The notes under the pieces are model-generated. The model had not been told where the DNA came from and made no database searches. It was given only the letters and a program-made list of their open reading frames with translations. DNA of 64,000 nt from Pseudoxanthomonas kaohsiungensis. Its GTDB lineage: Bacteria > Pseudomonadota > Gammaproteobacteria > Xanthomonadales > Xanthomonadaceae. The position numbers and the translations under genes are program-made. The stretch lies in assembly GCF_010211765.1 (NCBI RefSeq), contig NZ_PDWO01000005.1:1-64000 (forward strand), written 5' to 3'. Shown here piece after piece: positions 1-64,000 of the stretch (positions within the stretch are counted from its first letter, which is position 1; each line of letters opens with the position of its first letter).

Positions 1-183
1 CGAGCAGTTCCTCGCGACGCCAGTCATGGCGGGGTTCCGGAGGGAAGGGGGGGGGGGTTTTTTCCGGGGGCGGGGGGGGGGGGGGGGGGGCGCGGCCACC
101 GCTCCCCGCGCGGGGGGGGGGCGGGGAGGGGCGGCCAGGGCGGTGACGATGGCGGCGGAGAGCAGGCGGTGCTGGGCGATCAT
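1..183 (-). CDS. Truncated exported protein, N-terminal end only
   Basis: An ATG at 183 on the minus strand follows a CAGGAG ribosome binding site by about six bases. The first 18 residues read MIAQHRLLSAAIVTALAA, a typical signal peptide. The body then runs into G homopolymers (C runs on the coding strand) and cannot be read reliably. A different frame at 1-40 reads PEPRHDWRREELL, which looks like genuine protein, so the run lengths are probably wrong rather than the gene being dead. The product leaves the window and its family cannot be told. It is divergent from yheS. Confidence 0.5.
   Translation of the reverse strand, partial: MIAQHRLLSAAIVTALAAPPRPPPARGAVAAPPPPPPRPRKKPPPPSLRNPAMTGVARNCS
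47..121. other. G homopolymer runs at contig edge
   Basis: Uninterrupted runs of about 11, 19 and 10 G lie at 47-57, 72-90 and 112-121, with a T run at 58-63. Nothing similar occurs elsewhere in the 64 kb. They interrupt an otherwise convincing signal-peptide reading frame, so sequencing or assembly error at a contig end is the likeliest explanation. Confidence 0.75.
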
Positions 184-392
184 GGAACGACTCCTGGAGG
201 GGCGGGGTCGGCATTGGCCGGAGCGGATGGTGTTGCGGCGCAGCAATCCCGGAATAACCCTGTGACGGGCGATTGTCAAATTTCCGTTACGGGATCCTGG
301 GCCTGCCGGCGTCAAGTATTCGTTAACCGGTAGAATGGCCGCGCCGCATCCGTCGGCATCTGCTGATTCCCGTTCCTTCTGTAGCGTCCCCC

Positions 393-2267
<1,875 letters not shown>

Positions 2268-2352
2268 GGCCGCATCCACGCCCGTGGCTTGAATCGCCGC
2301 GGGCCACCCTTACATTCCCGCCGTCCCACCCCATCGCCAAGACCCTGCTGCC

Positions 2353-2706
2353 ATGCCGATCTACGCTTTCCAGTGCACCGAATGCGGCCACAGTTTCGAC
2401 CGCCTGCAGAAGCTTTCCGATGCCGATCCGGACACCTGCCCGTCCTGCGGGGCGACCGGCGGCGTGCGTCGCCAGCTGACCGCCCCGGCGTTCAGGCTGT
2501 CGGGCAGCGGCTGGTACGAAACCGACTTCAAGAAGGACGGCGACAAGAAGCGCAACCTGGCCGACGGCGGCGAGGGCGCGGCCAAATCCGAATCGAAGGG
2601 CGAGTCCACGGCCGCGCCCAAGCCGGCATCCGCGCCGGCGGCCGCCCCGGCAAAGAGCGAAGGCGCTGCGCCCGCCAAGCCTTCCGCGCCCGCCAGCGGG
2701 AGCTGA
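2353..2706 (+). CDS. FmdB-type zinc ribbon protein
   Basis: A 117-residue protein opening MPIYAFQCTECGHSFD. Two CxxC knuckles (Cys9/Cys12 and Cys29/Cys32) form the regulatory zinc ribbon of the FmdB family. A folded core ends near residue 75 and is followed by a low-complexity Lys/Ala/Glu/Pro tail. The cellular role is not established for the family. It commonly sits just upstream of aspS in related bacteria; here two extra genes separate it from aspS. Confidence 0.88.
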   Translation: MPIYAFQCTECGHSFDRLQKLSDADPDTCPSCGATGGVRRQLTAPAFRLSGSGWYETDFKKDGDKKRNLADGGEGAAKSESKGESTAAPKPASAPAAAPAKSEGAAPAKPSAPASGS

Positions 2707-2866
2707 CCGTACGGGTTGGCCTGCCTGCGGGGGGCTGCGCGGCATGGCGGGCAACGGCGCGGCCCGCTGTTCGCCATGGCGCGCGTGTCGGCGCAGCCGT
2801 CGCTCGTTCCGGCAGGCGGGGGCGCGGCGGTTGCCGCCGCTCGCCGCGCGCGGGTACGGTGGGGCG

Positions 2867-3508
2867 ATGAACGCCCTCCGTCTCGCTCCCTTGCTGCTCC
2901 TCGTCGCCGCCTGCTCGCAGGGCGCGGCGCCGCCCGCGCCATCGGCGGCCCCGCACGCCGACGCGCCATCGCCGGCGCCGGCCGACGCCTTCCTCGCCGC
3001 GCTCGCCGCCCACTGCGGCCAGGCCTACGCCGGCCGCATCGTCGCCAACCGCCCCGCGTCCTCCACGCCCGATCCGTTCGAGGGCAAGGCGCTGGTGATG
3101 CACGTGCGCGGGTGCGAGGCGCCGGCGCGCGGACTGCGCGTGCCGTTCCACGTCGGCGACGACCATTCGCGCACCTGGGTGCTGACCCGCACCGCCGACG
3201 GACTGCGCCTGAAGCACGACCACCGCCATGCCGATGGCAGTCCGGACCCGGTGACGATGTACGGCGGCGACGCCGCCTCGGCCGGAAGCGCGCGGCGACA
3301 GGAATTTCCCGTCGATGCCGAATCGGTGGCGATGTTCGGTCGCGAAGGGCTGGCCGCGTCGGTCGCCAACACCTGGGCGATGGAGATCGAGCCCGGGACG
3401 CGCTTCATGTACGAACTGGCGCGGCCGGACGGGCGGTTGTTCCAGGTCGAGTTCGACCTGGCCACGCCGGTGCCGCTGCCGCCGGCGCCCTGGGGCGCCG
3501 GCGACTGA
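2867..3508 (+). CDS. Putative lipoprotein of unknown function
   Basis: I do not recognise the family. The 213-residue product starts MNALRLAPLLLLVAAC, a short signal with lipobox LVAAC and lipidated Cys16, followed by an Ala/Pro-rich spacer to about residue 43. The rest is a soluble domain with two further cysteines, an acidic and aromatic core (DDHSRTW, MEIEPGTRF) and a short Pro-rich end. An upstream in-frame start at 2744 would bury the signal peptide, so 2867 is chosen. It converges on the DUF3011 gene with only eight bases between their stop codons. Confidence 0.75.
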   Translation: MNALRLAPLLLLVAACSQGAAPPAPSAAPHADAPSPAPADAFLAALAAHCGQAYAGRIVANRPASSTPDPFEGKALVMHVRGCEAPARGLRVPFHVGDDHSRTWVLTRTADGLRLKHDHRHADGSPDPVTMYGGDAASAGSARRQEFPVDAESVAMFGREGLAASVANTWAMEIEPGTRFMYELARPDGRLFQVEFDLATPVPLPPAPWGAGD

Positions 3509-3516
3509 AGCCGGGC

Positions 3517-4461
3517 TCAGCGCGCGCCGAAGCGCGCGCGGCAACCGCGGTCGACCCAGATCGAATTGCCGTCGAAGCCCCAGTTGAAGCCTTCCTGGCA
3601 GCGGGTGCTCGACAGGTTCTCGATCACCACCGGGCGGCCCTGGCGCCGGTCCCAGGCGCAGGTGCGGCGGCGGTTGTTCTCGCTGGCACAGGTCACCGAG
3701 TAGCCGGGGTTGTTGCCGCCCCAGCCGCCGCCCTGGCGCTGGGCGAACTCGCCGCGGCAGCCATTGCTGACCCAGATCGTGTTGCCGCGCTGGCCCCAGG
3801 TCCGGTTCTCGATGCAGGCGCTGCCCGACAGCTGCCGGACCAGCACCGCCCGGCCGCGGAAGTTGGTCTGGCAGGTCCGCTCGCGGTTGTTCTGGCTCTC
3901 GCAGCGGATCGTCTGGCCGGTGTTGCCGCCCCAGCCGCCGCCCCGGCCCTCGGTGAAACGGCCGCGGCAGCCCTGGTCGACCCACATCATGCCGTTGCCG
4001 CCGCCGAAATTGACCCCTTCCACGCAGCGGGTGCCGGAGATGTTCTCGACCAGCGCCGGACGGCCGTTGAACGGCGTGCGGCACTCGCGGCGGCGGTGGT
4101 CGGTGCTCGAGCAGATCAGGGTCTGGCCGCTCCAGTTCGAGCCGTTCCAGCCCGGGCGCAGGCCGCTGCTGGCGCTGCCACCGCGCAACGAGGTGGCGAT
4201 GTCCTGCTGGATGCGGCTGAAGCCCCAGCCCGAATCGATCTGGTCCAGGTAGAACTCCAGCTGGTCGTCGGGGATCTGCCGCCCCCGGGACTGGTCGGCG
4301 TACTCGCGCTCGATGACCCGGACCCGCTCGGGCAGGGTCAGCTGGCGCAGGTTCTCCGGGGCGTAGGCGCGCGTGGACTGGGCGGCGGCGGGCTGGGGCA
4401 GGGCGGTGCCGGCGAAGGCCAGGCCCAGGGCCAGGCAGGTGGCGGACAGGGAACGGAACAT
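3517..4461 (-). CDS. Exported DUF3011 repeat protein
   Basis: A 314-residue secreted protein. Residues 1-28 are a signal peptide ending AAAQ. Residues 29-105 form a helical, charged segment. Three tandem DUF3011 units follow, from about 114, 181 and 248. Each has four cysteines in the pattern C-x9-C, C, GCR and a shared IWV-GCRG stretch, and the first two end in GGGWGGN; disulfides are likely. The domain is known in bacterial periplasmic or secreted proteins without a defined function. An AAGGAGG ribosome binding site lies eight bases before the ATG. Divergent from aspS, convergent with the lipoprotein gene. Confidence 0.85.
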   Translation of the reverse strand: MFRSLSATCLALGLAFAGTALPQPAAAQSTRAYAPENLRQLTLPERVRVIEREYADQSRGRQIPDDQLEFYLDQIDSGWGFSRIQQDIATSLRGGSASSGLRPGWNGSNWSGQTLICSSTDHRRRECRTPFNGRPALVENISGTRCVEGVNFGGGNGMMWVDQGCRGRFTEGRGGGWGGNTGQTIRCESQNNRERTCQTNFRGRAVLVRQLSGSACIENRTWGQRGNTIWVSNGCRGEFAQRQGGGWGGNNPGYSVTCASENNRRRTCAWDRRQGRPVVIENLSSTRCQEGFNWGFDGNSIWVDRGCRARFGAR

Positions 4462-4666
4462 GGCTTTCTCCTCCTTGACGGTCGCCTGGTGCCGCGGCGG
4501 TTGCTCCGGGATTTACCGCTGGGCGGCTTAATGCCGGCCCACTGTGTCACCGGTGCGGTGAGGACGGGGGCAGGCCGGGCAGGACGCGTTTGCCCGGGCC
4601 GGGCGTGGGCCTCAAAATATCGCGTTCCCCGGCGCCACTGGCGACCGGCCCCCCTGCGGAGTTCCC

Positions 4667-6424
<1,758 letters not shown>

Positions 6425-7121
6425 GTTGCGCTGCCGCAGGCTGGACGGCAACGGCAAACGCTGCGGTGGGTGTGATGTCTTCGGATGGAGCCGCGGCAGT
6501 GCGGGGGTATGGCGCGTCGGCTGGCTCTGGCGTCCTGCCTTCAACCGCCGAGCGCAGCACATCCCTGTGCTGCTCGCGCCATACCCCCGCACTGCCACGT
6601 CTTCGGGCGCGTTGATGGAGCCGCTTCGATGAGGAGAGCGGGAACTCGTCGCTTTGCGTTCTCGCTGCCGGAGTTGCCCGCTTCCCATGGAGTGGGGCTC
6701 GCACTGCTGCTGTTGGCACGTCGCAGAGGGCAGCGGGGCAAGCCCAGCTCTACCGTGCACCCGGATGCGCGCTGAAGCCGCCTTTCGCCGGAACGAAGGC
6801 CTGACCCTGAAGCTCGCGAAGGACGTCGCACCTTGGCGGTCTGGCGCAAGCAGGCCATGGATGGCCTGCGGTCGGCTGTTGAAGGCAGGACGCCGGAGCC
6901 AGCCGATGCGCCAGACCGCCAAGGTGCGGCGGCCCCGTCCAAAGCCAGCGCTTTCATGCCACGGTCAAAGCGGTAGCGCCGCGTCCGGACCCACGCGTTC
7001 CAAGCCAAGGCCGAAGCACGAGGCGGCTCCATCCGGAGCCAGTGCTCCTGCTTCAAGCCCAACGAAGCGGCGCCCCCGCCCGGAGCCGGCGCTTCTGCTT
7101 CAATGTCGCACAGGAGGACCC
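6425..7121. repeat. Repeat-filled gap with two nested palindromes, inverted pair
   Basis: No gene is seen in this 700-base gap. Copy A (about 6478-6610) has perfect 21-base inverted arms at 6495-6515 and 6576-6596 enclosing a hairpin at 6554-6573 (8-base arms, loop TCCC). Copy B (about 6815-6945, opposite orientation) has different but perfect 20-base arms at 6828-6847 and 6908-6927 around a hairpin at 6850-6869. A core of about 33 bases between arm and hairpin, containing GGCGTCCTGCCTTCAAC, is shared by the two copies on opposite strands. Further copies lie at 15893-16025 and 39208-39565. Confidence 0.8.
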
Positions 7122-7637
7122 ATGAGCCTGACCATCCGCCGCGCCACCCCCGATGACGCGACGACGCTGTCGTCGCTTGCCACCCGTACTTTCACCCAGA
7201 CCTTCGGCCACCTGTATCCGGCCGAAGACCTGGCGTCCTTCCTGGCAGATGCCTATCCGCCGGAGAAGCAGGCGGTCATCCTGGGCCATCCGGACTACGC
7301 GGTCTGGCTGCTCGAGGACGGGGGCGAAGCCGTCGGCCACGCCGCCGCCGGTCCCTGCGGCCTGCCGCATGCGGACGTGCAGCGCGGCGACGGCGAACTC
7401 AAGCGCCTGTACGTGCTGGCCTCGCACCAGAATGGCGGCTGGGGCGGACGGCTGTTCGACGAAGCCGAGCGCTGGCTGCTGCGCGACGGCCCACGCACGC
7501 TCTGGGTCGGGGTCTGGTCGGAGAACCTCGGCGCGCAACGGTTCTATGCACGCCACGGCTTCGCCAAGGTCGGCACCTACGAGTTCCCGGTGGGCCGGGT
7601 CCGCGACCTGGAATTCATCCTGCGCCGCCCGGCCTGA
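7122..7637 (+). CDS. GNAT family N-acetyltransferase
   Basis: A 171-residue single-domain acetyltransferase. The N-terminus (MSLTIRRATPDDA) is the standard GNAT first strand. The acetyl-CoA loop Q-N-G-G-W-G-G (near residue 108) matches the Q/R-x-x-G-x-G/A motif, followed by the helix and the WVGVWSENLGAQRFYARHGF segment typical of the family's C-terminal half. Substrate unknown. The start is fixed by AGGAGG seven bases before ATG 7122; longer in-frame extensions run through the upstream repeats and are rejected. It ends at a strong stem-loop before the convergent hydrolase gene. Confidence 0.92.
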   Translation: MSLTIRRATPDDATTLSSLATRTFTQTFGHLYPAEDLASFLADAYPPEKQAVILGHPDYAVWLLEDGGEAVGHAAAGPCGLPHADVQRGDGELKRLYVLASHQNGGWGGRLFDEAERWLLRDGPRTLWVGVWSENLGAQRFYARHGFAKVGTYEFPVGRVRDLEFILRRPA

Positions 7638-7658
7638 CCGCCCCGACGCGGGCACGCA

Positions 7659-7690
7659 CGAACGGCCGCATCGCTGCGGCCGTTCGCGTT
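7659..7690 (+). terminator. Stem-loop between convergent genes
   Basis: A perfect 12-base stem (CGAACGGCCGCA, 7659-7670) pairs with 7675-7686 across the loop TCGC, followed by CGTTCTTCC. It sits 22 bases past the GNAT stop and 26 bases before the end of the facing hydrolase gene. The T content is modest, so termination may be partial. Confidence 0.7.
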
Positions 7691-7712
7691 CTTCCCCGGG
7701 ATGGATGCGGCG

Positions 7713-8651
7713 TCACTCGCGCAGGAAGTCGAGCAGGTCCTGGTTGAGCCGGTCCTTGTGGGTATCGGCGATGCCGTGCGGGCCATCCGGGTACACGATC
7801 AGGCGCGCGCCCTTCACCAGCGCCGCCGATGCCCGCGCCGAGGTGTCGACCGGCACGATCTGGTCCTCGCCACCGTGGATCACCAGGGTGGGCACGTCGA
7901 ACTTCGCCAGGTCGCCCCGGAAGTCGGTGGCCGAGAACGCCGCGATCGAGTCGTAGGTGTTCTTGTGCCCGGCCTGCATGCCCTGGGCCCAGAAGCTCTG
8001 GACCAGGCCGGCATCCGGCTTGGCGCCCGGGCGGTTGAAGCCGAAGAACGGGCCGGAAGCGATGTCCAGGTAGAGCTTCGAGCGGTTCTCGAGCGAGGCC
8101 TTGCGCAGGCCGTCGAACACGTCCATCGGCAGCCCGCGCGGGTTGTCGGCGGTGCGGACCATGATCGGCGGCACGGCGGCGACCAGCACCGCCTTCTTCA
8201 CCCGCGCGGTGCAGTGGCGGCCGATGTAGCGGGCCACTTCGCCGCCGCCCGTGGAGAAGCCGACCACGGTGACGTCGTGCAGGTCCAGCGCGTCGATCAC
8301 CGCGGCCAGGTCGTCTGCGTAGTGGTCCATGTCGTTGCCGTCCCAGGGCTGGCTGGAACGGCCGTGGCCGCGGCGGTCATGGGCGACCACGCGGTAGCCG
8401 CGCTCGGCCAGGAACAGCATCTGCGCTTCCCAGCTGTCCGAGTTCAGCGGCCAGCCGTGGCTGAAGGTGACGACCGGGCCATCCTTCGGACCCCAGTCCT
8501 TGTAGTAGAGGCGCACGCCCTCGGCGGTGGTGACGTAATCGCCCTGCACGGTGGCGCGGGCGGCCGCATCGACGTGCGGCGCGGCGGCATGGGCGGAGGT
8601 GGCGGCGATGGCCAGCAGGGTAGCGGCGAAGCTGCGGGTGATGACGTTCAT
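7713..8651 (-). CDS. Exported alpha/beta hydrolase, chloroperoxidase/arylesterase type
   Basis: A 312-residue hydrolase with a cleavable signal peptide (residues 1-22, ending AHA), so probably periplasmic. The alpha/beta fold shows the oxyanion motif FSHGWPL near 62, the nucleophile elbow GFSTGGGE near 130, acid GGEDQIVP near 265 and catalytic His in GPHGI near 292. This pattern matches cofactor-free (non-heme) chloroperoxidases and arylesterases, which perform ester hydrolysis or perhydrolysis. It lies 42 bases behind the ohr gene in the same direction, a likely two-gene unit with a peroxide theme. True substrate unknown. Confidence 0.88.
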
Positions 8652-8693
8652 GGCGACGGGTTTCCCTTGGGATGAGGAAGAGGGGGGAGGGGG

Positions 8694-9122
8694 TCAGTCG
8701 GCGATCAGCAGCGACACGTCGATGTTTCCGCGGGTCGCGTTGGAGTAGGGGCAGACCGTGTGGGCCTGGTCGACCAGCGCCTGCAGCGTGTCGCGCGGCA
8801 CGCCCGGCGCGGCGATGGTCAGCTCGGCCTCGATGCCGAAGCCGGCCGGGATCGCGCCGATGCCGACCTTGCCGGTGACCGTCGTATCGGCCGGCAGCGC
8901 GACCTTCTGCTTGCCGGCGACGAACTTCAGCGCGCCCAGGAAGCAGGCCGAATAGCCGGCCGCGAACAGCTGCTCGGGGTTCGTGCCCGGGCCGCCGGCG
9001 CCGCCCAGCTCGCGCGGGGTGGACAGCTGCACGTCGAGGACGCGGTCGGAGCTGCGGGCGCGGCCTTCGCGGCCCCCGGTGGCGGTGGCGGTGGCGGCGT
9101 AGAGGATCTTGTCGATGGACAT
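8694..9122 (-). CDS. ohr: Organic hydroperoxide resistance protein, Ohr/OsmC family
   Basis: A 142-residue OsmC-fold thiol peroxidase. Both redox cysteines are present: one in YSACFLGAL near 60 and one in [13 protein letters not shown] near 124, with the conserved Arg in GREGRARS near 19. Ohr reduces organic hydroperoxides with lipoyl-protein electrons in the cytoplasm. The C-terminal [14 protein letters not shown] is typical of the Ohr subgroup rather than OsmC or YhfA. First gene of a probable unit with the exported hydrolase; divergent from an AraC-type regulator rather than the usual OhrR repressor. Confidence 0.92.
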
Positions 9123-9240
9123 GGCGGGTTCCTGTCTGGTGTCGGGTGGGATGTGCCCGGCGGGCAGGAGCTACTTTGCGGGCTCGCCTGCTACGATCTG
9201 CCACGTGGAGTCCTGAAAACTTGACCAGGAGTACGGATCG

Positions 9241-10074
9241 ATGGTCGACCGCCTCGCGGCGCTGCTGGAGCGCTTCCCGGTCAGCGCGCAGCTGTTCAAC
9301 GCCGGCGCGCTGTGCGGGATCAACCTGCTCGACGCCGACGGCGTGCACGGGCAGCTGCACCTGGTCCGGCGCGGGCCGCTGGAGGTCTCGCATGGCGGCG
9401 CGCCGGTGCGGATCGACGAGCCGAGCCTGCTGCTGTATCCCCGACCGCTGTCGCACCGTTTCAGCAGCGACCCCGAGCAGGGCGCGGACATGGCGTGCGC
9501 CAACCTGCGCTTCGAGGGCGGGACCGGCAATCCGGTGGCGGCGGCGCTGCCGTCCTTCGTGTGCCTGCCGTTGTCGGCGCTGGACGGGTGCCAGCCGGTG
9601 CTGGACCTGCTGTTCGAGGAGGCGTTCGAACGGCGCTGCGGGCGCCAGGCCATGATCGACCGCCTGTTCGAAGTGGTGATGATCCAGCTGCTGCGCCACC
9701 TGATGGAGCGCGGCGAGGTGGCCGGCGGGCTGCTCTCCGGGCTGTCGCACCCGCGGCTGCGGCATGCGCTGGTGGCCATGCACGAAGCGCCGACGCGCGA
9801 ATGGACCCTGGAGGACCTGGCGGCCACCTGCGGCATGTCGCGCAGCGTGTTCGCCGCCAGCTTCCGCGAGGCGGTCGGCCGCACGCCCGGGCAGTACCTG
9901 CTCGGCTGGCGGGTCGGGCTGGCGCAGCAGGCGCTGCGCCGCGGGCGGCCGTTGAAGGTGGTCGCCGACGAGGTCGGCTACGGCAGCGAGGCCGCGCTGT
10001 CGCGTGCGTTCAAGGCCCATTGCGGCCTGTCGCCGCGCGCCTGGAAGCAGCAGCACGCCGCGGAGGCCGCGTGA
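9241..10074 (+). CDS. AraC family regulator with cupin sensor domain
   Basis: A 277-residue regulator. Residues 1-170 form a cupin-type sensor like those of other AraC proteins (the AraC N-terminal cupin_6 class). Residues 175-275 hold two helix-turn-helix motifs, including WTLEDLAATCGMSRSVFAASF and VADEVGYGSEAALSRAF, ending in LSPRAWK. It is divergent from ohr across 118 bases and probably controls the ohr/hydrolase pair; that is inferred from position. Its stop overlaps the next gene in a GTGA junction. Confidence 0.92.
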   Translation: MVDRLAALLERFPVSAQLFNAGALCGINLLDADGVHGQLHLVRRGPLEVSHGGAPVRIDEPSLLLYPRPLSHRFSSDPEQGADMACANLRFEGGTGNPVAAALPSFVCLPLSALDGCQPVLDLLFEEAFERRCGRQAMIDRLFEVVMIQLLRHLMERGEVAGGLLSGLSHPRLRHALVAMHEAPTREWTLEDLAATCGMSRSVFAASFREAVGRTPGQYLLGWRVGLAQQALRRGRPLKVVADEVGYGSEAALSRAFKAHCGLSPRAWKQQHAAEAA

Positions 10075-10748
10075 GCTCGAACGGCGCCGGCTGCGACCGC
10101 GTGCTGCTGGTCCACGGCCTGTGGAATGCGGCGTGGTGGCTGGCCCCGCTGGCCTGGCGCCTGCGGCGGTCGGGCTTCGTGGTGCAGACGTTCGGCTATC
10201 CGAGCATCGTCGGCGGTCCGGAGCCGGCGCTGGCGGCGCTGGCCGAACGCCTGCGCGATGGTCCGCCGAGGCACCTGGTCGGGCACAGCCTGGGCGGACT
10301 GCTGGCATTGGAAGTGCTGCGCCGTAATCCCGGGCTGCCGGTGGTGCGGGTGGTCTGCCTGGGGTCGCCGTTGCGCGGCAGCGGCACGGCGCGGACGCTG
10401 GCGTCGCGTCCGCGCCTGGCGTGGGCGCTGGGACGCAGCAGCGCGCTGCTGCGGGACGGTTGCGGCGCGTGGGACGGCCGCGTTCCGACCGGCATGGTCG
10501 CGGGCGACGTGCCGCGAGGGATCGGCCGCCTGCTGCACGCCGTGGATGCCGAGTCCGACGGCACCGTGGCCCTGGCCGAGACCCGGCTGCCGGGCCTGGC
10601 TGCCAGCTGCCGCGTGCACGCCAGCCACACCGGCCTGGTGTTCTCGGCCGAAGCCGCGCGCCAGGTGGCCGCGTTCCTGCGCACCGGGGCGTTCCTCGAT
10701 GCGGAGGTCGTCGCGGGGGGCGATGGCGATCCGGACAGCCCGGTATAA
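10071..10748 (+). CDS. Alpha/beta hydrolase, lipase-like
   Basis: A 225-residue alpha/beta hydrolase starting at GTG 10071, which overlaps the regulator stop (GTGA). It shows VLLVHGLWN near residue 11 (oxyanion region), the nucleophile motif [10 protein letters not shown] near 70, an acidic residue in [10 protein letters not shown] and a His in ASHTGLV near 190, giving a plausible Ser-Asp-His triad. No signal peptide. The arrangement resembles PGAP1-like or triacylglycerol lipase-like esterases; substrate unknown. The TAA stop lies inside the TATAAT box of yebC. Confidence 0.85.
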
Positions 10749-10749
10749 T
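10744..10749 (+). promoter_or_regulatory. Perfect -10 box of yebC overlapping upstream stop codon
   Basis: TATAAT at 10744-10749, 34 bases before the yebC ATG; its TAA is the stop codon of the upstream hydrolase gene. No good -35 hexamer is visible 17 bases upstream (CGATGG), so the assignment rests on the -10 box. Confidence 0.6.
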
Positions 10750-10782
10750 CGCGTTCCTGACGGTTGGACGATTGGAACGTAC

Positions 10783-11505
10783 ATGGGTCGCGGCCCCTCG
10801 ATCGAAGCACGCAAGAACGCCACCGATGCCAAGCGCGGCAAGGTGTTCACCAAGCTGATCCGCGAGATCGGCGTGGCCGCCCGCGCCGGCGGCGGCGACC
10901 CGGCCAACAACCCGCGCCTGCGCGCGGCGATGGACAAGGCGCTCACCGCCAACATGTCCAAGGACGTGATCGAGCGGGCGATCAAGAAGGCCACCGGCGA
11001 ACTCGAGGGCGTCGAGTACGAGGAGATCCGCTACGAGGGCTACGCGCCCGGCGGCGTGGCGGTGATCGTCGACTGCCTGACCGACAACCGGGTGCGCACC
11101 GTGGCCGACGTGCGCCATGCCTTCTCCAAGTGCGGCGGCAACATGGGCACCGAGGGCTCGGTCGCCTTCATGTTCAAGCGCCTGGGCGTGCTCAGCTACG
11201 AGGGCGGCGACGAAGACAGGATCACCGAGGCGGCGATCGAGGCCGGCGCGGACGACGTCGTGGTCTACCCGGAGGACGGCGCCATCGACGTGCTCACCCC
11301 GCCGGACCAGTTCGACGCGGTAAGGCAGGCGATGGAGTCGGCGGGCCTGGTGCCGGGATATGCCGAAGTCACGTTCCGCGCCGACAACGACATCGCCGTG
11401 GCCGGCGAGACCGCGCAGCAGGTCTCCAGGCTGCTGGTCATGCTCGAGGACCTGGACGACGTGCAGAACGTGTACTCCAACGCCGACCTGGGCGACGCCG
11501 GCTGA
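10783..11505 (+). CDS. yebC: YebC/PmpR family protein
   Basis: A 240-residue protein of the TACO1/YebC family, starting [20 protein letters not shown] and keeping the diagnostic [12 protein letters not shown] and [14 protein letters not shown] blocks. The family has long been annotated as transcriptional regulators; more recent work on family members points to a role in translation of difficult sequences. The position directly before ruvC is the common proteobacterial arrangement. A -10 box lies 34 bases upstream. A 20-codon reading frame begins three bases after the stop and overlaps ruvC. Confidence 0.95.
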
Positions 11506-11566
11506 CCATGCACCCGACCGGGGTCGAAGCGGTGGCGGTACCGGTCCTGCACGCGGAGGCGCGTGC

Positions 11567-12121
11567 GTGAGCGTTGCCGGCCTCGCCCGGCCGCAGGGCC
11601 GGGTCCGAATCCTGGGCATCGACCCCGGCTCGCAGCGCACCGGCATCGGCATCATCGATGTCGATCCGGGCGGGCGCGTGCTGCATGTCCACCACCAGCC
11701 GCTGGTGCTGCTGGGCGAGGGCGACTTCGCCGCGCGCCTGAAGCGCCTCCTGCACGGGCTGGCGGCGCTGATCGACGAATACAGCCCGCAGGAAGTGGCG
11801 ATCGAGCAGGTGTTCGTCGGCCGCAGCGCCGATTCGGCGCTCAAGCTGGGCCAGGCCCGCGGCGCGGCGATCAGCGCGGTGGTCCTGCGCGACCTGCCGG
11901 TGAGCGAGTACGCCGCGCGCGAGGTCAAGCTGGCGGTGGTCGGCACCGGTGGCGCCGACAAGCTGCAGATCCAGCACATGGTGGCGGCCATGCTCGGCTT
12001 GAGCGGCAAGGTCCAGGCCGACGCCGCCGATGCGCTGGCCATCGCCCTGACCCATGCCCACGTGCGCGCCACCGCGTGGCGCCTGGGCGTGGATGCGCGC
12101 CTGGCTTGGAGCCGGAAGTGA
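11567..12121 (+). CDS. ruvC: Holliday junction resolvase RuvC
   Basis: A 184-residue endonuclease that cuts four-way DNA junctions as a dimer with RuvAB. The first catalytic Asp is in [13 protein letters not shown] near residue 19, the Glu in AIEQVFVG, and the C-terminal acidic pair in [16 protein letters not shown]. The GTG at 11567 is chosen because GGAGG lies seven bases upstream and the conserved core starts within 12 residues. This GTG overlaps the stop of a 20-codon frame (ATG 11508 to TGA 11570). Followed by ruvA after 22 bases. Confidence 0.95.
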
Positions 12122-12143
12122 CTTGCCCCCCGAGGAACCCCCG

Positions 12144-12731
12144 ATGATCGGACGCCTGCGTGGCATCCTCGCCCTGAAGCAGCCGCCGTGGCTGGTGGTC
12201 GACGTCAATGGCGTCGGCTACGAGCTCGAGGCGCCGATGAGCACCTTCTACGACCTGCCCGACCTCGGGCGCGAGGTGTCCCTGTTCACCCACTACGCGC
12301 AGAAGGAAGACAGCGTGTCGCTGTACGGTTTCCTGCGCGAGGGCGAACGGCGCCTGTTCCGGGACGTGCAGAGGGTCAGCGGCATCGGCGCGAAGATCGC
12401 CCTGGCCGTGCTGTCGGGGGTGAGCGTGGACGAATTCGCGCGGCTGGTGCAGGCCGGCGACGTCACCGCGCTCACCCGCATCCCCGGGATCGGCAAGAAG
12501 ACCGCCGAGCGCATGGTCGTGGAGTTGCGCGACCGCGCCGCCGACCTCGCCGGCGCCGGCCCGGCCGGCCTGCCGGCCGCGGCCGGCGATCCGATGGCCG
12601 ATGCGGTCACCGCCCTGGTGCAGCTGGGCTACAAGCCGGCCGAGGCCGCGCGCATGGCCCGCGACGCCGCCGCCGCGGGCGACGAGGCCTCCACCATCAT
12701 CCGCAAGGCGCTGCAGTCGGCCCTGCGCTGA
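12144..12731 (+). CDS. ruvA: Holliday junction DNA helicase subunit RuvA
   Basis: A 195-residue protein with the three RuvA domains: N-terminal OB fold ([23 protein letters not shown]), central helix-hairpin-helix pair ([15 protein letters not shown] and [13 protein letters not shown]) and, after a Gly/Ala/Pro linker, the C-terminal UBA-like domain that contacts RuvB ([20 protein letters not shown]). It tetramerises on the junction and loads RuvB. Separated from ruvB by the potassium transporter gene kup. Confidence 0.96.
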
Positions 12732-12776
12732 CGCCGTGCGCCGATGCGATCGCAACCGAGCTAACCTAGGGCCGCC

Positions 12777-14702
12777 ATGACCGCAGCGCACACCCCCACG
12801 CCTGGCCACGGACAGCACGGCGCCGCATCGCACGGCGTCGGCGCCAGCCACCTGGCACTGGTCGTCGGCGCCATCGGCGTCGTCTTCGGCGACATCGGCA
12901 CCAGCCCGCTGTACACGCTCAAGGAAGCGTTCTCGCCGCACTACGGCCTGGACAGCGACCACGACACGGTGCTGGGCGTGCTGTCGCTGGCGTTCTGGGC
13001 GCTGATGGTGGTCGTCACGCTCAAGTACGTGACCATCATCATGCGCGCCGACAACGAGGGCGAGGGCGGCATCATGGCGCTGATGGCGCTGGCCCAGCGC
13101 ACGCTGAGGAACGGCTCGCGCTCGGCGTATGTCGTGGGCATCCTCGGCATCTTCGGCGCCTCGCTGTTCTTCGGCGACGGCGTGATCACCCCGGCGATTT
13201 CGGTGCTGGGCGCGATCGAGGGCCTGGAGGTCGCCGCGCCCGGGCTGCACCACTTCATCGTGCCGTTGACGATCGCGGTGCTGGTGGTGCTGTTCTTCGC
13301 CCAGCGCTTCGGCACCGAGAAGGTCGGCAAGGTGTTCGGCCCGATCACCATGCTGTGGTTCGTGGCCATCGGCGCGGTCGGTGCCTGGAACATCATCGAG
13401 GCGCCGGAGGTGCTGAAGGCGTTCAACCCCTGGTGGGGCGCGCGGTTCTTCATGGAGCACGGCTGGCACGGGGTGTTCATCCTCGGCGCGGTGGTGCTGG
13501 CGGTCACCGGCGGCGAGGCGCTCTACGCGGACATGGGCCACTTCGGCGCCCGCCCGATCCGGCATGGCTGGTATTTCTTCGTCCTGCCCTGCCTGCTGCT
13601 CAACTACCTCGGCCAGGGCGCGCTGGTGCTGGAGCACCCGGAGCTGGTCAAGAACCCGTTCTACGAGTCGGTGCCGTCGTGGGCGCTGTACCCGATGATC
13701 GTGCTGGCCACGCTGGCGGCGGTGATCGCCTCGCAGGCGGTGATCACCGGCGCCTACTCGATCTCCCGGCAGGCCATGCAGCTGGGATACATCCCACGGA
13801 TGCGGATCAAGCACACCTCGCACGACGCCATCGGCCAGATCTACGTGCCGGGCATCAACTGGATGCTGATGGTGATGGTGATCGGCCTGGTGCTGGCGTT
13901 CCGCAGTTCCAGCAACCTGGCCGTGGCCTACGGCATCTCGGTCTCGGCGACGATGCTGATCGACACCCTGCTGCTGGCGCTGGTGGCGCGCGCGCTGTGG
14001 CCGCGCTGGCGCAACTGGGTGCTGCCGTTGTGCGTGGTGTTCTTCGTGATCGACGTGGGCTTCGTCGTCGCCAACGGCGCCAAGATCCTGCAGGGCGCGT
14101 GGTTCCCGGTGGTGCTGGGCATCGTCCTGTTCACCCTGATGCGTACCTGGCGGCGCGGCCGCGAACTGATGCGCGAGGAGATGCGCAAGGACGGCATCCG
14201 CGTGGATACCTTCCTGCCGGGGCTGATGCTCGCCCCGCCGGTGCGCGTGCCCGGCACGGCCGTGTTCCTGACCACCGACACCACGGTGGTCCCGCATGCC
14301 CTGCTGCACAACCTCAAGCACAACAAGGTGCTGCACGAGCGCAACGTGTTCCTCACCGTGGAGACGCTCAACGTCCCGCACGCGCCGGCGGACAAGCGCC
14401 TGAAGATGGACCAGATCGGCGACGACTTCTACCGGCTGATCGTGCGCTTCGGCTTCATGGAGACGCCGGACGTGCCGCTGGCGCTGATGCGCGCCTGCGA
14501 CGCCGGCGGGATGGGCTTCGACCCCATGGACACCACCTATTTCGCCAGCCGCGAGACGATCGTCGCCGGCCGCCGCCGCGGCATGCCGATCTGGCGCGAC
14601 AAGGTCTTCGCGATCATGCACCGCAACGCCGCCCCGGCTACCGGCTTCTTCCGCATCCCCGGCAACCGCCTGGTGGAGCTGGGGTCGCAGGTGGAGATCT
14701 GA
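12777..14702 (+). CDS. kup: Low-affinity potassium transporter Kup
   Basis: A 641-residue inner-membrane potassium/proton symporter. After a 22-residue His/Gly-rich N-terminal tail comes the family signature [18 protein letters not shown] near residue 36, then about 12 hydrophobic segments to residue 460 and a C-terminal cytoplasmic domain ([31 protein letters not shown] is cut here as [17 protein letters not shown]). Length is normal for the family. It lies 45 bases after ruvA and 52 before ruvB, so potassium uptake is embedded in the ruv cluster. Confidence 0.95.
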
Positions 14703-14754
14703 CCGGCCGCCGCGGGCGCTGCATCGCGGCCGGGTGGCGTGCGAACATGGCCGC

Positions 14755-15777
14755 ATGAACGAACCACGCATCCTCACCGCCGGCGCCACCCGCGAGGACG
14801 ACGTCGCCGAGGCCTCGATCCGGCCGAAGCGGCTGGACGAGTACCTGGGCCAGCAGCCGGTCCGCGAACAGCTGGGCATCTACATCGAGGCCGCACGGCG
14901 CCGCACCGAAGCGCTGGACCACGTGCTGATCTTCGGCCCGCCGGGGCTGGGCAAGACCACCCTGAGCCACGTCATCGCCAACGAGCTGGGCGTGAACCTG
15001 CGGGTCACCTCCGGCCCGGTGATCGAGAAGGCCGGCGACCTGGCCGCGCTGCTGACCAACCTGCAGCCGCACGACGTCCTGTTCATCGACGAGATCCACC
15101 GCCTGTCGCCGGTGGTCGAGGAGGTCCTGTATCCGGCGATGGAGGATTTCCAGATCGACATCATGATCGGCGAGGGTCCGGCCGCGCGCTCGATCAAGCT
15201 CGACCTGCCGCCGTTCACCCTGATCGGCGCGACCACCCGCGCCGGCCTGCTGACCGCGCCGCTGCGCGACCGCTTCGGCATCGTCCAGCGCCTGGAGTTC
15301 TATACGCCCGAGGAACTGACCCGTATCGTGCGCCGCTCCGCGCAGATCCTGGGCATCGACTGCGAGGCGGGGGGCGCGGGCGAGATCGCTCGCCGCGCCC
15401 GCGGCACCCCGCGCATCGCCAACCGCCTGCTGCGGCGCGTGCGCGACTACGCGCAGGTGAAAGCCGCCGGGCACATCGATGCCGGGGTGGCGGGTGCGGC
15501 GATGGCCATGCTCAAGGTCGATCCGGAAGGCTTCGACGAGCTGGACCGGCGCATGCTGCGCACGATCATCGAGCATTTCGATGGCGGCCCGGTCGGCGTT
15601 GAATCGCTGGCCGCCTCGCTGTCGGAGGAGCGCGGAACGCTGGAGGACGTGATCGAGCCGTACCTGATCCAGCAGGGGTTCCTGGTCCGCACCGCGCGCG
15701 GGCGCATGGCCACCGCCAAGGCCTATCGCCACCTGGGGCTCGTCGCGCCGGCGCGCGAGGCGGGCGAGCTGTTCTAG
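14755..15777 (+). CDS. ruvB: Holliday junction branch migration ATPase RuvB
   Basis: A 340-residue AAA+ motor that drives branch migration with RuvA. Walker [12 protein letters not shown] near residue 62, Walker B FIDEIHRL near 112, sensor 1 GATTRAG near 158, arginine finger region [13 protein letters not shown] and sensor 2 [12 protein letters not shown] near 217, then a C-terminal winged helix ([22 protein letters not shown]). ATG 14755 is preferred; an in-frame ATG at 14734 adds seven unconserved residues. Stop TAG. The ybgC-tol-pal genes commonly found next in relatives are not here. Confidence 0.95.
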
Positions 15778-15839
15778 CGGCGCCATGCCGCGACACCTCG
15801 CACGCGCCGGATGCGTGCTGATGGCGTTGCGCGCGACAG

Positions 15840-15873
15840 CCGCAACCGCAACCGCAACCGCACCGCACCGCAA
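15840..15873. repeat. CCGCAA hexamer tandem run
   Basis: Three perfect CCGCAA units followed by CCGCA, CCGCA and CCGCAA. It precedes nested palindrome C by about 45 bases. A similar short hexamer run borders the element at 39579-39604. Confidence 0.75.
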
Positions 15874-15892
15874 CCCCAGGAGCGCTGATTGT

Positions 15893-16025
15893 GGTCGGCT
15901 TCGGTGGGAGCCGCGACGGGCCGGGGGAGTCGCGGCCGGCTCGGCGGCACATCCCTGTGCCGACGATCCGGCGCGGACATCCCTGTCCGCTCCCGCGACA
16001 CCCCCGGCCCACCGCGTCTTCGTGG
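15893..16025 (+). repeat. Nested palindrome, copy C
   Basis: Outer arms at 15918-15935 and 15993-16010 are complementary over 18 bases with one mismatch. Inside sit two hairpins, 15945-15962 and 15973-15990, each with 7-base arms and loop TCCC. Flanks (CTTCGG..GGGAGCCGCG before, GCGTCTTCG after) match copy A, which has a single hairpin. Confidence 0.78.
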
Positions 16026-16058
16026 GACTTTCGGGTCGCGTCTCCGCTCTGCATGTGT

Positions 16059-16148
16059 GTAGGAGCCGATTTATCGGCGACCCGACGCCGTCGGCACGGA
16101 CGACGCCCTGGCGGTCAAATGCCCCGGTCGCCCATGAGGATGGGCTCC
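16059..16148. repeat. GTAGGAGC repeat, direct copy 1
   Basis: Begins GTAGGAGCCGAT and runs to GATGGGCTCC; the terminal TAC is lost (TCCGAG). About 90% identical to the next copy, 123 bases downstream in the same orientation. Confidence 0.8.
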
Positions 16149-16181
16149 GAGGCACCGTGGCCCTCGATCGGCTTTCGGGTT

Positions 16182-16274
16182 GTAGGAGCCGATTCATCGG
16201 CGACCCGAGGGCGTCGGCACGAACGACGCTTTGGCGGTCAAATGCCCCGGTCGCCCATGAGGATGGGCTCCTAC
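16182..16274. repeat. GTAGGAGC repeat, direct copy 2
   Basis: Complete copy with complementary ends GTAGGAGC and GCTCCTAC. Interior contains ATCGGCGACCCG and CGCCCATGAGGATG, shared with copies at 26608, 34421 and 57070. GTAG-headed REPs are known in Stenotrophomonas; in E. coli the GTAG foot is recognised by RAYT transposases. Confidence 0.85.
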
Positions 16275-16548
16275 GAGAAGCTCGGCGGCTTCCAATCGGC
16301 GGTTGCGTGTCTGTCTCTGGCAGACGGGGTGGCGGCGCCTCAGGTCGCCCGAGGACGCCGTATCCCGGCACGACGCCGTCCCGTCGGTCAGGGCGCGTAC
16401 GGAGTGCCGAGGATCAGGCCCGTTCCCGGGCTCGATCGCCCGGGATGCGCCCGCGCTCGCGTTCAAAGAAGAGGGCGGCCATCATCCGGCGGGGCCATTT
16501 TCGGGGTGCGCGCGGCGTCGGGGTCGACGCGGGGATCCGGTGCGTCCG

Positions 16549-17529
16549 TTACCGCGCCTGCCGCTGCGCCGCCATCCGCGCGCAGGTGGCCACCGCCGCT
16601 TCCAGGCTGGACGGATCGGCCAGCCCCTGGCCTGCGAGGTCCAGTGCGGTGCCATGGTCGACCGCCACGCGCGGGTAGGGCAGGCCCAGGGTCACGTTCA
16701 CCGCGCGCTCGAAGCCGCTGTACTTGAGTACCGGCAGGCCCTGGTCGTGGTACATGGCCAGCACCGCGTCGAAGCCGGCCAGCTTGCGCGGCAGGAAGGC
16801 GGTATCGGCGGGAAGCGGGCCGACCAGGTGCATCCCCTGTGCGCGCAGGCGATCGAGGACCGGAATGATGGTCTCGATCTCCTCGCTGCCCAGGTGGCCG
16901 GCCTCCCCGGCGTGCGGATTCAGCCCCAGCACCGCGATGACCGGTTCCGGGATCCCGAAGCCGGTGCGCAGCGCCTCATGGGTAACCCGCAACACCCGCA
17001 CGAGCAGTTCCACGTCGATCGCATCGGCGACGTTGCGCAGCGGCAGGTGGGTGGTGGCCAGCGCGACGCGGACGACATCGTTGGCCAGCATCATCACCAC
17101 GTCGCTCCCGGCATGGCCGGCGAGCAGCTCGGTGGTTCCCGTGTAGGCGATCCCGCCCTCGTTGATCGTGGCCTTCTGCACCGGGCCGGTGACCATGCCG
17201 TCGAAACGGCCGGCCATGCACGCGTCCGCGGCATCGAGCAGGGCACCGACCACCGCACCGGCGTTGCGCGGATCCGGGTGCCCGAACACCACGGCGTTGG
17301 CGTTGGGAAACATGCGCAGCGGCATGTCGCCGGGGCGCCGCGCCGGCTCGTCCTCGTGCAGCAGGTTCAGCGGAAGGCCCAGGGCATCGGCGGCAGACCG
17401 CAGCGTGGCCGGGTCGGCGAAGGCGACGAGGGAGCAGTCCGTGCGCGGCGCCTGCGCCAGGCGCACGCACAATTCCGGGCCCACCCCCGCCGGTTCGCCT
17501 GGAACCAGCGCGAGCCGCGGCCCGGTCAC
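16549..17529 (-). CDS. pdxA: 4-hydroxythreonine-4-phosphate dehydrogenase
   Basis: A 326-residue NAD- and metal-dependent dehydrogenase of pyridoxal phosphate synthesis. Family blocks in order: LALVPGEPAGVGPEL (residue 5), GMVTGPVQKATIN, GTTELLAG, ATTHLPLRNV (metal-binding His), GLNPHAGEAGHLG, and YHDQGLPVLKYSGFERAVN (His for metal and substrate). The GTG at 17529 begins one base past the surA stop; longer frames read through surA in another frame and give Arg/Pro-rich nonsense. In relatives ksgA-apaG-apaH follow; here the repeat junction follows. Confidence 0.93.
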   Translation of the reverse strand: MTGPRLALVPGEPAGVGPELCVRLAQAPRTDCSLVAFADPATLRSAADALGLPLNLLHEDEPARRPGDMPLRMFPNANAVVFGHPDPRNAGAVVGALLDAADACMAGRFDGMVTGPVQKATINEGGIAYTGTTELLAGHAGSDVVMMLANDVVRVALATTHLPLRNVADAIDVELLVRVLRVTHEALRTGFGIPEPVIAVLGLNPHAGEAGHLGSEEIETIIPVLDRLRAQGMHLVGPLPADTAFLPRKLAGFDAVLAMYHDQGLPVLKYSGFERAVNVTLGLPYPRVAVDHGTALDLAGQGLADPSSLEAAVATCARMAAQRQAR

Positions 17530-17530
17530 G

Positions 17531-18904
17531 TCAGCCGCCGGAGGGCGTCGCGGCCGGTGCCGCCGGCGCCTCGGCCGGGGCCTGCGCGTCGGACGCGCCG
17601 GCGCCGGTGCGGAACACCACGTAGGCTTCGCCACGCAGCTCCGCCAGGTAGCGGTTGAATTCCTCTTCCAGCTTGCGCCGGCCGATGGTCTCGCGGACCT
17701 GGGCGCGGCGGTTGGTGTCGGTGACGTCGGTCTGGCGCTCGCCGATGCGCTGGATCACGTGCCAGCCGGCTTCGGTACGGAACGGCTGGGACACGCCGCC
17801 GTCGGCCAACGCGGTGACCTGCCTGCCGAAATCCGGGCCGAAGGCGTCGGCCGGGAACCAGCCCAGGTCGCCGCCCTGGCCGCGGGTGTTGGTGTCCTCG
17901 GACGACTCGCGCGCCACGGCGTCGAACTCGGCGCCGCCGGCGATGCGCGCCCGCAGGGTGTCGATGCGGGCCTTGGCGGTGGCATCGTCCTGGCGGTCGT
18001 TGACCCGCACCAGGATGTGGCGGACGTTGTATTCGGTGACGGTCTGCGCCGGGCCGCCCGCGGTCGACGCGTCGCGCACCTCGACCAGCTGCAACAGCTG
18101 GAACCCGCTGGGGCCGCGGATCGGCCCGATGATCTGGCCGGGCTGCGCGTCCGTGATCATGCGCGAGAACGCGCTGGGGATCTCGTCCAGGCTGCGCCAG
18201 CCCAGGTCGCCGCCCTCCAGCGCGTTGGGGCTGTCGGAGTAGCGCACCGCCGCCGCGTTGAAGGTCAGTTCACCGCGTTCGATGACGCTCTTGATGCCGT
18301 CGATCTTGCGCTGGCCGGTGGCCAGCTGCTCGGCGGTCGCGCCCTCGGGCACGCCGACGAGGATGTGCGCCAGGTGGTACTGCCTGCCGCCGCTGGCTTC
18401 CTGGGCAATGGCGGCGTCGACTTCGCTCTCGCTGACGTTGATGCGGCTCTGGGCGAAGCTCTGGCGCAGCCGCTGGGTCATGATCTCGTCGGCCAGCGAG
18501 CGGCGGAAATCCTCGAAGGACAGGCCGTCGTCGGCCAGGCGCTGGCGCAGGCCGTCGACCGTCAGGCCGTTCTGCTGGGCGATCGCCGCGACCGCCTGGT
18601 TCAGTTCCTGGTCGCTGATGCGGATGCCGTTGCCGCGCGCGCGCTCGACCTGAAGCTTGGTCAGCACGAGGCGCTCGAGCACCTGCCGTTCGAGCACGGC
18701 GCGTGGCGGCAGCTGGTCTTCGCGGCCGGCGTACTGGGCAACGATGTTGCGCATCGCCAGGTCCAGTTCGCTCTGCAGCACCACGTCCTCGTCCACGATC
18801 GCGGCGATGCGCTCGACCGGTTGCAGCTGCTGGGCCGGGGCGGCGAACGGGAGGGAAAGGGCGGCGGCAACCGCCAGGAGGGTCGCGGAAAGGCGTGGGC
18901 TCAT
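17531..18904 (-). CDS. surA: Periplasmic chaperone and peptidyl-prolyl isomerase SurA
   Basis: A 457-residue periplasmic chaperone for outer-membrane proteins. Signal peptide 1-24 (AAPA before QQ). The SurA N-domain (AIVDEDVVLQSELD, residues 33-165) is the chaperone part. Two parvulin domains follow, each opening with a HILV motif (YHLAHILVGVP near 178, YNVRHILVRVN near 292) and containing GGDLGW. The last 30 residues are an Ala/Pro tail not needed for the fold. Four bases separate it from lptD upstream, and pdxA starts one base after its stop, so the three form an operon. Confidence 0.95.
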   Translation of the reverse strand: MSPRLSATLLAVAAALSLPFAAPAQQLQPVERIAAIVDEDVVLQSELDLAMRNIVAQYAGREDQLPPRAVLERQVLERLVLTKLQVERARGNGIRISDQELNQAVAAIAQQNGLTVDGLRQRLADDGLSFEDFRRSLADEIMTQRLRQSFAQSRINVSESEVDAAIAQEASGGRQYHLAHILVGVPEGATAEQLATGQRKIDGIKSVIERGELTFNAAAVRYSDSPNALEGGDLGWRSLDEIPSAFSRMITDAQPGQIIGPIRGPSGFQLLQLVEVRDASTAGGPAQTVTEYNVRHILVRVNDRQDDATAKARIDTLRARIAGGAEFDAVARESSEDTNTRGQGGDLGWFPADAFGPDFGRQVTALADGGVSQPFRTEAGWHVIQRIGERQTDVTDTNRRAQVRETIGRRKLEEEFNRYLAELRGEAYVVFRTGAGASDAQAPAEAPAAPAATPSGG

Positions 18905-18908
18905 GGAC

Positions 18909-21212
18909 TCACGGAATCAGGTTCGGATCGTAATCGTCCGGATCGGGCGTGGTGTTGCTGGGCGGGACCAGGTACAGGTCGTCGCGGTAGTAGCCGAGAA
19001 TAGCACGGCGCAAAGTCCGCTCCGTGTCCTGGCCCGCCGACCCTAGGCCCTTGAGCACGAATTCGAACTGAATGGAATTGTCCAGCTCGCCCTCGCGGTT
19101 GCGCACGTAGCGTCGGGCCAGCGCCCGCACCGCCAGGCAGCAGCTGTCCCACTGCACCCCGCCGACGGCCTCCAGCAGCTTGTCGTCGTCCATCGAGTAG
19201 TAGTAGCGGCCGACCACGCTCCAGACCGGGTTGATCGGGTACAGGAAGTTGAAGTCGGCCTGTTCCAGCAGGTCGCGGCGGTAGCGGTAGCCGATGTTGA
19301 CCACGCCGTCGCCCGGCCACAGGTAGCGGGCGCGCACGCTGGCCAGGTCCTCGCGGCGGAACTTCGGGTCCCACTGGTAGGAGGCGCCCAGGTTCCAGCG
19401 GTCGTTGATCGCATAGTTGGCGTCGGCCACCCAGGCCGACTTGCCTTCCTCCACCGGCAGCTCGCCGGGGGCCACGACGCGGGAATCCTCGAAGTAGCGG
19501 ATCTGGCCGAGGCTGGCCGACAGCTTTTCGCGGCCGTCGGCCTGGCGGATCAGGCGCGTGCTCAGGGCCACGGTCAGCTGGTTGGCGTCGGTCTGGCGGT
19601 CGGCGCCGGAGTAGCGGTTGTCGCGGAACAGCTGGCCCCAGCTGAAGGTGAACGGTCGCGTGTCGAACAGCGGCAGCCCGTCCTGCTCGCGGTACGGGGT
19701 ATTGAGGTAGAACAGCCGCGGTTCCAGCGTGTGCAGGTAGTCGGCGCCGCCGATGCGGGTGTCGCGGTCGAAGTACACGCCCGCGTCGAACGTGGTGATC
19801 GGCAGGCTGCGGGTCGGCGAGGTGTCGCCACCCAGCTGCTGTGCCAGGGCCGGCTCGAGGTCGTAGGCGGTGTAGCGCCAGGCCAGGGTCGGGGTGATGT
19901 ACCACGCCGGCCCGCCCAGCCGCGCCGAGACATAGGGCTTCACGTCGAGGCGGCTGCCACCGGGCCGTTCGCTGTGCTCGAAGCGCACGGTCTCCGCCCA
20001 TACGCCGGCGTCGAACCAGTGGCCCAGCGGCTGTTCCCAGTTGAAGTAGAGCCGCGGCAGGCGGCTGTACGGCAGGTTGGCGTCGGTGAGCGTGTAATCG
20101 GTCAGCTGGAAGTGCTCGGCCATCGCCCCGGCGCTCCAGTGCTGGCCCAGGCCGTAGATGCCGGCGGTGCTCTGCAGATAGGAGGCCGAGATGCCGGCGA
20201 GCCGGTTGGCGAAGTCCTCCACGTAGCGCTCGTCGCTGACCCAGCCGACATTGGCACGCGCCTGCCAGTTCTGGCCAAGGTTGTGGTAACCGCTGAACAG
20301 GAAGCGGCCGCGATCGCGGTCGCGCAGGTCGTCATTGGGCATGTACGACGCGTTGATGATGCCGCGCCCGCCGTCGTAGAGATAGCGGAACTCGGTGTCC
20401 AGCAGCAGGCCGCGCTTGCTCATCCAGCGCGGTTCCAGGGTCATGTCGTAGTTCGGCGCCAGGTTCAGGTAGATCGGCTGGCGGTAGTCGAAGCCGTTGC
20501 GCGAGGACATGCTCACCGCCGGGTACAGCAGCCCGGTCTGGCGGCGGTCGTCGACCGGGAACTTGAACCACGGCACGTACAGCACCGGGAACTTGCCCAT
20601 CCGCAGCACCGCGTTGCGGGCCACGCCGAAGCCGTCGTCGCTGTCCACGTCGATCTGCTGGGCGCGCAGTTCCCACATCCGCTGCGAGGGGTCGCAGGTG
20701 CTGTAGGTGGAGTGGTGCATCTGGCCCAGCGGGCCGGTCAGTTCGATCGAGTCGGCGCCGCCGTTGCCGCGCCGGTCCACCAGCTGGTAGCGGATGTTGG
20801 TGATGGTGTGGGTGTCGGTGTTCTGGTTGCCCTCGGCGCGGTCGGCGACGATGCGGATGCCCGAGTCCTGGTAGCGGACGTTGCCCTCGGCCACGTAGGT
20901 GCCGGCCTCGGTGTCCATCGCGATGCGGTCGGTGCCCAGGAACTGGTCGCCGCGGACCAGGGCGACGTTGCCCTGGAACTGGGGCGTGGTGCGGGTGCCT
21001 TCCTGCTTGTCGCCTTCGATCACCGTCGGCTGCTGGTCGCGCGCCGGGTCGCCGGGTTGCGCCGCCGGGGGCGCGCCTTCGAAGGGCGGAATGATGTCGC
21101 CGGCCGGGCACAGCGCCCAGTTCAGCGGTTTGTCGCTGGCAGCCAGCGCCGTGCCCGGCAGGCAGGCGGCGATGCTCAGCGACAGCGGGAGCAGGCGCAG
21201 GGGTAGACGCAC
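18909..21212 (-). CDS. lptD: LPS assembly outer-membrane protein LptD
   Basis: About 767 residues. A signal peptide (LPLSLSIAACLPGTALA) precedes the OstA/LptA-like domain (GNVALVRGDQFLGTDRIAMD, AEGNVRYQDSGIRI) and a large beta barrel (AVSMSSRNGFDYRQPIY). LptD with LptE delivers lipopolysaccharide to the cell surface. Disulfide-forming cysteines fit: one just after the signal (LNWALCPAGD), one in YSTCDPSQ and a CC pair in QWDSCCLAV. No ATG fits the start; GTG 21212 sits right at the signal peptide, while TTG 21275 adds 21 residues. Neither has a clear ribosome site. Confidence 0.92.
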   Translation of the reverse strand: MRLPLRLLPLSLSIAACLPGTALAASDKPLNWALCPAGDIIPPFEGAPPAAQPGDPARDQQPTVIEGDKQEGTRTTPQFQGNVALVRGDQFLGTDRIAMDTEAGTYVAEGNVRYQDSGIRIVADRAEGNQNTDTHTITNIRYQLVDRRGNGGADSIELTGPLGQMHHSTYSTCDPSQRMWELRAQQIDVDSDDGFGVARNAVLRMGKFPVLYVPWFKFPVDDRRQTGLLYPAVSMSSRNGFDYRQPIYLNLAPNYDMTLEPRWMSKRGLLLDTEFRYLYDGGRGIINASYMPNDDLRDRDRGRFLFSGYHNLGQNWQARANVGWVSDERYVEDFANRLAGISASYLQSTAGIYGLGQHWSAGAMAEHFQLTDYTLTDANLPYSRLPRLYFNWEQPLGHWFDAGVWAETVRFEHSERPGGSRLDVKPYVSARLGGPAWYITPTLAWRYTAYDLEPALAQQLGGDTSPTRSLPITTFDAGVYFDRDTRIGGADYLHTLEPRLFYLNTPYREQDGLPLFDTRPFTFSWGQLFRDNRYSGADRQTDANQLTVALSTRLIRQADGREKLSASLGQIRYFEDSRVVAPGELPVEEGKSAWVADANYAINDRWNLGASYQWDPKFRREDLASVRARYLWPGDGVVNIGYRYRRDLLEQADFNFLYPINPVWSVVGRYYYSMDDDKLLEAVGGVQWDSCCLAVRALARRYVRNREGELDNSIQFEFVLKGLGSAGQDTERTLRRAILGYYRDDLYLVPPSNTTPDPDDYDPNLIP

Positions 21213-21335
21213 AGGCAGGGGCCATCCGGGGCGAAAATCGCCGGTAGCTTGCCGGATGCGGGTGTATGCGGGCAATGAAAGCGGCTGGCCGGCCGCAGGC
21301 AGGGTTCATCCGCGCGGCGGTAGGCGCCGCCGCGG

Positions 21336-22247
21336 TCAGTCGCGCAAGGCGCCGACATGGGCGACCGCCGACTCGGCCAGGGCGTCGAGGTGGTAGCCGC
21401 CTTCCAGCATCGAGACGACCCGGCCGCTGGCATGGCGCCGGGCGATCGTGCGCAGCTCGGACGTGATCCAGGCGAAGTCCTCGGCGTCGAGCATCAGGTC
21501 GGCCAGCGGGTCTGACAGGTGGGCGTCGAAACCGGCCGACACCAGCACCAGCTGCGGCCGGAACGCGTCCAGCGCCGGCAGCAGGGAATCGAGCCAGGTG
21601 TTGCGGAAGCGGAACCCGCCGCTGCCCGGTGGCAGCAGCGCGTTGTGCAGGTTGCCGGCGCCGCGCTCGTGGACGCTGCCGCTGTGCGGGTAAAGCCCCG
21701 ACTGGTGGCTGCTCAGGTAGGCGATCCGCGGCTCGGCCTGGAAGATCGCCTGGGTGCCGTTGCCGTGGTGCACGTCGAAATCGACGATGGCGATGCGCTC
21801 GAGCCCATGGTGGTCGCGGGCGTGGGCGGCGGCGACGGCGATGTTGTTGAACAGGCAGAAGCCCATCGCGGTGTCGGGCGTGGCGTGGTGCCCGGGCGGG
21901 CGGACCGCGCAGAAGGCGGTCTGCGCCTCGCCGGCCATCACCGCGTCGACCGCGGCCAGGCCGGCGCCCGCGGCATGCAGGGCGGCGCGGGCCGAGCCGG
22001 GCGAGAGCGCGGTGTCCGGGTCCAGCCGCTGCAGGCCGCTGGCGACCGGCGCAAGGACCTCGTCGATCAGGGTGTCGCCGTGGACCCGCAGCAGGTCGCC
22101 GCGTCGCGCCATCGGCGCCTCCCGCCAGTCCAGGTCCGGATAGGCGCGGTCCAGCGCGTCCAGCACCGCGCGCAGGCGTGCCGGGCGCTCCGGGTGTTCG
22201 GTCCCCGGATCGTGGTCGAGGCAGGCGGCGTGGGTCCAGGCGAGCAT
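21336..22247 (-). CDS. Histone deacetylase-family amidohydrolase
   Basis: A 303-residue zinc hydrolase of the arginase/deacetylase fold. It has RPPGHHAT near residue 127 (catalytic His pair), the zinc ligands of VDFDVHHGNGTQ near 165 and SAGFDAH near 250, and MLEGGYHLDAL near 285. Bacterial members include acetoin utilisation-like proteins and acetylpolyamine amidohydrolases; the substrate here is unknown. ATG 22247 is chosen because upstream in-frame sequence is Arg-rich and unconserved. It lies 107 bases after the adenosyltransferase gene and 123 before lptD. Confidence 0.9.
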   Translation of the reverse strand: MLAWTHAACLDHDPGTEHPERPARLRAVLDALDRAYPDLDWREAPMARRGDLLRVHGDTLIDEVLAPVASGLQRLDPDTALSPGSARAALHAAGAGLAAVDAVMAGEAQTAFCAVRPPGHHATPDTAMGFCLFNNIAVAAAHARDHHGLERIAIVDFDVHHGNGTQAIFQAEPRIAYLSSHQSGLYPHSGSVHERGAGNLHNALLPPGSGGFRFRNTWLDSLLPALDAFRPQLVLVSAGFDAHLSDPLADLMLDAEDFAWITSELRTIARRHASGRVVSMLEGGYHLDALAESAVAHVGALRD

Positions 22248-22354
22248 GCGGCCAACGTAGCGCGGCCGGCGTCCGGCTGCCATCCGCATTTGGTCTGGCG
22301 TTTCCCGGGCAAGGGAAGCGGCCGGCCCGGTCCCGGGTGTGCGCCGGGGCGGTC

Positions 22355-22915
22355 CTAGCCGGCGTTGCGCCGCTCGTGCCGCCACAGGACCTCGCCCTGG
22401 CCGTCGGCGCGGGCCAGGACCCGGGCCAGCACGAACAGCAGGTCGGAGAGGCGGTTGAGGTAGCGCACCGCTTCGCCGCGCACGGGTTCGACCCGCGACA
22501 GGGCCACGGTCGCGCGCTCGGCGCGGCGGACGATGGTGCGGGCGAGGTGGCAGCGCGCGGCGGCCTCGCCGCCGGCCGGCAGGATGAAGTCCTTCAGCGC
22601 CGGCAGGTCCGCGTTGTGGTGGTCGAGATGGCGTTCCAGGGCGTCGATGTCGGCGGCTTGGATGGCCGCGTGCCCGGGGATGCACAGCTCGCCGCCCAGG
22701 TCGAACATCTGGTGCTGCACGGCGGTGAGCAGGTCGCGCACGCCGGCCGGCACGCCGGGCGCGGCCAGGACCACGCCGATGGCCGAGTTGGCCTCGTCGA
22801 CGGTGCCGTAGGCCTCGACCCGCAGCGAATCCTTGCCGGTCCGGCTGCCGTCGCCCAGCCCGGTGCTGCCGTCGTCGCCGGTGCGGGTGTAGATCTTCGA
22901 GAGGCGGTTGCCCAT
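22355..22915 (-). CDS. Cob(I)alamin adenosyltransferase, PduO type
   Basis: A 186-residue ATP:cob(I)alamin adenosyltransferase that makes adenosylcobalamin. PduO-family motifs are all present: TRTGDDGSTGLGDGSR near residue 10 (ATP binding), AYGTVDEANSAIG near 35, FDLGGEL near 71, ARTIVRRAERATVAL near 124 and the C-terminal NRLSDLLFVLAR near 154. It follows the BtuM-like membrane gene by 43 bases on the same strand, so uptake and activation of B12 appear coupled. Confidence 0.93.
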   Translation of the reverse strand: MGNRLSKIYTRTGDDGSTGLGDGSRTGKDSLRVEAYGTVDEANSAIGVVLAAPGVPAGVRDLLTAVQHQMFDLGGELCIPGHAAIQAADIDALERHLDHHNADLPALKDFILPAGGEAAARCHLARTIVRRAERATVALSRVEPVRGEAVRYLNRLSDLLFVLARVLARADGQGEVLWRHERRNAG

Positions 22916-22958
22916 GTCGGGTCGAAGCGTGCCGGTCGGCGCCTGCGGGCGTACCCGG

Positions 22959-23549
22959 TCAGTGCGCGGTGCGGCCGCCGCGGCCGACCATGGGCGCGAT
23001 GCGCTCGGCGGCCACCTGCAGGCCCGCGGCGATCGCGACGTAGGTGCCGGCGGTGACCAGGTACGGCGCCAGCCAGTCGGTGTAGTTCTTCCACCAGCCG
23101 GCCAGGGTCGGGTCGGTGACCGAGTCGCTGAGCCAGTAGAAGCTGCCCTGCGCCAGCAGGTGGCAGGCCAGCACCGACAGTACGAAGGCGAAGGCCAGGC
23201 GGCCCAGCGCGTCCCATCGGGCGCCGGCGTAGCGGCGGCGCAGCCAGGCGCCGCCGGCCCACATCGCGGCGTAGGCCGGCACCAGGAACCAGTACGCGGC
23301 GGAGACGCAGTAGTGGTTCCAGAAGTCGATGCCCTGGCCGGTGATCACCCACCAGTCCACGCCCACGGCCAGCGCCATCAGCGCCGGGAAGGCCCAGCGG
23401 CCCCAGCCGCGCAGGTGGAAGCCGGCGATGAAGAACACCGCCCAGCTCGCGTCCGGCGGCGAGAAATGGTCGAACACATGCGCGCGCGAGGCGGCCATGA
23501 TCAGGGCCAGGACGAACAGGATGAACAGGCGGGACGTAGTGGCGTTCAT
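22959..23549 (-). CDS. btuM: BtuM-like cobalamin uptake membrane protein
   Basis: A 196-residue inner-membrane protein with about six hydrophobic segments (from 8-20, 36-45, 53-70, 82-100, 118-135 and 163-183). BtuM is a small solitary ECF-type B12 transporter of proteobacteria whose conserved cysteine, about residue 80, binds and decyanates cobalamin. Here Cys81 sits in FWNHYCVSAAYW at the matching place, and the next gene is a cobalamin adenosyltransferase, the usual partner. Family assignment is from motif position, length and context, without a search. Divergent from ubiH; no B12 riboswitch fits the 100-base gap. Confidence 0.75.
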   Translation of the reverse strand: MNATTSRLFILFVLALIMAASRAHVFDHFSPPDASWAVFFIAGFHLRGWGRWAFPALMALAVGVDWWVITGQGIDFWNHYCVSAAYWFLVPAYAAMWAGGAWLRRRYAGARWDALGRLAFAFVLSVLACHLLAQGSFYWLSDSVTDPTLAGWWKNYTDWLAPYLVTAGTYVAIAAGLQVAAERIAPMVGRGGRTAH

Positions 23550-23652
23550 GGCGCACGCGAAGCGGAGTCAGGCCCGCATTCTAGCCGAAGCCCGGCGCCG
23601 GCCGCCGTGCCGCGGCCCCGGGCGGCCACGCACGGCCGCGTATCATGTGCCG

Positions 23653-24852
23653 ATGATGCGAACCCACGACGTGCTCATCGTCGGCGGCGGCCTGGTCGGC
23701 GCCAGCCTGGCGATCGCCCTGGACGGCCTGCCGCTGGACGTGGCCCTGGTCGAGGCGACCCCGCCCGGCGACCTGCCGGCGGTGTTCGACCAGCGCAACC
23801 TCAGCCTGGCGGCCGCCTCGGTCAATGCACTGGACGCACTGGGCGTCATGGGCCAGTTGCGCGCGCCCACCGGGCCGATCCGCCGCATCCACGTCAGCCG
23901 CGCCGGCGATTTCGGCAGCGTGCGGCTGGAGGCCGCCGACTACGGCCGCGAGGCTTTCGGCCAGGTGGTGGTGGCGCGCGATTTCGGCGAGGCGCTGGAA
24001 GGCCGCCTGGCGCAACTGCCGCGGCTCACCCGTTACCGGCCGGCGCGTTTCGTCGGCCTGGAAGGCGATGATGGGCATGCCCGCGGGGTGCGCCTGGCCA
24101 CCGCCGATGGCGAGCTGGCGCTGCAGGCGCGGCTGCTGGTCGCCGCCGATGGCACGCGCAGCGCGCTGCGCGAGGCGCTGGGGACTTCCAGCCGCACCCA
24201 CGATTACGGCCAGACCCTGTTCGTGGCGCGGATGCGCGGCGAGCGCGCGCCCGACGGCACCGCCTGGGAGCGGTTCACCGACAGCGGGCCGACCGCGTTG
24301 CTGCCGCGCGGCGATCGCGCGTGGGGCGTGGTCCATGGCGTGCCGGCCGCCGAGGCGGCCGCGGTCGCCGCTCTCGACGAGGCCGGCTGGCTGGCGCGGA
24401 TCCAGCAGGCGTTCGGCTGGCGCGCCGGGCGTTTCCTCGGCGCCGGCGAGCGCAGCGCCTATCCGGTCGCCTCGGTCGTCGCCGATGCGCTGGTCGCGCC
24501 ACGCGCGGTGCTGCTGGGCAATGCCGCGCAGACAATCCATCCGGTCGGCGCGCAGGGCTTCAACCTGGGCCTGCGCGATGCGCTGACCCTGGCCGAAGGC
24601 CTGCGCATGCATGCCGGCGACCCGGGCGCGGCGTCGCTGCTGCAGCAGTACGCGCAACGCCGCCGCGAGGACCGCGAGCGCACCCTGGCCTTCTCCGACG
24701 GGCTGGCGCGCATGACCGGCAATCCATCACCGTTGCTGCGCCCGCTGCGCAGCCTCGGCCTGCTGGCCGCCGATCGCGCCGGCTGGCTGCAGGCGTGGCT
24801 GGTCGGCGGGGCGATGGGCTTCCGCGGCGACGTGCCGGAGCTGTGCCGGTGA
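23653..24852 (+). CDS. ubiH: 2-octaprenyl-6-methoxyphenol hydroxylase
   Basis: A 399-residue FAD monooxygenase of ubiquinone synthesis. The dinucleotide fold VLIVGGGLVGASLAIAL starts at residue 8, the middle DG motif is LLVAADGTRSALREALG near 165, and the second FAD motif GNAAQTIHPVGAQGFNLGLRDA is near 290. The order and wording (QRNLSLAAASVNALDALG) fit UbiH. Two adjacent ATGs (23653, 23656) are possible starts. The stop overlaps a GTG of the next hydroxylase gene, so the two are translationally close. Confidence 0.92.
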   Translation: MMRTHDVLIVGGGLVGASLAIALDGLPLDVALVEATPPGDLPAVFDQRNLSLAAASVNALDALGVMGQLRAPTGPIRRIHVSRAGDFGSVRLEAADYGREAFGQVVVARDFGEALEGRLAQLPRLTRYRPARFVGLEGDDGHARGVRLATADGELALQARLLVAADGTRSALREALGTSSRTHDYGQTLFVARMRGERAPDGTAWERFTDSGPTALLPRGDRAWGVVHGVPAAEAAAVAALDEAGWLARIQQAFGWRAGRFLGAGERSAYPVASVVADALVAPRAVLLGNAAQTIHPVGAQGFNLGLRDALTLAEGLRMHAGDPGAASLLQQYAQRRREDRERTLAFSDGLARMTGNPSPLLRPLRSLGLLAADRAGWLQAWLVGGAMGFRGDVPELCR

Positions 24853-24860
24853 CGGGGTAC

Positions 24861-26039
24861 ATGAAAAGCCGCGCGCGGCTGGACGTGGCCGTGGCCGGTG
24901 GCGGCGTGGTCGGCGCGGCCTGCGCGCTGGCCCTGGCCCAGGCCGGCCTGGAGGTGGCCCTGGTCGAGCCACGGCCGGTCGCGCGCTGGCTGGCCGAGCG
25001 GCCGGACCTGCGGGTGTATGCGCTGGCGCCCGACAACGCCGGCCTGCTCGACCGCCTGGGCGTATGGCCGCAGGTCGCCGCCGCGCGGGCGCAGCCCTAC
25101 CGGCGCATGCGGGTATGGGATGCTGCCGGCGGCGGCGAGCTGGCGTTCGACGCGGCGGCGATGGCGCGCGGGGAACTGGGCTGGATCGTCGAGAACGACC
25201 TGCTGGTCGACCGCCTGTGGTCGGCGCTGGCCGCTGCCGGCGTGCAGCTGCATTGCCCGGCGAGGGTCGAGGCGATGGAGCAGGACGCGGCCGGCGTGCG
25301 CCTGAGGCTGGAAGACGGCGCGCGCCTGGATGCGCGAATCGCGGTCGCCGCCGACGGCGCCGCGTCGGACCTGCGGCGCCTGGCCGGGCTGGACATCGAC
25401 GCCCATGATTACCACCAGCGTGGCGTGGTCGCCTTCATCGAGACCGAGGCGCCGCACGAAGACACCGCCTGGCAGCGCTTCCTGCCGACCGGGCCACTGG
25501 CGCTGCTGCCGTTCGCGCAGGGGCGCAGTTCGATCGTATGGACCCTGCCCGAAGCCGATGCCGGGCGCGTGCTGGCGCTGGACGACGCGCGCTTCGCCGT
25601 CGAACTCACCGATGCCAGCGCCGCGCGCCTAGGCAAGGCGGTGCCGGCCTCCGCGCGCGTGGCCTTCCCGCTGCGCCGGCAGCTGGTCCGCCAGCAGGTG
25701 GAAGGGCGCGTGCTGGTACTGGGCGACGCGGCGCACGTGGTGCATCCGCTGGCGGGGCAGGGCGTGAACCTGGGGCTGCGCGACGTGGCCGCGTTGGCCG
25801 CCGAAATCGCCGCCGCCCGCGCACGCCGCGCCGACTGGGCCGCCCCGCATCGGCTGCAGCGCTGGGCGCGGCGACGGCAGAGCGACAACACCGTGTCGGC
25901 CTACGCTTTCGAGGGGATCAACCGGCTGTTCTCCAATGCCGATCCGCTCGCGGTACTGGCCCGCGGACCCTTGCTGGGGCTGGCCGGCAAGCTGCCGCCG
26001 CTGCAGCGCGCGCTGTGGCGGCACGCCGCCGGCGTGTAG
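24861..26039 (+). CDS. UbiH/UbiF/VisC-family FAD hydroxylase
   Basis: A 392-residue FAD monooxygenase paralogous to ubiH. It has VAVAGGGVVGAACALAL near residue 9, VAADGAASDLRRLAG near 158 and GDAAHVVHPLAGQGVNLGLRDVA near 285. The pair recalls ubiH-ubiI (visC) of enterobacteria, so it may catalyse another ring hydroxylation of ubiquinone synthesis; the exact carbon is not decidable here. GTG 24849, overlapping the ubiH stop as GTGA, is an alternative start. The stop TAG lies in GTAGGA at the head of a repeat that ends at the facing gene's stop. Confidence 0.88.
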   Translation: MKSRARLDVAVAGGGVVGAACALALAQAGLEVALVEPRPVARWLAERPDLRVYALAPDNAGLLDRLGVWPQVAAARAQPYRRMRVWDAAGGGELAFDAAAMARGELGWIVENDLLVDRLWSALAAAGVQLHCPARVEAMEQDAAGVRLRLEDGARLDARIAVAADGAASDLRRLAGLDIDAHDYHQRGVVAFIETEAPHEDTAWQRFLPTGPLALLPFAQGRSSIVWTLPEADAGRVLALDDARFAVELTDASAARLGKAVPASARVAFPLRRQLVRQQVEGRVLVLGDAAHVVHPLAGQGVNLGLRDVAALAAEIAAARARRADWAAPHRLQRWARRRQSDNTVSAYAFEGINRLFSNADPLAVLARGPLLGLAGKLPPLQRALWRHAAGV

Positions 26040-26149
26040 GAAACGGGGAGACCGGCGTCCGTGGAAAGGCGCCCGCGACGCCGCACCGTCGGCGCGGGCG
26101 GCACCCGCGCGGTTCCGACGCCCGAGTCGCCCGCAAGCCGGGCTCCTAC
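26036..26149. repeat. GTAG repeat filling a convergent gap and giving both stop codons
   Basis: The left end GTAGGA holds the TAG stop of the hydroxylase (26037-26039). The right end GCTCCTAC (26142-26149), read on the other strand as GTAGGAGC, holds the TAG stop of the EF-hand gene. The element is the entire gap between the two genes. Confidence 0.8.
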
Positions 26150-26523
26150 AGGATCCAGCCGGACAGTTCTTCGCGATCCAGGCGGCCATCCCGATTGGCG
26201 TCGACGCGGTCGAACTCGGCGCGCAGGCTCGCGTCCGACGCGGCCTCACGCCGGTCGACCGTGCCATCGCCATCGGCATCGAGCACGGTGAAGTCCAGGC
26301 GGTCGCCGCCGACCAGGCTGTCCGGTTCGACCGAGCGGATGATCACGGGCCCGCCATGGGAGCCTTCGAGCACGGTCATGCCGGTCTGCCGCTGCAGCGG
26401 TGCGTCGGCCGGGGTCGCGGCCGGCGGCGGCAGCGGCAGCGTCGTCGCCGGCGTTCCGCGCGTGGCCTGCGCTTGCAGCGAGGCCAGGAGCAGGGCGGCG
26501 GTCAACAGGGCAGTGCGGGTCAT
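26146..26523 (-). CDS. Exported EF-hand protein
   Basis: A 125-residue protein with a signal peptide (1-21, ending AQA), a Pro-rich linker to about 45 and two canonical EF-hand loops near the C-terminus: DADGDGTVDRRE (about 80) and DANRDGRLDREE (about 107). Both loops have calcium-binding residues at positions 1, 3, 5 and 12, so calcium binding in the periplasm or outside is likely. Function beyond that is unknown. Its last codons (WIL, TAG) run straight into a GTAG repeat whose TAG is the stop. Confidence 0.82.
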   Translation of the reverse strand: MTRTALLTAALLLASLQAQATRGTPATTLPLPPPAATPADAPLQRQTGMTVLEGSHGGPVIIRSVEPDSLVGGDRLDFTVLDADGDGTVDRREAASDASLRAEFDRVDANRDGRLDREELSGWIL

Positions 26524-26607
26524 GGGCGTCCGGGACAGCGCGGGATTGCCGGCAACGCTAGGGGCGGCCGGGTGAAGCGGTGTTGAACCGCTGGCGCTTG
26601 CGCGTAT

Positions 26608-26703
26608 GCAGGAACCCATCCCTGCGGGCGACCCGACGCCATCGGCACAGGCGACTCCCTCGTTCCTCCGACGCCCGTGTCGCCCATGAGGATGGGCTCC
26701 TAC
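26608..26703. repeat. GTAG-type repeat after the Gfo/Idh gene
   Basis: Ends GGGCTCCTAC at 26703; on the minus strand this is GTAGGAGCCC and its TAG is the stop of the oxidoreductase gene. The other end is degenerate (GCAGGAAC). The interior keeps GGCGACCCGACGCC and CGCCCATGAGGATG. Confidence 0.8.
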
Positions 26704-27827
26704 AGGACGATGCGCTGGCCGCCATCGCGCGCCGAGGCGTAGATCGCATCGACTACGCGCATGTCGCGCACCCCTTCCTCGCCCGGCACCAGCGGCGCGG
26801 TGCCGCGCAGGATCGCCAGCGCGTCGTCGTCCATCTGCCGTGCCTGCTGGTGCGGCACCGCGTCGGCGAAGGTCTGGCCGTCGCTGGTGCGTCCCTTCAG
26901 TCCGTCGTAGGTCTGGAACGGCGACAGCTCGTACCAGCCGCGCTCGCAATCGGCGCGCAGGGTGTTCATGTCCTCGCCGAAGCTGGTCGCGCATTCGGCG
27001 ACGCTGCCGTCGGCGAATTCCAGGGTGAAGCGCATGGTCTCGTCGACGCCGTCGAACAGCTGCGGACGTCGGACCTCCTGCCGCGCGGTCACCGCCACCG
27101 GTTCCTGGCCCTTCGTATAGCGCGCGGCGTTGAGGGAGTACACGCCCATGTCATACATCGCACCGCCGCCGTGCTGCGGCAGCCGCCGCCAGGGCTTGTG
27201 GGCCGGATCGACGTCGTCGTAGGCATTGAAGCCGGCGTCGGCGCGGATCTTGAGGATCCGGCCGTAAGGCTGCTCGCGGGCCATCGCCATCAGCCGCCGG
27301 GTGTTGGGTTCGTGCTGGAGGCGGTAGCCGATGGTCAGCTGCACCTTGTTGCGGCGGCAGGCGTCGACCATCTTCTGGCCCTCGGCCGCGTCCATCGCCA
27401 TCGGCTTCTCGCACCACACGTGCTTGCCGGCGTTGGCTGCGCGCAGGGTCAGCGGCATGTGCAGGTCGTTGGGGGTGACGATGTAGACCGCCTGGATGTC
27501 GGGGTTGTCGGCAATGCGATCGAAGTCGTCGTAGCTGTAGACGTTGCGGTCGGGGATGCCGTGCTTCTCCTGCCAGGCCGGGATCTTGTGGGGCGAGCCG
27601 GTCACGATCCCGGCCAGGTGGCAGTGCTCGGCCAGCTGCAGCCCGGGCGCGAGCTGGTGGGTGGCGTAGCCGCCGAGCCCGACCAGGGCCACGCCGACCG
27701 AATCCTTGCGCCGGGTGCGCTTGCCGTTGTTGTCCATCGCAGACTCCGCGCGCAGGGGAAGGGAGGCGCCGATGCCGGCGCCGGCCATCGCAGCCAGCAG
27801 CTGGCGGCGGGTGAACTCCAGGGTCAT
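26700..27827 (-). CDS. Tat-exported Gfo/Idh/MocA oxidoreductase
   Basis: A 375-residue NAD(P)-dependent sugar oxidoreductase. The N-terminus FTRRQLLAAMAGAGIGASLPLRA is a twin-arginine signal, so it is exported folded with its cofactor, as in Zymomonas glucose-fructose oxidoreductase. The Rossmann motif VGLGGYATHQLAPGL is near residue 47, the family lysine in HVWCEKPMAMD near 138, and the C-terminal dehydrogenase domain follows. ATG 27827 has GGAGG seven bases upstream. Divergent from an exported SMP-30/gluconolactonase-family gene. The TAG stop belongs to a GTAGGAGC repeat. Confidence 0.9.
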   Translation of the reverse strand: MTLEFTRRQLLAAMAGAGIGASLPLRAESAMDNNGKRTRRKDSVGVALVGLGGYATHQLAPGLQLAEHCHLAGIVTGSPHKIPAWQEKHGIPDRNVYSYDDFDRIADNPDIQAVYIVTPNDLHMPLTLRAANAGKHVWCEKPMAMDAAEGQKMVDACRRNKVQLTIGYRLQHEPNTRRLMAMAREQPYGRILKIRADAGFNAYDDVDPAHKPWRRLPQHGGGAMYDMGVYSLNAARYTKGQEPVAVTARQEVRRPQLFDGVDETMRFTLEFADGSVAECATSFGEDMNTLRADCERGWYELSPFQTYDGLKGRTSDGQTFADAVPHQQARQMDDDALAILRGTAPLVPGEEGVRDMRVVDAIYASARDGGQRIVL

Positions 27828-28026
27828 GCGCTTGCCTCCGTTCGCGCCCTTGGCGCCGATGCCCTTGCACCTTAGGGCGGCGGCGCTGGCTCCGCCACCC
27901 CGGCGACGGCATGCGAGGCATGCCGCGGACGAATAGCGGGCGGCTCTCTGGCACACTGGCGCGCGCATCGCCGCCGAGGACGCCGCCATCATCCGACCGA
28001 TCCCGTTCCGATACCTGGCCCTGGCC

Positions 28027-28923
28027 TTGGCCATGCCCGCGGTCGCGCCGCAGGCCGCGGCCGACCCGGCGCCCGGCGCCAGCGTGGAGGCGCTGTTCGT
28101 GGCGCGCGATTTCGTCGCCGACGGCGTGTTCTCCCGCGGCATCGAGGGGCCGGCCACCGGACCCGGCGGCGTCCTCTACGCGGTCAGTTACGGCCGCGAC
28201 GGCACCATCGGCCAGGTCCACCGGCAGGCCGATGGCAGCGGCAAGGCCTCGCTGTTCGCCACCCTGCCCGACGGCAGCACCGGCAACGGCATCCGCTTCG
28301 GCGCCGACGGCACCATGTACGTGGCCGACTACACCGGCCACAACGTGCTGGCCATCGACATGGACACGCGCCAGGCGGAGGTGTTCGCCCATCTCGGCGG
28401 CGCGTTCCAGCCCAACGACATCGCCCTGGCGCCAGACGGAGCGCTCTATGCCAGCGACCCCGACTGGGCCAACAACAGCGGCCAGCTCTGGCGCATCGGC
28501 GCGGACGGCCAGGTGCGGCGCCTGGAGGCGGACATGGGCACGACCAACGGCATCGAGGTCAGCCCGGATGGCCGCCGCCTGTACGTGAACGAAAGCGTGC
28601 AGCGCAACGTCTGGGTGTACGACATCGATGCCGCTGGCGACCTGTCCAACAAGCGCCTGCTCATCGCTTTCGCCGACCATGGCCTGGATGGCATGCGCAG
28701 TGACGTCGATGGCAACCTGTACATCGCCCGCTACGGCGCCGGGTTGGTCGCGGTGGTGTCGCCGCAGGGCGGGCTGCTGCGCGAAGTGCCGCTGCGCGGG
28801 GCCAAGCCGACCAATGTTGCCTTCGGCGGCGCTGACGGCCGTGATGTCTATGTCACCCTGCAGGACCGGGGCGCGATCGAGGTGTTCCGCAGCGACCGCC
28901 CTGGCCGGGAATACGGGCGCTGA
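28027..28923 (+). CDS. Exported SMP-30/gluconolactonase-like protein
   Basis: A six-bladed beta-propeller of about 280 mature residues. Family metal ligands appear as Glu in GIEGPATGPGG, Asn in TTNGIEVSPDG and Asp in LDGMRSDVDGNLYIA. The first standard start (TTG 28027) cuts into a signal peptide: in-frame codons back to 27988 read IIRPIPFRYLALALAMPAVAPQAAA, and an ATC at 27988 stands seven bases after GAGGA. The true start is therefore probably 27988 with a non-standard codon, or the base call is wrong. Divergent from the Tat-exported oxidoreductase; together they could oxidise a sugar and open its lactone. Confidence 0.82.
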   Translation: MAMPAVAPQAAADPAPGASVEALFVARDFVADGVFSRGIEGPATGPGGVLYAVSYGRDGTIGQVHRQADGSGKASLFATLPDGSTGNGIRFGADGTMYVADYTGHNVLAIDMDTRQAEVFAHLGGAFQPNDIALAPDGALYASDPDWANNSGQLWRIGADGQVRRLEADMGTTNGIEVSPDGRRLYVNESVQRNVWVYDIDAAGDLSNKRLLIAFADHGLDGMRSDVDGNLYIARYGAGLVAVVSPQGGLLREVPLRGAKPTNVAFGGADGRDVYVTLQDRGAIEVFRSDRPGREYGR

Positions 28924-29005
28924 CAGGCCCGGGCAGGCGGCGACCCCAGTCCCGGCCCCTGCGACTGCCACCGGCGATACTGGCGCACCGGAGGAGGCAC
29001 GACCC

Positions 29006-29722
29006 ATGCAGCAGCTCGAACTCAAGGACCCGGCGGCGTTCGCCGCGGAATTCCTGCGCCAGACCCAACTGCAGGGCTTCGGCGCCCTGAGCAAGCGCGA
29101 CCTGGAGCTGCTGGTCTACGTGCTGCTCGAGCGCGACGGCGCGATCGACCGCAATTCCAGCAACCATGCCGCCGCCTCGCTGCTGCGGATCACCCCGGCC
29201 AAGCTGCGCGCGCTGCGCAGCGACGGCTATGCACGCTGGCGCCAGCTGGTGGCCGAGCCAGCCGACGTGGCCCTGCGCCGCATCCTCGGCCATGTGCTCA
29301 CGGACGCCAACCTGCGTGCCGGCAGCCGCCACGTGAGCGAGCGCAGCCGCAAGGACGGCTTCCTGGCCGTGCGCGTGGAGCACCCGGACGACCGCCTGCA
29401 ACTGGAGCAGGCGATCCTCGATGCCGGCGCGTTGCCGGTGTACGAGCGCAACCGCGAAGTGCTCGCGGTGCGCTTCGACACGCTGGTCGCGCTGGCCGAG
29501 CGCAGCGGCTTCCTGCAGCCGGACACCGAGGCGGTGGTGAAGGCGTTGCGCAAGCTGGCACCGGCGTCGGAGGAACTGGCCGACCTGCTGGAGAAGGACG
29601 TGACGAAGCTGCGCTGGGAGGATGCGCGCAATGCACTCAACAGCCTCGGCGCCAAGGCCGTGTCGAGCACGGCCGAGGGTGGGCTGAAGAGCCTGCTGAA
29701 GCTGGCCTTCCCGTTCCTGTAG
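29006..29722 (+). CDS. Unrecognised 238-residue protein
   Basis: I do not recognise this family. The product is soluble, with no signal or membrane segment before the last residues. Residues 15-75 (ALSKRDLELLVYVLLERDG, then ASLLRITPAKLRALRSDG) look like a winged-helix or HTH-type fold. Residues 110-165 alternate strands and helices. The end, from 195, is helical and finishes in a hydrophobic KSLLKLAFPFL. GGAGGAGG lies about nine bases before the ATG, a strong ribosome site. Codon use matches neighbours. The TAG stop is inside GTAGGGCG at the head of a repeat. Confidence 0.75.
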   Translation: MQQLELKDPAAFAAEFLRQTQLQGFGALSKRDLELLVYVLLERDGAIDRNSSNHAAASLLRITPAKLRALRSDGYARWRQLVAEPADVALRRILGHVLTDANLRAGSRHVSERSRKDGFLAVRVEHPDDRLQLEQAILDAGALPVYERNREVLAVRFDTLVALAERSGFLQPDTEAVVKALRKLAPASEELADLLEKDVTKLRWEDARNALNSLGAKAVSSTAEGGLKSLLKLAFPFL

Positions 29723-29882
29723 GGCGGGGCTTGCCCCGCTGCTTCCGGCTCTCCCCGTAGAGCGGGGCTTGCCCCGCTGCTTGCGATCGTCGGCAAAGGC
29801 AGCGGGGCAAGCCCCGCTCCACGAAGGGTGCCGAAGGGGAGTGGGCGAGCCCGGATCCTCGTGCGGCCAGCGTGCGCCCTAC
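29719..29882. repeat. GTAGGGCG/GTAGAGCG repeat cluster filling a convergent gap
   Basis: GTAGGGCGGGGCTTGCCCCG at 29719, GTAGAGCGGGGCTTGCCCCG at 29757 and an inverted copy at 29800-29822. Each has a CGGGGC-TT-GCCCCG hairpin. The left GTAG contains the stop of the unrecognised gene; the right end CTAC (29879-29882) contains the rlmM stop. Confidence 0.85.
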
Positions 29883-30934
29883 TTCGCCAGGGTGGCGAAG
29901 ACCGTGATTTCCTCGCGGTCGTGGTAGAGCTGCTTCGCACGCACCGTGAGCGGCTTTCCGGCCTGCTCTTCGAACAGGTCGAGGCACAGCCGGGTTTCCT
30001 GCCAGCGCTTCTTCATCGGCAGCTTCAGGTTGAACACCGCATGCCGGCACCAGCCTTCGGCGAACCACTTCGCCATGCGCGCGGCGACCTTGGCCGGCTG
30101 TTCGACCATGTCGCACACCATCCAGTCCAGCGGTTTGGCCGGATGCCAGTGGAAGCCGTCCGCGCGCAGGTGCTCCACCAGGCCGGTGTCGAGTACGTGC
30201 TGGCGCAGCGGTCCATTGTCGACCGAGGTCACCCGCAGGTGCTGGCGGGTCAGCACCCAGGTCCAGCCGCCGGGCGCAGCGCCCAGGTCGGCGGCGGTCA
30301 TGCCCGGGCGCAGCAGGCGGTCGCGCTCGTCGGCGGTCAGCAGGGACAGGAGCGCTTCTTCCAGCTTCAGCGCCGAGCGCGACGGCGCCTCGGGCAGCAG
30401 CTTCAGGCGCGGGATGCCCAGCGGCCAGGGCGCGCTGTCGCGCGGGTCGGCCAGCGCCAGCAGCGCGTGGTCGCCGGCCAGGAAGCAGACATGCAGGCGT
30501 GGCAGGCGCGCGTCTTCCTTCGCCGCCAACATTCCGGCTTTGCGCAGCGCCGGGCGCAGTGCATTGCCGAAGCTGCGCGCCAGCCCCGACAGCGGCTTGC
30601 CGGCATCCGAATCCGGATGCTCGACCCACAGGTCGCCAAAGCGCACGCCCCCGGGCATCGTCGCCAGCAAGGGTGTGAGCCGGTCGGTGGGATCCATGCC
30701 GCGCAGTTCGGCGAACAGGCGCAGCTTCTGCCGGGCGAAGACGATGCCGCGAAAGGGAAGGGCACGCGCCAGCGTCTGCGCGTCGGCTTCCTCGCCGGTG
30801 ACGAAAACCACGTAGCCGTCGTCGCGGCTGGCGCGTGCATAGCCGGCGATCCCGGCCAGCGCGGCACGCTCGCCCAGTTCGGCGGCCAGTTCCGGCTCGA
30901 AACCCTGGCGGCAGTAGCCGAGCAGTCCGTGCAT
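29879..30934 (-). CDS. rlmM: 23S rRNA C2498 2'-O-ribose methyltransferase
   Basis: A 351-residue SAM-dependent methyltransferase. The N-terminal RNA-binding (THUMP-like) part spans 1-190; the catalytic domain shows SAM motif I AADLGAAPGGWTWVL near 213, DWMVCDMVEQP near 270 and FNLKLPMKKRW near 302, fitting the Lys-Asp-Lys-Glu tetrad of RlmM. It modifies C2498 of 23S rRNA before ribosome assembly. Last gene of a probable unit glnS, deaminase, rlmM with gaps of 11 and 17 bases. Stop is AAG TAG inside GTAGGGCG. Confidence 0.93.
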   Translation of the reverse strand: MHGLLGYCRQGFEPELAAELGERAALAGIAGYARASRDDGYVVFVTGEEADAQTLARALPFRGIVFARQKLRLFAELRGMDPTDRLTPLLATMPGGVRFGDLWVEHPDSDAGKPLSGLARSFGNALRPALRKAGMLAAKEDARLPRLHVCFLAGDHALLALADPRDSAPWPLGIPRLKLLPEAPSRSALKLEEALLSLLTADERDRLLRPGMTAADLGAAPGGWTWVLTRQHLRVTSVDNGPLRQHVLDTGLVEHLRADGFHWHPAKPLDWMVCDMVEQPAKVAARMAKWFAEGWCRHAVFNLKLPMKKRWQETRLCLDLFEEQAGKPLTVRAKQLYHDREEITVFATLAK

Positions 30935-30951
30935 GGATGGGCTGGCGGCGC

Positions 30952-31512
30952 TCAGTAGCGCTCGCCGCCGCCTTCGCCGTAGGCGCGCAGCACCGCGCGC
31001 GCCTCGCTGCGCAGCAGGTCGCGCTGCACGGCGATGCCGCGGCGCTCCAGCTCGCCGATCCAGTCCGCCGGCAGCGGGCCTTCGTCGAATTCGGTCAGCT
31101 CCATCACGTCCTCGGCGCGCGCGCCGATCAGCAGCCGGTCGATGCCGGCCCAGATCGTGGCGCCGTAGCACTGGCAGCAGGGCTGGGACGAGGTGGCCAG
31201 CGCGACCGGCGACAGCACGTCGTTCAGGCGCGGGGTCTGCAGGCGCTGCTGGGCCAGCATGTAGGCCATGTTCTCGGCGTGCGCCAGCGAGGTGGTATGC
31301 GGCATCACCCGGTTCACGCCGGCGGCGACCACCCGGTCATCCGGGCCGAACACCACCGCGCCGAACGGCCCGCCGCTGCGCGCCTCGACATTGCGCCGCG
31401 ACAGCTCGATCGCCAGCGCGACCTTGTCCTCGTCGGAGGCGAAGGTCGCGCCCGGTTCGATCGCCTCGTGGATCCAGGCCGGCAGGGTGAGGTGGACCTG
31501 TGCGTACAGCAT
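30952..31512 (-). CDS. Cytidine/deoxycytidylate-type nucleoside deaminase
   Basis: A 186-residue zinc deaminase. The catalytic HAE motif is in [10 protein letters not shown] near residue 75 and the zinc cysteines in [11 protein letters not shown] near 110 (PCxxC). The GGPFGAVVF stretch near 48 is typical of the guanine deaminase/tRNA-adenosine deaminase clan. The arrangement favours a guanine- or other purine-base deaminase; the exact base is unresolved. It lies 11 bases after glnS and 17 before rlmM on the same strand. Confidence 0.88.
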
Positions 31513-31523
31513 GGCGGTCGTAC

Positions 31524-33284
<1,761 letters not shown>

Positions 33285-33471
33285 GGGGCGGGGGCGGCGA
33301 AGGCAAACTGCAAGTCTAGCCGAGCCGCCCGCTGCAGGCGCCCACGCAGCGCGCGACCGGCCGGCCTGAACGGGTTGCGCGACTTGCGCGCCGCCTTGGC
33401 CAGCGGCGCGAAGTCAGGCGTATGCTCGTTCCGGATGGGCGGACGGCGTCCGCCGGCCAGGAGCTTCCGCC

Positions 33472-33759
33472 ATGCAGGTCGCCTATCGCGCCCACAACCT
33501 GATCGACGCCCACCTGGCCCGGCACGTGCTGGAGGACGCGGGCATCCCGGCCTTCGTCTTCGGCGAGAACCTGCTCGGCGGGGCCGGCGAGCTGCCGCTG
33601 TTCGGGGTGCTGCGGGTCTGCGTGCCGGATCCGCTGATGCCCGACGCCAGCGCGGCACTGCAGGCCGCCGGCCTGGGCGGGGACTCGCCCGGGAACGACT
33701 TGCCCGAAGGCGACGGCGACCCCATCTCCATGGGCGACCCCGGCTTCCTGCCGGCCTGA
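33472..33759 (+). CDS. DUF2007 small protein
   Basis: A 95-residue protein. Residues 1-65 match the DUF2007 pattern ([26 protein letters not shown] followed by a short strand-rich half; only the start [17 protein letters not shown] is given as motif), a ferredoxin-like fold proposed to bind signals or DNA but without established function. A Gly/Asp/Pro-rich tail follows. It lies 11 bases before msrA. A weak promoter-like TATGCT sits at 33419. Confidence 0.82.
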
Positions 33760-33770
33760 CGGAGCTCGCG

Positions 33771-34424
33771 ATGACCCTGGGATCGATGCTGGGCGTTGGC
33801 GCCTGGAAACAGCGCCTGCCTCGCGACGCCGACCTGCTGCCCGGCCGCGACCAGCCGTTGCCGCTGCACAACATTCATCACGTCAGCGGCCGGCCCTTGC
33901 AAGGGGAGTTCGCCGGGATGGAGGTGGTGGATGTCGGCCTGGGCTGCTTCTGGGGCGCCGAACGCAAGTTCTGGAACCTGCCGGGCGTGTACACCACCGC
34001 GGTCGGCTATGCCGGCGGCGGCACCCCGAACCCCACCTACGAGGAAGTGTGCTCCGGGCAGACCGGGCATGCCGAGGTGGTGCGCGTGGTCTACGACCCG
34101 GCGCAGGTGGACTTCACCACGGTCCTGAAGACCTTCTGGGAAAGCCACGACCCCACCCAGGGCATGCGCCAGGGTAACGACGTGGGCACCCAGTACCGCT
34201 CGGCGATCTACTGCCGCACGCAGGCCCAGTACGAGGCGGCGCTGGCCAGCCGCGACGTCTACCAGGCTTCGCTGGAGGCCTCGGGCTATCCGCCGATCAC
34301 CACCGAGATCGCCTACCCGGCGCCGGCGTTCTACTACGCCGAGGATTACCACCAGCAGTACCTGTCGAAGAATCCGAACGGCTACTGCGGGCTCGGTGGA
34401 ACCGGGGTGTCCTGCGCGTTGTAG
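33771..34424 (+). CDS. msrA: Peptide methionine-(S)-sulfoxide reductase
   Basis: A 217-residue repair enzyme that reduces methionine-S-sulfoxide. The catalytic cysteine is in [13 protein letters not shown] near residue 58; a substrate pocket block [18 protein letters not shown] follows, and C-terminal cysteines in [13 protein letters not shown] serve as resolving residues. The first 48 residues are an N-terminal extension found in longer MsrA forms. GGAG lies six bases before ATG 33771. The stop (TTG TAG) is the TAG of a GTAGGAGC repeat. Confidence 0.95.
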
Positions 34425-34601
34425 GAGCCCATCCACATGGGCGACACCGACGCCGCGGGAACAGGCGACGTCCCCGCGGCCCCGACGTCGTCCGGCCGTG
34501 TAGGAGCCGATCCTCGTCGACGACCCGACGAGACCCGCCGGCATGCCCATGATGCTGATCGTCCGACCACCTCGGTGTCGCCCATGAGGATGGGCTCCTA
34601 C
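34421..34601. repeat. Double GTAGGAGC repeat filling the msrA convergent gap
   Basis: Left head GTAGGAGCCC at 34421 supplies the msrA stop. A second head, GTAGGAGCCGAT, lies at 34500. The right end GGGCTCCTAC at 34601 supplies the stop of the facing gene. Interior pieces CATGGGCGACACCGACG and TCGCCCATGAGGATG recur in other copies. Confidence 0.88.
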
Positions 34602-35242
34602 ATGGCCGAGAGGCCGCAGACGTAGACCACTTCGCAGGCGCCGCCGCCGGTATCGGTGCGGCTGGTGGAGCTGCGCCAGCGCCAGCCGTCGTCCGCCTGG
34701 ACTTCGACCAGCCAGCCGTCGATGCGGACCTGCTGGCCGGCGCGGATTCCCGCCAGGGTCCGCGCGACCTCGGTGGACGCCGGGATCATGTGCATGTTGG
34801 CGCTGCTGCTGGCGATCTCGCGCGGCGGCAATGGCGGGTCGTCCCGCCAGCGGTAGTGGTACCAGCGGCCGGACTGGCGGATGTCCAGCCGGTCGAGCAC
34901 CTCGTCGCGGGCCATGCCGTCCCAGCCCAGCGCCAGGTCGGTCGGCGACCACTCCGCCTCGCGCCCGCTGCGGTAGTCCTTGCGGGACAGCACCCGGCCG
35001 TCGAGGCTGAAGCCGGCCAGCGGCACCAGCCTGGACCCGGCCATCGGGAACGGCGCCAGCCCGCCGGGGACATCGCTCTGCAGCGGCGGACCGCGACGGG
35101 TGATGGACGGCGGCAGGGGGCAGCCACTGCCGCCTGCATGCACGGCCGCCGGCAGGGCGTCGCCGCGGCCCGGCCGGGCGGAGAACCACCAGCCGGCCAG
35201 GCCGAGCAGCAGGCAGGCCAGCAGCACCCGGTTGAGCGTCAC
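34598..35242 (-). CDS. Exported or membrane-anchored protein of unknown function
   Basis: I do not recognise the family by name. The 214-residue product has an N-terminal hydrophobic anchor (RVLLACLLLGLAGWWFSA), then a periplasmic domain with aromatic-rich blocks (LALGWDGMARDEVLDRLDI, GRWYHYRW) and a C-terminal stretch VRIDGWLVEVQ followed by RSSTSRTDTGGGACEVVYV. Two cysteines near the end could pair. GTG 35242 stands 14 bases behind the tal stop, so both may share a transcript. The stop is ATG TAG, inside a GTAGGAGC repeat. Confidence 0.75.
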   Translation of the reverse strand: MTLNRVLLACLLLGLAGWWFSARPGRGDALPAAVHAGGSGCPLPPSITRRGPPLQSDVPGGLAPFPMAGSRLVPLAGFSLDGRVLSRKDYRSGREAEWSPTDLALGWDGMARDEVLDRLDIRQSGRWYHYRWRDDPPLPPREIASSSANMHMIPASTEVARTLAGIRAGQQVRIDGWLVEVQADDGWRWRSSTSRTDTGGGACEVVYVCGLSAM

Positions 35243-35256
35243 CGGGCGCCCCGGCG

Positions 35257-36234
35257 TCAGGCCAGGCGCTGGGCGATGTCCGAACGCAGCGCGTCCAGGT
35301 CCTTGGCGAAGGCGGCGATGCCCTCGGCCAGCTTCTCGCTGGCCATCGCGTCGGCAGCCAGGTCGGCGTCGAAGCGGGCCTGGTCGACCGGTGCGATCAC
35401 GCGTTGCTCGCGCGCCGGCGCCACGAGCTTGCGCTCGACCGTGCCGGTGGAAGCGTCGAGCTGCTCCAACAGGTCCGGCGAGATGGTCAGGCGGTCGCAG
35501 CCGGCCAGCGCGAGCACCTGCTCGACCGAACGGAACGAGGCGCCCATGACCACGGTGGCGGCGCCGCGCTTCTTGAACTCGGTGTAGACGCCGCGCACGA
35601 ACACCACGCCCGGATCCTCGTCGATGCTCGCCGGCACCTGGCCGTGGGCCTTGTACCAGTCGAGGATGCGGCCGACGAACGGGGAGATCAGGAACGCGCC
35701 GGCCTCGGCGCAGGCGATGGCCTGGGTCGGGTTGAAGATCAGGGTCAGGTTGCAGTCGATGCCCTCGGCCTGCAGCTGGCGCGCCGCCTCCACGCCTTCC
35801 CAGGTCGCGGCGACCTTGATCAGGATCTTGTCGCGGCCGATGCCGCGCTGCGCGTACATGTCCACGAACTTGCGCGCCTTGGCCACGGTGGCCGCGGTGT
35901 CGTGGGCCAGGTCGGCGTCGACCTCGGTGGAAACGCGGCCCGGGACCAGGCCGGTCAGCATCGCGCCGACGCCGACGGTCAGCCGGTCGGCGACCTCGTC
36001 GACGACACCCTTGCCGGTGGACGCCTGCGTGCGTGCCCAGGCCAGTTCGCGCTCGATCAGCTCCGCGTACACCGGCAGGCCCAGCGCCTTCTTCACCAGG
36101 GTCGGATTGGTGGTGCAGTCGACCGGGCGCAGGCGGACGATGGCGTCGTAGTCGCCGGTGTCGGCGACGACCACGGACAGTTCGCGCAGCTGCTGCAGGC
36201 GGGACGGGGCGGAGACGGTATCGGTGGCGGTCAT
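35257..36234 (-). CDS. tal: Transaldolase
   Basis: A 325-residue enzyme of the non-oxidative pentose phosphate pathway. TIM-barrel blocks include [14 protein letters not shown] near residue 38, the Schiff-base lysine in [13 protein letters not shown] near 137, [18 protein letters not shown] and [13 protein letters not shown] near 245. Length and motifs match the classical TalA/TalB type. ATG 36234 begins just before conserved sequence. Divergent from pyk across 258 bases, and followed by the exported-protein gene. Confidence 0.95.
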
Positions 36235-36373
36235 CGGGATGTGCAATGGCTTGGGGACAGGGAGGACTGTCCATCGTAGCCTGCACGCACGCGGGCGTCT
36301 GCACGCAGCGCGGGCGGGGACACGGTTGGCGATGCAACCTTCCTCGACCCTGCGCCCGCGTATGTCCCGGCGC

Positions 36374-36413
36374 GTCATCGTTGCCGTGCGCCGCGCTGCA
36401 CGGCCGCGATGAC
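36374..36413. promoter_or_regulatory. Long imperfect palindrome between tal and pyk
   Basis: GTCATCG (36374-36380) and CGATGAC (36407-36413) pair outside a symmetric two-base internal loop; GCCGTGC (36383-36389) and GCACGGC (36398-36404) pair inside, around an eight-base loop. Fourteen base pairs in all. It lies 80 bases before the pyk start in the divergent promoter region and could be an operator or leader stem. Confidence 0.5.
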
Positions 36414-36492
36414 AGCGCTGCCTAAGCGAGGTGCCGATGTGTTAGGTTTCGCTGCCTTTTCGCGCTCACCGACCACGCCACCGAATCCCCAC

Positions 36493-37959
36493 ATGACCGA
36501 CCATCTGCGCCGCACCAAGATCCTCGCCACCCTCGGACCGGCCACCGATGCGCCGGGCGTGCTGGAGGCGCTGTTCCGCGCCGGCGTCAACGTCGTCCGC
36601 CTCAATTTCTCGCACGGCGACCCCTCCGGCCAGGCCAAGCGCGCCGCCGAAGTGCGCGCGGCCGCGCAACGGGTCGGTGCCGAAGTCGGCATCCTGGCCG
36701 ACCTGCCGGGCCCGAAGATCCGGATCGAGCGCTTCGCCGAAGGCAAGATCACGCTCAAGGCCGGCGACCGCTTCGACCTGGTCGCCGATCCGGCCGCGCC
36801 GGCCGGCGATGCGACCCAGGTGGGCGTCAGCTACCTGGGCCTGCCCGGTGACGTGAAGCCCGGCGACGTGCTGCTGCTGGACGACGGCCTGGTGCAGTTG
36901 CAGGTGGCCGAGGTGCAGGGCGAGCGGATCATCAACACCGTCCTCACCGACGGCGTGCTGTCCGACCGCAAGGGACTGAACAAGCAGGGCGGCGGCCTGT
37001 CGCTCGGCGCGCTGACCGAGCGCGACAAGGAGCTGATCGGCATCGTCGCCAAGATCGGCGTGGACTTCATCGCCGTCTCGTTCTGCCGCAACGCGCAGGA
37101 CATGAACGACGCCCGCTCCATCGCCCGTTCGCACGGCTGCGACGCCGCGCTCGTGTCCAAGGTCGAGCGCACCGAGGCGATCGAGAACCTGGTCGAGATC
37201 GTCGAGGCTTCCGACGTGGTGATGGTCGCCCGCGGCGACCTCGGCGTGGAGATCGGCGACGCCGAGCTGCCCGGACTGCAGAAGAAGATCATCCGCGAGT
37301 CGCTGCGGCAGAACAAAGTGGTCATCACCGCCACCCAGATGCTGCAATCGATGGTGGACAACCCGATCCCGACCCGCGCCGAGGTGCTGGACGTGGCCAA
37401 CGCGGTGATCGACGGCACCGACGCGGTGATGCTGTCGGCCGAGACCGCCGCCGGCGCCTACCCGGTGAAGGCGGTCGAGGCGATGGCCCGCATCTGCCTG
37501 GGCGCCGAACGCCAGTTCCAGACCGAGACCGACTTCGGCAAGGCCGCCCGGGGCCTGGAGCGCGCCGACCAGGCCATCGCCATGGGCACCATGTTCCTGT
37601 CCCAGCACATCGGCGTGCGCGCGATCGTGGCGATGACCGAATCCGGCGGCACCGCGCGCTACCTGTCGCGCTTCCGCGCCGCGGCGCCGATCTACGCGAT
37701 CACCCGCCACGACGGCGCCCGCCGGCAGATGGCGCTGATGCGCGACGTGTTCCCGATCAATTTCGACAGCCGCGGCCTGACCCCGCGCGAGGCCGCCCGC
37801 GGCAGCATCCGCCTGCTGGTCGAAGCCGGCCTGCTGGCCGCCGGCGACCGCGTGGTCTTCACCAGCGGCGAGCACATGGAAACCCACGGCGCGACCAACA
37901 CCCTGCGCCTGCTGGAAGTGGGCGAAGACGGCCGCGCCAGCGGCCTGGGCGACCTCTGA
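36493..37959 (+). CDS. pyk: Pyruvate kinase
   Basis: A 488-residue glycolytic enzyme making pyruvate and ATP. It shows TKILATLGPATD at residue 8, RLNFSHGD near 35, LADLPGPKIRIERF near 67, the active-site block VSKVERTEAIENL near 220 and MVARGDLGVEIGD near 245, ATQMLQSMVDNPIPTRAEV near 280, and a C-terminal allosteric domain (TESGGTARYLSRFR). ATG 36493 is chosen; an upstream ATG at 36409 would add 28 unconserved residues. A GC stem at 37969-37988 follows the stop. Next comes the aldolase gene in the same direction. Confidence 0.96.
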   Translation: MTDHLRRTKILATLGPATDAPGVLEALFRAGVNVVRLNFSHGDPSGQAKRAAEVRAAAQRVGAEVGILADLPGPKIRIERFAEGKITLKAGDRFDLVADPAAPAGDATQVGVSYLGLPGDVKPGDVLLLDDGLVQLQVAEVQGERIINTVLTDGVLSDRKGLNKQGGGLSLGALTERDKELIGIVAKIGVDFIAVSFCRNAQDMNDARSIARSHGCDAALVSKVERTEAIENLVEIVEASDVVMVARGDLGVEIGDAELPGLQKKIIRESLRQNKVVITATQMLQSMVDNPIPTRAEVLDVANAVIDGTDAVMLSAETAAGAYPVKAVEAMARICLGAERQFQTETDFGKAARGLERADQAIAMGTMFLSQHIGVRAIVAMTESGGTARYLSRFRAAAPIYAITRHDGARRQMALMRDVFPINFDSRGLTPREAARGSIRLLVEAGLLAAGDRVVFTSGEHMETHGATNTLRLLEVGEDGRASGLGDL

Positions 37960-38064
37960 GGGACCGTCGGCGGGGCGCAGGCCCCGCCGCACGCCGCGCC
38001 GCCGCGGCTGCTTGCGGGCCACGCAGCGGCGACCCGCCCCGCCGGCCGTGCACGAGCGCGCGGC

Positions 38065-38070
38065 TATAAT
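38065..38070 (+). promoter_or_regulatory. Perfect -10 box of the aldolase gene
   Basis: TATAAT at 38065-38070, 31 bases before the aldolase ATG. The -35 region is GC-rich and poor. It suggests the aldolase gene has its own promoter in addition to any readthrough from pyk. Confidence 0.6.
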
Positions 38071-38100
38071 CAGCGGCCCCCTCCGCGGCGCCGCATTACC

Positions 38101-39111
38101 ATGAGCATCGAGCAGCTTGCCGAAACCGCCCTGGCGATGGTCGCGCCCGGCAAGGGCATCATCGCGATCGACGAATCCACGACCACGATCGGCAAGCGCT
38201 TTGCCGCGGTCGGGATCGAGAACACGGAAGACCACCGCCGCGCCTACCGCGAGCTGCTGCTGACCACGCCGAAGCTGCCCCAGCATATTTCGGGCGCGAT
38301 CCTCTACGACGAGACCCTGCGCCAGTCGACCCGGGCCGGCGTGCCGTTCGCCCGGTACCTGGCCGACAGCGGCATCCTGCCCGGCATCAAGGTCGACAAG
38401 GGCACGGTCGCCCTGGCCGGCTTCCCCGGCGAGCTGGTGACCGAGGGCCTGGACGGCCTGCGCCCGCGCCTGGAGGAGTACTACCGGCTCGGCGCCCGCT
38501 TCGCCAAGTGGCGTGCGGTGATCAACATCGGCGACGACATCCCGACCGGCACCTGCATCGAGGCCAACAGCCATGCGCTGGCGCGCTACGCGGCGCTGTG
38601 CCAGGAGCAGGGCCTGGTGCCGATGGTCGAGCCGGAGGTGCTGATGGACGGCGACCACGACATCGAGACCTGCTACGAGGTCACCGAGGCGGTGCTGCGC
38701 TCGCTGTTCGCCGCGCTGTACGAGCAGAACGTGCTGCTGGAAGGCACGATCCTGAAGGCCTCGATGGTCATCGCCGGCAAGGACTGCCCGGAGCAGGCCG
38801 ACGTGCAGGAAGTGGCCGAGTCCACCCTGATGTGCCTGAAGAGCACGGTGCCGGCGATCCTGCCCGGCATCGTCTTCCTCTCCGGCGGGCAGGAGGACGA
38901 GGACGCGACGGCGCACCTGGACGCCATGAACCGGCTGGGGCCGAACCCGTGGACGCTCAGCTTCTCCTACGGTCGGGCGATGCAGCAGGCCGCGCTGAAA
39001 CTGTGGGCCAAGGACATGGATGCCAACTTCCGGAAGGCGCAGGACACCGTATTCGCCCGCGCCCGCGACAACTCCCGGGCCGCGCTGGGGCAGTGGCAGG
39101 GCGAGGGCTGA
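38101..39111 (+). CDS. fba: Class I fructose-bisphosphate aldolase
   Basis: A 336-residue Schiff-base aldolase of the animal-like class I family, which is uncommon next to the metal-dependent class II enzymes usual in bacteria but known in xanthomonads. Conserved parts: MVAPGKGIIAIDESTTTIGKRF near residue 13, KWRAVINIG near 137, PMVEPEVLMDGDHD near 175, the Schiff-base lysine in LLEGTILKASMV near 220, and GIVFLSGGQ near 259. The flexible C-terminal tyrosine of animal enzymes is absent. A strong terminator follows. Confidence 0.94.
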   Translation: MSIEQLAETALAMVAPGKGIIAIDESTTTIGKRFAAVGIENTEDHRRAYRELLLTTPKLPQHISGAILYDETLRQSTRAGVPFARYLADSGILPGIKVDKGTVALAGFPGELVTEGLDGLRPRLEEYYRLGARFAKWRAVINIGDDIPTGTCIEANSHALARYAALCQEQGLVPMVEPEVLMDGDHDIETCYEVTEAVLRSLFAALYEQNVLLEGTILKASMVIAGKDCPEQADVQEVAESTLMCLKSTVPAILPGIVFLSGGQEDEDATAHLDAMNRLGPNPWTLSFSYGRAMQQAALKLWAKDMDANFRKAQDTVFARARDNSRAALGQWQGEG

Positions 39112-39136
39112 TCGCCATCGCGAGCACGCCATGAAG

Positions 39137-39166
39137 GAACGCCGGCCTTGTGCCGGCGTTCTTTTT
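39137..39166 (+). terminator. Rho-independent terminator after the aldolase gene
   Basis: A perfect 10-base stem GAACGCCGGC (39137-39146) with GCCGGCGTTC (39152-39161), loop CTTGT, then TTTTT. It starts 26 bases past the aldolase stop. This is the clearest intrinsic terminator in the window. Confidence 0.92.
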
Positions 39167-39207
39167 GGCCTGCTGACAAGCGCATGCAAAGCGACGGCCT
39201 TGGGTGG

Positions 39208-39345
39208 TGATGCCTTCGGAGGGAGTCCGCCGTCCCGCGGGAGTGGGGCGCACCCTTCGGGCGGACGTCCTGTCCGTACTCAGGGCCGTGGCACATCCCT
39301 GTGCCACTTGCTCCCCACTCCCGCAGGCCGACGGCCTTCCGGTGC
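39208..39345 (+). repeat. Nested palindrome, copy D
   Basis: Twelve-base outer arms GCGGGAGTGGGG (39237-39248) and its complement (39313-39324) enclose two hairpins: CGGAC-GTCCT-GTCCG near 39262-39276 and an 8-base-arm hairpin with loop TCCC at 39288-39307. The head TTCGGAGGGAGTCCGC resembles copies A and C. Confidence 0.78.
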
Positions 39346-39439
39346 GTTGGGGTTCGTGTCTTCGGTGATCGGGAACAAGAAGCAGGGAATGGCTTCGGCC
39401 TTTGTCGTGATCGAAGGCGCGAGCGTCGAAGCACGAGAG

Positions 39440-39565
39440 TCCGTCGTCGCCGGGATGGCCCAAGTGGCACATGGATGTGCCACGACCCGAGTAAAGACAG
39501 GATGTCGTCCCGAGGGATGGGACATCCCCAGGCGACGGCGGACTCCCTTCCGAAGCGGGCCAGCG
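39440..39565 (-). repeat. Nested palindrome, copy E, inverted
   Basis: The opposite orientation of copy D. Arms 39446-39461 and 39519-39536 pair with small bulges. The inner hairpin at 39464-39483 has 8-base arms (GTGGCACA, as in copy D) with loop TGGA. A second small stem (GACAGGATGTC) lies at about 39496-39506. Head on the minus strand is TTCGGAAGGGAGTCCGCC. Confidence 0.75.
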
Positions 39566-39578
39566 CTTCTGCTTGGAA

Positions 39579-39604
39579 TGGCTTTGGCTTTGGCTTTGGC
39601 TTGA
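39579..39604. repeat. TGGCTT hexamer tandem run
   Basis: About four units of a TGGCTT-type hexamer, bordering copy E and touching the end of the tonB-like gene. A CCGCAA run holds the comparable position beside copy C. Confidence 0.75.
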
Positions 39605-39605
39605 G

Positions 39606-40487
39606 CTACTCGGTCCGCACGGTACCCGCCGGCACGAACACCCAGGTGCGGGTGACGTGCAGGATGTCGACCTTGTCGCCGGTGTCCGGCAACGGCGGGA
39701 ACGGTTCGGCCAGGCGGACCATGCGCAGCACCCCCTCGTCCAGCAGCGGCGTGCCGCTCGAACGCAGGATCCGCGTGCTCTCGACACTGCCGTCGCGGCG
39801 GACGCCGACGCTGACCACCACCTGGCCGCCGAGGCGCCGGCGGCGTGCCTCGTCGGGATAGTTGAGGTTGCCGATCCGCTCGGCCCGGTCCACCCAGGCG
39901 CGCAGGTAGTTGGCGTAGGCGTACTCGCGCGTGCTCGCCGAGACGAACTTGCGCGTCGGCCGCTTCGCGTACAGCTCCGAGCGCAGGTAGACCTCGGCCG
40001 CCAGCCGCGCCATCTCGGCGTCGCGCGCGGCCCGGGCCTCGCTCACCGGCGGCAAGTCGGGCACGTGCAGCGGCTCGCGCGGCTGCGCCGCGACCATGGC
40101 TTCTTCGCCGCGCCGGCTGGCGACCACCCGCGCCTGCGGCGGCGGCGCTTCCACCGCCGCACTCTGCCGCTGCGGCAGCGGCTCCTCGCCCGGTTCGGCC
40201 AGCGGGATCGCGCCGGCCTGCAGGTCGCGCGGACGCTGGGCCTTGTCGTGCTCGCCGCCGCCACGGTTGCTGGCCTGGGCCAGGAAATCGGCCTGTTCCG
40301 GGGTCAGCTCGGTGCGCGTCTGGCTGAAGATCACGTCCAGCGTGGGCACCAGCGGCGCCTCCTCCTTGAACGCGAAGCCCAGCCCCAGGATCACGATGCC
40401 GTGGACCAGCAGCGACAGCACCGCGGTGGCGTTGAGGCGCTGGCGGGGGCCGATGGGCGGCGGCGGGGCGGCGGCCGCGGCGGTCAT
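39606..40487 (-). CDS. TonB-family energy transducer
   Basis: A 293-residue protein with an N-terminal inner-membrane anchor (AVLSLLVHGIVILGLGFAF, residues 22-40), a charged periplasmic linker rich in Pro, Glu and Arg, and a C-terminal TonB domain (YPDEARRRRLGGQVVVSVGV near 222, GSVESTRILRSSG, LDEGVLRMVR). It would link ExbBD energy to an outer-membrane receptor or act as a TonB paralogue; partners are not in the window. Its ATG overlaps the gshB stop (ATGA). Stop TAG next to a tandem TGGCTT run. Confidence 0.85.
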   Translation of the reverse strand: MTAAAAAPPPPIGPRQRLNATAVLSLLVHGIVILGLGFAFKEEAPLVPTLDVIFSQTRTELTPEQADFLAQASNRGGGEHDKAQRPRDLQAGAIPLAEPGEEPLPQRQSAAVEAPPPQARVVASRRGEEAMVAAQPREPLHVPDLPPVSEARAARDAEMARLAAEVYLRSELYAKRPTRKFVSASTREYAYANYLRAWVDRAERIGNLNYPDEARRRRLGGQVVVSVGVRRDGSVESTRILRSSGTPLLDEGVLRMVRLAEPFPPLPDTGDKVDILHVTRTWVFVPAGTVRTE

Positions 40488-41452
40488 GCGCCGGCGTCGG
40501 CCGGCGGGCCGGCTTCGATCGCATCGAACAGCAGGCCGGCGATGTTGAGGCCGAACTGCGCGTCCAGCTCGCGCGCGCAGGTCGGGCTGGTGACGTTGAC
40601 CTCGGTGAGGTAGTCGCCGATCACGTCCAGGCCGACGAAGCGCATGCCACGGCGGCGCATCTCCGGGCCGACCTGGGCGGCGATCCAGCGGTCGCGGTCG
40701 CTCAGCGGACGGCCCTCGCCGCGGCCGCCGGCGGCCAGGTTGCCGCGGAACTCGTCGCCCTGCGGGATCCGGGCCAGGCAGTAGTCGACCGGCTCGCCGT
40801 CGACCAGCAGGATCCGCTTGTCGCCGTCGACGATCTCCGGCAGGTAGCGCTGCGCGAGCGCCAGCTTGCGGCCGCCGTCGGTCAGCGTCTCCAGGATCAC
40901 GTTGAGGTTGGGGTCGCCGGCCTGGCTGAGGAAGATCGAGCGCCCGCCCATCCCGTCCAGCGGCTTGAGCACGACTTTGCCCTGCTCGGCGGCGAACGCC
41001 TTCAGCTCGGCCGCGTCGCGGCTGATCCGGGTCGGCGGGCAGCATTGCGGGAACAGCATCGAGGCCAGCTTCTCGTTGAAGTCGCGCAGCCCGCGCGGGT
41101 CGTTGACCACCTGCGCCCCGGCCAGCCGTGCCAGGTCCAGGACCTGGGTGTCGTAGACATACTCGGCGTCCACCGGCGGGTCCTTGCGCATCAGCACCAG
41201 CTGCCCCGGGCCGAAGGCGCGCTCGGCGAAGTCGCCCAGGGTGAACCAGCCGTCCTTGTCGTCGCGCACGGCCAGCGGCGCGGTTCGGGCCACGGCGCGG
41301 CCGTCGCGCACCGACAGCCCGCCCGGCCGCACGTAGTGCAGCCGGTGCCCGCGCCGCTGCGCCTCCAGGAGCATCGCGAAGGTGGTGTCCTTGGCGATCT
41401 TGATCGACCCGATCGGGTCCATCACCACGATGACGTCGAGGGGGGCGGTCAT
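40484..41452 (-). CDS. gshB: Glutathione synthetase
   Basis: A 322-residue ATP-grasp ligase joining gamma-glutamylcysteine and glycine. It starts LDVIVVMDPIGSIKIAKDTT and carries MRKDPPVDAEYVYDT, KPLDGMGGRSIF near 162, EIVDGDKRILLVDG, GRGEGRPLSDRD near 252 and VIGDYLTEVNVTSPTC near 285, all typical of GshB. Length is normal. It heads the gshB-tonB unit and is divergent from the pilus chemosensory operon, the same neighbourhood as in Pseudomonas, where gshB precedes pilG. Confidence 0.95.
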   Translation of the reverse strand: MTAPLDVIVVMDPIGSIKIAKDTTFAMLLEAQRRGHRLHYVRPGGLSVRDGRAVARTAPLAVRDDKDGWFTLGDFAERAFGPGQLVLMRKDPPVDAEYVYDTQVLDLARLAGAQVVNDPRGLRDFNEKLASMLFPQCCPPTRISRDAAELKAFAAEQGKVVLKPLDGMGGRSIFLSQAGDPNLNVILETLTDGGRKLALAQRYLPEIVDGDKRILLVDGEPVDYCLARIPQGDEFRGNLAAGGRGEGRPLSDRDRWIAAQVGPEMRRRGMRFVGLDVIGDYLTEVNVTSPTCARELDAQFGLNIAGLLFDAIEAGPPADAGA

Positions 41453-41602
41453 GGCGCGCAGGCGGGTGCCGCAGGGGAGGGACCGGTGATGGTAGCCGAT
41501 CCGGCCGCCGGCACCGGCGCGTCAAAAATGCGACGCGCGTCAGGGAATGCGGCCGCTCCCGCATCCTGCCCGTTCAGGGTGGGCGCCATTATGCCGCCGG
41601 GC

Positions 41603-41633
41603 TTGACAGTCTCTGGCCGGACTGGGATATAGA
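41603..41633 (+). promoter_or_regulatory. Promoter of the pilG operon
   Basis: TTGACA at 41603-41608 and TATAGA at 41628-41633, spacing 19; the shifted GATATA gives spacing 17. The pilG ATG is 53 bases downstream. This is the only consensus -35 hexamer I noticed in an intergenic region of the window and it faces a large operon. Confidence 0.65.
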
Positions 41634-41685
41634 CACCTTCGCAGTGGCGCCGGAAGAAGCGCCGCGCGCATGGGGAATTAGGGTA

Positions 41686-42087
41686 ATGACTGACAACACG
41701 GCCCCGACCGGGGCACTGGCCGGCTTGCGGGTCATGGTCATCGATGACTCCAAGACCATCCGCCGGACGGCCGAAACGCTGCTCAAGCGCGAGGGCTGCG
41801 AGGTGGTCACCGCCAGCGACGGCTTCGAGGCGCTGGCCAAGATCGCCGACCAGCAGCCGCAGATCATCTTCGTCGACATCATGATGCCGCGGCTGGACGG
41901 CTACCAGACCTGCGCGCTGATCAAGGGCAACCAGAAGTTCAAGGGCACGCCGGTGATCATGCTGTCCTCCAAGGACGGCCTGTTCGACAAGGCGCGCGGC
42001 CGCATCGTCGGCTCCGAGCAGTACCTGACCAAACCATTCACCCGCGAAGAACTGCTGGGCGCCATCCGCACGTACGTCAACGCCTGA
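41686..42087 (+). CDS. pilG: Twitching motility response regulator PilG
   Basis: A 133-residue single-domain receiver. Acidic pocket MVIDDSKTIRR near residue 18, phosphorylated Asp in IIFVDIMMPRLDGY near 63, Thr/Ser position in VIMLSSKDGLFD, and Lys in YLTKPFTREE near 115. In Pseudomonas PilG takes phosphate from ChpA and promotes pilus extension and cAMP signalling. ATG 41686 is chosen; a GTG 42 bases upstream adds unconserved residues. Pseudomonas order pilG-pilH-pilI-pilJ is kept. Confidence 0.94.
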   Translation: MTDNTAPTGALAGLRVMVIDDSKTIRRTAETLLKREGCEVVTASDGFEALAKIADQQPQIIFVDIMMPRLDGYQTCALIKGNQKFKGTPVIMLSSKDGLFDKARGRIVGSEQYLTKPFTREELLGAIRTYVNA

Positions 42088-42106
42088 CCGGGGGGCAGGC
42101 AACAAC

Positions 42107-42472
42107 ATGGCTCGAATCCTGCTGATCGAAGACTCGCCGACCGATCGGGCGGTCTTCACCCAGTGGCTGCAGAAGGGTGGCCACCAGGTCATCCTCGCCA
42201 CCAATGCCGAGGACGGCATCGAAATCGCGCGCAAGCAGCTGCCGGACCTGGTGCTGATGGACGTCGTGCTTCCGGGCATGAGCGGCTTCCAGGCCACCCG
42301 CGCGCTGACCCGCGACGCGGCCACGAGCAAGATCCCGGTGCTGATCGTCAGCACCAAGAGCATGGAGACCGACCGTGCCTGGGGCATGCGCCAGGGTGCG
42401 GTCGACTACGTGGTCAAGCCGCCGCGAGAGGAAGACCTCCTCGAGCGCATCAACCAGCTGGTGACCGCCTGA
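42107..42472 (+). CDS. pilH: Twitching motility response regulator PilH
   Basis: A 121-residue receiver domain: LLIEDSPTDRAVF at residue 5, phosphorylated Asp in LVLMDVVLPGMSGF near 52, VLIVSTKSMETDRAW and the lysine in YVVKPPREEDL near 103. In Pseudomonas PilH acts as a second receiver, promoting retraction or draining phosphate from PilG. It is 19 bases after pilG and one base before pilI. Confidence 0.94.
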   Translation: MARILLIEDSPTDRAVFTQWLQKGGHQVILATNAEDGIEIARKQLPDLVLMDVVLPGMSGFQATRALTRDAATSKIPVLIVSTKSMETDRAWGMRQGAVDYVVKPPREEDLLERINQLVTA

Positions 42473-42473
42473 C

Positions 42474-43004
42474 ATGCGCACTCCGTTCGACATCCTCGCC
42501 GACTACGAGCAGCGCAGCCTGCTGCACGCCGTGCAGCTGCCCGCGCGCGAACTGGGTCCGGAGACCTGGCGCGGTGTGGGCTACCGCGTCGGCGACCGCC
42601 GCCTGGTCTCGCAGTTCGGCGAGGTGGTCGAAATCCTGTCGATGCCGCCGGTGACCCCGGTCCCGGGCGCGCAGCCCTGGCTGCTGGGCATCGGCAACCT
42701 GCGCGGCAACCTGTTCCCGGTGGTCGACCTGAAGCTGTTCCTAGAGGGCGAGCGCACCGTGCTGCACGAAGGCCAGCGCGTGCTGGTGATGCGCCAGCAG
42801 GGCGGCGACGTCGCCCTGACCATCGACGAACTCTACGGCCAGCGCAGCTTCGGCGAGGAACAGGCGATCGACCCGGCGCCGCTGGCGCAGGGCCGCTACG
42901 GCCACTTCGTCGATCGCGCCTTCCACAGCGACGGGGCCGACTGGGGCGTGTTCTCCCTGTCGCGCCTGGCCCGCACCCCCGAATTCCGCCAAGCCGCCGC
43001 CTGA
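42474..43004 (+). CDS. pilI: CheW-like coupling protein PilI
   Basis: A 176-residue CheW-domain adaptor that links the receptor PilJ to the kinase ChpA. The N-terminal helical tail (MRTPFDILADYEQRSLLHA) is typical of PilI. The two SH3-like subdomains show WLLGIGNLRGNLFPVVDL near 63 (the CheW receptor-binding block) and VLVMRQQGGDVALTIDEL near 102. Start and spacing to pilH fit tight coupling. Confidence 0.93.
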   Translation: MRTPFDILADYEQRSLLHAVQLPARELGPETWRGVGYRVGDRRLVSQFGEVVEILSMPPVTPVPGAQPWLLGIGNLRGNLFPVVDLKLFLEGERTVLHEGQRVLVMRQQGGDVALTIDELYGQRSFGEEQAIDPAPLAQGRYGHFVDRAFHSDGADWGVFSLSRLARTPEFRQAAA

Positions 43005-43040
43005 GCCGGCCGGCCCTGCACCGAACCGAGGTTACAACGC

Positions 43041-45077
43041 ATGAGCACCGCACCGGACACCGCCAAGACCAGCCGCCTGGGTGGCGTCAGCACAGGCTTC
43101 TGGCTCGTCCTGCTGGCCCTTTCGGTGATCGTGTTCGGCCTGAACACCGGCGTGGCCACCTGGCAGGGCAGCCGCCTGGCCGGCGCCGGCACCGGCGCGG
43201 CCGACCTGCAGGTGCTCTCGCAGCAGTTGGCCAACCAGGGCCGTGACGCGGTGTCGGGCAATGCCGAGGCGTTCAAGGATTTCCGCCAGACCAAGGCCCA
43301 GATCGAGAGCACCGTGTCGGACCTGCAGGGCCGCTTCGGTGCGGAACCCGGCGTGTCCGGCCAGCTCGGCCAGCTGGTGGAGGTGTGGACGCCGCTGGGC
43401 GAAAGCGCCGCGCAGATCGTGGCCAGCGAGCCGGCGGTGCTCGCGCTGGCCGGCAACGCCGACCGTTTCGCCGGTCGCGTCCCGCAGCTGCAGGCGCAGC
43501 TCAACGAAGTGGTGCGCGCGATGACCGCCGGCGGCGCGCCGGCCTCGCAGGTGTTCAGCGCGTTGCAGCAGGTCGTGGTGGCCGGCACCATGGCCCGCCG
43601 CGTGACCGAAATCCGCGCCGGCGGCCCGACCGCCGCCGCCGCCGGCGACGCGCTTGCGCGCGACGCCGTGGTGTTCGGCCAGGTGCTCGAAGGCCTGGCC
43701 CAGGGCAACGAGGAACTGGGCGTGGCCCCCGTCCGCAACGCCGCCGCGCTGGCCGCGCTGGAGCAGTCGCAGGCGCTCTGGGGCGAGATGCGCAAGGACC
43801 TGGACGCGATCCTGGGCAGCTCCAAGAACCTGTTCGCCGCGCAGGGCGCGGCGGCCAGCCTGGCCGCCGGCTCGGACGAGATGCTCGAGGCCAGCAAGAA
43901 GCTGTTCGACGCGTTCTCCGCGTTCGGTTCGGTTCGCGACACGCGCCTGTTCCCGAACTTCTGGCTGGGCATCGTGTCCGGCGCGCTGGCGCTGATCTCC
44001 CTGATCGGCTTCGTCTGGACGTCGGTGCGCAGCCGCTCGCGCGAGCAGGAGATCCGCTACCAGGCGCAGGTCGAGTTCAACAGCCGCAACCAGCAGGCGA
44101 TCATGCGGTTGCTGGACGAAATCAGCTCGCTCGGTGAGGGCGACCTGACGGTGAAGGCCTCGGTGACCGAGGACATGACCGGCGCCATCGCCGACGCTAT
44201 CAACTACGCGGTCGACGAGCTGCGCAACCTGGTGACCACCATCACCACCACCTCGGTGCAGGTCGCGGCCTCGTCGCAGGAAACCCAGGCCACGGCACTG
44301 CAGCTGGCCGAGGCGTCCAACCACCAGGCCGAGCAGATCACCGCCGCCTCCCAGCGCATCAACGAAATCGCGGCCAGCATCGAGCAGGTCTCGCGCAACT
44401 CGACCGAATCGGCCGAAGTGGCGCAGCGCTCGGTGGTCATCGCCGCCGAGGGCGCCGGCGTGGTGCGCGAGACGATCCAGGGCATGGACCAGATCCGCGA
44501 CCAGATCCAGGAGACCTCCAAGCGCATCAAGCGCCTGGGCGAGTCCTCGCAGGAGATCGGCTCGATCGTGGAACTGATCAACGACATTTCCGAGCAGACC
44601 AACATCCTGGCGCTCAACGCCGCGGTGCAGGCCGCCGCGGCGGGCGAAACCGGCCGCGGCTTCGCGGTCGTGGCCGACGAAGTGCAGCGGCTGGCCGAAC
44701 GCACCTCCGGCGCGACCCGCCGGATCGAAGGCCTGGTCCAGGCCATTCAGGCCGACACCAACGAAGCGGTCAGCTCGATGGAGCAGACCACCGCCGAAGT
44801 GGTGTCGGGCGCCCGTCTGGCCGAGGACGCGGGCACCGCGCTGACCGAGATCGAGCGCGTGTCCAACGCGCTCAACGACCTCATCAAGAACATCTCGGTC
44901 GCGGCGCAGCAGCAGGCCGGCGCGGCGGCCGACATCACCAAGACGATGGGCGTGGTCCAGCAGATTTCCGGACAGACCTCGCGTGGTGCGGGACAGACCG
45001 CCGACTCGATCGGACACCTGGCGCAGCTGGCGGCGGACCTGCGCCGCTCGGTGGCCGACTTCAAGTTGCCGGCCTGA
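43041..45077 (+). CDS. pilJ: Type IV pilus chemoreceptor PilJ
   Basis: A 678-residue methyl-accepting-type receptor. Transmembrane segments at about 20-40 and 307-329 bracket a periplasmic PilJ domain; a HAMP region follows, then a long cytoplasmic coiled coil. The hairpin tip is SEQTNILALNAAVQAAAAGE near 520, slightly altered from the common AAIEAARAGE. In Pseudomonas PilJ senses pilus status, probably through PilA. The gap to chpA is 97 bases and holds only a 25-codon frame; the methyltransferase gene pilK, which follows pilJ in Pseudomonas, is missing. Confidence 0.93.
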   Translation: MSTAPDTAKTSRLGGVSTGFWLVLLALSVIVFGLNTGVATWQGSRLAGAGTGAADLQVLSQQLANQGRDAVSGNAEAFKDFRQTKAQIESTVSDLQGRFGAEPGVSGQLGQLVEVWTPLGESAAQIVASEPAVLALAGNADRFAGRVPQLQAQLNEVVRAMTAGGAPASQVFSALQQVVVAGTMARRVTEIRAGGPTAAAAGDALARDAVVFGQVLEGLAQGNEELGVAPVRNAAALAALEQSQALWGEMRKDLDAILGSSKNLFAAQGAAASLAAGSDEMLEASKKLFDAFSAFGSVRDTRLFPNFWLGIVSGALALISLIGFVWTSVRSRSREQEIRYQAQVEFNSRNQQAIMRLLDEISSLGEGDLTVKASVTEDMTGAIADAINYAVDELRNLVTTITTTSVQVAASSQETQATALQLAEASNHQAEQITAASQRINEIAASIEQVSRNSTESAEVAQRSVVIAAEGAGVVRETIQGMDQIRDQIQETSKRIKRLGESSQEIGSIVELINDISEQTNILALNAAVQAAAAGETGRGFAVVADEVQRLAERTSGATRRIEGLVQAIQADTNEAVSSMEQTTAEVVSGARLAEDAGTALTEIERVSNALNDLIKNISVAAQQQAGAAADITKTMGVVQQISGQTSRGAGQTADSIGHLAQLAADLRRSVADFKLPA

Positions 45078-45174
45078 GCGTGCGACGGGGGAATGAGTCG
45101 ATGAGGATGGTCAGCAACAAGCGCCCGCCCGCGCCCGGCAACGCCGGCCGGCCCCGCCTCGCCGGGAGCCGCCG

Positions 45175-48100
45175 ATGAGCGCCCTGCGCGACGCGATGAG
45201 CCACGCGGTGCTGGGATGGGTCAAGCCGGAGCTTGACGAGACCCTGCGCCAGGCGCGCAACGAGGTCGAGGCGTTCGCCGAGGATCCGGCGGATACCAGC
45301 CGCATGCGCTTCTGCGCCGGTTACCTGCACCAGGTGCAGGGAACCTTGCGCATGGTCGAGCTGTATGCCCCGGCGATGGTCGCCGAGGAGATGGAGTTGC
45401 TCGCCCAGGCGGTGCAGCAGGGGGCGGCCAGCGATCGCGACGAGGCCTGCGCGACCCTGATGCGCGGCACCGTGCTGCTGCCCGACTACCTCGAACGACT
45501 GCAGAACGGCCACCGCGACATCCCGATCGTGTTGTTGCCGCTGCTCAACGACATCCGCGCCGCGCGTGGCGCGGCGGTCCTGAGCGAGAGCGTGCTGTTC
45601 GCGCCGGACCTCAGCGGCCCGCTGCCGGACCAGGTGCCGGAGGCCTCGCCGTTGCCGTGGACCCAGCGCCAGGACCGGGTGGCTTCGGCGCAGGCGCGCC
45701 TCGACCAGGCGCTGGCGGCATGGCCGGAACAGGCCGCGCCGGCCGACCCGGCGGCGCTGGCCTCGGCCGCGGCCGACCTGCTCGAGAACGCCCGCCACGA
45801 AACCACCCGCCGCATGCTGTGGGTGCTGTCTTCGGCCGCCACCGCGTTGCGCGACGGCGCCCTGGCGGCCAGCGACGCCCTGCGCGGTGCGTTCGCCGGC
45901 ATCGCCCGCGCGGTGCGCCAGGCGCACGAGGACGAGGCCGCGCCCTCGAACGCGCAGGGCGTGGCCAGCCAGGAACCGACCCGCCAGCTGCTGTACCTCA
46001 TCGCCCAGGCAAGGGCGACGCATCCCGCGCTGGACGCGCTGCGCGATGCGTTCGACCTCGAGGTGCACGCGCCGAGCGAGGCCGAGCTCGACCATGCGCG
46101 CGGCAGCCTGGCCGGCCGCAACCGCGACCTGCTCAACACCGTCGGCGGGGTGGTCAAGGAGGAACTGCTGCGGGTCAAGGACGCGCTGGACCTGCACCTG
46201 CGCACCGGCGGCGACGCCGCCTCGCTGCAGCCCCAGACCGCCGAACTGGCCAATGTCGCCGATACCCTGGGCATGCTCGGCCTGGGCGTGGCCCGCGACG
46301 TCGTGCTGCAGCAGCGCCAGGCGCTGGACGCCATCGCGCGCGGCGAACAGCCGGCCAGCGAGAGCGCGCTGCTCGACATCGCCGGCGCCCTGCTCTACGT
46401 GGATGCATCGCTCGACGACCAGGTGGCCCGCCTGGGCGCGGGCGAGGAAGGCGAGGATGCCGCGGCGGCCGAGGCGCGGCGCACGGTGGAGGTGCTGGCG
46501 CACGAGGCGATCGCCAACTTCGCCGCCGCGCGCGAGCACTTCGTCGCCTTCATCGAGACCAACTGGGACCACGAACGGCTGAAGGATGTGCCGCAGTTGC
46601 TGTCGGAGGTCTCGGGCGCATTGCGCATCCTGGACCTGCCGCAGCCGGCCGACTACCTGGAAGGGGTGCGCCGCTACATCGCGACCGAGCTGCTGCAGCG
46701 CCGGCGCGTGCCCAGCGGGCGCCAGCTCGACACCCTGGCCGACGCCATGGCCAGCCTGGAGTACTACCTCGAAGCGCTGCGCGACCGCCGGCCGAACCGC
46801 GAGGAGATCCTGGAGATCGCCCGCAGCAGCCTGGAAAGCCTGCACTACTGGCCGTTGCCGGAAGAGGCCGACGCCGAGGTCGAGGCCGCAGCCGCGCCAG
46901 CGGTGGCCGTGGCTGCTGTCGGCCTGGCGCCTGCGCCGGCGGCCGTCGCGGCGACCTTCTCCTCCTGGGATCCGGTGGCTGCCGAGAACGACGAGGCCGC
47001 CGCCCCGCTGGCAGACGATGCCGATGCCACCGGGCCGGCAGCGGTGCCGGAGCGCGAGGTGCTTGAGGCGCCGGCGCTCGACATCGAAATGCCGGCCGTC
47101 GAGGTGGCCGCCATCGCGGAGCCGCCTGCGGTCGACAACGCGCAGTGGATCAGCTTCGATCCGGTGGCGGCCGAACTCGACAGCGGCGCCGTCGGCGATG
47201 CCGGCCACAGCCAGGCCGCGGCGGCGGCGCCGTCGACCGCAGCGGCGCCTCAGGCCGATGCCATCGGGGGCGTGGAGGTATCCGCCGTCGACGAAGGCGC
47301 GGCGAGCGCCGCCGGGTCGACCGCGGCCGAGGAGGCTGTTGCCGCCGGCGCCACGCCAGAGGCCGTTCCTGCATTGCCGGACGACCTGCCGCAGGTCTCC
47401 CCGGTAGCCGGGACCGACACCTGGCTGGACCTGAGCATGAAGGTCCAGCCGGATGTGCGGCCGGCCCAGGTCTACGAGAGCCGGATCAGCCGCATCGAGC
47501 TCGATGCGGACTCCACCTCGCTGATCGCCGAGATTTCCGCTGCCGCCGCCGGCCTTGATGCCGTCGCTTCGCCGGCCGTCCCCGCGCCGGCCATCGCCAG
47601 CCTGCAGCTTGTCGAGGTCATCGGCGGTTTCGACGATACCCAGGACATCGACGCCGACATACGCGAAGTCTTCCTCGAGGAGTTCGAGGAGGAGCGCGCC
47701 AACCTGCAGCGCATGGTGCCGCACTGGGGCCAGGCGCCGGAGGAGCTCGAGCGGCTCCGCCCGATCCGCCGCGTGTTCCATACGCTCAAGGGCAGCGGCC
47801 GCCTGGTCGGCGCGCGCGCGCTGGGTGAATTCAGCTGGAAGATCGAGGGCATGCTCAACCGCGTGCTCGACGGCACCCGCGTCCCGGGTCCGGCGGTGCT
47901 GGCGATGGTGCAGCAGGCCTGCGACGTGCTGCCGCAGTTCGATGCGGCATTGCGCGGCGAAGGCAGCGTGACCGCCGACCTGTATGCGATGGAGGCGGTC
48001 GCCGACCGCATCGCCGCCGGCGAGGACGTCTTCTACACCCCGGCTACCGCGCCGTCCGCGGCTCCCGCGGCCGAGCCGGTCCCCGTGGTCGAAGAGGGCA

Positions 48101-51100
48101 CGCCAGCGTCGGTCGACAGCGTCCTGCGCGAGATCCTCGAGGCCGAGGTCGCTTCGCACCTGGAGACCGTCGATGCCTGGATCGCCTCGGCGCGCCAGGC
48201 GCCGGAGCCGGCGAGCGAGGCGTTGCTGCGCGCCATCCACACCATGAACGGCGCGTTCGCCATGACCGACGTGCCGGAGATCACCGGCGTCACCGACGCG
48301 GCCGAAACCTTCGTGAAGCGCTCGCTCGCCGCGTCCCGGGTGCCGGACGCCGAGGCGGTCGACGCCCTGGCGGCGATGGCCGACGCCATCCGTGGCTGCA
48401 TCCGCGCGCTGCAGGCCGAGTCGCCGCGCATTCCGCGCTTCACCGCGCTGGCCGAGCGCCTGCGCACCCTGTCCGAAAGCCTGCCCGAGGCGCGCTGGCC
48501 GCAGGTCGCCGAGCCGGAGGCCGAAGCGCTGCAGGACACGCTCCCGCAGGCAGGCGTCGAGCTCACCAGCGTCGAGGACCTGGCGGCGTACCTGGACCAG
48601 GCACCGGCCGATGTCCCCATGCCGGCCGACGCCGATGCAGGCCGCGTTGCCGCCGCCAGCGGCGTGTTCGCGGCGGCTTCCGCCGCGGCGGTGGTGGGTA
48701 GCGATGCGGCCGATCGCGCAGAGGTGGTCGCCGCGCAGGAGGCAGACCAGCCCGTCGAAGACTTCGACCTCGAAGCCGTCGGCGAAGTCGCGGCCGACGC
48801 GCCTGAAGCGGATGTCGCGGCCGGATCGGATGCGACCGACGCCGGCGACGAGTCCGTGGATGCCGCCTTCGTCGACGTGGAGGCGGTCGATGCGGAAGCC
48901 GCGACCGGCAACCTGTCGGAGGCGCATGCGTCGGAGGCCGAAGGCGAGCCTGCAGGCGTGCCGGCAATGGAAGCAGACGCCGCGGATCAAACCGAAGCCG
49001 AGCTCGAAGCCGAATTCGAAGTCTTCGAGATGGACATGGGCGCCGCCGAGGCGATCGACGCAGGAGCCGCCGACGCGTCCGGGGCAGCCGCTGCCGCTGC
49101 CGACGACGGTGCGCCGATGGGCATCGCGGACGAAGAGGCCGTTGCGGCGACCGCGCCGGCCGCAGATGCCGACGTGGCGTCTGCCGAAGCGGAGGCGACC
49201 GTCGCCGCCGTGGTCGCCATGCCGGCGCTTGGCGCGCCGTTGCCCGAGTTCCGCTCCGAGGAGGAGGCCGTGGCCGACGGTCCGATGCTCGATTTCAACG
49301 AACTGGATCGCGACCTGGTCGACATCTTCGTCGAGGAAGGCGTCGATATCCTCGACCACGTCGATGGCCTGATCCAGGAGCTCCGCCAGGACCCGTCCTC
49401 GCGCGAGGCGATCATCGGCCTGCAGCGGGACCTGCACACGCTCAAGGGCGGCGCGCGCATGGCCGGCATCGCCAGCATCGGCGACCTCGGCCACGTGATC
49501 GAATCGCTGCTGGAAGCCGTGGCCGAACACCGCACCGAGCTGCAGCGCGGCGACATCCAGCTGCTGGAGCGCGGGTTCGACGCCCTGCACCGGCTGCTGC
49601 AGCACACCCGCGTGCATCGCGCCACCGACATCCCGCAGGCGCTGATCGACGAGTTCGAGGCGCGGATCCGCGGCGAAGCGGTGGCCGTGCCCGGCGAGTC
49701 CGCCGAGGCCAGCTACGTGGCCGCGCTGGCGACACCGCCAGCGACTGCGGACGTTCCGGAGCCCAAGGGTGCGCCGGCGATCGCCGAAGCCGCGGAACCG
49801 GAGCCCGTGCGCATGCACGTGCCCCTGTCTGCGCCGGTGGAGGACGAGGCGGCAGTCGCCACCGACGAAGGCGCGCCGCGCGCGCCGCAGGAGCAGGTGC
49901 GCGTGCGCGCCGACCTGCTCGACAACCTGGTCAACCATGCCGGCGAAGTGGCGATCTACCGCTCGCGCCTGGAGCAGCAGCTGGGTGCGTTCCGCAGCGC
50001 CATGGCCGAGCTGGACCGCACCAACGCTCGACTGCGCGACCAGCTGCGCCGCCTGGACCTGGAAACCGAGGCCCAGATCGTCGCCCGCTACCAGCGTGAA
50101 CAGGACAGCGCCGACCCGACCTTCGACCCGCTGGAGCTGGACCGCTTCTCCACGCTGCAGCAGCTCAGCCGCGGCCTGGCCGAATCGGCGGCCGACTTGA
50201 CCGGCCTGCAGGGCGTGCTCGACGACCTGGCGCGCCAGTACGACGTGCTCCTGCAGCAGCAGTCGCGCGTGAGTTCGGAACTGCAGGACGGGCTGATGAG
50301 CGCACGCATGGTGCCGTTCGACAGCATCGTCCCGCGCCTGCGCCGCGTGGTCCGCCAGGCCGCGCACGACACCCGCAAGCAGGTGCAGCTGCGCCTGGAC
50401 GGCACCCACGGCGAACTGGACCGCAACGTCCTCGATCGCATGGTCGCGCCGCTGGAGCACATGCTGCGCAATTCGGTGGCCCATGGCCTGGAGTCGCCGA
50501 AGGACCGCCGCGGCAACGGCAAGGACGAGGAAGGCACGATCACCATCGCGCTGCGCCGCGAAGGTTCGGAAATCGTGCTGCAGGTGGCCGACGACGGCCG
50601 CGGCCTGGACCGCGCCGCGATCCGCCGGCGCGCCGAACAGCGCAACCTGATCAAGCCGGGTGCGGAGCTGACCGATGCCGAGCTGGACTCGGTGATCTTC
50701 GAATCCGGCTTCAGCACCTCCGAGAAGGTCAGCCAGCTGGCCGGCCGCGGCGTGGGCATGGACGTGGTCCGCAACGAGGTGCGCCAGCTTGGCGGCACGG
50801 TCGAGATCGACTCGGTCGCCGGCAAGGGCGTGACCTTCACCCTGCGCCTGCCGCAGACGCTGGCGGTGACCCAGGCGGTGTTCGTGCAGATCGGCGAAAC
50901 CACCTTCGCGGTGCCGGTGGCTTCGGTCAGCGGCATCGGCAGGATCTCGCGCGAGCGCTTCGAGGCCGGTGGCGGCGTCTACCGCTATGCAGGCGAGGAG
51001 TACGCGCTGCACGACCTGGGCCTGCTGGTCGGACAGGGCGCGGCCAAGGCCGAGGGCCAGGCGCAGGTGCCGCTGCTGCTGGTGCGCGCCGGCGACCTGC

Positions 51101-51693
51101 GCGCCGCGGTGGCCATCGACCAGGTGGTCGGCAACCGCGAAATCGTGGTCAAGCCGGTCGGCCTGCAGATCTCCTCGGTCCCGGGCATCTACGGCGCGAC
51201 CATCACCGGCGACGGCCACGTGGTGGTGATCCTCGACGTCGCGCCGCTGGTACGCCGCCACCTGGCCCAGCCGGAGCGTCCGGCCGCGGTCGAGCCGCAG
51301 CAGGCGCGCCACGTGCCGCTGGTCATGGTGGTCGACGATTCGCTGACCATGCGCAAGGTCACCGGCCGCGTGCTGGAGCGCCACAACTTCGAGGTGGTCG
51401 TCGCCCGCGACGGCATCGAAGCGCTGGAGCGCCTGGAGGAGCGCGTGCCCGACCTGATGCTGCTGGACATCGAGATGCCGCGCATGGACGGCTACGAGCT
51501 GGCCACCGCCATGCGCGCGGACGACCGCTTCCGCGGCGTGCCGATCGTGATGATCACGTCGCGTACCGGCGAGAAGCATCGCCAGCGCGCGTTCGAGATC
51601 GGCGTGCAGCGCTACCTCGGCAAGCCGTACCAGGAACTGGACCTGATGCGAAACGTGTACGACCTGCTGGGGATCGCCCGTGTCCGTGGCTGA
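45175..51693 (+). CDS. chpA: Multi-HPt chemosensory histidine kinase ChpA (PilL)
   Basis: A 2172-residue hybrid kinase. Domains in order: an N-terminal HPt-like/FimL-like region with HQVQGTLRM (His52); a FimL-like part to about 560; an acidic Ala/Glu/Asp linker; HPt with HTLKGSGR (His869); HPt-like HTMNGAF (His1022); a second long acidic linker (1155-1370); HPt HTLKGGAR (His1421); dimerisation (VRADLLDNLVNHAGEVAIYR, 1573); ATPase with HMLRNSVAHGLE (1760) and GRGVGMDVV; a CheW domain; a receiver with Asp2098 in LMLLDIEMPRMDGYE. It phosphorylates PilG and PilH. Fourteen bases overlap the CheB-like gene. Confidence 0.94.
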   Translation: MSALRDAMSHAVLGWVKPELDETLRQARNEVEAFAEDPADTSRMRFCAGYLHQVQGTLRMVELYAPAMVAEEMELLAQAVQQGAASDRDEACATLMRGTVLLPDYLERLQNGHRDIPIVLLPLLNDIRAARGAAVLSESVLFAPDLSGPLPDQVPEASPLPWTQRQDRVASAQARLDQALAAWPEQAAPADPAALASAAADLLENARHETTRRMLWVLSSAATALRDGALAASDALRGAFAGIARAVRQAHEDEAAPSNAQGVASQEPTRQLLYLIAQARATHPALDALRDAFDLEVHAPSEAELDHARGSLAGRNRDLLNTVGGVVKEELLRVKDALDLHLRTGGDAASLQPQTAELANVADTLGMLGLGVARDVVLQQRQALDAIARGEQPASESALLDIAGALLYVDASLDDQVARLGAGEEGEDAAAAEARRTVEVLAHEAIANFAAAREHFVAFIETNWDHERLKDVPQLLSEVSGALRILDLPQPADYLEGVRRYIATELLQRRRVPSGRQLDTLADAMASLEYYLEALRDRRPNREEILEIARSSLESLHYWPLPEEADAEVEAAAAPAVAVAAVGLAPAPAAVAATFSSWDPVAAENDEAAAPLADDADATGPAAVPEREVLEAPALDIEMPAVEVAAIAEPPAVDNAQWISFDPVAAELDSGAVGDAGHSQAAAAAPSTAAAPQADAIGGVEVSAVDEGAASAAGSTAAEEAVAAGATPEAVPALPDDLPQVSPVAGTDTWLDLSMKVQPDVRPAQVYESRISRIELDADSTSLIAEISAAAAGLDAVASPAVPAPAIASLQLVEVIGGFDDTQDIDADIREVFLEEFEEERANLQRMVPHWGQAPEELERLRPIRRVFHTLKGSGRLVGARALGEFSWKIEGMLNRVLDGTRVPGPAVLAMVQQACDVLPQFDAALRGEGSVTADLYAMEAVADRIAAGEDVFYTPATAPSAAPAAEPVPVVEEGTPASVDSVLREILEAEVASHLETVDAWIASARQAPEPASEALLRAIHTMNGAFAMTDVPEITGVTDAAETFVKRSLAASRVPDAEAVDALAAMADAIRGCIRALQAESPRIPRFTALAERLRTLSESLPEARWPQVAEPEAEALQDTLPQAGVELTSVEDLAAYLDQAPADVPMPADADAGRVAAASGVFAAASAAAVVGSDAADRAEVVAAQEADQPVEDFDLEAVGEVAADAPEADVAAGSDATDAGDESVDAAFVDVEAVDAEAATGNLSEAHASEAEGEPAGVPAMEADAADQTEAELEAEFEVFEMDMGAAEAIDAGAADASGAAAAAADDGAPMGIADEEAVAATAPAADADVASAEAEATVAAVVAMPALGAPLPEFRSEEEAVADGPMLDFNELDRDLVDIFVEEGVDILDHVDGLIQELRQDPSSREAIIGLQRDLHTLKGGARMAGIASIGDLGHVIESLLEAVAEHRTELQRGDIQLLERGFDALHRLLQHTRVHRATDIPQALIDEFEARIRGEAVAVPGESAEASYVAALATPPATADVPEPKGAPAIAEAAEPEPVRMHVPLSAPVEDEAAVATDEGAPRAPQEQVRVRADLLDNLVNHAGEVAIYRSRLEQQLGAFRSAMAELDRTNARLRDQLRRLDLETEAQIVARYQREQDSADPTFDPLELDRFSTLQQLSRGLAESAADLTGLQGVLDDLARQYDVLLQQQSRVSSELQDGLMSARMVPFDSIVPRLRRVVRQAAHDTRKQVQLRLDGTHGELDRNVLDRMVAPLEHMLRNSVAHGLESPKDRRGNGKDEEGTITIALRREGSEIVLQVADDGRGLDRAAIRRRAEQRNLIKPGAELTDAELDSVIFESGFSTSEKVSQLAGRGVGMDVVRNEVRQLGGTVEIDSVAGKGVTFTLRLPQTLAVTQAVFVQIGETTFAVPVASVSGIGRISRERFEAGGGVYRYAGEEYALHDLGLLVGQGAAKAEGQAQVPLLLVRAGDLRAAVAIDQVVGNREIVVKPVGLQISSVPGIYGATITGDGHVVVILDVAPLVRRHLAQPERPAAVEPQQARHVPLVMVVDDSLTMRKVTGRVLERHNFEVVVARDGIEALERLEERVPDLMLLDIEMPRMDGYELATAMRADDRFRGVPIVMITSRTGEKHRQRAFEIGVQRYLGKPYQELDLMRNVYDLLGIARVRG

Positions 51694-52858
51694 CGCACGC
51701 AAGCCGGTGGCGCTGCTCGCCCGCGCCGGTGCCGCGCGCGACCGCCTGCGCGAAGCGCTGGATGCGGCGGGCGCCCAGGTGGTGCTCGAGGAAGATCCGA
51801 CCGTGCTCGACGCCGGTACCCTGGCCGCGGCCGGGCCGCAGGCGGTGCTGGTCGCGCTGGAGCCGGCGGTCGAAGACGCCCTGGTCGCCCTGGAGCCCGT
51901 GCTGGAGTCGCCCGGCCTGCTGGTCGTGTTCGACGAGGCCGACCTGGCCGCGCGTCGTGATGGCTGGGAAGCGCAGCGCTGGATCCGCCACCTGGCGGCC
52001 AAGCTGCACGGCCACGACGACGTGCTCCCGCCCGGCCGCGAGCAGGACCTGGTGATCGACCTGCAGCCCGGTGCCCCGGCAACGCCGGCCCAGCTGCACG
52101 CCGAGGATCCGTTCGATACCCACCTGGCCGAAGCCGCCGCGCGCGCCGAGGCGCTGCCGGAGGACCGCCCCGGCGAGAACCTGCCCGAACCGGCCATCGC
52201 CGCGCCGTCGCCGTTGGCCTGGTCGCTGAGCGACGATGCCGCGGCGCCGGCGTTCGAGCGCGCCGGGCGCGAACCGCCCCCGCTGCCGGACTTCTCGCGC
52301 CTCGAACTCGTGGCGCTGGAGCCGGAAGGGACCGACGATATCGTCAAGGGTGCGGTCCTGGTGATCGCCGGCATCGGCGGCCCGGATGCGGTACGCAAGC
52401 TGATCGGCGCGCTCCCGGCCGGGTTCACCCGGCCCCTGCTGGTCCAGCTCAAGCTTGACGGCGGGCGTTACGACAACCTGGTCAAGCAGCTGGCGCGCGT
52501 ATCGGCGCTGCCGGTGGCCATGGCCATGCCGGGCGACGCCGTCTCCGCGGCGACCGTCTACGTGCTGCCCCAGGCGGTCGGAATCGAAGCCAGCGACGAG
52601 GGCCTGGCCTTCACCGACGGCGACAGCGAGCTGGTCGCGTCGTTGCCGCCGGCCGAGAGCGCGGTCATCGTGCTCAGCGGCGCGGACCCGGCACGGATCG
52701 ATGCCGTGCTGGCGCTGGCCACCCGCGGTGGCCATGTCGCCGGGCAGTCGCTGGAAGGCTGCTACGACGCATCGGCGGTGAAACTGATGGCGGCCGGTGG
52801 TGCCGAGCTCGGCGCCCCGGCGCAGCTGGCCGAACAGCTGGCCGCGCGCTGGTCCTGA
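51680..52858 (+). CDS. CheB-like protein with lost catalytic residues (ChpB position)
   Basis: A 392-residue protein at the place of chpB. Residues 1-110 resemble a degenerate receiver (VALLARAGAARDRLREAL) without the acidic pocket. Residues 235-390 follow the CheB methylesterase fold (VLVIAGIGGPDAVRKLIGALP, then LLVQLKLDG, then VIVLSGADPARIDAVLALA), but the Ser of GASTGG, the His of QHM and the Asp of GMGxDG are all absent. It is probably catalytically dead and may act as an adaptor. GTG 51680 overlaps chpA by 14 bases; a CheW gene follows after 30. Confidence 0.82.
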   Translation: MSVADARKPVALLARAGAARDRLREALDAAGAQVVLEEDPTVLDAGTLAAAGPQAVLVALEPAVEDALVALEPVLESPGLLVVFDEADLAARRDGWEAQRWIRHLAAKLHGHDDVLPPGREQDLVIDLQPGAPATPAQLHAEDPFDTHLAEAAARAEALPEDRPGENLPEPAIAAPSPLAWSLSDDAAAPAFERAGREPPPLPDFSRLELVALEPEGTDDIVKGAVLVIAGIGGPDAVRKLIGALPAGFTRPLLVQLKLDGGRYDNLVKQLARVSALPVAMAMPGDAVSAATVYVLPQAVGIEASDEGLAFTDGDSELVASLPPAESAVIVLSGADPARIDAVLALATRGGHVAGQSLEGCYDASAVKLMAAGGAELGAPAQLAEQLAARWS

Positions 52859-52888
52859 GCCGGCAGACCGTTCGAGGACGAAGGACAG

Positions 52889-53359
52889 ATGGCCTATAAC
52901 AGCGACGAAATCCGCGGTGTCATGATCCAGGTGGGCCAAGAGCGCCTGCTCCTGCCCAATGCGACGGTGGCCGAAGTGCTGGCGCGCGTGGCGATCGAGC
53001 CGGTGGAGGGTGCGCCGGCGTGGCTGCCGGGGCAGATCGTCTGGCACGGGTGGAACGTGCCCCTGGTGGCGTTTTCGCGCCTGGCCGGGCTGGGCGAGGA
53101 GCCGGCGATGCGCAACAACCGCGTGATCGTGCTCAAGGGCCTGGGCAAGGACGAGACCCTGCCGTACTTCGCCCTGCTGACGGCCTCGTTCCCGCAGCTG
53201 GTCTCGGTGCCGCGCGACAGCCTGCTGGCCGACGCGTCGGAGGAAGACCTGCCGCGCGGGGTGCAGATGCGCGTCCTGCTCGGCGACCAGAGCGCCCTGC
53301 TGCCGGACCTGGAAGGCGTGGAGCGCATGATCGGCGAGGCGATGGCCGCCGCGGCCTGA
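52889..53359 (+). CDS. chpC: CheW-like protein, ChpC position
   Basis: A 156-residue single CheW domain: GVMIQVGQERLLLPNATVAEVL from residue 10 (first 20 residues suffice to see it), PAWLPGQIVWHGWNVPLVAF near 43, VIVLKGLGKDETLPYFALL near 79. In Pseudomonas ChpC links further receptors to ChpA. It is the last gene of the pilGHIJ-chpA operon, 30 bases after the CheB-like gene. ChpD and ChpE homologues are not present after it. Confidence 0.87.
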   Translation: MAYNSDEIRGVMIQVGQERLLLPNATVAEVLARVAIEPVEGAPAWLPGQIVWHGWNVPLVAFSRLAGLGEEPAMRNNRVIVLKGLGKDETLPYFALLTASFPQLVSVPRDSLLADASEEDLPRGVQMRVLLGDQSALLPDLEGVERMIGEAMAAAA

Positions 53360-53456
53360 GGCCGAGCCGGCGTCGCCGCCCGGACCGGCCGGCGCGTCGC
53401 GCCGTTCCAAAAAAAACCGCCCCGCGGCCTGTCCCGCTGCCAAAGCCGGACCCTGC

Positions 53457-53543
53457 GTAGAGCGGGGCTCGCCCCGCTGCTACTGGGACGGCGGGACTCG
53501 TGGCCAGCGACGGCGGAAGAGCAGCGGGGCGAGTCCGCCCTAC
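53457..53543. repeat. GTAGAGCG/GTAGGGCG repeat pair after rsmE
   Basis: GTAGAGCGGGGCTCGCCCCG at 53457 and an inverted partner ending CTAC at 53543. The right end holds the rsmE stop (minus strand CTG TAG in GTAGGGCG). An A run at 53409-53416, read as T on the minus strand after a short GC stem, may end rsmE transcripts. The remaining 53360-53456 holds nothing else recognisable. Confidence 0.82.
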
Positions 53544-54268
53544 AGGTCGCCGAAGCGTGCCTGCAGGGCGGCAATGGCAGCCAGGCCCGCAGTTTCGGTA
53601 CGTAGCACCCGTGGCCCCAGTCGCAGTCCGTTGAAGCCGGCCGCCTGCAGGATGGTGCGGTCGCGCGGCGACCAGCCGCCCTCCGGGCCGATCGCGATCC
53701 ACACGTTCCCGCCTGCCGGCGAGTGCAGGCTCTCCAGCCGGTGTTCGCCTTGCGGATCGAGTACCAGGCGCAGGCCTTCGCCGTCGATCGCGCGCGCGGC
53801 CGCATCCAGCGTCGCCGGCGCTCCCAGCGCCGGCACCCGCGCCCGCCCGGACTGCTCGCACGCCGACTCGAGCACGCTGCGCCAGTGGGCCAGGCGCTTT
53901 CCGGCGCGTTCGGCATCCAGCCGCACCTCGGTGCGGTCGCCCGAGACCGGGACGACGGCGGCCACGCCCAGTTCGGTGGCCTTCTGCAGGATCAGGTCCA
54001 TCTTCTCGCCGCGCGCGATGCCCTGGAGCAGGACGATCCGCAACGGCGACTCGTTGGCGACCGGCTCGCGCGCCAGCACTTCCACGCGTGCCTCGCGCTT
54101 GCCGATGGCGGCCAGCCGAGCCGGGTAGTCGTGGCCGTCGCCGTTGAACAGCACGCAGGCATCGCCTTCGCGCAGCCGCAACACGCGCACCAGGTGGTTG
54201 GCCGCGCGCTCGGGCAGCGCCAGGTCGGCGCCGACCTGCAGGGGCAGGTCGACATGGCAGCGGGTCAC
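53540..54268 (-). CDS. rsmE: 16S rRNA U1498 N3-methyltransferase
   Basis: A 242-residue SPOUT-class methyltransferase. The N-terminal PUA-like domain (AANHLVRVLRLREGDACVLF) leads to the knotted SAM site with KMDLILQKATELGVAAVVPV near 90, WRSVLESACEQSGRARVP near 130, IAIGPEGGWSPRD near 192 and LGPRVLRTETAGLAAIAAL near 218. It modifies U1498 in 16S rRNA. GTG 54268 overlaps the bioA stop (GTGA); another GTG six bases upstream is possible. The TAG stop is part of a GTAGGGCG repeat. Confidence 0.94.
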   Translation of the reverse strand: MTRCHVDLPLQVGADLALPERAANHLVRVLRLREGDACVLFNGDGHDYPARLAAIGKREARVEVLAREPVANESPLRIVLLQGIARGEKMDLILQKATELGVAAVVPVSGDRTEVRLDAERAGKRLAHWRSVLESACEQSGRARVPALGAPATLDAAARAIDGEGLRLVLDPQGEHRLESLHSPAGGNVWIAIGPEGGWSPRDRTILQAAGFNGLRLGPRVLRTETAGLAAIAALQARFGDL

Positions 54269-55656
54269 GCGCACGCGGTGGCCTCCTCGATGGCCTCGGC
54301 CGTGACCGAGGCGAGCAGTTGCAGCTGCGCGTCGTCGACGCAGTACGGCGGCATCCAGTACAGGATGTCGCCCAGCGGGCGCAGCAGCACGCCGCGCGCC
54401 AGCGCCGCACGGTAGGCGCGCAGGCCGACGCGCGAGGCGGCGGGGAACGGCGTGGCGCGGTCGCCGTCGCGGGTCAGCTCGAACGCCACGACCATGCCTG
54501 CCTGGCGCACGTCGGCGACATGGCGGTGCGTGGACAGCGGCGCGGCCAGGGACGCCATCGCCGCGGCCGTGGCGCGGTTGCGTTCCAGCACGCCATCGCT
54601 TTCGAAGATATCCAGGGATGCCATCGCCGCCGCGCAGGCCAGCGGGTTGCCGGTGTAGCTGTGCGAGTGGAGGAACGCGCGCTCGCGCGAATCGTCGAGG
54701 AAGCCGTCGTACAGCGATTGCGTGGCCAGCACCGCGGCCAGCGGCAGGAAGCCACCGGTCAGGCCCTTGGACAGGCACATCAGGTCGGGCGAGATACCGG
54801 CCTGTTCGCAGGCGAACAGGGTGCCGGTGCGGCCGAATCCGGTGGCGATCTCGTCGGCGATCAGGAACGCCCCGTTGGCATCGCACAGCTCGCGCGCCCG
54901 GCGCAGGTAGGCCGGATCGTGCATGCGCATGCCGCCGGCGCACTGCAGCCTTGGTTCCAGGATCACGGCGCAGATCTCGCCAGGGTGGCGGTCGAACAGG
55001 TCGGCCAGCGCGTCGGCGGCCTGCGCGGCGCGCTGCGCCGGGGACTGGCCGGGCGTGGCGAGGTAGGCGTCGGGCGAGGGCGCGAACAGGGCCTGCGCCA
55101 GCAGCGGCGCATAGATGCGCCGGTACAGCGGGATGTCGCCGACCGCCAGCGCGCCCAACGTCTCGCCGTGGTAGCCGTTCTCGAGGGCGACGAACTTGGT
55201 GCGACCCGGCTCGCCACGGTTGCGGAACCAGTGGAATGCCATCTTCAGCGCCACCTCCACGCCGGCGGAGCCGTTGTCGGCGTAGAACACTTTCGCCAGC
55301 GGGGCGCGGCCCGCCTGTCGCGGCGCGAGCGCCAGGAGCCGCTCGGCCAGCTCCACCGCCGGCGCATGCGAAAAGCCGGCCAGGATCACCTGTTCCAGGG
55401 TGCCGGCCTGGCGCGCGATGGCGGCGGCGATGCGCGGCTCGGCGTGCCCGTGCAGGTTGGTCCACCAGCTGCTGACGCCGTCGAGGTAGCGGCGTCCGTC
55501 GTAACCGTGCAGCCAGGCGCCAGCGCCGCGCTCGATGGGCACCAGCGGCAGGACGTCGGGGTGCTCGCGCATCTGCGTGCAGGGGTGCCAGAGCACGGCC
55601 AGGTCGCGTTCCCGCCACCGTGCGCCGGCCTGTTCGGTCGCCGGGTCTGCTAGCAT
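54265..55656 (-). CDS. bioA: Adenosylmethionine-8-amino-7-oxononanoate aminotransferase
   Basis: A 463-residue class III PLP aminotransferase making diaminopelargonic acid for biotin. Conserved parts: LWHPCTQMREH near residue 22, DGVSSWWTNLHGHAEPRI near 60, FYADNGSAGVEVALKMAF, GYHGETLGALAVGD, EIATGFGRTGTLFA near 250 and the PLP lysine in LSKGLTGGFLPLA near 281. ATG 55656 leaves the usual short lead before WHP; ATG 55683 adds nine residues. Overlaps rsmE and is divergent from nudE. Confidence 0.94.
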   Translation of the reverse strand: MLADPATEQAGARWRERDLAVLWHPCTQMREHPDVLPLVPIERGAGAWLHGYDGRRYLDGVSSWWTNLHGHAEPRIAAAIARQAGTLEQVILAGFSHAPAVELAERLLALAPRQAGRAPLAKVFYADNGSAGVEVALKMAFHWFRNRGEPGRTKFVALENGYHGETLGALAVGDIPLYRRIYAPLLAQALFAPSPDAYLATPGQSPAQRAAQAADALADLFDRHPGEICAVILEPRLQCAGGMRMHDPAYLRRARELCDANGAFLIADEIATGFGRTGTLFACEQAGISPDLMCLSKGLTGGFLPLAAVLATQSLYDGFLDDSRERAFLHSHSYTGNPLACAAAMASLDIFESDGVLERNRATAAAMASLAAPLSTHRHVADVRQAGMVVAFELTRDGDRATPFPAASRVGLRAYRAALARGVLLRPLGDILYWMPPYCVDDAQLQLLASVTAEAIEEATACA

Positions 55657-55730
55657 TCGCGGCTCATGATCACGTTCGTGCATCCCGCCATGATATCGGC
55701 CGCGCCGCGGCCGCGCCGCGGGTACTTGCC

Positions 55731-56276
55731 GTGAGCCGTCGCCTCCCGGTCATCCACGGGACCGCCGCCCAGGACGTCGGACCATACCGGCTCGAACGCC
55801 TGGACCTGGAGTTCGGCAACGGCGAGCGCCGGCGCTTCGAGCGCATGGTCAGCCGCGGCCACGGCGCGGTGGTGGTGGTGCCCATGCTGGACGATGGGAC
55901 CGTGTTGCTGGTGCGCGAATACGCGGCCGGCGTGCACCGCTACGAACTGGGGCTGGTCAAGGGCCGCATCGATGCCGGCGAGACGCCGGAACAGGCGGCC
56001 GACCGCGAGCTGAAGGAGGAGGCGGGCTACGGCGCCCGCCGGCTCGACGTGCTGCGCGGCATGACCCTTGCGCCGACCTACATGAGCCATGTCTCCTGGC
56101 TGGTGGTGGCACGCGACCTCTATCCCGAGAAGCTTCCCGGCGACGAGCCGGAGGAGCTCGAAGTCATTCCCTGGAAATTGCAGGATCTGGAACAGCTGAT
56201 GTTGCGAGATGATTTTTCCGAAGGCCGGTCGCTGGCCGCCCTGTTCATCGCCCGCGCCTGGCTGGCCGCACGATGA
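55731..56276 (+). CDS. nudE: ADP-compound NUDIX hydrolase, NudE type
   Basis: A 181-residue hydrolase for ADP-ribose-like and NADH-like compounds. The NUDIX box GRIDAGETPEQAADRELKEE begins near residue 84 and is preceded by YELGLVKG, the NudE form. GTG 55731 is used because frames upstream are Ala/Arg-rich. The end overlaps cysQ in an ATGA junction, the same nudE-cysQ pairing seen in other gammaproteobacteria. Confidence 0.92.
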   Translation: MSRRLPVIHGTAAQDVGPYRLERLDLEFGNGERRRFERMVSRGHGAVVVVPMLDDGTVLLVREYAAGVHRYELGLVKGRIDAGETPEQAADRELKEEAGYGARRLDVLRGMTLAPTYMSHVSWLVVARDLYPEKLPGDEPEELEVIPWKLQDLEQLMLRDDFSEGRSLAALFIARAWLAAR

Positions 56277-57073
56277 TCAGGATCACCGCCGACCTGCGCG
56301 AGACCGTGATCGCGATCGCCCGCCAGGCGGGCGCGGCGATCATGGAGATCTACGCCGGAAGCTTCGACGTCGCCCACAAGGACGACGCCAGCCCGCTCAC
56401 CGCCGCCGACCTGGCCGCGCACCGGATCATCGTCGAGGGATTGGAGCGGCTGACGCCCGACCTGCCGGTGCTGTCGGAGGAATCGGCCGACATTCCCTGG
56501 GCGACCCGCCAGCACTGGTCCAGCTACTGGCTGGTCGATCCGCTCGACGGCACCCGCGAGTTCGTCAAGCGCAACGGCGAGTTCACCGTCAACATCGCCC
56601 TGGTCCACCAGGGCGCGCCTGCGATGGGCGTGGTGCAGGCGCCGGTCGGTGGCCAGGTCTGGCATGCCGTGCGTGGCGAACTGGCCTATCGCCGCGACGG
56701 CCATCGCGACAGCGTGCTGCGTGCCCGCGCACCGGCGACCGCGCCGCTGCGGGTGGCGGCCAGCCGTTCGCACCGGGACGCCCGCACCCAGGCGGTGCTC
56801 GACCGGATGGGGCCGATCGAAGAGGTTGCGCTGGGTTCGTCGTTGAAGTTCTGCCGGATCGCCGAAGGCGGACTCGACGTCTACCCGCGCTTCGGCCCGA
56901 CCTCGGAGTGGGACACCGCCGCGGCGCAATGCGTGCTGCATGCGGCCGGAGGCGCGCTGCTTGCCGCCGATACCGGCAAGCCGTTCCGCTACAACCGGCG
57001 CGAGTCGCTGCTCAACGGCGACTTCATCGCGCTGGGCGACCCGGACCTGCCCTGGCGCGACTGGCTGTTGTAG
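56273..57073 (+). CDS. cysQ: 3'(2'),5'-bisphosphate nucleotidase CysQ
   Basis: A 266-residue magnesium-dependent phosphatase that recycles PAP from sulfate assimilation. Motifs: LSEESADIPW near residue 65, the metal site YWLVDPLDGTREFVKRNGEF near 84, and the C-terminal signature SEWDTAAAQCVLHAAGG near 210. Normal length. It follows nudE by overlap. The stop (TTG TAG) is the TAG of a GTAGGAGCCGAT repeat. Confidence 0.95.
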   Translation: MIRITADLRETVIAIARQAGAAIMEIYAGSFDVAHKDDASPLTAADLAAHRIIVEGLERLTPDLPVLSEESADIPWATRQHWSSYWLVDPLDGTREFVKRNGEFTVNIALVHQGAPAMGVVQAPVGGQVWHAVRGELAYRRDGHRDSVLRARAPATAPLRVAASRSHRDARTQAVLDRMGPIEEVALGSSLKFCRIAEGGLDVYPRFGPTSEWDTAAAQCVLHAAGGALLAADTGKPFRYNRRESLLNGDFIALGDPDLPWRDWLL

Positions 57074-57158
57074 GAGCCGATTCATCGGCGACCCGACGCC
57101 GCCGCTCCAAGTGAGGCCCCATCCCCCGACGCCCGCGTCGCCGTCCGATGGGCTCCTC
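57070..57158. repeat. GTAGGAGC repeat giving the cysQ stop
   Basis: Begins GTAGGAGCCGATTCATCGGC at the cysQ stop and fades at GATGGGCTCCTCC, where the usual TAC end is lost. Interior GGCGACCCGACGCC matches copies at 16059 and 16182. Confidence 0.82.
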
Positions 57159-57229
57159 CAAGAAGGGCGCCTGCAGTGCTGGGTCCGGCAACATCGCCTT
57201 GTCCTTCCTTGCCACCCTGGAGTCCCCGC

Positions 57230-58051
57230 ATGGACGACGCCACCCGCCCCATCGACCGCTTGCTGGAAATCATGGCACGCCTGCGCGATCCGCAGGGCGG
57301 CTGCCCGTGGGACCTGCAACAGGATTTCTCCACGATCGTGCCGTACACGATCGAGGAGGCCTACGAGGTCGCCGACGCGATCGACCGCAACGACCTGGAC
57401 GCGCTGAAGGACGAACTCGGCGACCTGCTGTTGCAGGTGGTGTTTCATGCGCAGATGGCCAGCGAACAGGGCGCGTTCGCCTTCGACGACGTGGCCGAAG
57501 CGATCGGCGACAAGATGGTGCGCAGGCACCCGCACGTGTTCGGTGAAGCCCGCTTCGCCGACGCCGACGAGCAGACCCTGAACTGGGAGGCGATCAAGCG
57601 CGCCGAGCGCGTCGCTGCCGGCGAAGAGGATCGCTCCGCGCTGGCCGGTATTTCCCGTGGCCTGCCCGAATGGCAGCGCGCGGTGAAACTGCAGTCGCGG
57701 GCGGCGCGCACCGGTTTCGACTGGCCCGGGCCGGGGCCGGTGATCGCCAAGCTGCACGAGGAGATCGAAGAGGTCCGTGCCGAGTTCGACCGCGGTGCGG
57801 TCGAGGACAACCGCGCCCGGCTGGAGGACGAGATTGGCGACCTGCTGTTCGTGGCCGCCAACCTGGCCCGCCATGCCAGGGTCGACGTCGGCGCCGCGCT
57901 GCGCCGGGCCAACCTCAAGTTCGAGCGCCGCTTCCGCGCCATGGAGCAGCTGGCGCAGGACGACGGCACGCCGTTGCCGACGCTGGCTCTCGAACAGCAG
58001 GAAGCCTACTGGGACCGCGCCAAGCGGCTCGAGCGTGGTGGGCGGGACTGA
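57230..58051 (+). CDS. mazG: Nucleoside triphosphate pyrophosphohydrolase MazG
   Basis: A 273-residue protein with two MazG domains. The first (residues 6-120) has GGCPWDLQQDF and the metal-binding EEAYEVADAIDR and DELGDLLLQVVFHAQ; the second (160-260) has HEEIEEVRAEF and LEDEIGDLLFVAANLARH. It hydrolyses NTPs, including damaged ones, to monophosphates. ATG 57230 is chosen because the 18 residues of an earlier in-frame start come from repeat sequence. Confidence 0.95.
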   Translation: MDDATRPIDRLLEIMARLRDPQGGCPWDLQQDFSTIVPYTIEEAYEVADAIDRNDLDALKDELGDLLLQVVFHAQMASEQGAFAFDDVAEAIGDKMVRRHPHVFGEARFADADEQTLNWEAIKRAERVAAGEEDRSALAGISRGLPEWQRAVKLQSRAARTGFDWPGPGPVIAKLHEEIEEVRAEFDRGAVEDNRARLEDEIGDLLFVAANLARHARVDVGAALRRANLKFERRFRAMEQLAQDDGTPLPTLALEQQEAYWDRAKRLERGGRD

Positions 58052-58060
58052 GCGCCGGCC

Positions 58061-58384
58061 ATGGCCACCTTCCTCCTGTTCGCGATCACCGCGCTGGCCG
58101 AGATCGCCGGCTGCTGGCTGGTGTGGTCGTGGCTGCGCAATGGCGGAAGCGCCTGGCTGCTGGTGCCCGCCGCCGCGAGCCTGGCGCTCTTCGCCTGGCT
58201 GCTGACCCTGCATCCGACCGCGACCGGCCGCGTCTATGCGGCCTACGGCGGGGTCTACATCAGCCTGGCGATCTTCTGGCTGTGGTGGGTCGACGGCGTC
58301 CGCCCGACCCGCTGGGACCTGCTGGGCGTGGCGTTGTGCCTGGCCGGCATGGCCGTCATCATGTTCGCGCCGCGCAGCGCGTAG
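58061..58384 (+). CDS. YnfA/UPF0060 membrane protein
   Basis: A 107-residue inner-membrane protein with four hydrophobic segments (3-23, 32-48, 61-77, 85-103). Family blocks [33 protein letters not shown] and [16 protein letters not shown] are complete. The family resembles small multidrug resistance proteins but its role is uncertain. Nine bases after mazG. Confidence 0.92.
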
Positions 58385-58412
58385 CGCGCGGCGTTCCCTG
58401 GGAGGGGATGCG

Positions 58413-58715
58413 ATGGCCCGTTTCGCCAGTTTCCGCGAGTTCTATCCGTACTACCTGTCCGAGCACAGCAACCGCACCTCGCGGCGCTTGCACTTCATCG
58501 GCAGCTGCGGCGTGCTGGTGCTGCTGGCCCTGGCGATCGCGCGCGGCAACCCGTGGTGGCTGCTGGCCGCGCTGGCGTGCGGCTATGGATTCGCCTGGAT
58601 CGGGCACTTCTTCTTCGAGAAGAACCGGCCGGCGACCTTCCGCCATCCGTTCTACTCCTTCGCCGGCGACTGGGTGATGTTCAAGGACATCCTGACCGGG
58701 AAGATCCGCTTCTGA
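58413..58715 (+). CDS. Mpo1-like (DUF962) membrane protein
   Basis: A 100-residue protein. YYLSEHSNRTSRRLHFIGS near residue 13 and WIGHFFFEKNRPATFRHP near 61 carry the conserved histidines of the Mpo1 family, which in yeast is an iron-dependent dioxygenase acting on 2-hydroxy fatty acids. Two hydrophobic segments (30-45, 48-62). Bacterial substrate unknown. GGAGGGG lies about nine bases before ATG 58413. Confidence 0.9.
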   Translation: MARFASFREFYPYYLSEHSNRTSRRLHFIGSCGVLVLLALAIARGNPWWLLAALACGYGFAWIGHFFFEKNRPATFRHPFYSFAGDWVMFKDILTGKIRF

Positions 58716-58720
58716 GCCCG

Positions 58721-58743
58721 GCGCCCCGCGCGACGCGGGGCGC
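58721..58743 (+). terminator. GC-rich stem-loop between convergent genes
   Basis: A perfect 10-base stem GCGCCCCGCG (58721-58730) with 58734-58743, loop CGA. No T run follows. It sits six bases past the Mpo1-like stop and before the end of the facing gene; terminator or transcript-end stabiliser. Confidence 0.5.
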
Positions 58744-58771
58744 ATTGCGCGACGGACGCGGGGCCGGCGGC

Positions 58772-59143
58772 TCAGCGCGCCGCGGCCGGGCCTTCGTAGA
58801 ACATCAGGAATGCCGCGCCGACGATCAGCACGAAGGCCGCGTAGTGGTTCCACTTCAGCGGCTGGCCGAGGTACCAGGCCGAGAAGCCGGCGAACACCAC
58901 CAGGGTGATGATCTCCTGGATCGTCTTGAGCTGGACCACCGAATACACCGCGCTGCCCATCCGGTTGGCCGGCACCATCAGCAGGTATTCGAAGAAGGCG
59001 ATGCCCCAGCTGACCAGGATCACGGTCAGCAGCGGCGCATGCTTGTACTTCAGGTGCCCGTACCAGGCGAAGGTCATGAACACGTTGCTGCCCAGCAGGA
59101 GCAGCAGCGGGACGAAATAGCTGGAGACGGGCAGGGCGGGCAT
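58772..59143 (-). CDS. DUF486/DMT-type small membrane protein
   Basis: A 123-residue protein with four hydrophobic segments (9-26, 38-56, 76-92, 99-115). The blocks NVFMTFAWYGHLKYK, WGIAFFEYLLMVPANRMG and QLKTIQEIITLVVF are characteristic of DUF486, a half-length relative of drug/metabolite transporters. Transport substrate unknown. Confidence 0.9.
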   Translation of the reverse strand: MPALPVSSYFVPLLLLLGSNVFMTFAWYGHLKYKHAPLLTVILVSWGIAFFEYLLMVPANRMGSAVYSVVQLKTIQEIITLVVFAGFSAWYLGQPLKWNHYAAFVLIVGAAFLMFYEGPAAAR

Positions 59144-59274
59144 CGGGCAGGCGCACTCGTGGGAACCGGGAGCGCAGCATAGGCCAGCGCCGCGCCCCGA
59201 TCATCGCCCCGCGCGCGCCGGCCCCCCGAAGAGGCCCGGCTGCACGGTGTCGTCCCACGCGACGCGGCGGGCGC

Positions 59275-61764
59275 TCAGGCCTCCCGCAGCGCCAGCGCCG
59301 GCGGGGTGCGCAGGATCCGCCGGGTTCCCGACCAGCCGGCCACCAGGCTCAGCAGCACTCCCAGTGCGCCGCCGGCGAGCAGCGACGTCCACGGCGGCGA
59401 CAGGGCCAGTTCGAACAGCTGGCGCGACACGAGGGTGCCGATGAGCGCGGCCGCGCCGACCGCCAGGATCGCCGCGAGCAGTCCCAGTGCGCCGAATTCG
59501 ACCAGCACCGCGCCGCGCAGCTGGCCGTGCCGCGCGCCCAGGGTGCGCAGCACCGCGCTGTCGAAGCGGCGCTCGCCCGCGGTCGCCTGCAGCGCCGCGA
59601 GCAGCACGAGCACGCCGGCGGCCAGGCTGAAGCCCATCACCAGCTGCACCGCCTGCGCCACCTGCTCGATCACCTCGCGCACGCGTTGCAGGATCGCGTC
59701 GATTTCCAGCACCGATACGTTCGGGAACTCGCGGGCCACCGGCGCCAGCGCCGCAGTCCGGCCGGAGGGAAGGTGGAAGCTGGAGATCAGGCTGTAAGGT
59801 GCGTCACCGACCGCGCCGGCATTGAGCAGCAGGAAGAAGTTGACCCGGAACGAATCCCAGTCGGCCTTGCGCAGGCTGGTCACGGTGAACGTGCGCTCCT
59901 GCTCGCCAAGTTGCAGGGTGACCGTGTCGCCCAGTCCCAGCCCGTAGCGCCCGGCCCAGCCTTCCTCCACCGAGGCTTCGGCGCCGGTGCTTCCCGGCTT
60001 CCAGAACGTGCCTGCCAGCAGCGTGTTTGCCGGCGGGAAGGTGCTGCGCCAGGAGAAATTCACCGGCCGGTTGGCCTCGTCCCCGGCGCCGTCAGCGCCA
60101 TCGTCGGCTTCGCGCCGTGGCGGCCGGCCGTTGATCGCCACCAGCCGGCCGGTGCCGAACGGCTGCAGGTCGGGATCGGCCACGCCGATGCCGCGCAGCG
60201 TGCTTTCCACGGCGCCGGCCTGGTCGCGCTGGATGTTGAGTAGGAAGTGGTTGGGCGTATCCGGCGGCAGCCGCTCGCGCCACTCGCCGAGCAGCCCCGG
60301 GCCGATCACCGCCAGCAGCAGCAGCGCGCACAGCGACAACGACAATCCGACCAGTTGCACCACGGCCAGGGCGCGCCGCCGGGTCAGTGCCGCCAGCCCC
60401 AGCTTCCATGCGCCACCCACACGCCGTTGCACGCGCCGCAGCAGCCACAACAGCACGATGCCGGCCAGCGCGGACAGCACCGCGAGTGCGCCGAGGCCGC
60501 CGAGGATCCAGGCCGCCAGCGGCAGGTCGCCGGTGGCGTAGACCGCCAGCACCACCGTCGCGGCGAGGGCGGCCAGGTAAGTGAGCAGCGAAGTGGGGGG
60601 CAGCGCGGCGAAGCTGCGGTTGAGCACGCGCATCGGCGGGACCCCGCGCAGGCGCAGCAGCGGCGGCAGGCCGAAGCCCAGCAGCAACAGCAGGCCGATG
60701 CCGGCCCCGCTGAGGACCGGCGTCGCCTGTGGCAGTGGCAGGCGCGCCGGGATCAGGCTGCCCAGCACTTCGACCAGCGCCATCTGCGCGAGCATGCCGA
60801 TGCCGATGCCCAGCACGCAGGCCGGGACTGCCAGCAGCAGCAGTTGCAGCGACAGGGCCGCCAGGATGTCGCGCTGGCGCGCGCCCAGGCAGCGCAGGAC
60901 CGCCACCGTGTCGATCCGGCGCAGGGCGAAACGGTTGGCCGCCAGTGCCGTGGCCACGCCGGCCAGCAGCACCGCGAGCAACGCGGACAGGGCGAGGAAG
61001 CGTCCGGCGCGGTCGAACGCGCCGCGCAGTCCCTGCTGCGCGTCCTCGATCGTGACCAGGCGCACGCGGCCGTCCAGGCGTGGCTGAAGCCATTGGCGGA
61101 AGTCGTCGATGGCAGCGGCGTCGCCGGCGAACATCAGCCGGTAGGAGGCGCGGCTGCCCGGGCCGAGCAGGCCGGCGGCATCGACGTCGGCGCGATTGAC
61201 CAGCAACGGCGGGGCCATCTGCAGCAGCTCGCCGGAAGCGTCCGGCTCGGCCAGCAGCACTGCGGTAATGCGCACGCGGCCGTTGCCGAACTCGATCTCG
61301 TCGCCCACCTGCACGCCGAGCGCCTTGAGCAGGCGCGGATCGGCGTAGGCCTGGCCCGGCGCCGGCGTCTTCGCGGCCTCGCCACCGAGGCCACCCTCGT
61401 CGTGCCCGACGCGCAGCTGCCCGCGCAGCGGATACCCCTCGCTCACGCCCTTGACCGTGGCCATCTGGCTGGCCTCGCCGTGGAACAGCACGCTCGGGAA
61501 CGCGACCATGCGCACGCTGCGCAAGCCGCGCTGGCGGGCTTCGTCGGCCAGTCCCGCCGGCGGCTCCTCGCGTCCGCGCACGCCCAGGTCGCCACCGACG
61601 ACCTCGGCGGCGCTGGAGGTCAGGGCCAGGGTCACCCGGTCGACCAGGGTGCCGACCGCGGTCATCGCCGCCACCCCCAGGGCGAGCGCAGCGAACACGG
61701 TCATCAGGTCGCCCGCGAGGAATTCACGGCGCAGGGAACGCGCCGCATGCCGCAGCACGTTCAT
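59275..61764 (-). CDS. FtsX-type ABC permease, YbbP type
   Basis: An 829-residue inner-membrane permease with two FtsX-like halves. Membrane segments: one near 20-40, then three near 255-280, 305-330 and 350-370, a middle set at 395-445 and 470-490, and a final three at 705-730, 755-780 and 795-815; large periplasmic domains lie between. RRIDTVAVLRCLGARQRDIL near 285 and RRFDSAVLRTLGARHGQLRG near 735 are the FtsX coupling helices. Its partner ATPase overlaps by ATGA. With tesA it matches the E. coli tesA-ybbA-ybbP locus. Confidence 0.92.
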   Translation of the reverse strand: MNVLRHAARSLRREFLAGDLMTVFAALALGVAAMTAVGTLVDRVTLALTSSAAEVVGGDLGVRGREEPPAGLADEARQRGLRSVRMVAFPSVLFHGEASQMATVKGVSEGYPLRGQLRVGHDEGGLGGEAAKTPAPGQAYADPRLLKALGVQVGDEIEFGNGRVRITAVLLAEPDASGELLQMAPPLLVNRADVDAAGLLGPGSRASYRLMFAGDAAAIDDFRQWLQPRLDGRVRLVTIEDAQQGLRGAFDRAGRFLALSALLAVLLAGVATALAANRFALRRIDTVAVLRCLGARQRDILAALSLQLLLLAVPACVLGIGIGMLAQMALVEVLGSLIPARLPLPQATPVLSGAGIGLLLLLGFGLPPLLRLRGVPPMRVLNRSFAALPPTSLLTYLAALAATVVLAVYATGDLPLAAWILGGLGALAVLSALAGIVLLWLLRRVQRRVGGAWKLGLAALTRRRALAVVQLVGLSLSLCALLLLAVIGPGLLGEWRERLPPDTPNHFLLNIQRDQAGAVESTLRGIGVADPDLQPFGTGRLVAINGRPPRREADDGADGAGDEANRPVNFSWRSTFPPANTLLAGTFWKPGSTGAEASVEEGWAGRYGLGLGDTVTLQLGEQERTFTVTSLRKADWDSFRVNFFLLLNAGAVGDAPYSLISSFHLPSGRTAALAPVAREFPNVSVLEIDAILQRVREVIEQVAQAVQLVMGFSLAAGVLVLLAALQATAGERRFDSAVLRTLGARHGQLRGAVLVEFGALGLLAAILAVGAAALIGTLVSRQLFELALSPPWTSLLAGGALGVLLSLVAGWSGTRRILRTPPALALREA

Positions 61765-62450
61765 GCCGGGTCCCCGGCCTGTTCGCCGTCGGCAAGCGGC
61801 GCGACCGCATGCAGGCGGCCGCCATCCAGGCGATACACCCGCCGGCAGCGCCGCGCCAGCGCCAGGTCGTGGGTCACCAGCACCAGGGTGGTGGCGTTGC
61901 GGCGGTTGAGCTCGAACAGCAGGTCGCTGACGTGCTGGCCGGTGGCCTGGTCGAGGTTGCCGGTGGGCTCGTCGGCGAACAGGATCCGTGGCCGGCCGAC
62001 GAAGGCGCGAGCCAGGGCCACGCGCTGCTGCTCGCCGCCGGAGAGCTGGCGCGGGTAATGCCGGCGCCGCTTGTCCAGGCCGACCGACTCGAGCACCTCG
62101 CGCACCCGCGCCACGTCCTCGCGGCCGGCCAGCTCGAGCGGCAGCGCCACGTTCTCCTCGGCGGTCAGCGACGGCAGGAGGTGGAAACTCTGGAACACGA
62201 ATCCGACTTCGCGCGCGCGCAACGCCGCGCGCGCCTCCTCGTCCAGGGCGTCCAGCCGCTGCCCGGCGAGGGTGATGCTGCCGCGGCTCGGCAGGTCCAG
62301 CCCGGCGAGCAGCCCGAGCAGGGTGGTCTTGCCCGAGCCGGAGGCGCCTACGATGGCGACCGTGCCGCCTTCATCGACGGTCAAGTCCACGCCATCGAGT
62401 ATCCGCACTTCTCCTTCCGGTCCGGCTACCGACTTGCCGACGTCGTGCAC
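61761..62450 (-). CDS. ABC transporter ATPase, YbbA/LolD type
   Basis: About 229 residues from the first standard start (GTG 62450). Walker A AIVGASGSGKTTLLGLLAG, Q-loop FVFQSFHLLPSL, signature LSGGEQQRVALARAF and Walker B ILFADEPTGNLD are intact. Compared with E. coli YbbA, GTG 62450 lacks the first residues of strand one. In-frame codons continue upstream to an ATC at 62498, six bases after GGAG, reading IDTLSTTAPSIATAIA before the GTG; the true N-terminus probably lies there. Pairs with YbbP; divergent from tesA. Confidence 0.9.
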   Translation of the reverse strand: MHDVGKSVAGPEGEVRILDGVDLTVDEGGTVAIVGASGSGKTTLLGLLAGLDLPSRGSITLAGQRLDALDEEARAALRAREVGFVFQSFHLLPSLTAEENVALPLELAGREDVARVREVLESVGLDKRRRHYPRQLSGGEQQRVALARAFVGRPRILFADEPTGNLDQATGQHVSDLLFELNRRNATTLVLVTHDLALARRCRRVYRLDGGRLHAVAPLADGEQAGDPA

Positions 62451-62511
62451 GGCGATCGCGGTGGCTATGCTGGGAGCGGTAGTGGACAGGGTATCGATGG
62501 GAGTCTCCAGG

Positions 62512-63180
62512 ATGCGGATGATCGAAGGTTGGCGGGGCAGGGTCGCGGGGCGGCCGCGCCGGCTGGCGTGCTGGCTGCTGCTGGCAGCATCGCTGCTGGC
62601 GCCGGTGCTGGCCTGTGCCAGAGGTCCGGCCACCGGTCCGGTGCTGGTGGTGGGCGACAGCCTGAGCGCCGAGCACAACATACCGGCGGGCTCGGGCTGG
62701 GTCAGCCTGCTCGGCCACCGGCTGGCCGCGCGCGATGACCGGCCGCGCGAGGTGGTCAATGCCAGCATAAGCGGCGAAACCACCGCCGGTGCGCTGGTGC
62801 GACTGCCGGCGCTCCTGGCCAGGCACCGGCCTTCGGTGCTGGTGATCGAGCTGGGTGGCAACGACGCCCTTCGCGGGCTGGCACCGGCGCAGGTGCGAGG
62901 CAACCTGGAGAAGATGGTCGTGCTGGCCGGGGACGCCGGCGCCAAGGTGCTGCTGCTCGGCATCGATGTTCCGCCCAACTACGGTCCGGCCTACCGCCAG
63001 CGCCTGCGCCAGGTCTATGCGGACCTGGCCCGGCAGCATGGCGTCGCACTGGTGCCGTTCTTCCTCGAGGGCGTGGCCCTGCAGCCCGGCCTCATGCAAT
63101 CCGACGGCCTGCATCCCACCGCCGCGGCCCAGCCGCGCCTGCTCGAGAACGCCTGGCCGTTGCTGGAACCGCTCCTGTAA
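62512..63180 (+). CDS. tesA: Arylesterase/acyl-CoA thioesterase I (TesA/TAP)
   Basis: A 222-residue periplasmic SGNH hydrolase. A basic start and hydrophobic stretch (LACWLLLAASLLAPVLACA) form the signal peptide. Block I VLVVGDSLSAEHNI carries the catalytic Ser, block III VIELGGNDALRGL the Asn, and block V SDGLHPTAAAQ the Asp and His. These enzymes are esterase, thioesterase and lysophospholipase in one. ATG 62512 or 62518 may start it; GGGAG precedes the first. Divergent from ybbA-ybbP. Confidence 0.93.
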   Translation: MRMIEGWRGRVAGRPRRLACWLLLAASLLAPVLACARGPATGPVLVVGDSLSAEHNIPAGSGWVSLLGHRLAARDDRPREVVNASISGETTAGALVRLPALLARHRPSVLVIELGGNDALRGLAPAQVRGNLEKMVVLAGDAGAKVLLLGIDVPPNYGPAYRQRLRQVYADLARQHGVALVPFFLEGVALQPGLMQSDGLHPTAAAQPRLLENAWPLLEPLL

Positions 63181-63320
63181 CGCGCGGTATCGCGTTTCCC
63201 AAATGCGCGCTGAACCGACGCTCTGCCCGGTCCTTTCCCGCGGCGCCGGGACAGGTGTCTTCACATGCCATCTACCCGGTCTTGGGCAAGGTTCACAAAG
63301 CTGAAAACACGGAGTGCGAC

Positions 63321-64000
63321 ATGCGTCAGGGCAAAGAGACCGCCGGGCTGGTGCTGGTCGTCGAGGACAACCGAAACATCTCCGAGATGATCGGCGAGTA
63401 CCTCGAAAGCCGGGGTTTCGAAGTCGACTACGCCGCCGATGGCCTGGACGGCTATCGCCTCGCCGCCGAGAACAGCTACGACGCGGTGGTGCTGGACCTG
63501 ATGCTGCCGCGGCTGGACGGCATCGAGGTCTGTCGCCGGTTGCGCAGCGACGCACGCAAGTCCACCCCCGTGCTCATGCTGACCGCGCGCGACACCCTGG
63601 ACGACAAGCTCACCGGCCTGAGCCATGGCGCCGACGACTACCTGACCAAGCCATTCGCCATCCAGGAGCTGGAAGCGCGCCTGCGAGCGCTGATCCGCCG
63701 CGAGCGCCGCCAGGTCGGTTCCGAGGTGCTGACCGTCGCCGACCTCGTGCTGGACCCGGTGAGCATGCGCGTGACGCGCGGCGACCTGGAACTGCAGCTG
63801 TCGCCGATCGGCCTGAAGCTGCTGACCATCCTGATGCGCGAATCGCCGCGCGTGGTGAGCCGCCAGGAGATCGAGCGCGAGATCTGGGGCAACAGCCTGC
63901 CCGACTCGGACACGTTGCGCAGCCACCTCTACAACCTGCGCAAGGTGATCGACAAGCCGTTCGACCGGCCGCTGCTGCATACCGTGCAGAGCGCGGGCTA
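63321..64000 (+). CDS. OmpR/PhoB-family response regulator, cut by window end
   Basis: At least 226 residues, open at the window end. Receiver domain: LVLVVEDNRNISEMI at residue 10, phosphorylated Asp in YDAVVLDLMLPRLDGIEVC near 57, LMLTARDTLDDKLTG and the lysine in DYLTKPFAIQELEARL near 112. DNA-binding winged helix: LSPIGLKLLTILMRESPRVV and SDTLRSHLYNLRKVIDKP, ending at SAGY. A sensor kinase gene probably follows. The preceding 140 bases may hold the promoter, but no clear boxes were seen. Confidence 0.93.
   Translation, partial: MRQGKETAGLVLVVEDNRNISEMIGEYLESRGFEVDYAADGLDGYRLAAENSYDAVVLDLMLPRLDGIEVCRRLRSDARKSTPVLMLTARDTLDDKLTGLSHGADDYLTKPFAIQELEARLRALIRRERRQVGSEVLTVADLVLDPVSMRVTRGDLELQLSPIGLKLLTILMRESPRVVSRQEIEREIWGNSLPDSDTLRSHLYNLRKVIDKPFDRPLLHTVQSAG

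What the first reader, a model, noticed from the sequence alone, without database searches (positions are those of the whole stretch)
26036..57158. GTAG repeats supply the stop codon of nine genes
Nine genes end on a TAG that is part of GTAGG(A/G) at a repeat head: 26039, 26146, 26700, 29722, 29879, 34424, 34598, 53540 and 57073 (first or last stop base by strand). Only about 13 of some 57 complete genes use TAG at all, so 9 of 13 sit at these heads. The codon before always ends in G. Known: GTAG is the REP foot recognised by RAYT (IS200/IS605-like) transposases, and GTAG-headed REPs abound in Stenotrophomonas. Inference: host NNG-TAG gene ends may serve as the GTAG landing site, giving harmless insertions in fixed orientation. 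I do not know whether this has been described.
Basis: partly seen in the sequence, partly recalled or inferred. Interest (0 to 1): 0.78.

Follow-up and report, generated by a model that had tools for sequence, protein, structure and literature searches.

The report
Repeat ends double as stop codons
In this bacterium many genes stop exactly on the first letters of a small mobile palindrome (a REP element); the overlap was already noted in print in 2013, and here it proves far beyond chance, with the repeat often replacing the gene's last codon and stop rather than landing on a stop that was already there.

Summary
In detail: nine genes end on the TAG of GTAGG, 9 of 13 TAG stops among 57 called genes. 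Eight look like REP heads; 29879 does not. In 644 kb of the genome, 24 of 114 GTAGGAGC heads and 11 of 82 GTAG(A/G)GC(C/G)GGG heads are gene stops, against 0.38 and 0.36 expected from random placement in the same gaps. The repeats are GTAG REPs/REPINs; two RAYT genes are present, each ending on the TAG of the REP behind it. Di Nocera et al. 2013 already state that GTAG REP termini 'often provide' the TAG stop to flanking ORFs.

The landing-site idea is only partly borne out. Of 31 repeat-ended genes with repeat-free orthologues in six relatives, 6 have a relative with the same codon plus TAG and no repeat; 9 have no TAG in any repeat-free relative. The last residue is conserved in 34 of 82 same-length pairs, controls 125 of 165; residue -3 is normal. 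TAG is enriched in repeat-free orthologues (31% against 9%), but NNG-TAG and NNH-TAG about equally, which does not fit a GTAG target.

The parts
26036..26149 (.). Repeat between two convergent genes; GTAG at 26036-26039 (+) and CTAC at 26146-26149 (-) give both stops; the left head is a diverged copy of the GTAGG..GGGGAGACCGG sub-family
26610..26703 (-). REPIN (approximate far end); head at 26700-26703 gives the stop of the - strand gene 26700-27827 (CTG TAG GAGCCCATCCTCATGGGC)
   Evidence: CTG-TAG without repeat in relatives G003 and G012
29719..29882 (.). Family B repeats (GTAGGGCGGGGC head at 29719-29722, GTAGAGCGGGGC at 29757) between convergent genes; the right end GTAGGGCGCACGC at 29879-29882 is a stop but not a clear REP
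34421..34601 (.). Family A repeats between the MsrA-like gene and a convergent gene, both ending on terminal GTAG/CTAC; an extra GTAGGAGC head lies inside at about 34500
53457..53543 (.). Family B-like REPIN; head variant GTAGGGCGGACTCGCCCCGC at 53540-53543 (-) gives the stop of gene 53540-54274
57070..57158 (+). Family A REP (GTAGGAGCCGATTCATCGGC) with a degenerate inverted partner; gives the stop of gene 56273-57073, one codon later than in most relatives
16059..16274 (.). Family A repeats not at any stop, the ordinary intergenic kind, for comparison

Best explanation
The repeats are GTAG REP/REPIN elements, presumably spread by the cell's own RAYT transposases. Their outward head acts as a ready-made stop: in family A it is mostly (C/T)TG-TAG, a codon plus stop; in family B the bases before GTAG at gene ends look mostly like the host's, so there the repeat brings little more than the stop. 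When a REPIN comes to lie at the very end of a gene in the one frame of three in which TAG is read, the gene ends there at nearly the old length. Copies that are read through in the other frames are almost absent near gene ends and are presumably purged. Once the repeat supplies the stop, losing its GTAG would extend the protein, so such copies may be kept while ordinary intergenic copies turn over (stop capture). A stop that was already NNG-TAG may be entered the same way at a minority of loci. Shown: identity of the repeats, the RAYTs, the d=0 excess, replacement of the last codon, near-unchanged length, scarcity of read-through copies. Inferred: insertion by RAYT, purging, and retention.
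For: Two RAYT genes (NF047646, 127.5 and 127.7 bits; match to TnpArep 4er8) lie among repeats of the two families, and each ends on the TAG of the REP behind it. d=0 excess 24+11 against about 0.7 expected. In G000 no strict head lies in a same-strand gene near its 3' end; the 3 same-strand copies inside a gene are all far inside one mutase-like gene, in a frame without stop. Last residue overwritten, residue -3 normal. Same length in 56 of 100 (A) and 26 of 36 (B) repeat-free orthologue pairs. 9 of 31 genes: no TAG in any repeat-free relative. Repeat at the stop of the orthologue too in 21 of 165 pairs against 1 of 213 control pairs, with hairpins that differ between species, as expected if stop-bearing sites last.
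Against: Random insertion plus purging predicts a spread of lengths, yet unchanged length is the mode; either targeting or long retention is needed and I could not separate them. TAG is about three times as common in repeat-free orthologues as in controls, which delivery by the repeat alone does not predict. Stop-site copies are not clearly more decayed than others: 16 of 24 against 60 of 75 with intact hairpin, p 0.27. Repeat-bearing gaps are shared between species in general (G000/G011: 9 of 15 against 11 of 100), so sharing is not special to stops. One head in G011 lies 7 nt before a stop, out of frame, so read-through copies are not wholly absent. No empty site was seen cleanly: even the closest pair (93.6% DNA identity) has rewritten gaps.
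Confidence: 0.5

Rival explanations
1. Landing site: RAYT inserts 3' of a pre-existing GTAG, so native NNG-TAG gene ends are preferred harmless targets.
For: 6 of 31 genes have a repeat-free, same-length relative with the same codon plus TAG; TAG 0.312 [0.22-0.41] in repeat-free orthologues against 0.093 [0.045-0.15] in controls and 0.469 for native-TAG genes; in ortholog groups, TAG in repeat-poor relatives goes with a repeat at the stop in repeat-rich ones (7 of 18 against 2 of 28, p 0.018); explains unchanged length; family B at stops lacks its usual preceding C.
Against: H-TAG is as enriched as G-TAG; last codon not conserved; 9 of 31 genes with no TAG in repeat-free relatives. In published work GTAG is held to be the element's own guide or recognition motif and cleavage occurs at CT (or CA) dinucleotides (PMC8266576, passages).
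Confidence: 0.2
2. Plain accident with a filter: REPINs insert anywhere in non-essential DNA; only those causing no long C-terminal extension survive, no retention or targeting.
For: Almost no read-through copies near gene ends; other repeats sit harmlessly 6-80 nt after stops.
Against: About 0.3 family A heads per position downstream (15 in d 1-50) against 24 at the one position d=0; 35 observed against about 0.7 under random placement; lengths mostly unchanged.
Confidence: 0.1
3. Function at the stop: a hairpin directly after the stop is selected, for example to slow ribosomes or protect the mRNA end.
For: In E. coli REPs fewer than 16 nt after a stop lower translation (reported in PMC12306157, passages). 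Repeats recur at some orthologous stops with different hairpins.
Against: Does not explain why the stop is inside the repeat rather than a few bases before it; no copies at d=1-9 in family A. No expression data.
Confidence: 0.15

Closest known systems
GTAG REPs of Di Nocera, De Gregorio and Rocco 2013 (PMC3733652)
   Same: GTAG-headed palindromes, often paired, downstream of genes; the paper states that GTAG REP termini often provide the TAG stop codon to flanking ORFs, and that some REPs lie inside genes (passages seen)
   Different: The passages seen give no counts, null model or orthologue comparison for the stop overlap; Pseudoxanthomonas was not named in them
REPIN/RAYT systems (Nunvar 2010 PMC2817692; Bertels and Rainey 2011 PMC3116915; passages seen)
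   Same: RAYT gene flanked by inverted cognate REPs, REPs close to or immediately after the RAYT stop codon, REPs as inverted doublets
   Different: Here both RAYT genes with nearby REPs actually end on the TAG of the REP behind them
Stenotrophomonas REPs (Nunvar 2013 PMC3686654, passages)
   Same: GTAG head, same family of bacteria, classes differ between relatives at orthologous RAYT genes
   Different: Different hairpins; stop overlap not mentioned (a word beginning with 'stop' has 0 occurrences in that text)
E. coli REPs within 15 nt of a stop codon (passages of PMC12306157)
   Same: REP next to a stop codon
   Different: There the REP lies after the stop and is linked to ribosome stalling; here the stop is part of the repeat

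Membership tests
GTAG REP / REPIN | GTAG directly 5' of a short palindrome | tested here: met
   83 of 87 family A hairpins in the 644 kb sample carry GTAG; four window copies fold as single strands, -5.6 to -7.3 kcal/mol, z -1.66 to -2.54
GTAG REP / REPIN | High copy number | tested here: met
   In 644 kb: GTAGGAGCCCAT 51, GTAGGAGCCGAT 37, GTAGAGCGGGGC 54 copies. The bare 8-mer GTAGGAGC (207+197 in the genome) does not exceed its reversed control (202+217), so it proves nothing alone
GTAG REP / REPIN | Inverted doublets | tested here: met
   Outward GTAG/CTAC pairs, for example 88 nt between the two stops at L047 19370/19459
GTAG REP / REPIN | Cognate RAYT flanked by the same REPs | tested here: met
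   L002 and L003; the REP at the L002 stop is a variant, GTAGGGGGCCGGTTCACCGGCGAC, amid strict family A copies
GTAG REP / REPIN | Mobility by RAYT | not testable with these tools
   No near-identical strains; closest pair 93.6% identical
RAYT | REP-associated tyrosine transposase family | tested here: met
   NF047646 above cut-off for L002 and L003 (127.5 and 127.7 bits, cut-off 80); L001 60.4 bits, below cut-off
GTAG landing-site model | Repeat-free orthologues end in NNG-TAG specifically | tested here: not met
   G-TAG 23, H-TAG 19 against control 10 and 9; TGA 84; 6 of 31 genes compatible with the strict form. A second test by ortholog group was too small: 6 of 13 against 1 of 5

The most novel reading that the evidence does not exclude
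Gene ends are long-lived capture sites for REPINs: once a repeat supplies the stop it cannot easily be lost, so the same stop codons keep a repeat over species divergence while each species' RAYT rewrites the hairpin. This gives selfish repeats a durable, nearly harmless niche and makes them authors of C-terminal codons and stop-codon usage.
Probability: 0.3. Interest if true: 0.6.

Novelty: new member of a known kind. Interest (0 to 1): 0.38.

Why it matters
REP repeats are widespread small DNA repeats of bacteria, and how they spread and persist is unsettled (PMC8266576 calls their dissemination mechanisms poorly understood, abstract in the listing). A sharp, frame-exact overlap with stop codons, tied to replacement of the last codon, gives a countable mark for where they insert and which copies last. 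It also warns that in such genomes much of TAG usage (35 of 96 TAG stops in the sample) reflects repeats, not codon preference.

Tried and rejected
Empty-site comparison with the closest pair found (G012/G003): of 35 gaps differing by 30 nt or more, the 11 that held repeat patterns were aligned, but they are too rewritten to show a clean insertion point. Stop-site repeats being older by hairpin decay: not significant (16/24 against 60/75 intact, p 0.27). A prospective G-TAG against H-TAG test in ortholog groups was too small (6 of 13 against 1 of 5, p 0.60), though TAG against no TAG gave p 0.018. A simple NT|GTAG target at native codons fits only part of the cases: 12 of 31 genes share the first two bases of the last codon with a same-length repeat-free relative. 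Other genera around one locus (54 loci in four groups, out of the 80 fetched) gave too few intergenic heads to test (d=0: 1 of 25 in Stenotrophomonas, 3 of 24 in Xanthomonas, no heads in the other two groups; the 10-mers used there are mostly not REPs). My first gene finder was wrong (antisense genes) and was replaced. Paper searches on a prior statement of the overlap; it was found in PMC3733652. Three repeat-ended genes of the 35 had no orthologue found and drop out of the orthologue counts; one more had no repeat-free orthologue.
Full report
What was checked. A codon-usage gene finder trained on the window finds 57 genes, 13 with TAG, 9 of these at the named places. Eight belong to recognisable repeats; the ninth (29879) lies at the edge of the 29719-29882 repeat block but shows no hairpin of its own by eye.

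What the repeats are. Family A heads read mostly (C/T)TGTAGGAGCC(C/G)AT...AT(C/G)GGCGAC; family B heads read mostly CGTAGAGCGGGGCTTGCCCCGCTGC; a third, rarer one reads GTAGGAGCCGGGGAGACCGG. They form inverted pairs with GTAG facing outwards. The genome has three Y1 transposase matches; two are RAYTs over the NCBIfam cut-off and match TnpArep, 4er8. The L002 RAYT lies among family A repeats and the L003 RAYT among family B and related GTAGAGC repeats, and both genes end on the TAG of the REP behind them; the one behind the L002 gene is a variant, GTAGGGGGCC. Named records at the same locus place the window in or next to Pseudoxanthomonas.

Is it more than chance. In 644 kb of the window's genome there are 114 family A and 82 family B heads by pattern. 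24 and 11 are stops (d=0); 8 of the 24 lack the intact family A hairpin. No other distance from -30 to 80 holds more than 2 (A) or 4 (B) heads, and none is negative. Random re-placement in the same gaps gives 0.38 and 0.36. Relatives show it too, unevenly, for family A: G011 4 of 71, G004 6 of 25, G002 1 of 18, G013 3 of 4; family B in G004 0 of 4; G011 also has one head 7 nt before a stop, out of frame. 23 of the 35 genes have a convergent neighbour, against 182 of 526 genes with a non-negative gap; at least two convergent pairs are flush on both ends of one repeat block (L047 19370/19459; window 34424/34598).

Where the TAG comes from. For 29 repeat-ended genes outside the window I searched orthologues in six same-genus genomes (26 of the 29 gave at least one) and added the six window genes with strict heads from the syntenic regions; 32 genes gave 165 orthologue pairs: TGA 84, TAA 10, NNG-TAG 23, NNH-TAG 19, repeat at the stop 21, near-repeat 8. 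Controls, 85 genes of the same genome ending in TGA or TAA with a gap of at least 40 nt, gave 213 pairs: TGA 178, TAA 14, NNG-TAG 10, NNH-TAG 9, repeat 1, near-repeat 1. Gene-mean TAG in repeat-free orthologues is 0.312 (95% 0.22-0.41) against 0.093 (0.045-0.15); for genes with native TAG and no repeat it is 0.469, 17 genes. Taken alone this favours a TAG that was there first. But the excess is equal for NNG-TAG and NNH-TAG, so it is no mark of a GTAG target. It fits a class of genes tolerant of TAG, or relics of earlier repeats. For the window genes, TAG in orthologues from the wider family varies by gene: 9 of 23 for 26700 (all NNG-TAG), 1 of 29 for 29722.

What the repeat overwrites. Among same-length repeat-free pairs the last residue is the same in 22 of 56 (A) and 12 of 26 (B) against 125 of 165 in controls; the penultimate in 32 of 56, 24 of 26 and 127 of 165; residue -3 in 50 of 56, 22 of 26 and 148 of 165. 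Length is unchanged in 56 of 100 and 26 of 36 repeat-free pairs, against 165 of 211 in controls. So the repeat replaces the stop, often the last codon, in A at times also the one before, and little else. In family A the new last codon is mostly CTG or TTG; T also precedes GTAG in 60 of 71 copies away from stops. In family B a C precedes GTAG in 64 of the 68 copies tabulated away from stops but in only 4 of 11 at stops, so there the bases before GTAG seem to be the host's. By gene: 6 of 31 compatible with strict landing, 9 of 31 with no TAG in any repeat-free relative, the rest mixed.

Sites recur. The same stop at times carries a repeat in another species, but with that species' own hairpin (L047|20, L050|10, L053|4). 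Repeat-bearing gaps are shared in general, not only at stops (9 of 15 against 11 of 100 for G000/G011; among convergent gaps alone 3 of 6 against 4 of 11), so this may reflect tolerant gaps.

Reading. A REPIN offers an outward TAG. Placed at a gene end in the right frame it is a nearly silent replacement of the stop and often of the last codon; in the wrong frame it would extend the protein, and such copies are almost absent near gene ends. The exactness needs something more than random insertion: either preference for gene ends, or long retention because the gene now depends on the repeat's stop. I favour retention, at 0.5 for the explanation as a whole, and could not separate the two without near-identical strains.

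Prior knowledge. Di Nocera et al. [quoted passage not shown] The finding's core is therefore published; the null model, the last-codon replacement and the G-TAG/H-TAG comparison I did not see in the passages read of the papers named here, none of which I read whole. TnpArep cleavage at CT (or CA), with GTAG as the likely guide, is from PMC8266576 (passages).

Limits. Gene calls are mine, not curated. Most stretches were chosen where repeats were known. The six relatives have median protein identities of 85-89% to the window's genome. The strict patterns leave 26039, 29879 and 53540 out of the orthologue statistics.

Noticed in passing
L051:11799-15818 (G000 C11:41799-45818): A 1339-aa fused methylmalonyl-CoA-mutase-like gene (B12-binding, MeaB and mutase domains) holds three REPINs inside its reading frame, read GTA-GGA-GCC-CAT (V-G-A-H) so that TAG is out of frame; the hairpin (CCCATCTCATGGG) is one base shorter than the usual CCCATCNTCATGGG. 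The best match in G011 is 1257 aa, and its alignment lacks several of the repeat-encoded stretches.
   Followed up: partly
L002:1378-1854 and L003:1378-1827: Both RAYT genes end on the TAG of the REP behind them; in L003 the convergent neighbour (674-1309) does so too.
   Followed up: partly
G000_L047 19366-19462 (G000 C7, about 39.4 kb): One REPIN fills the whole gap between two convergent genes, each ending on its terminal GTAG; in relative G003 the gap is a short inverted repeat between two TGA stops.
   Followed up: partly
G012 C1 and G003 C1, 200 kb each (L342-L361): Between these two 93.6% identical genomes the gaps that hold repeats are largely rewritten, while most of the remaining DNA aligns well.
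   Followed up: partly
L001:127-831: A third Y1 transposase-like gene, 60.4 bits against a RAYT cut-off of 80, near a contig end and with no clear REP flanks in the 2.3 kb seen.
   Followed up: no
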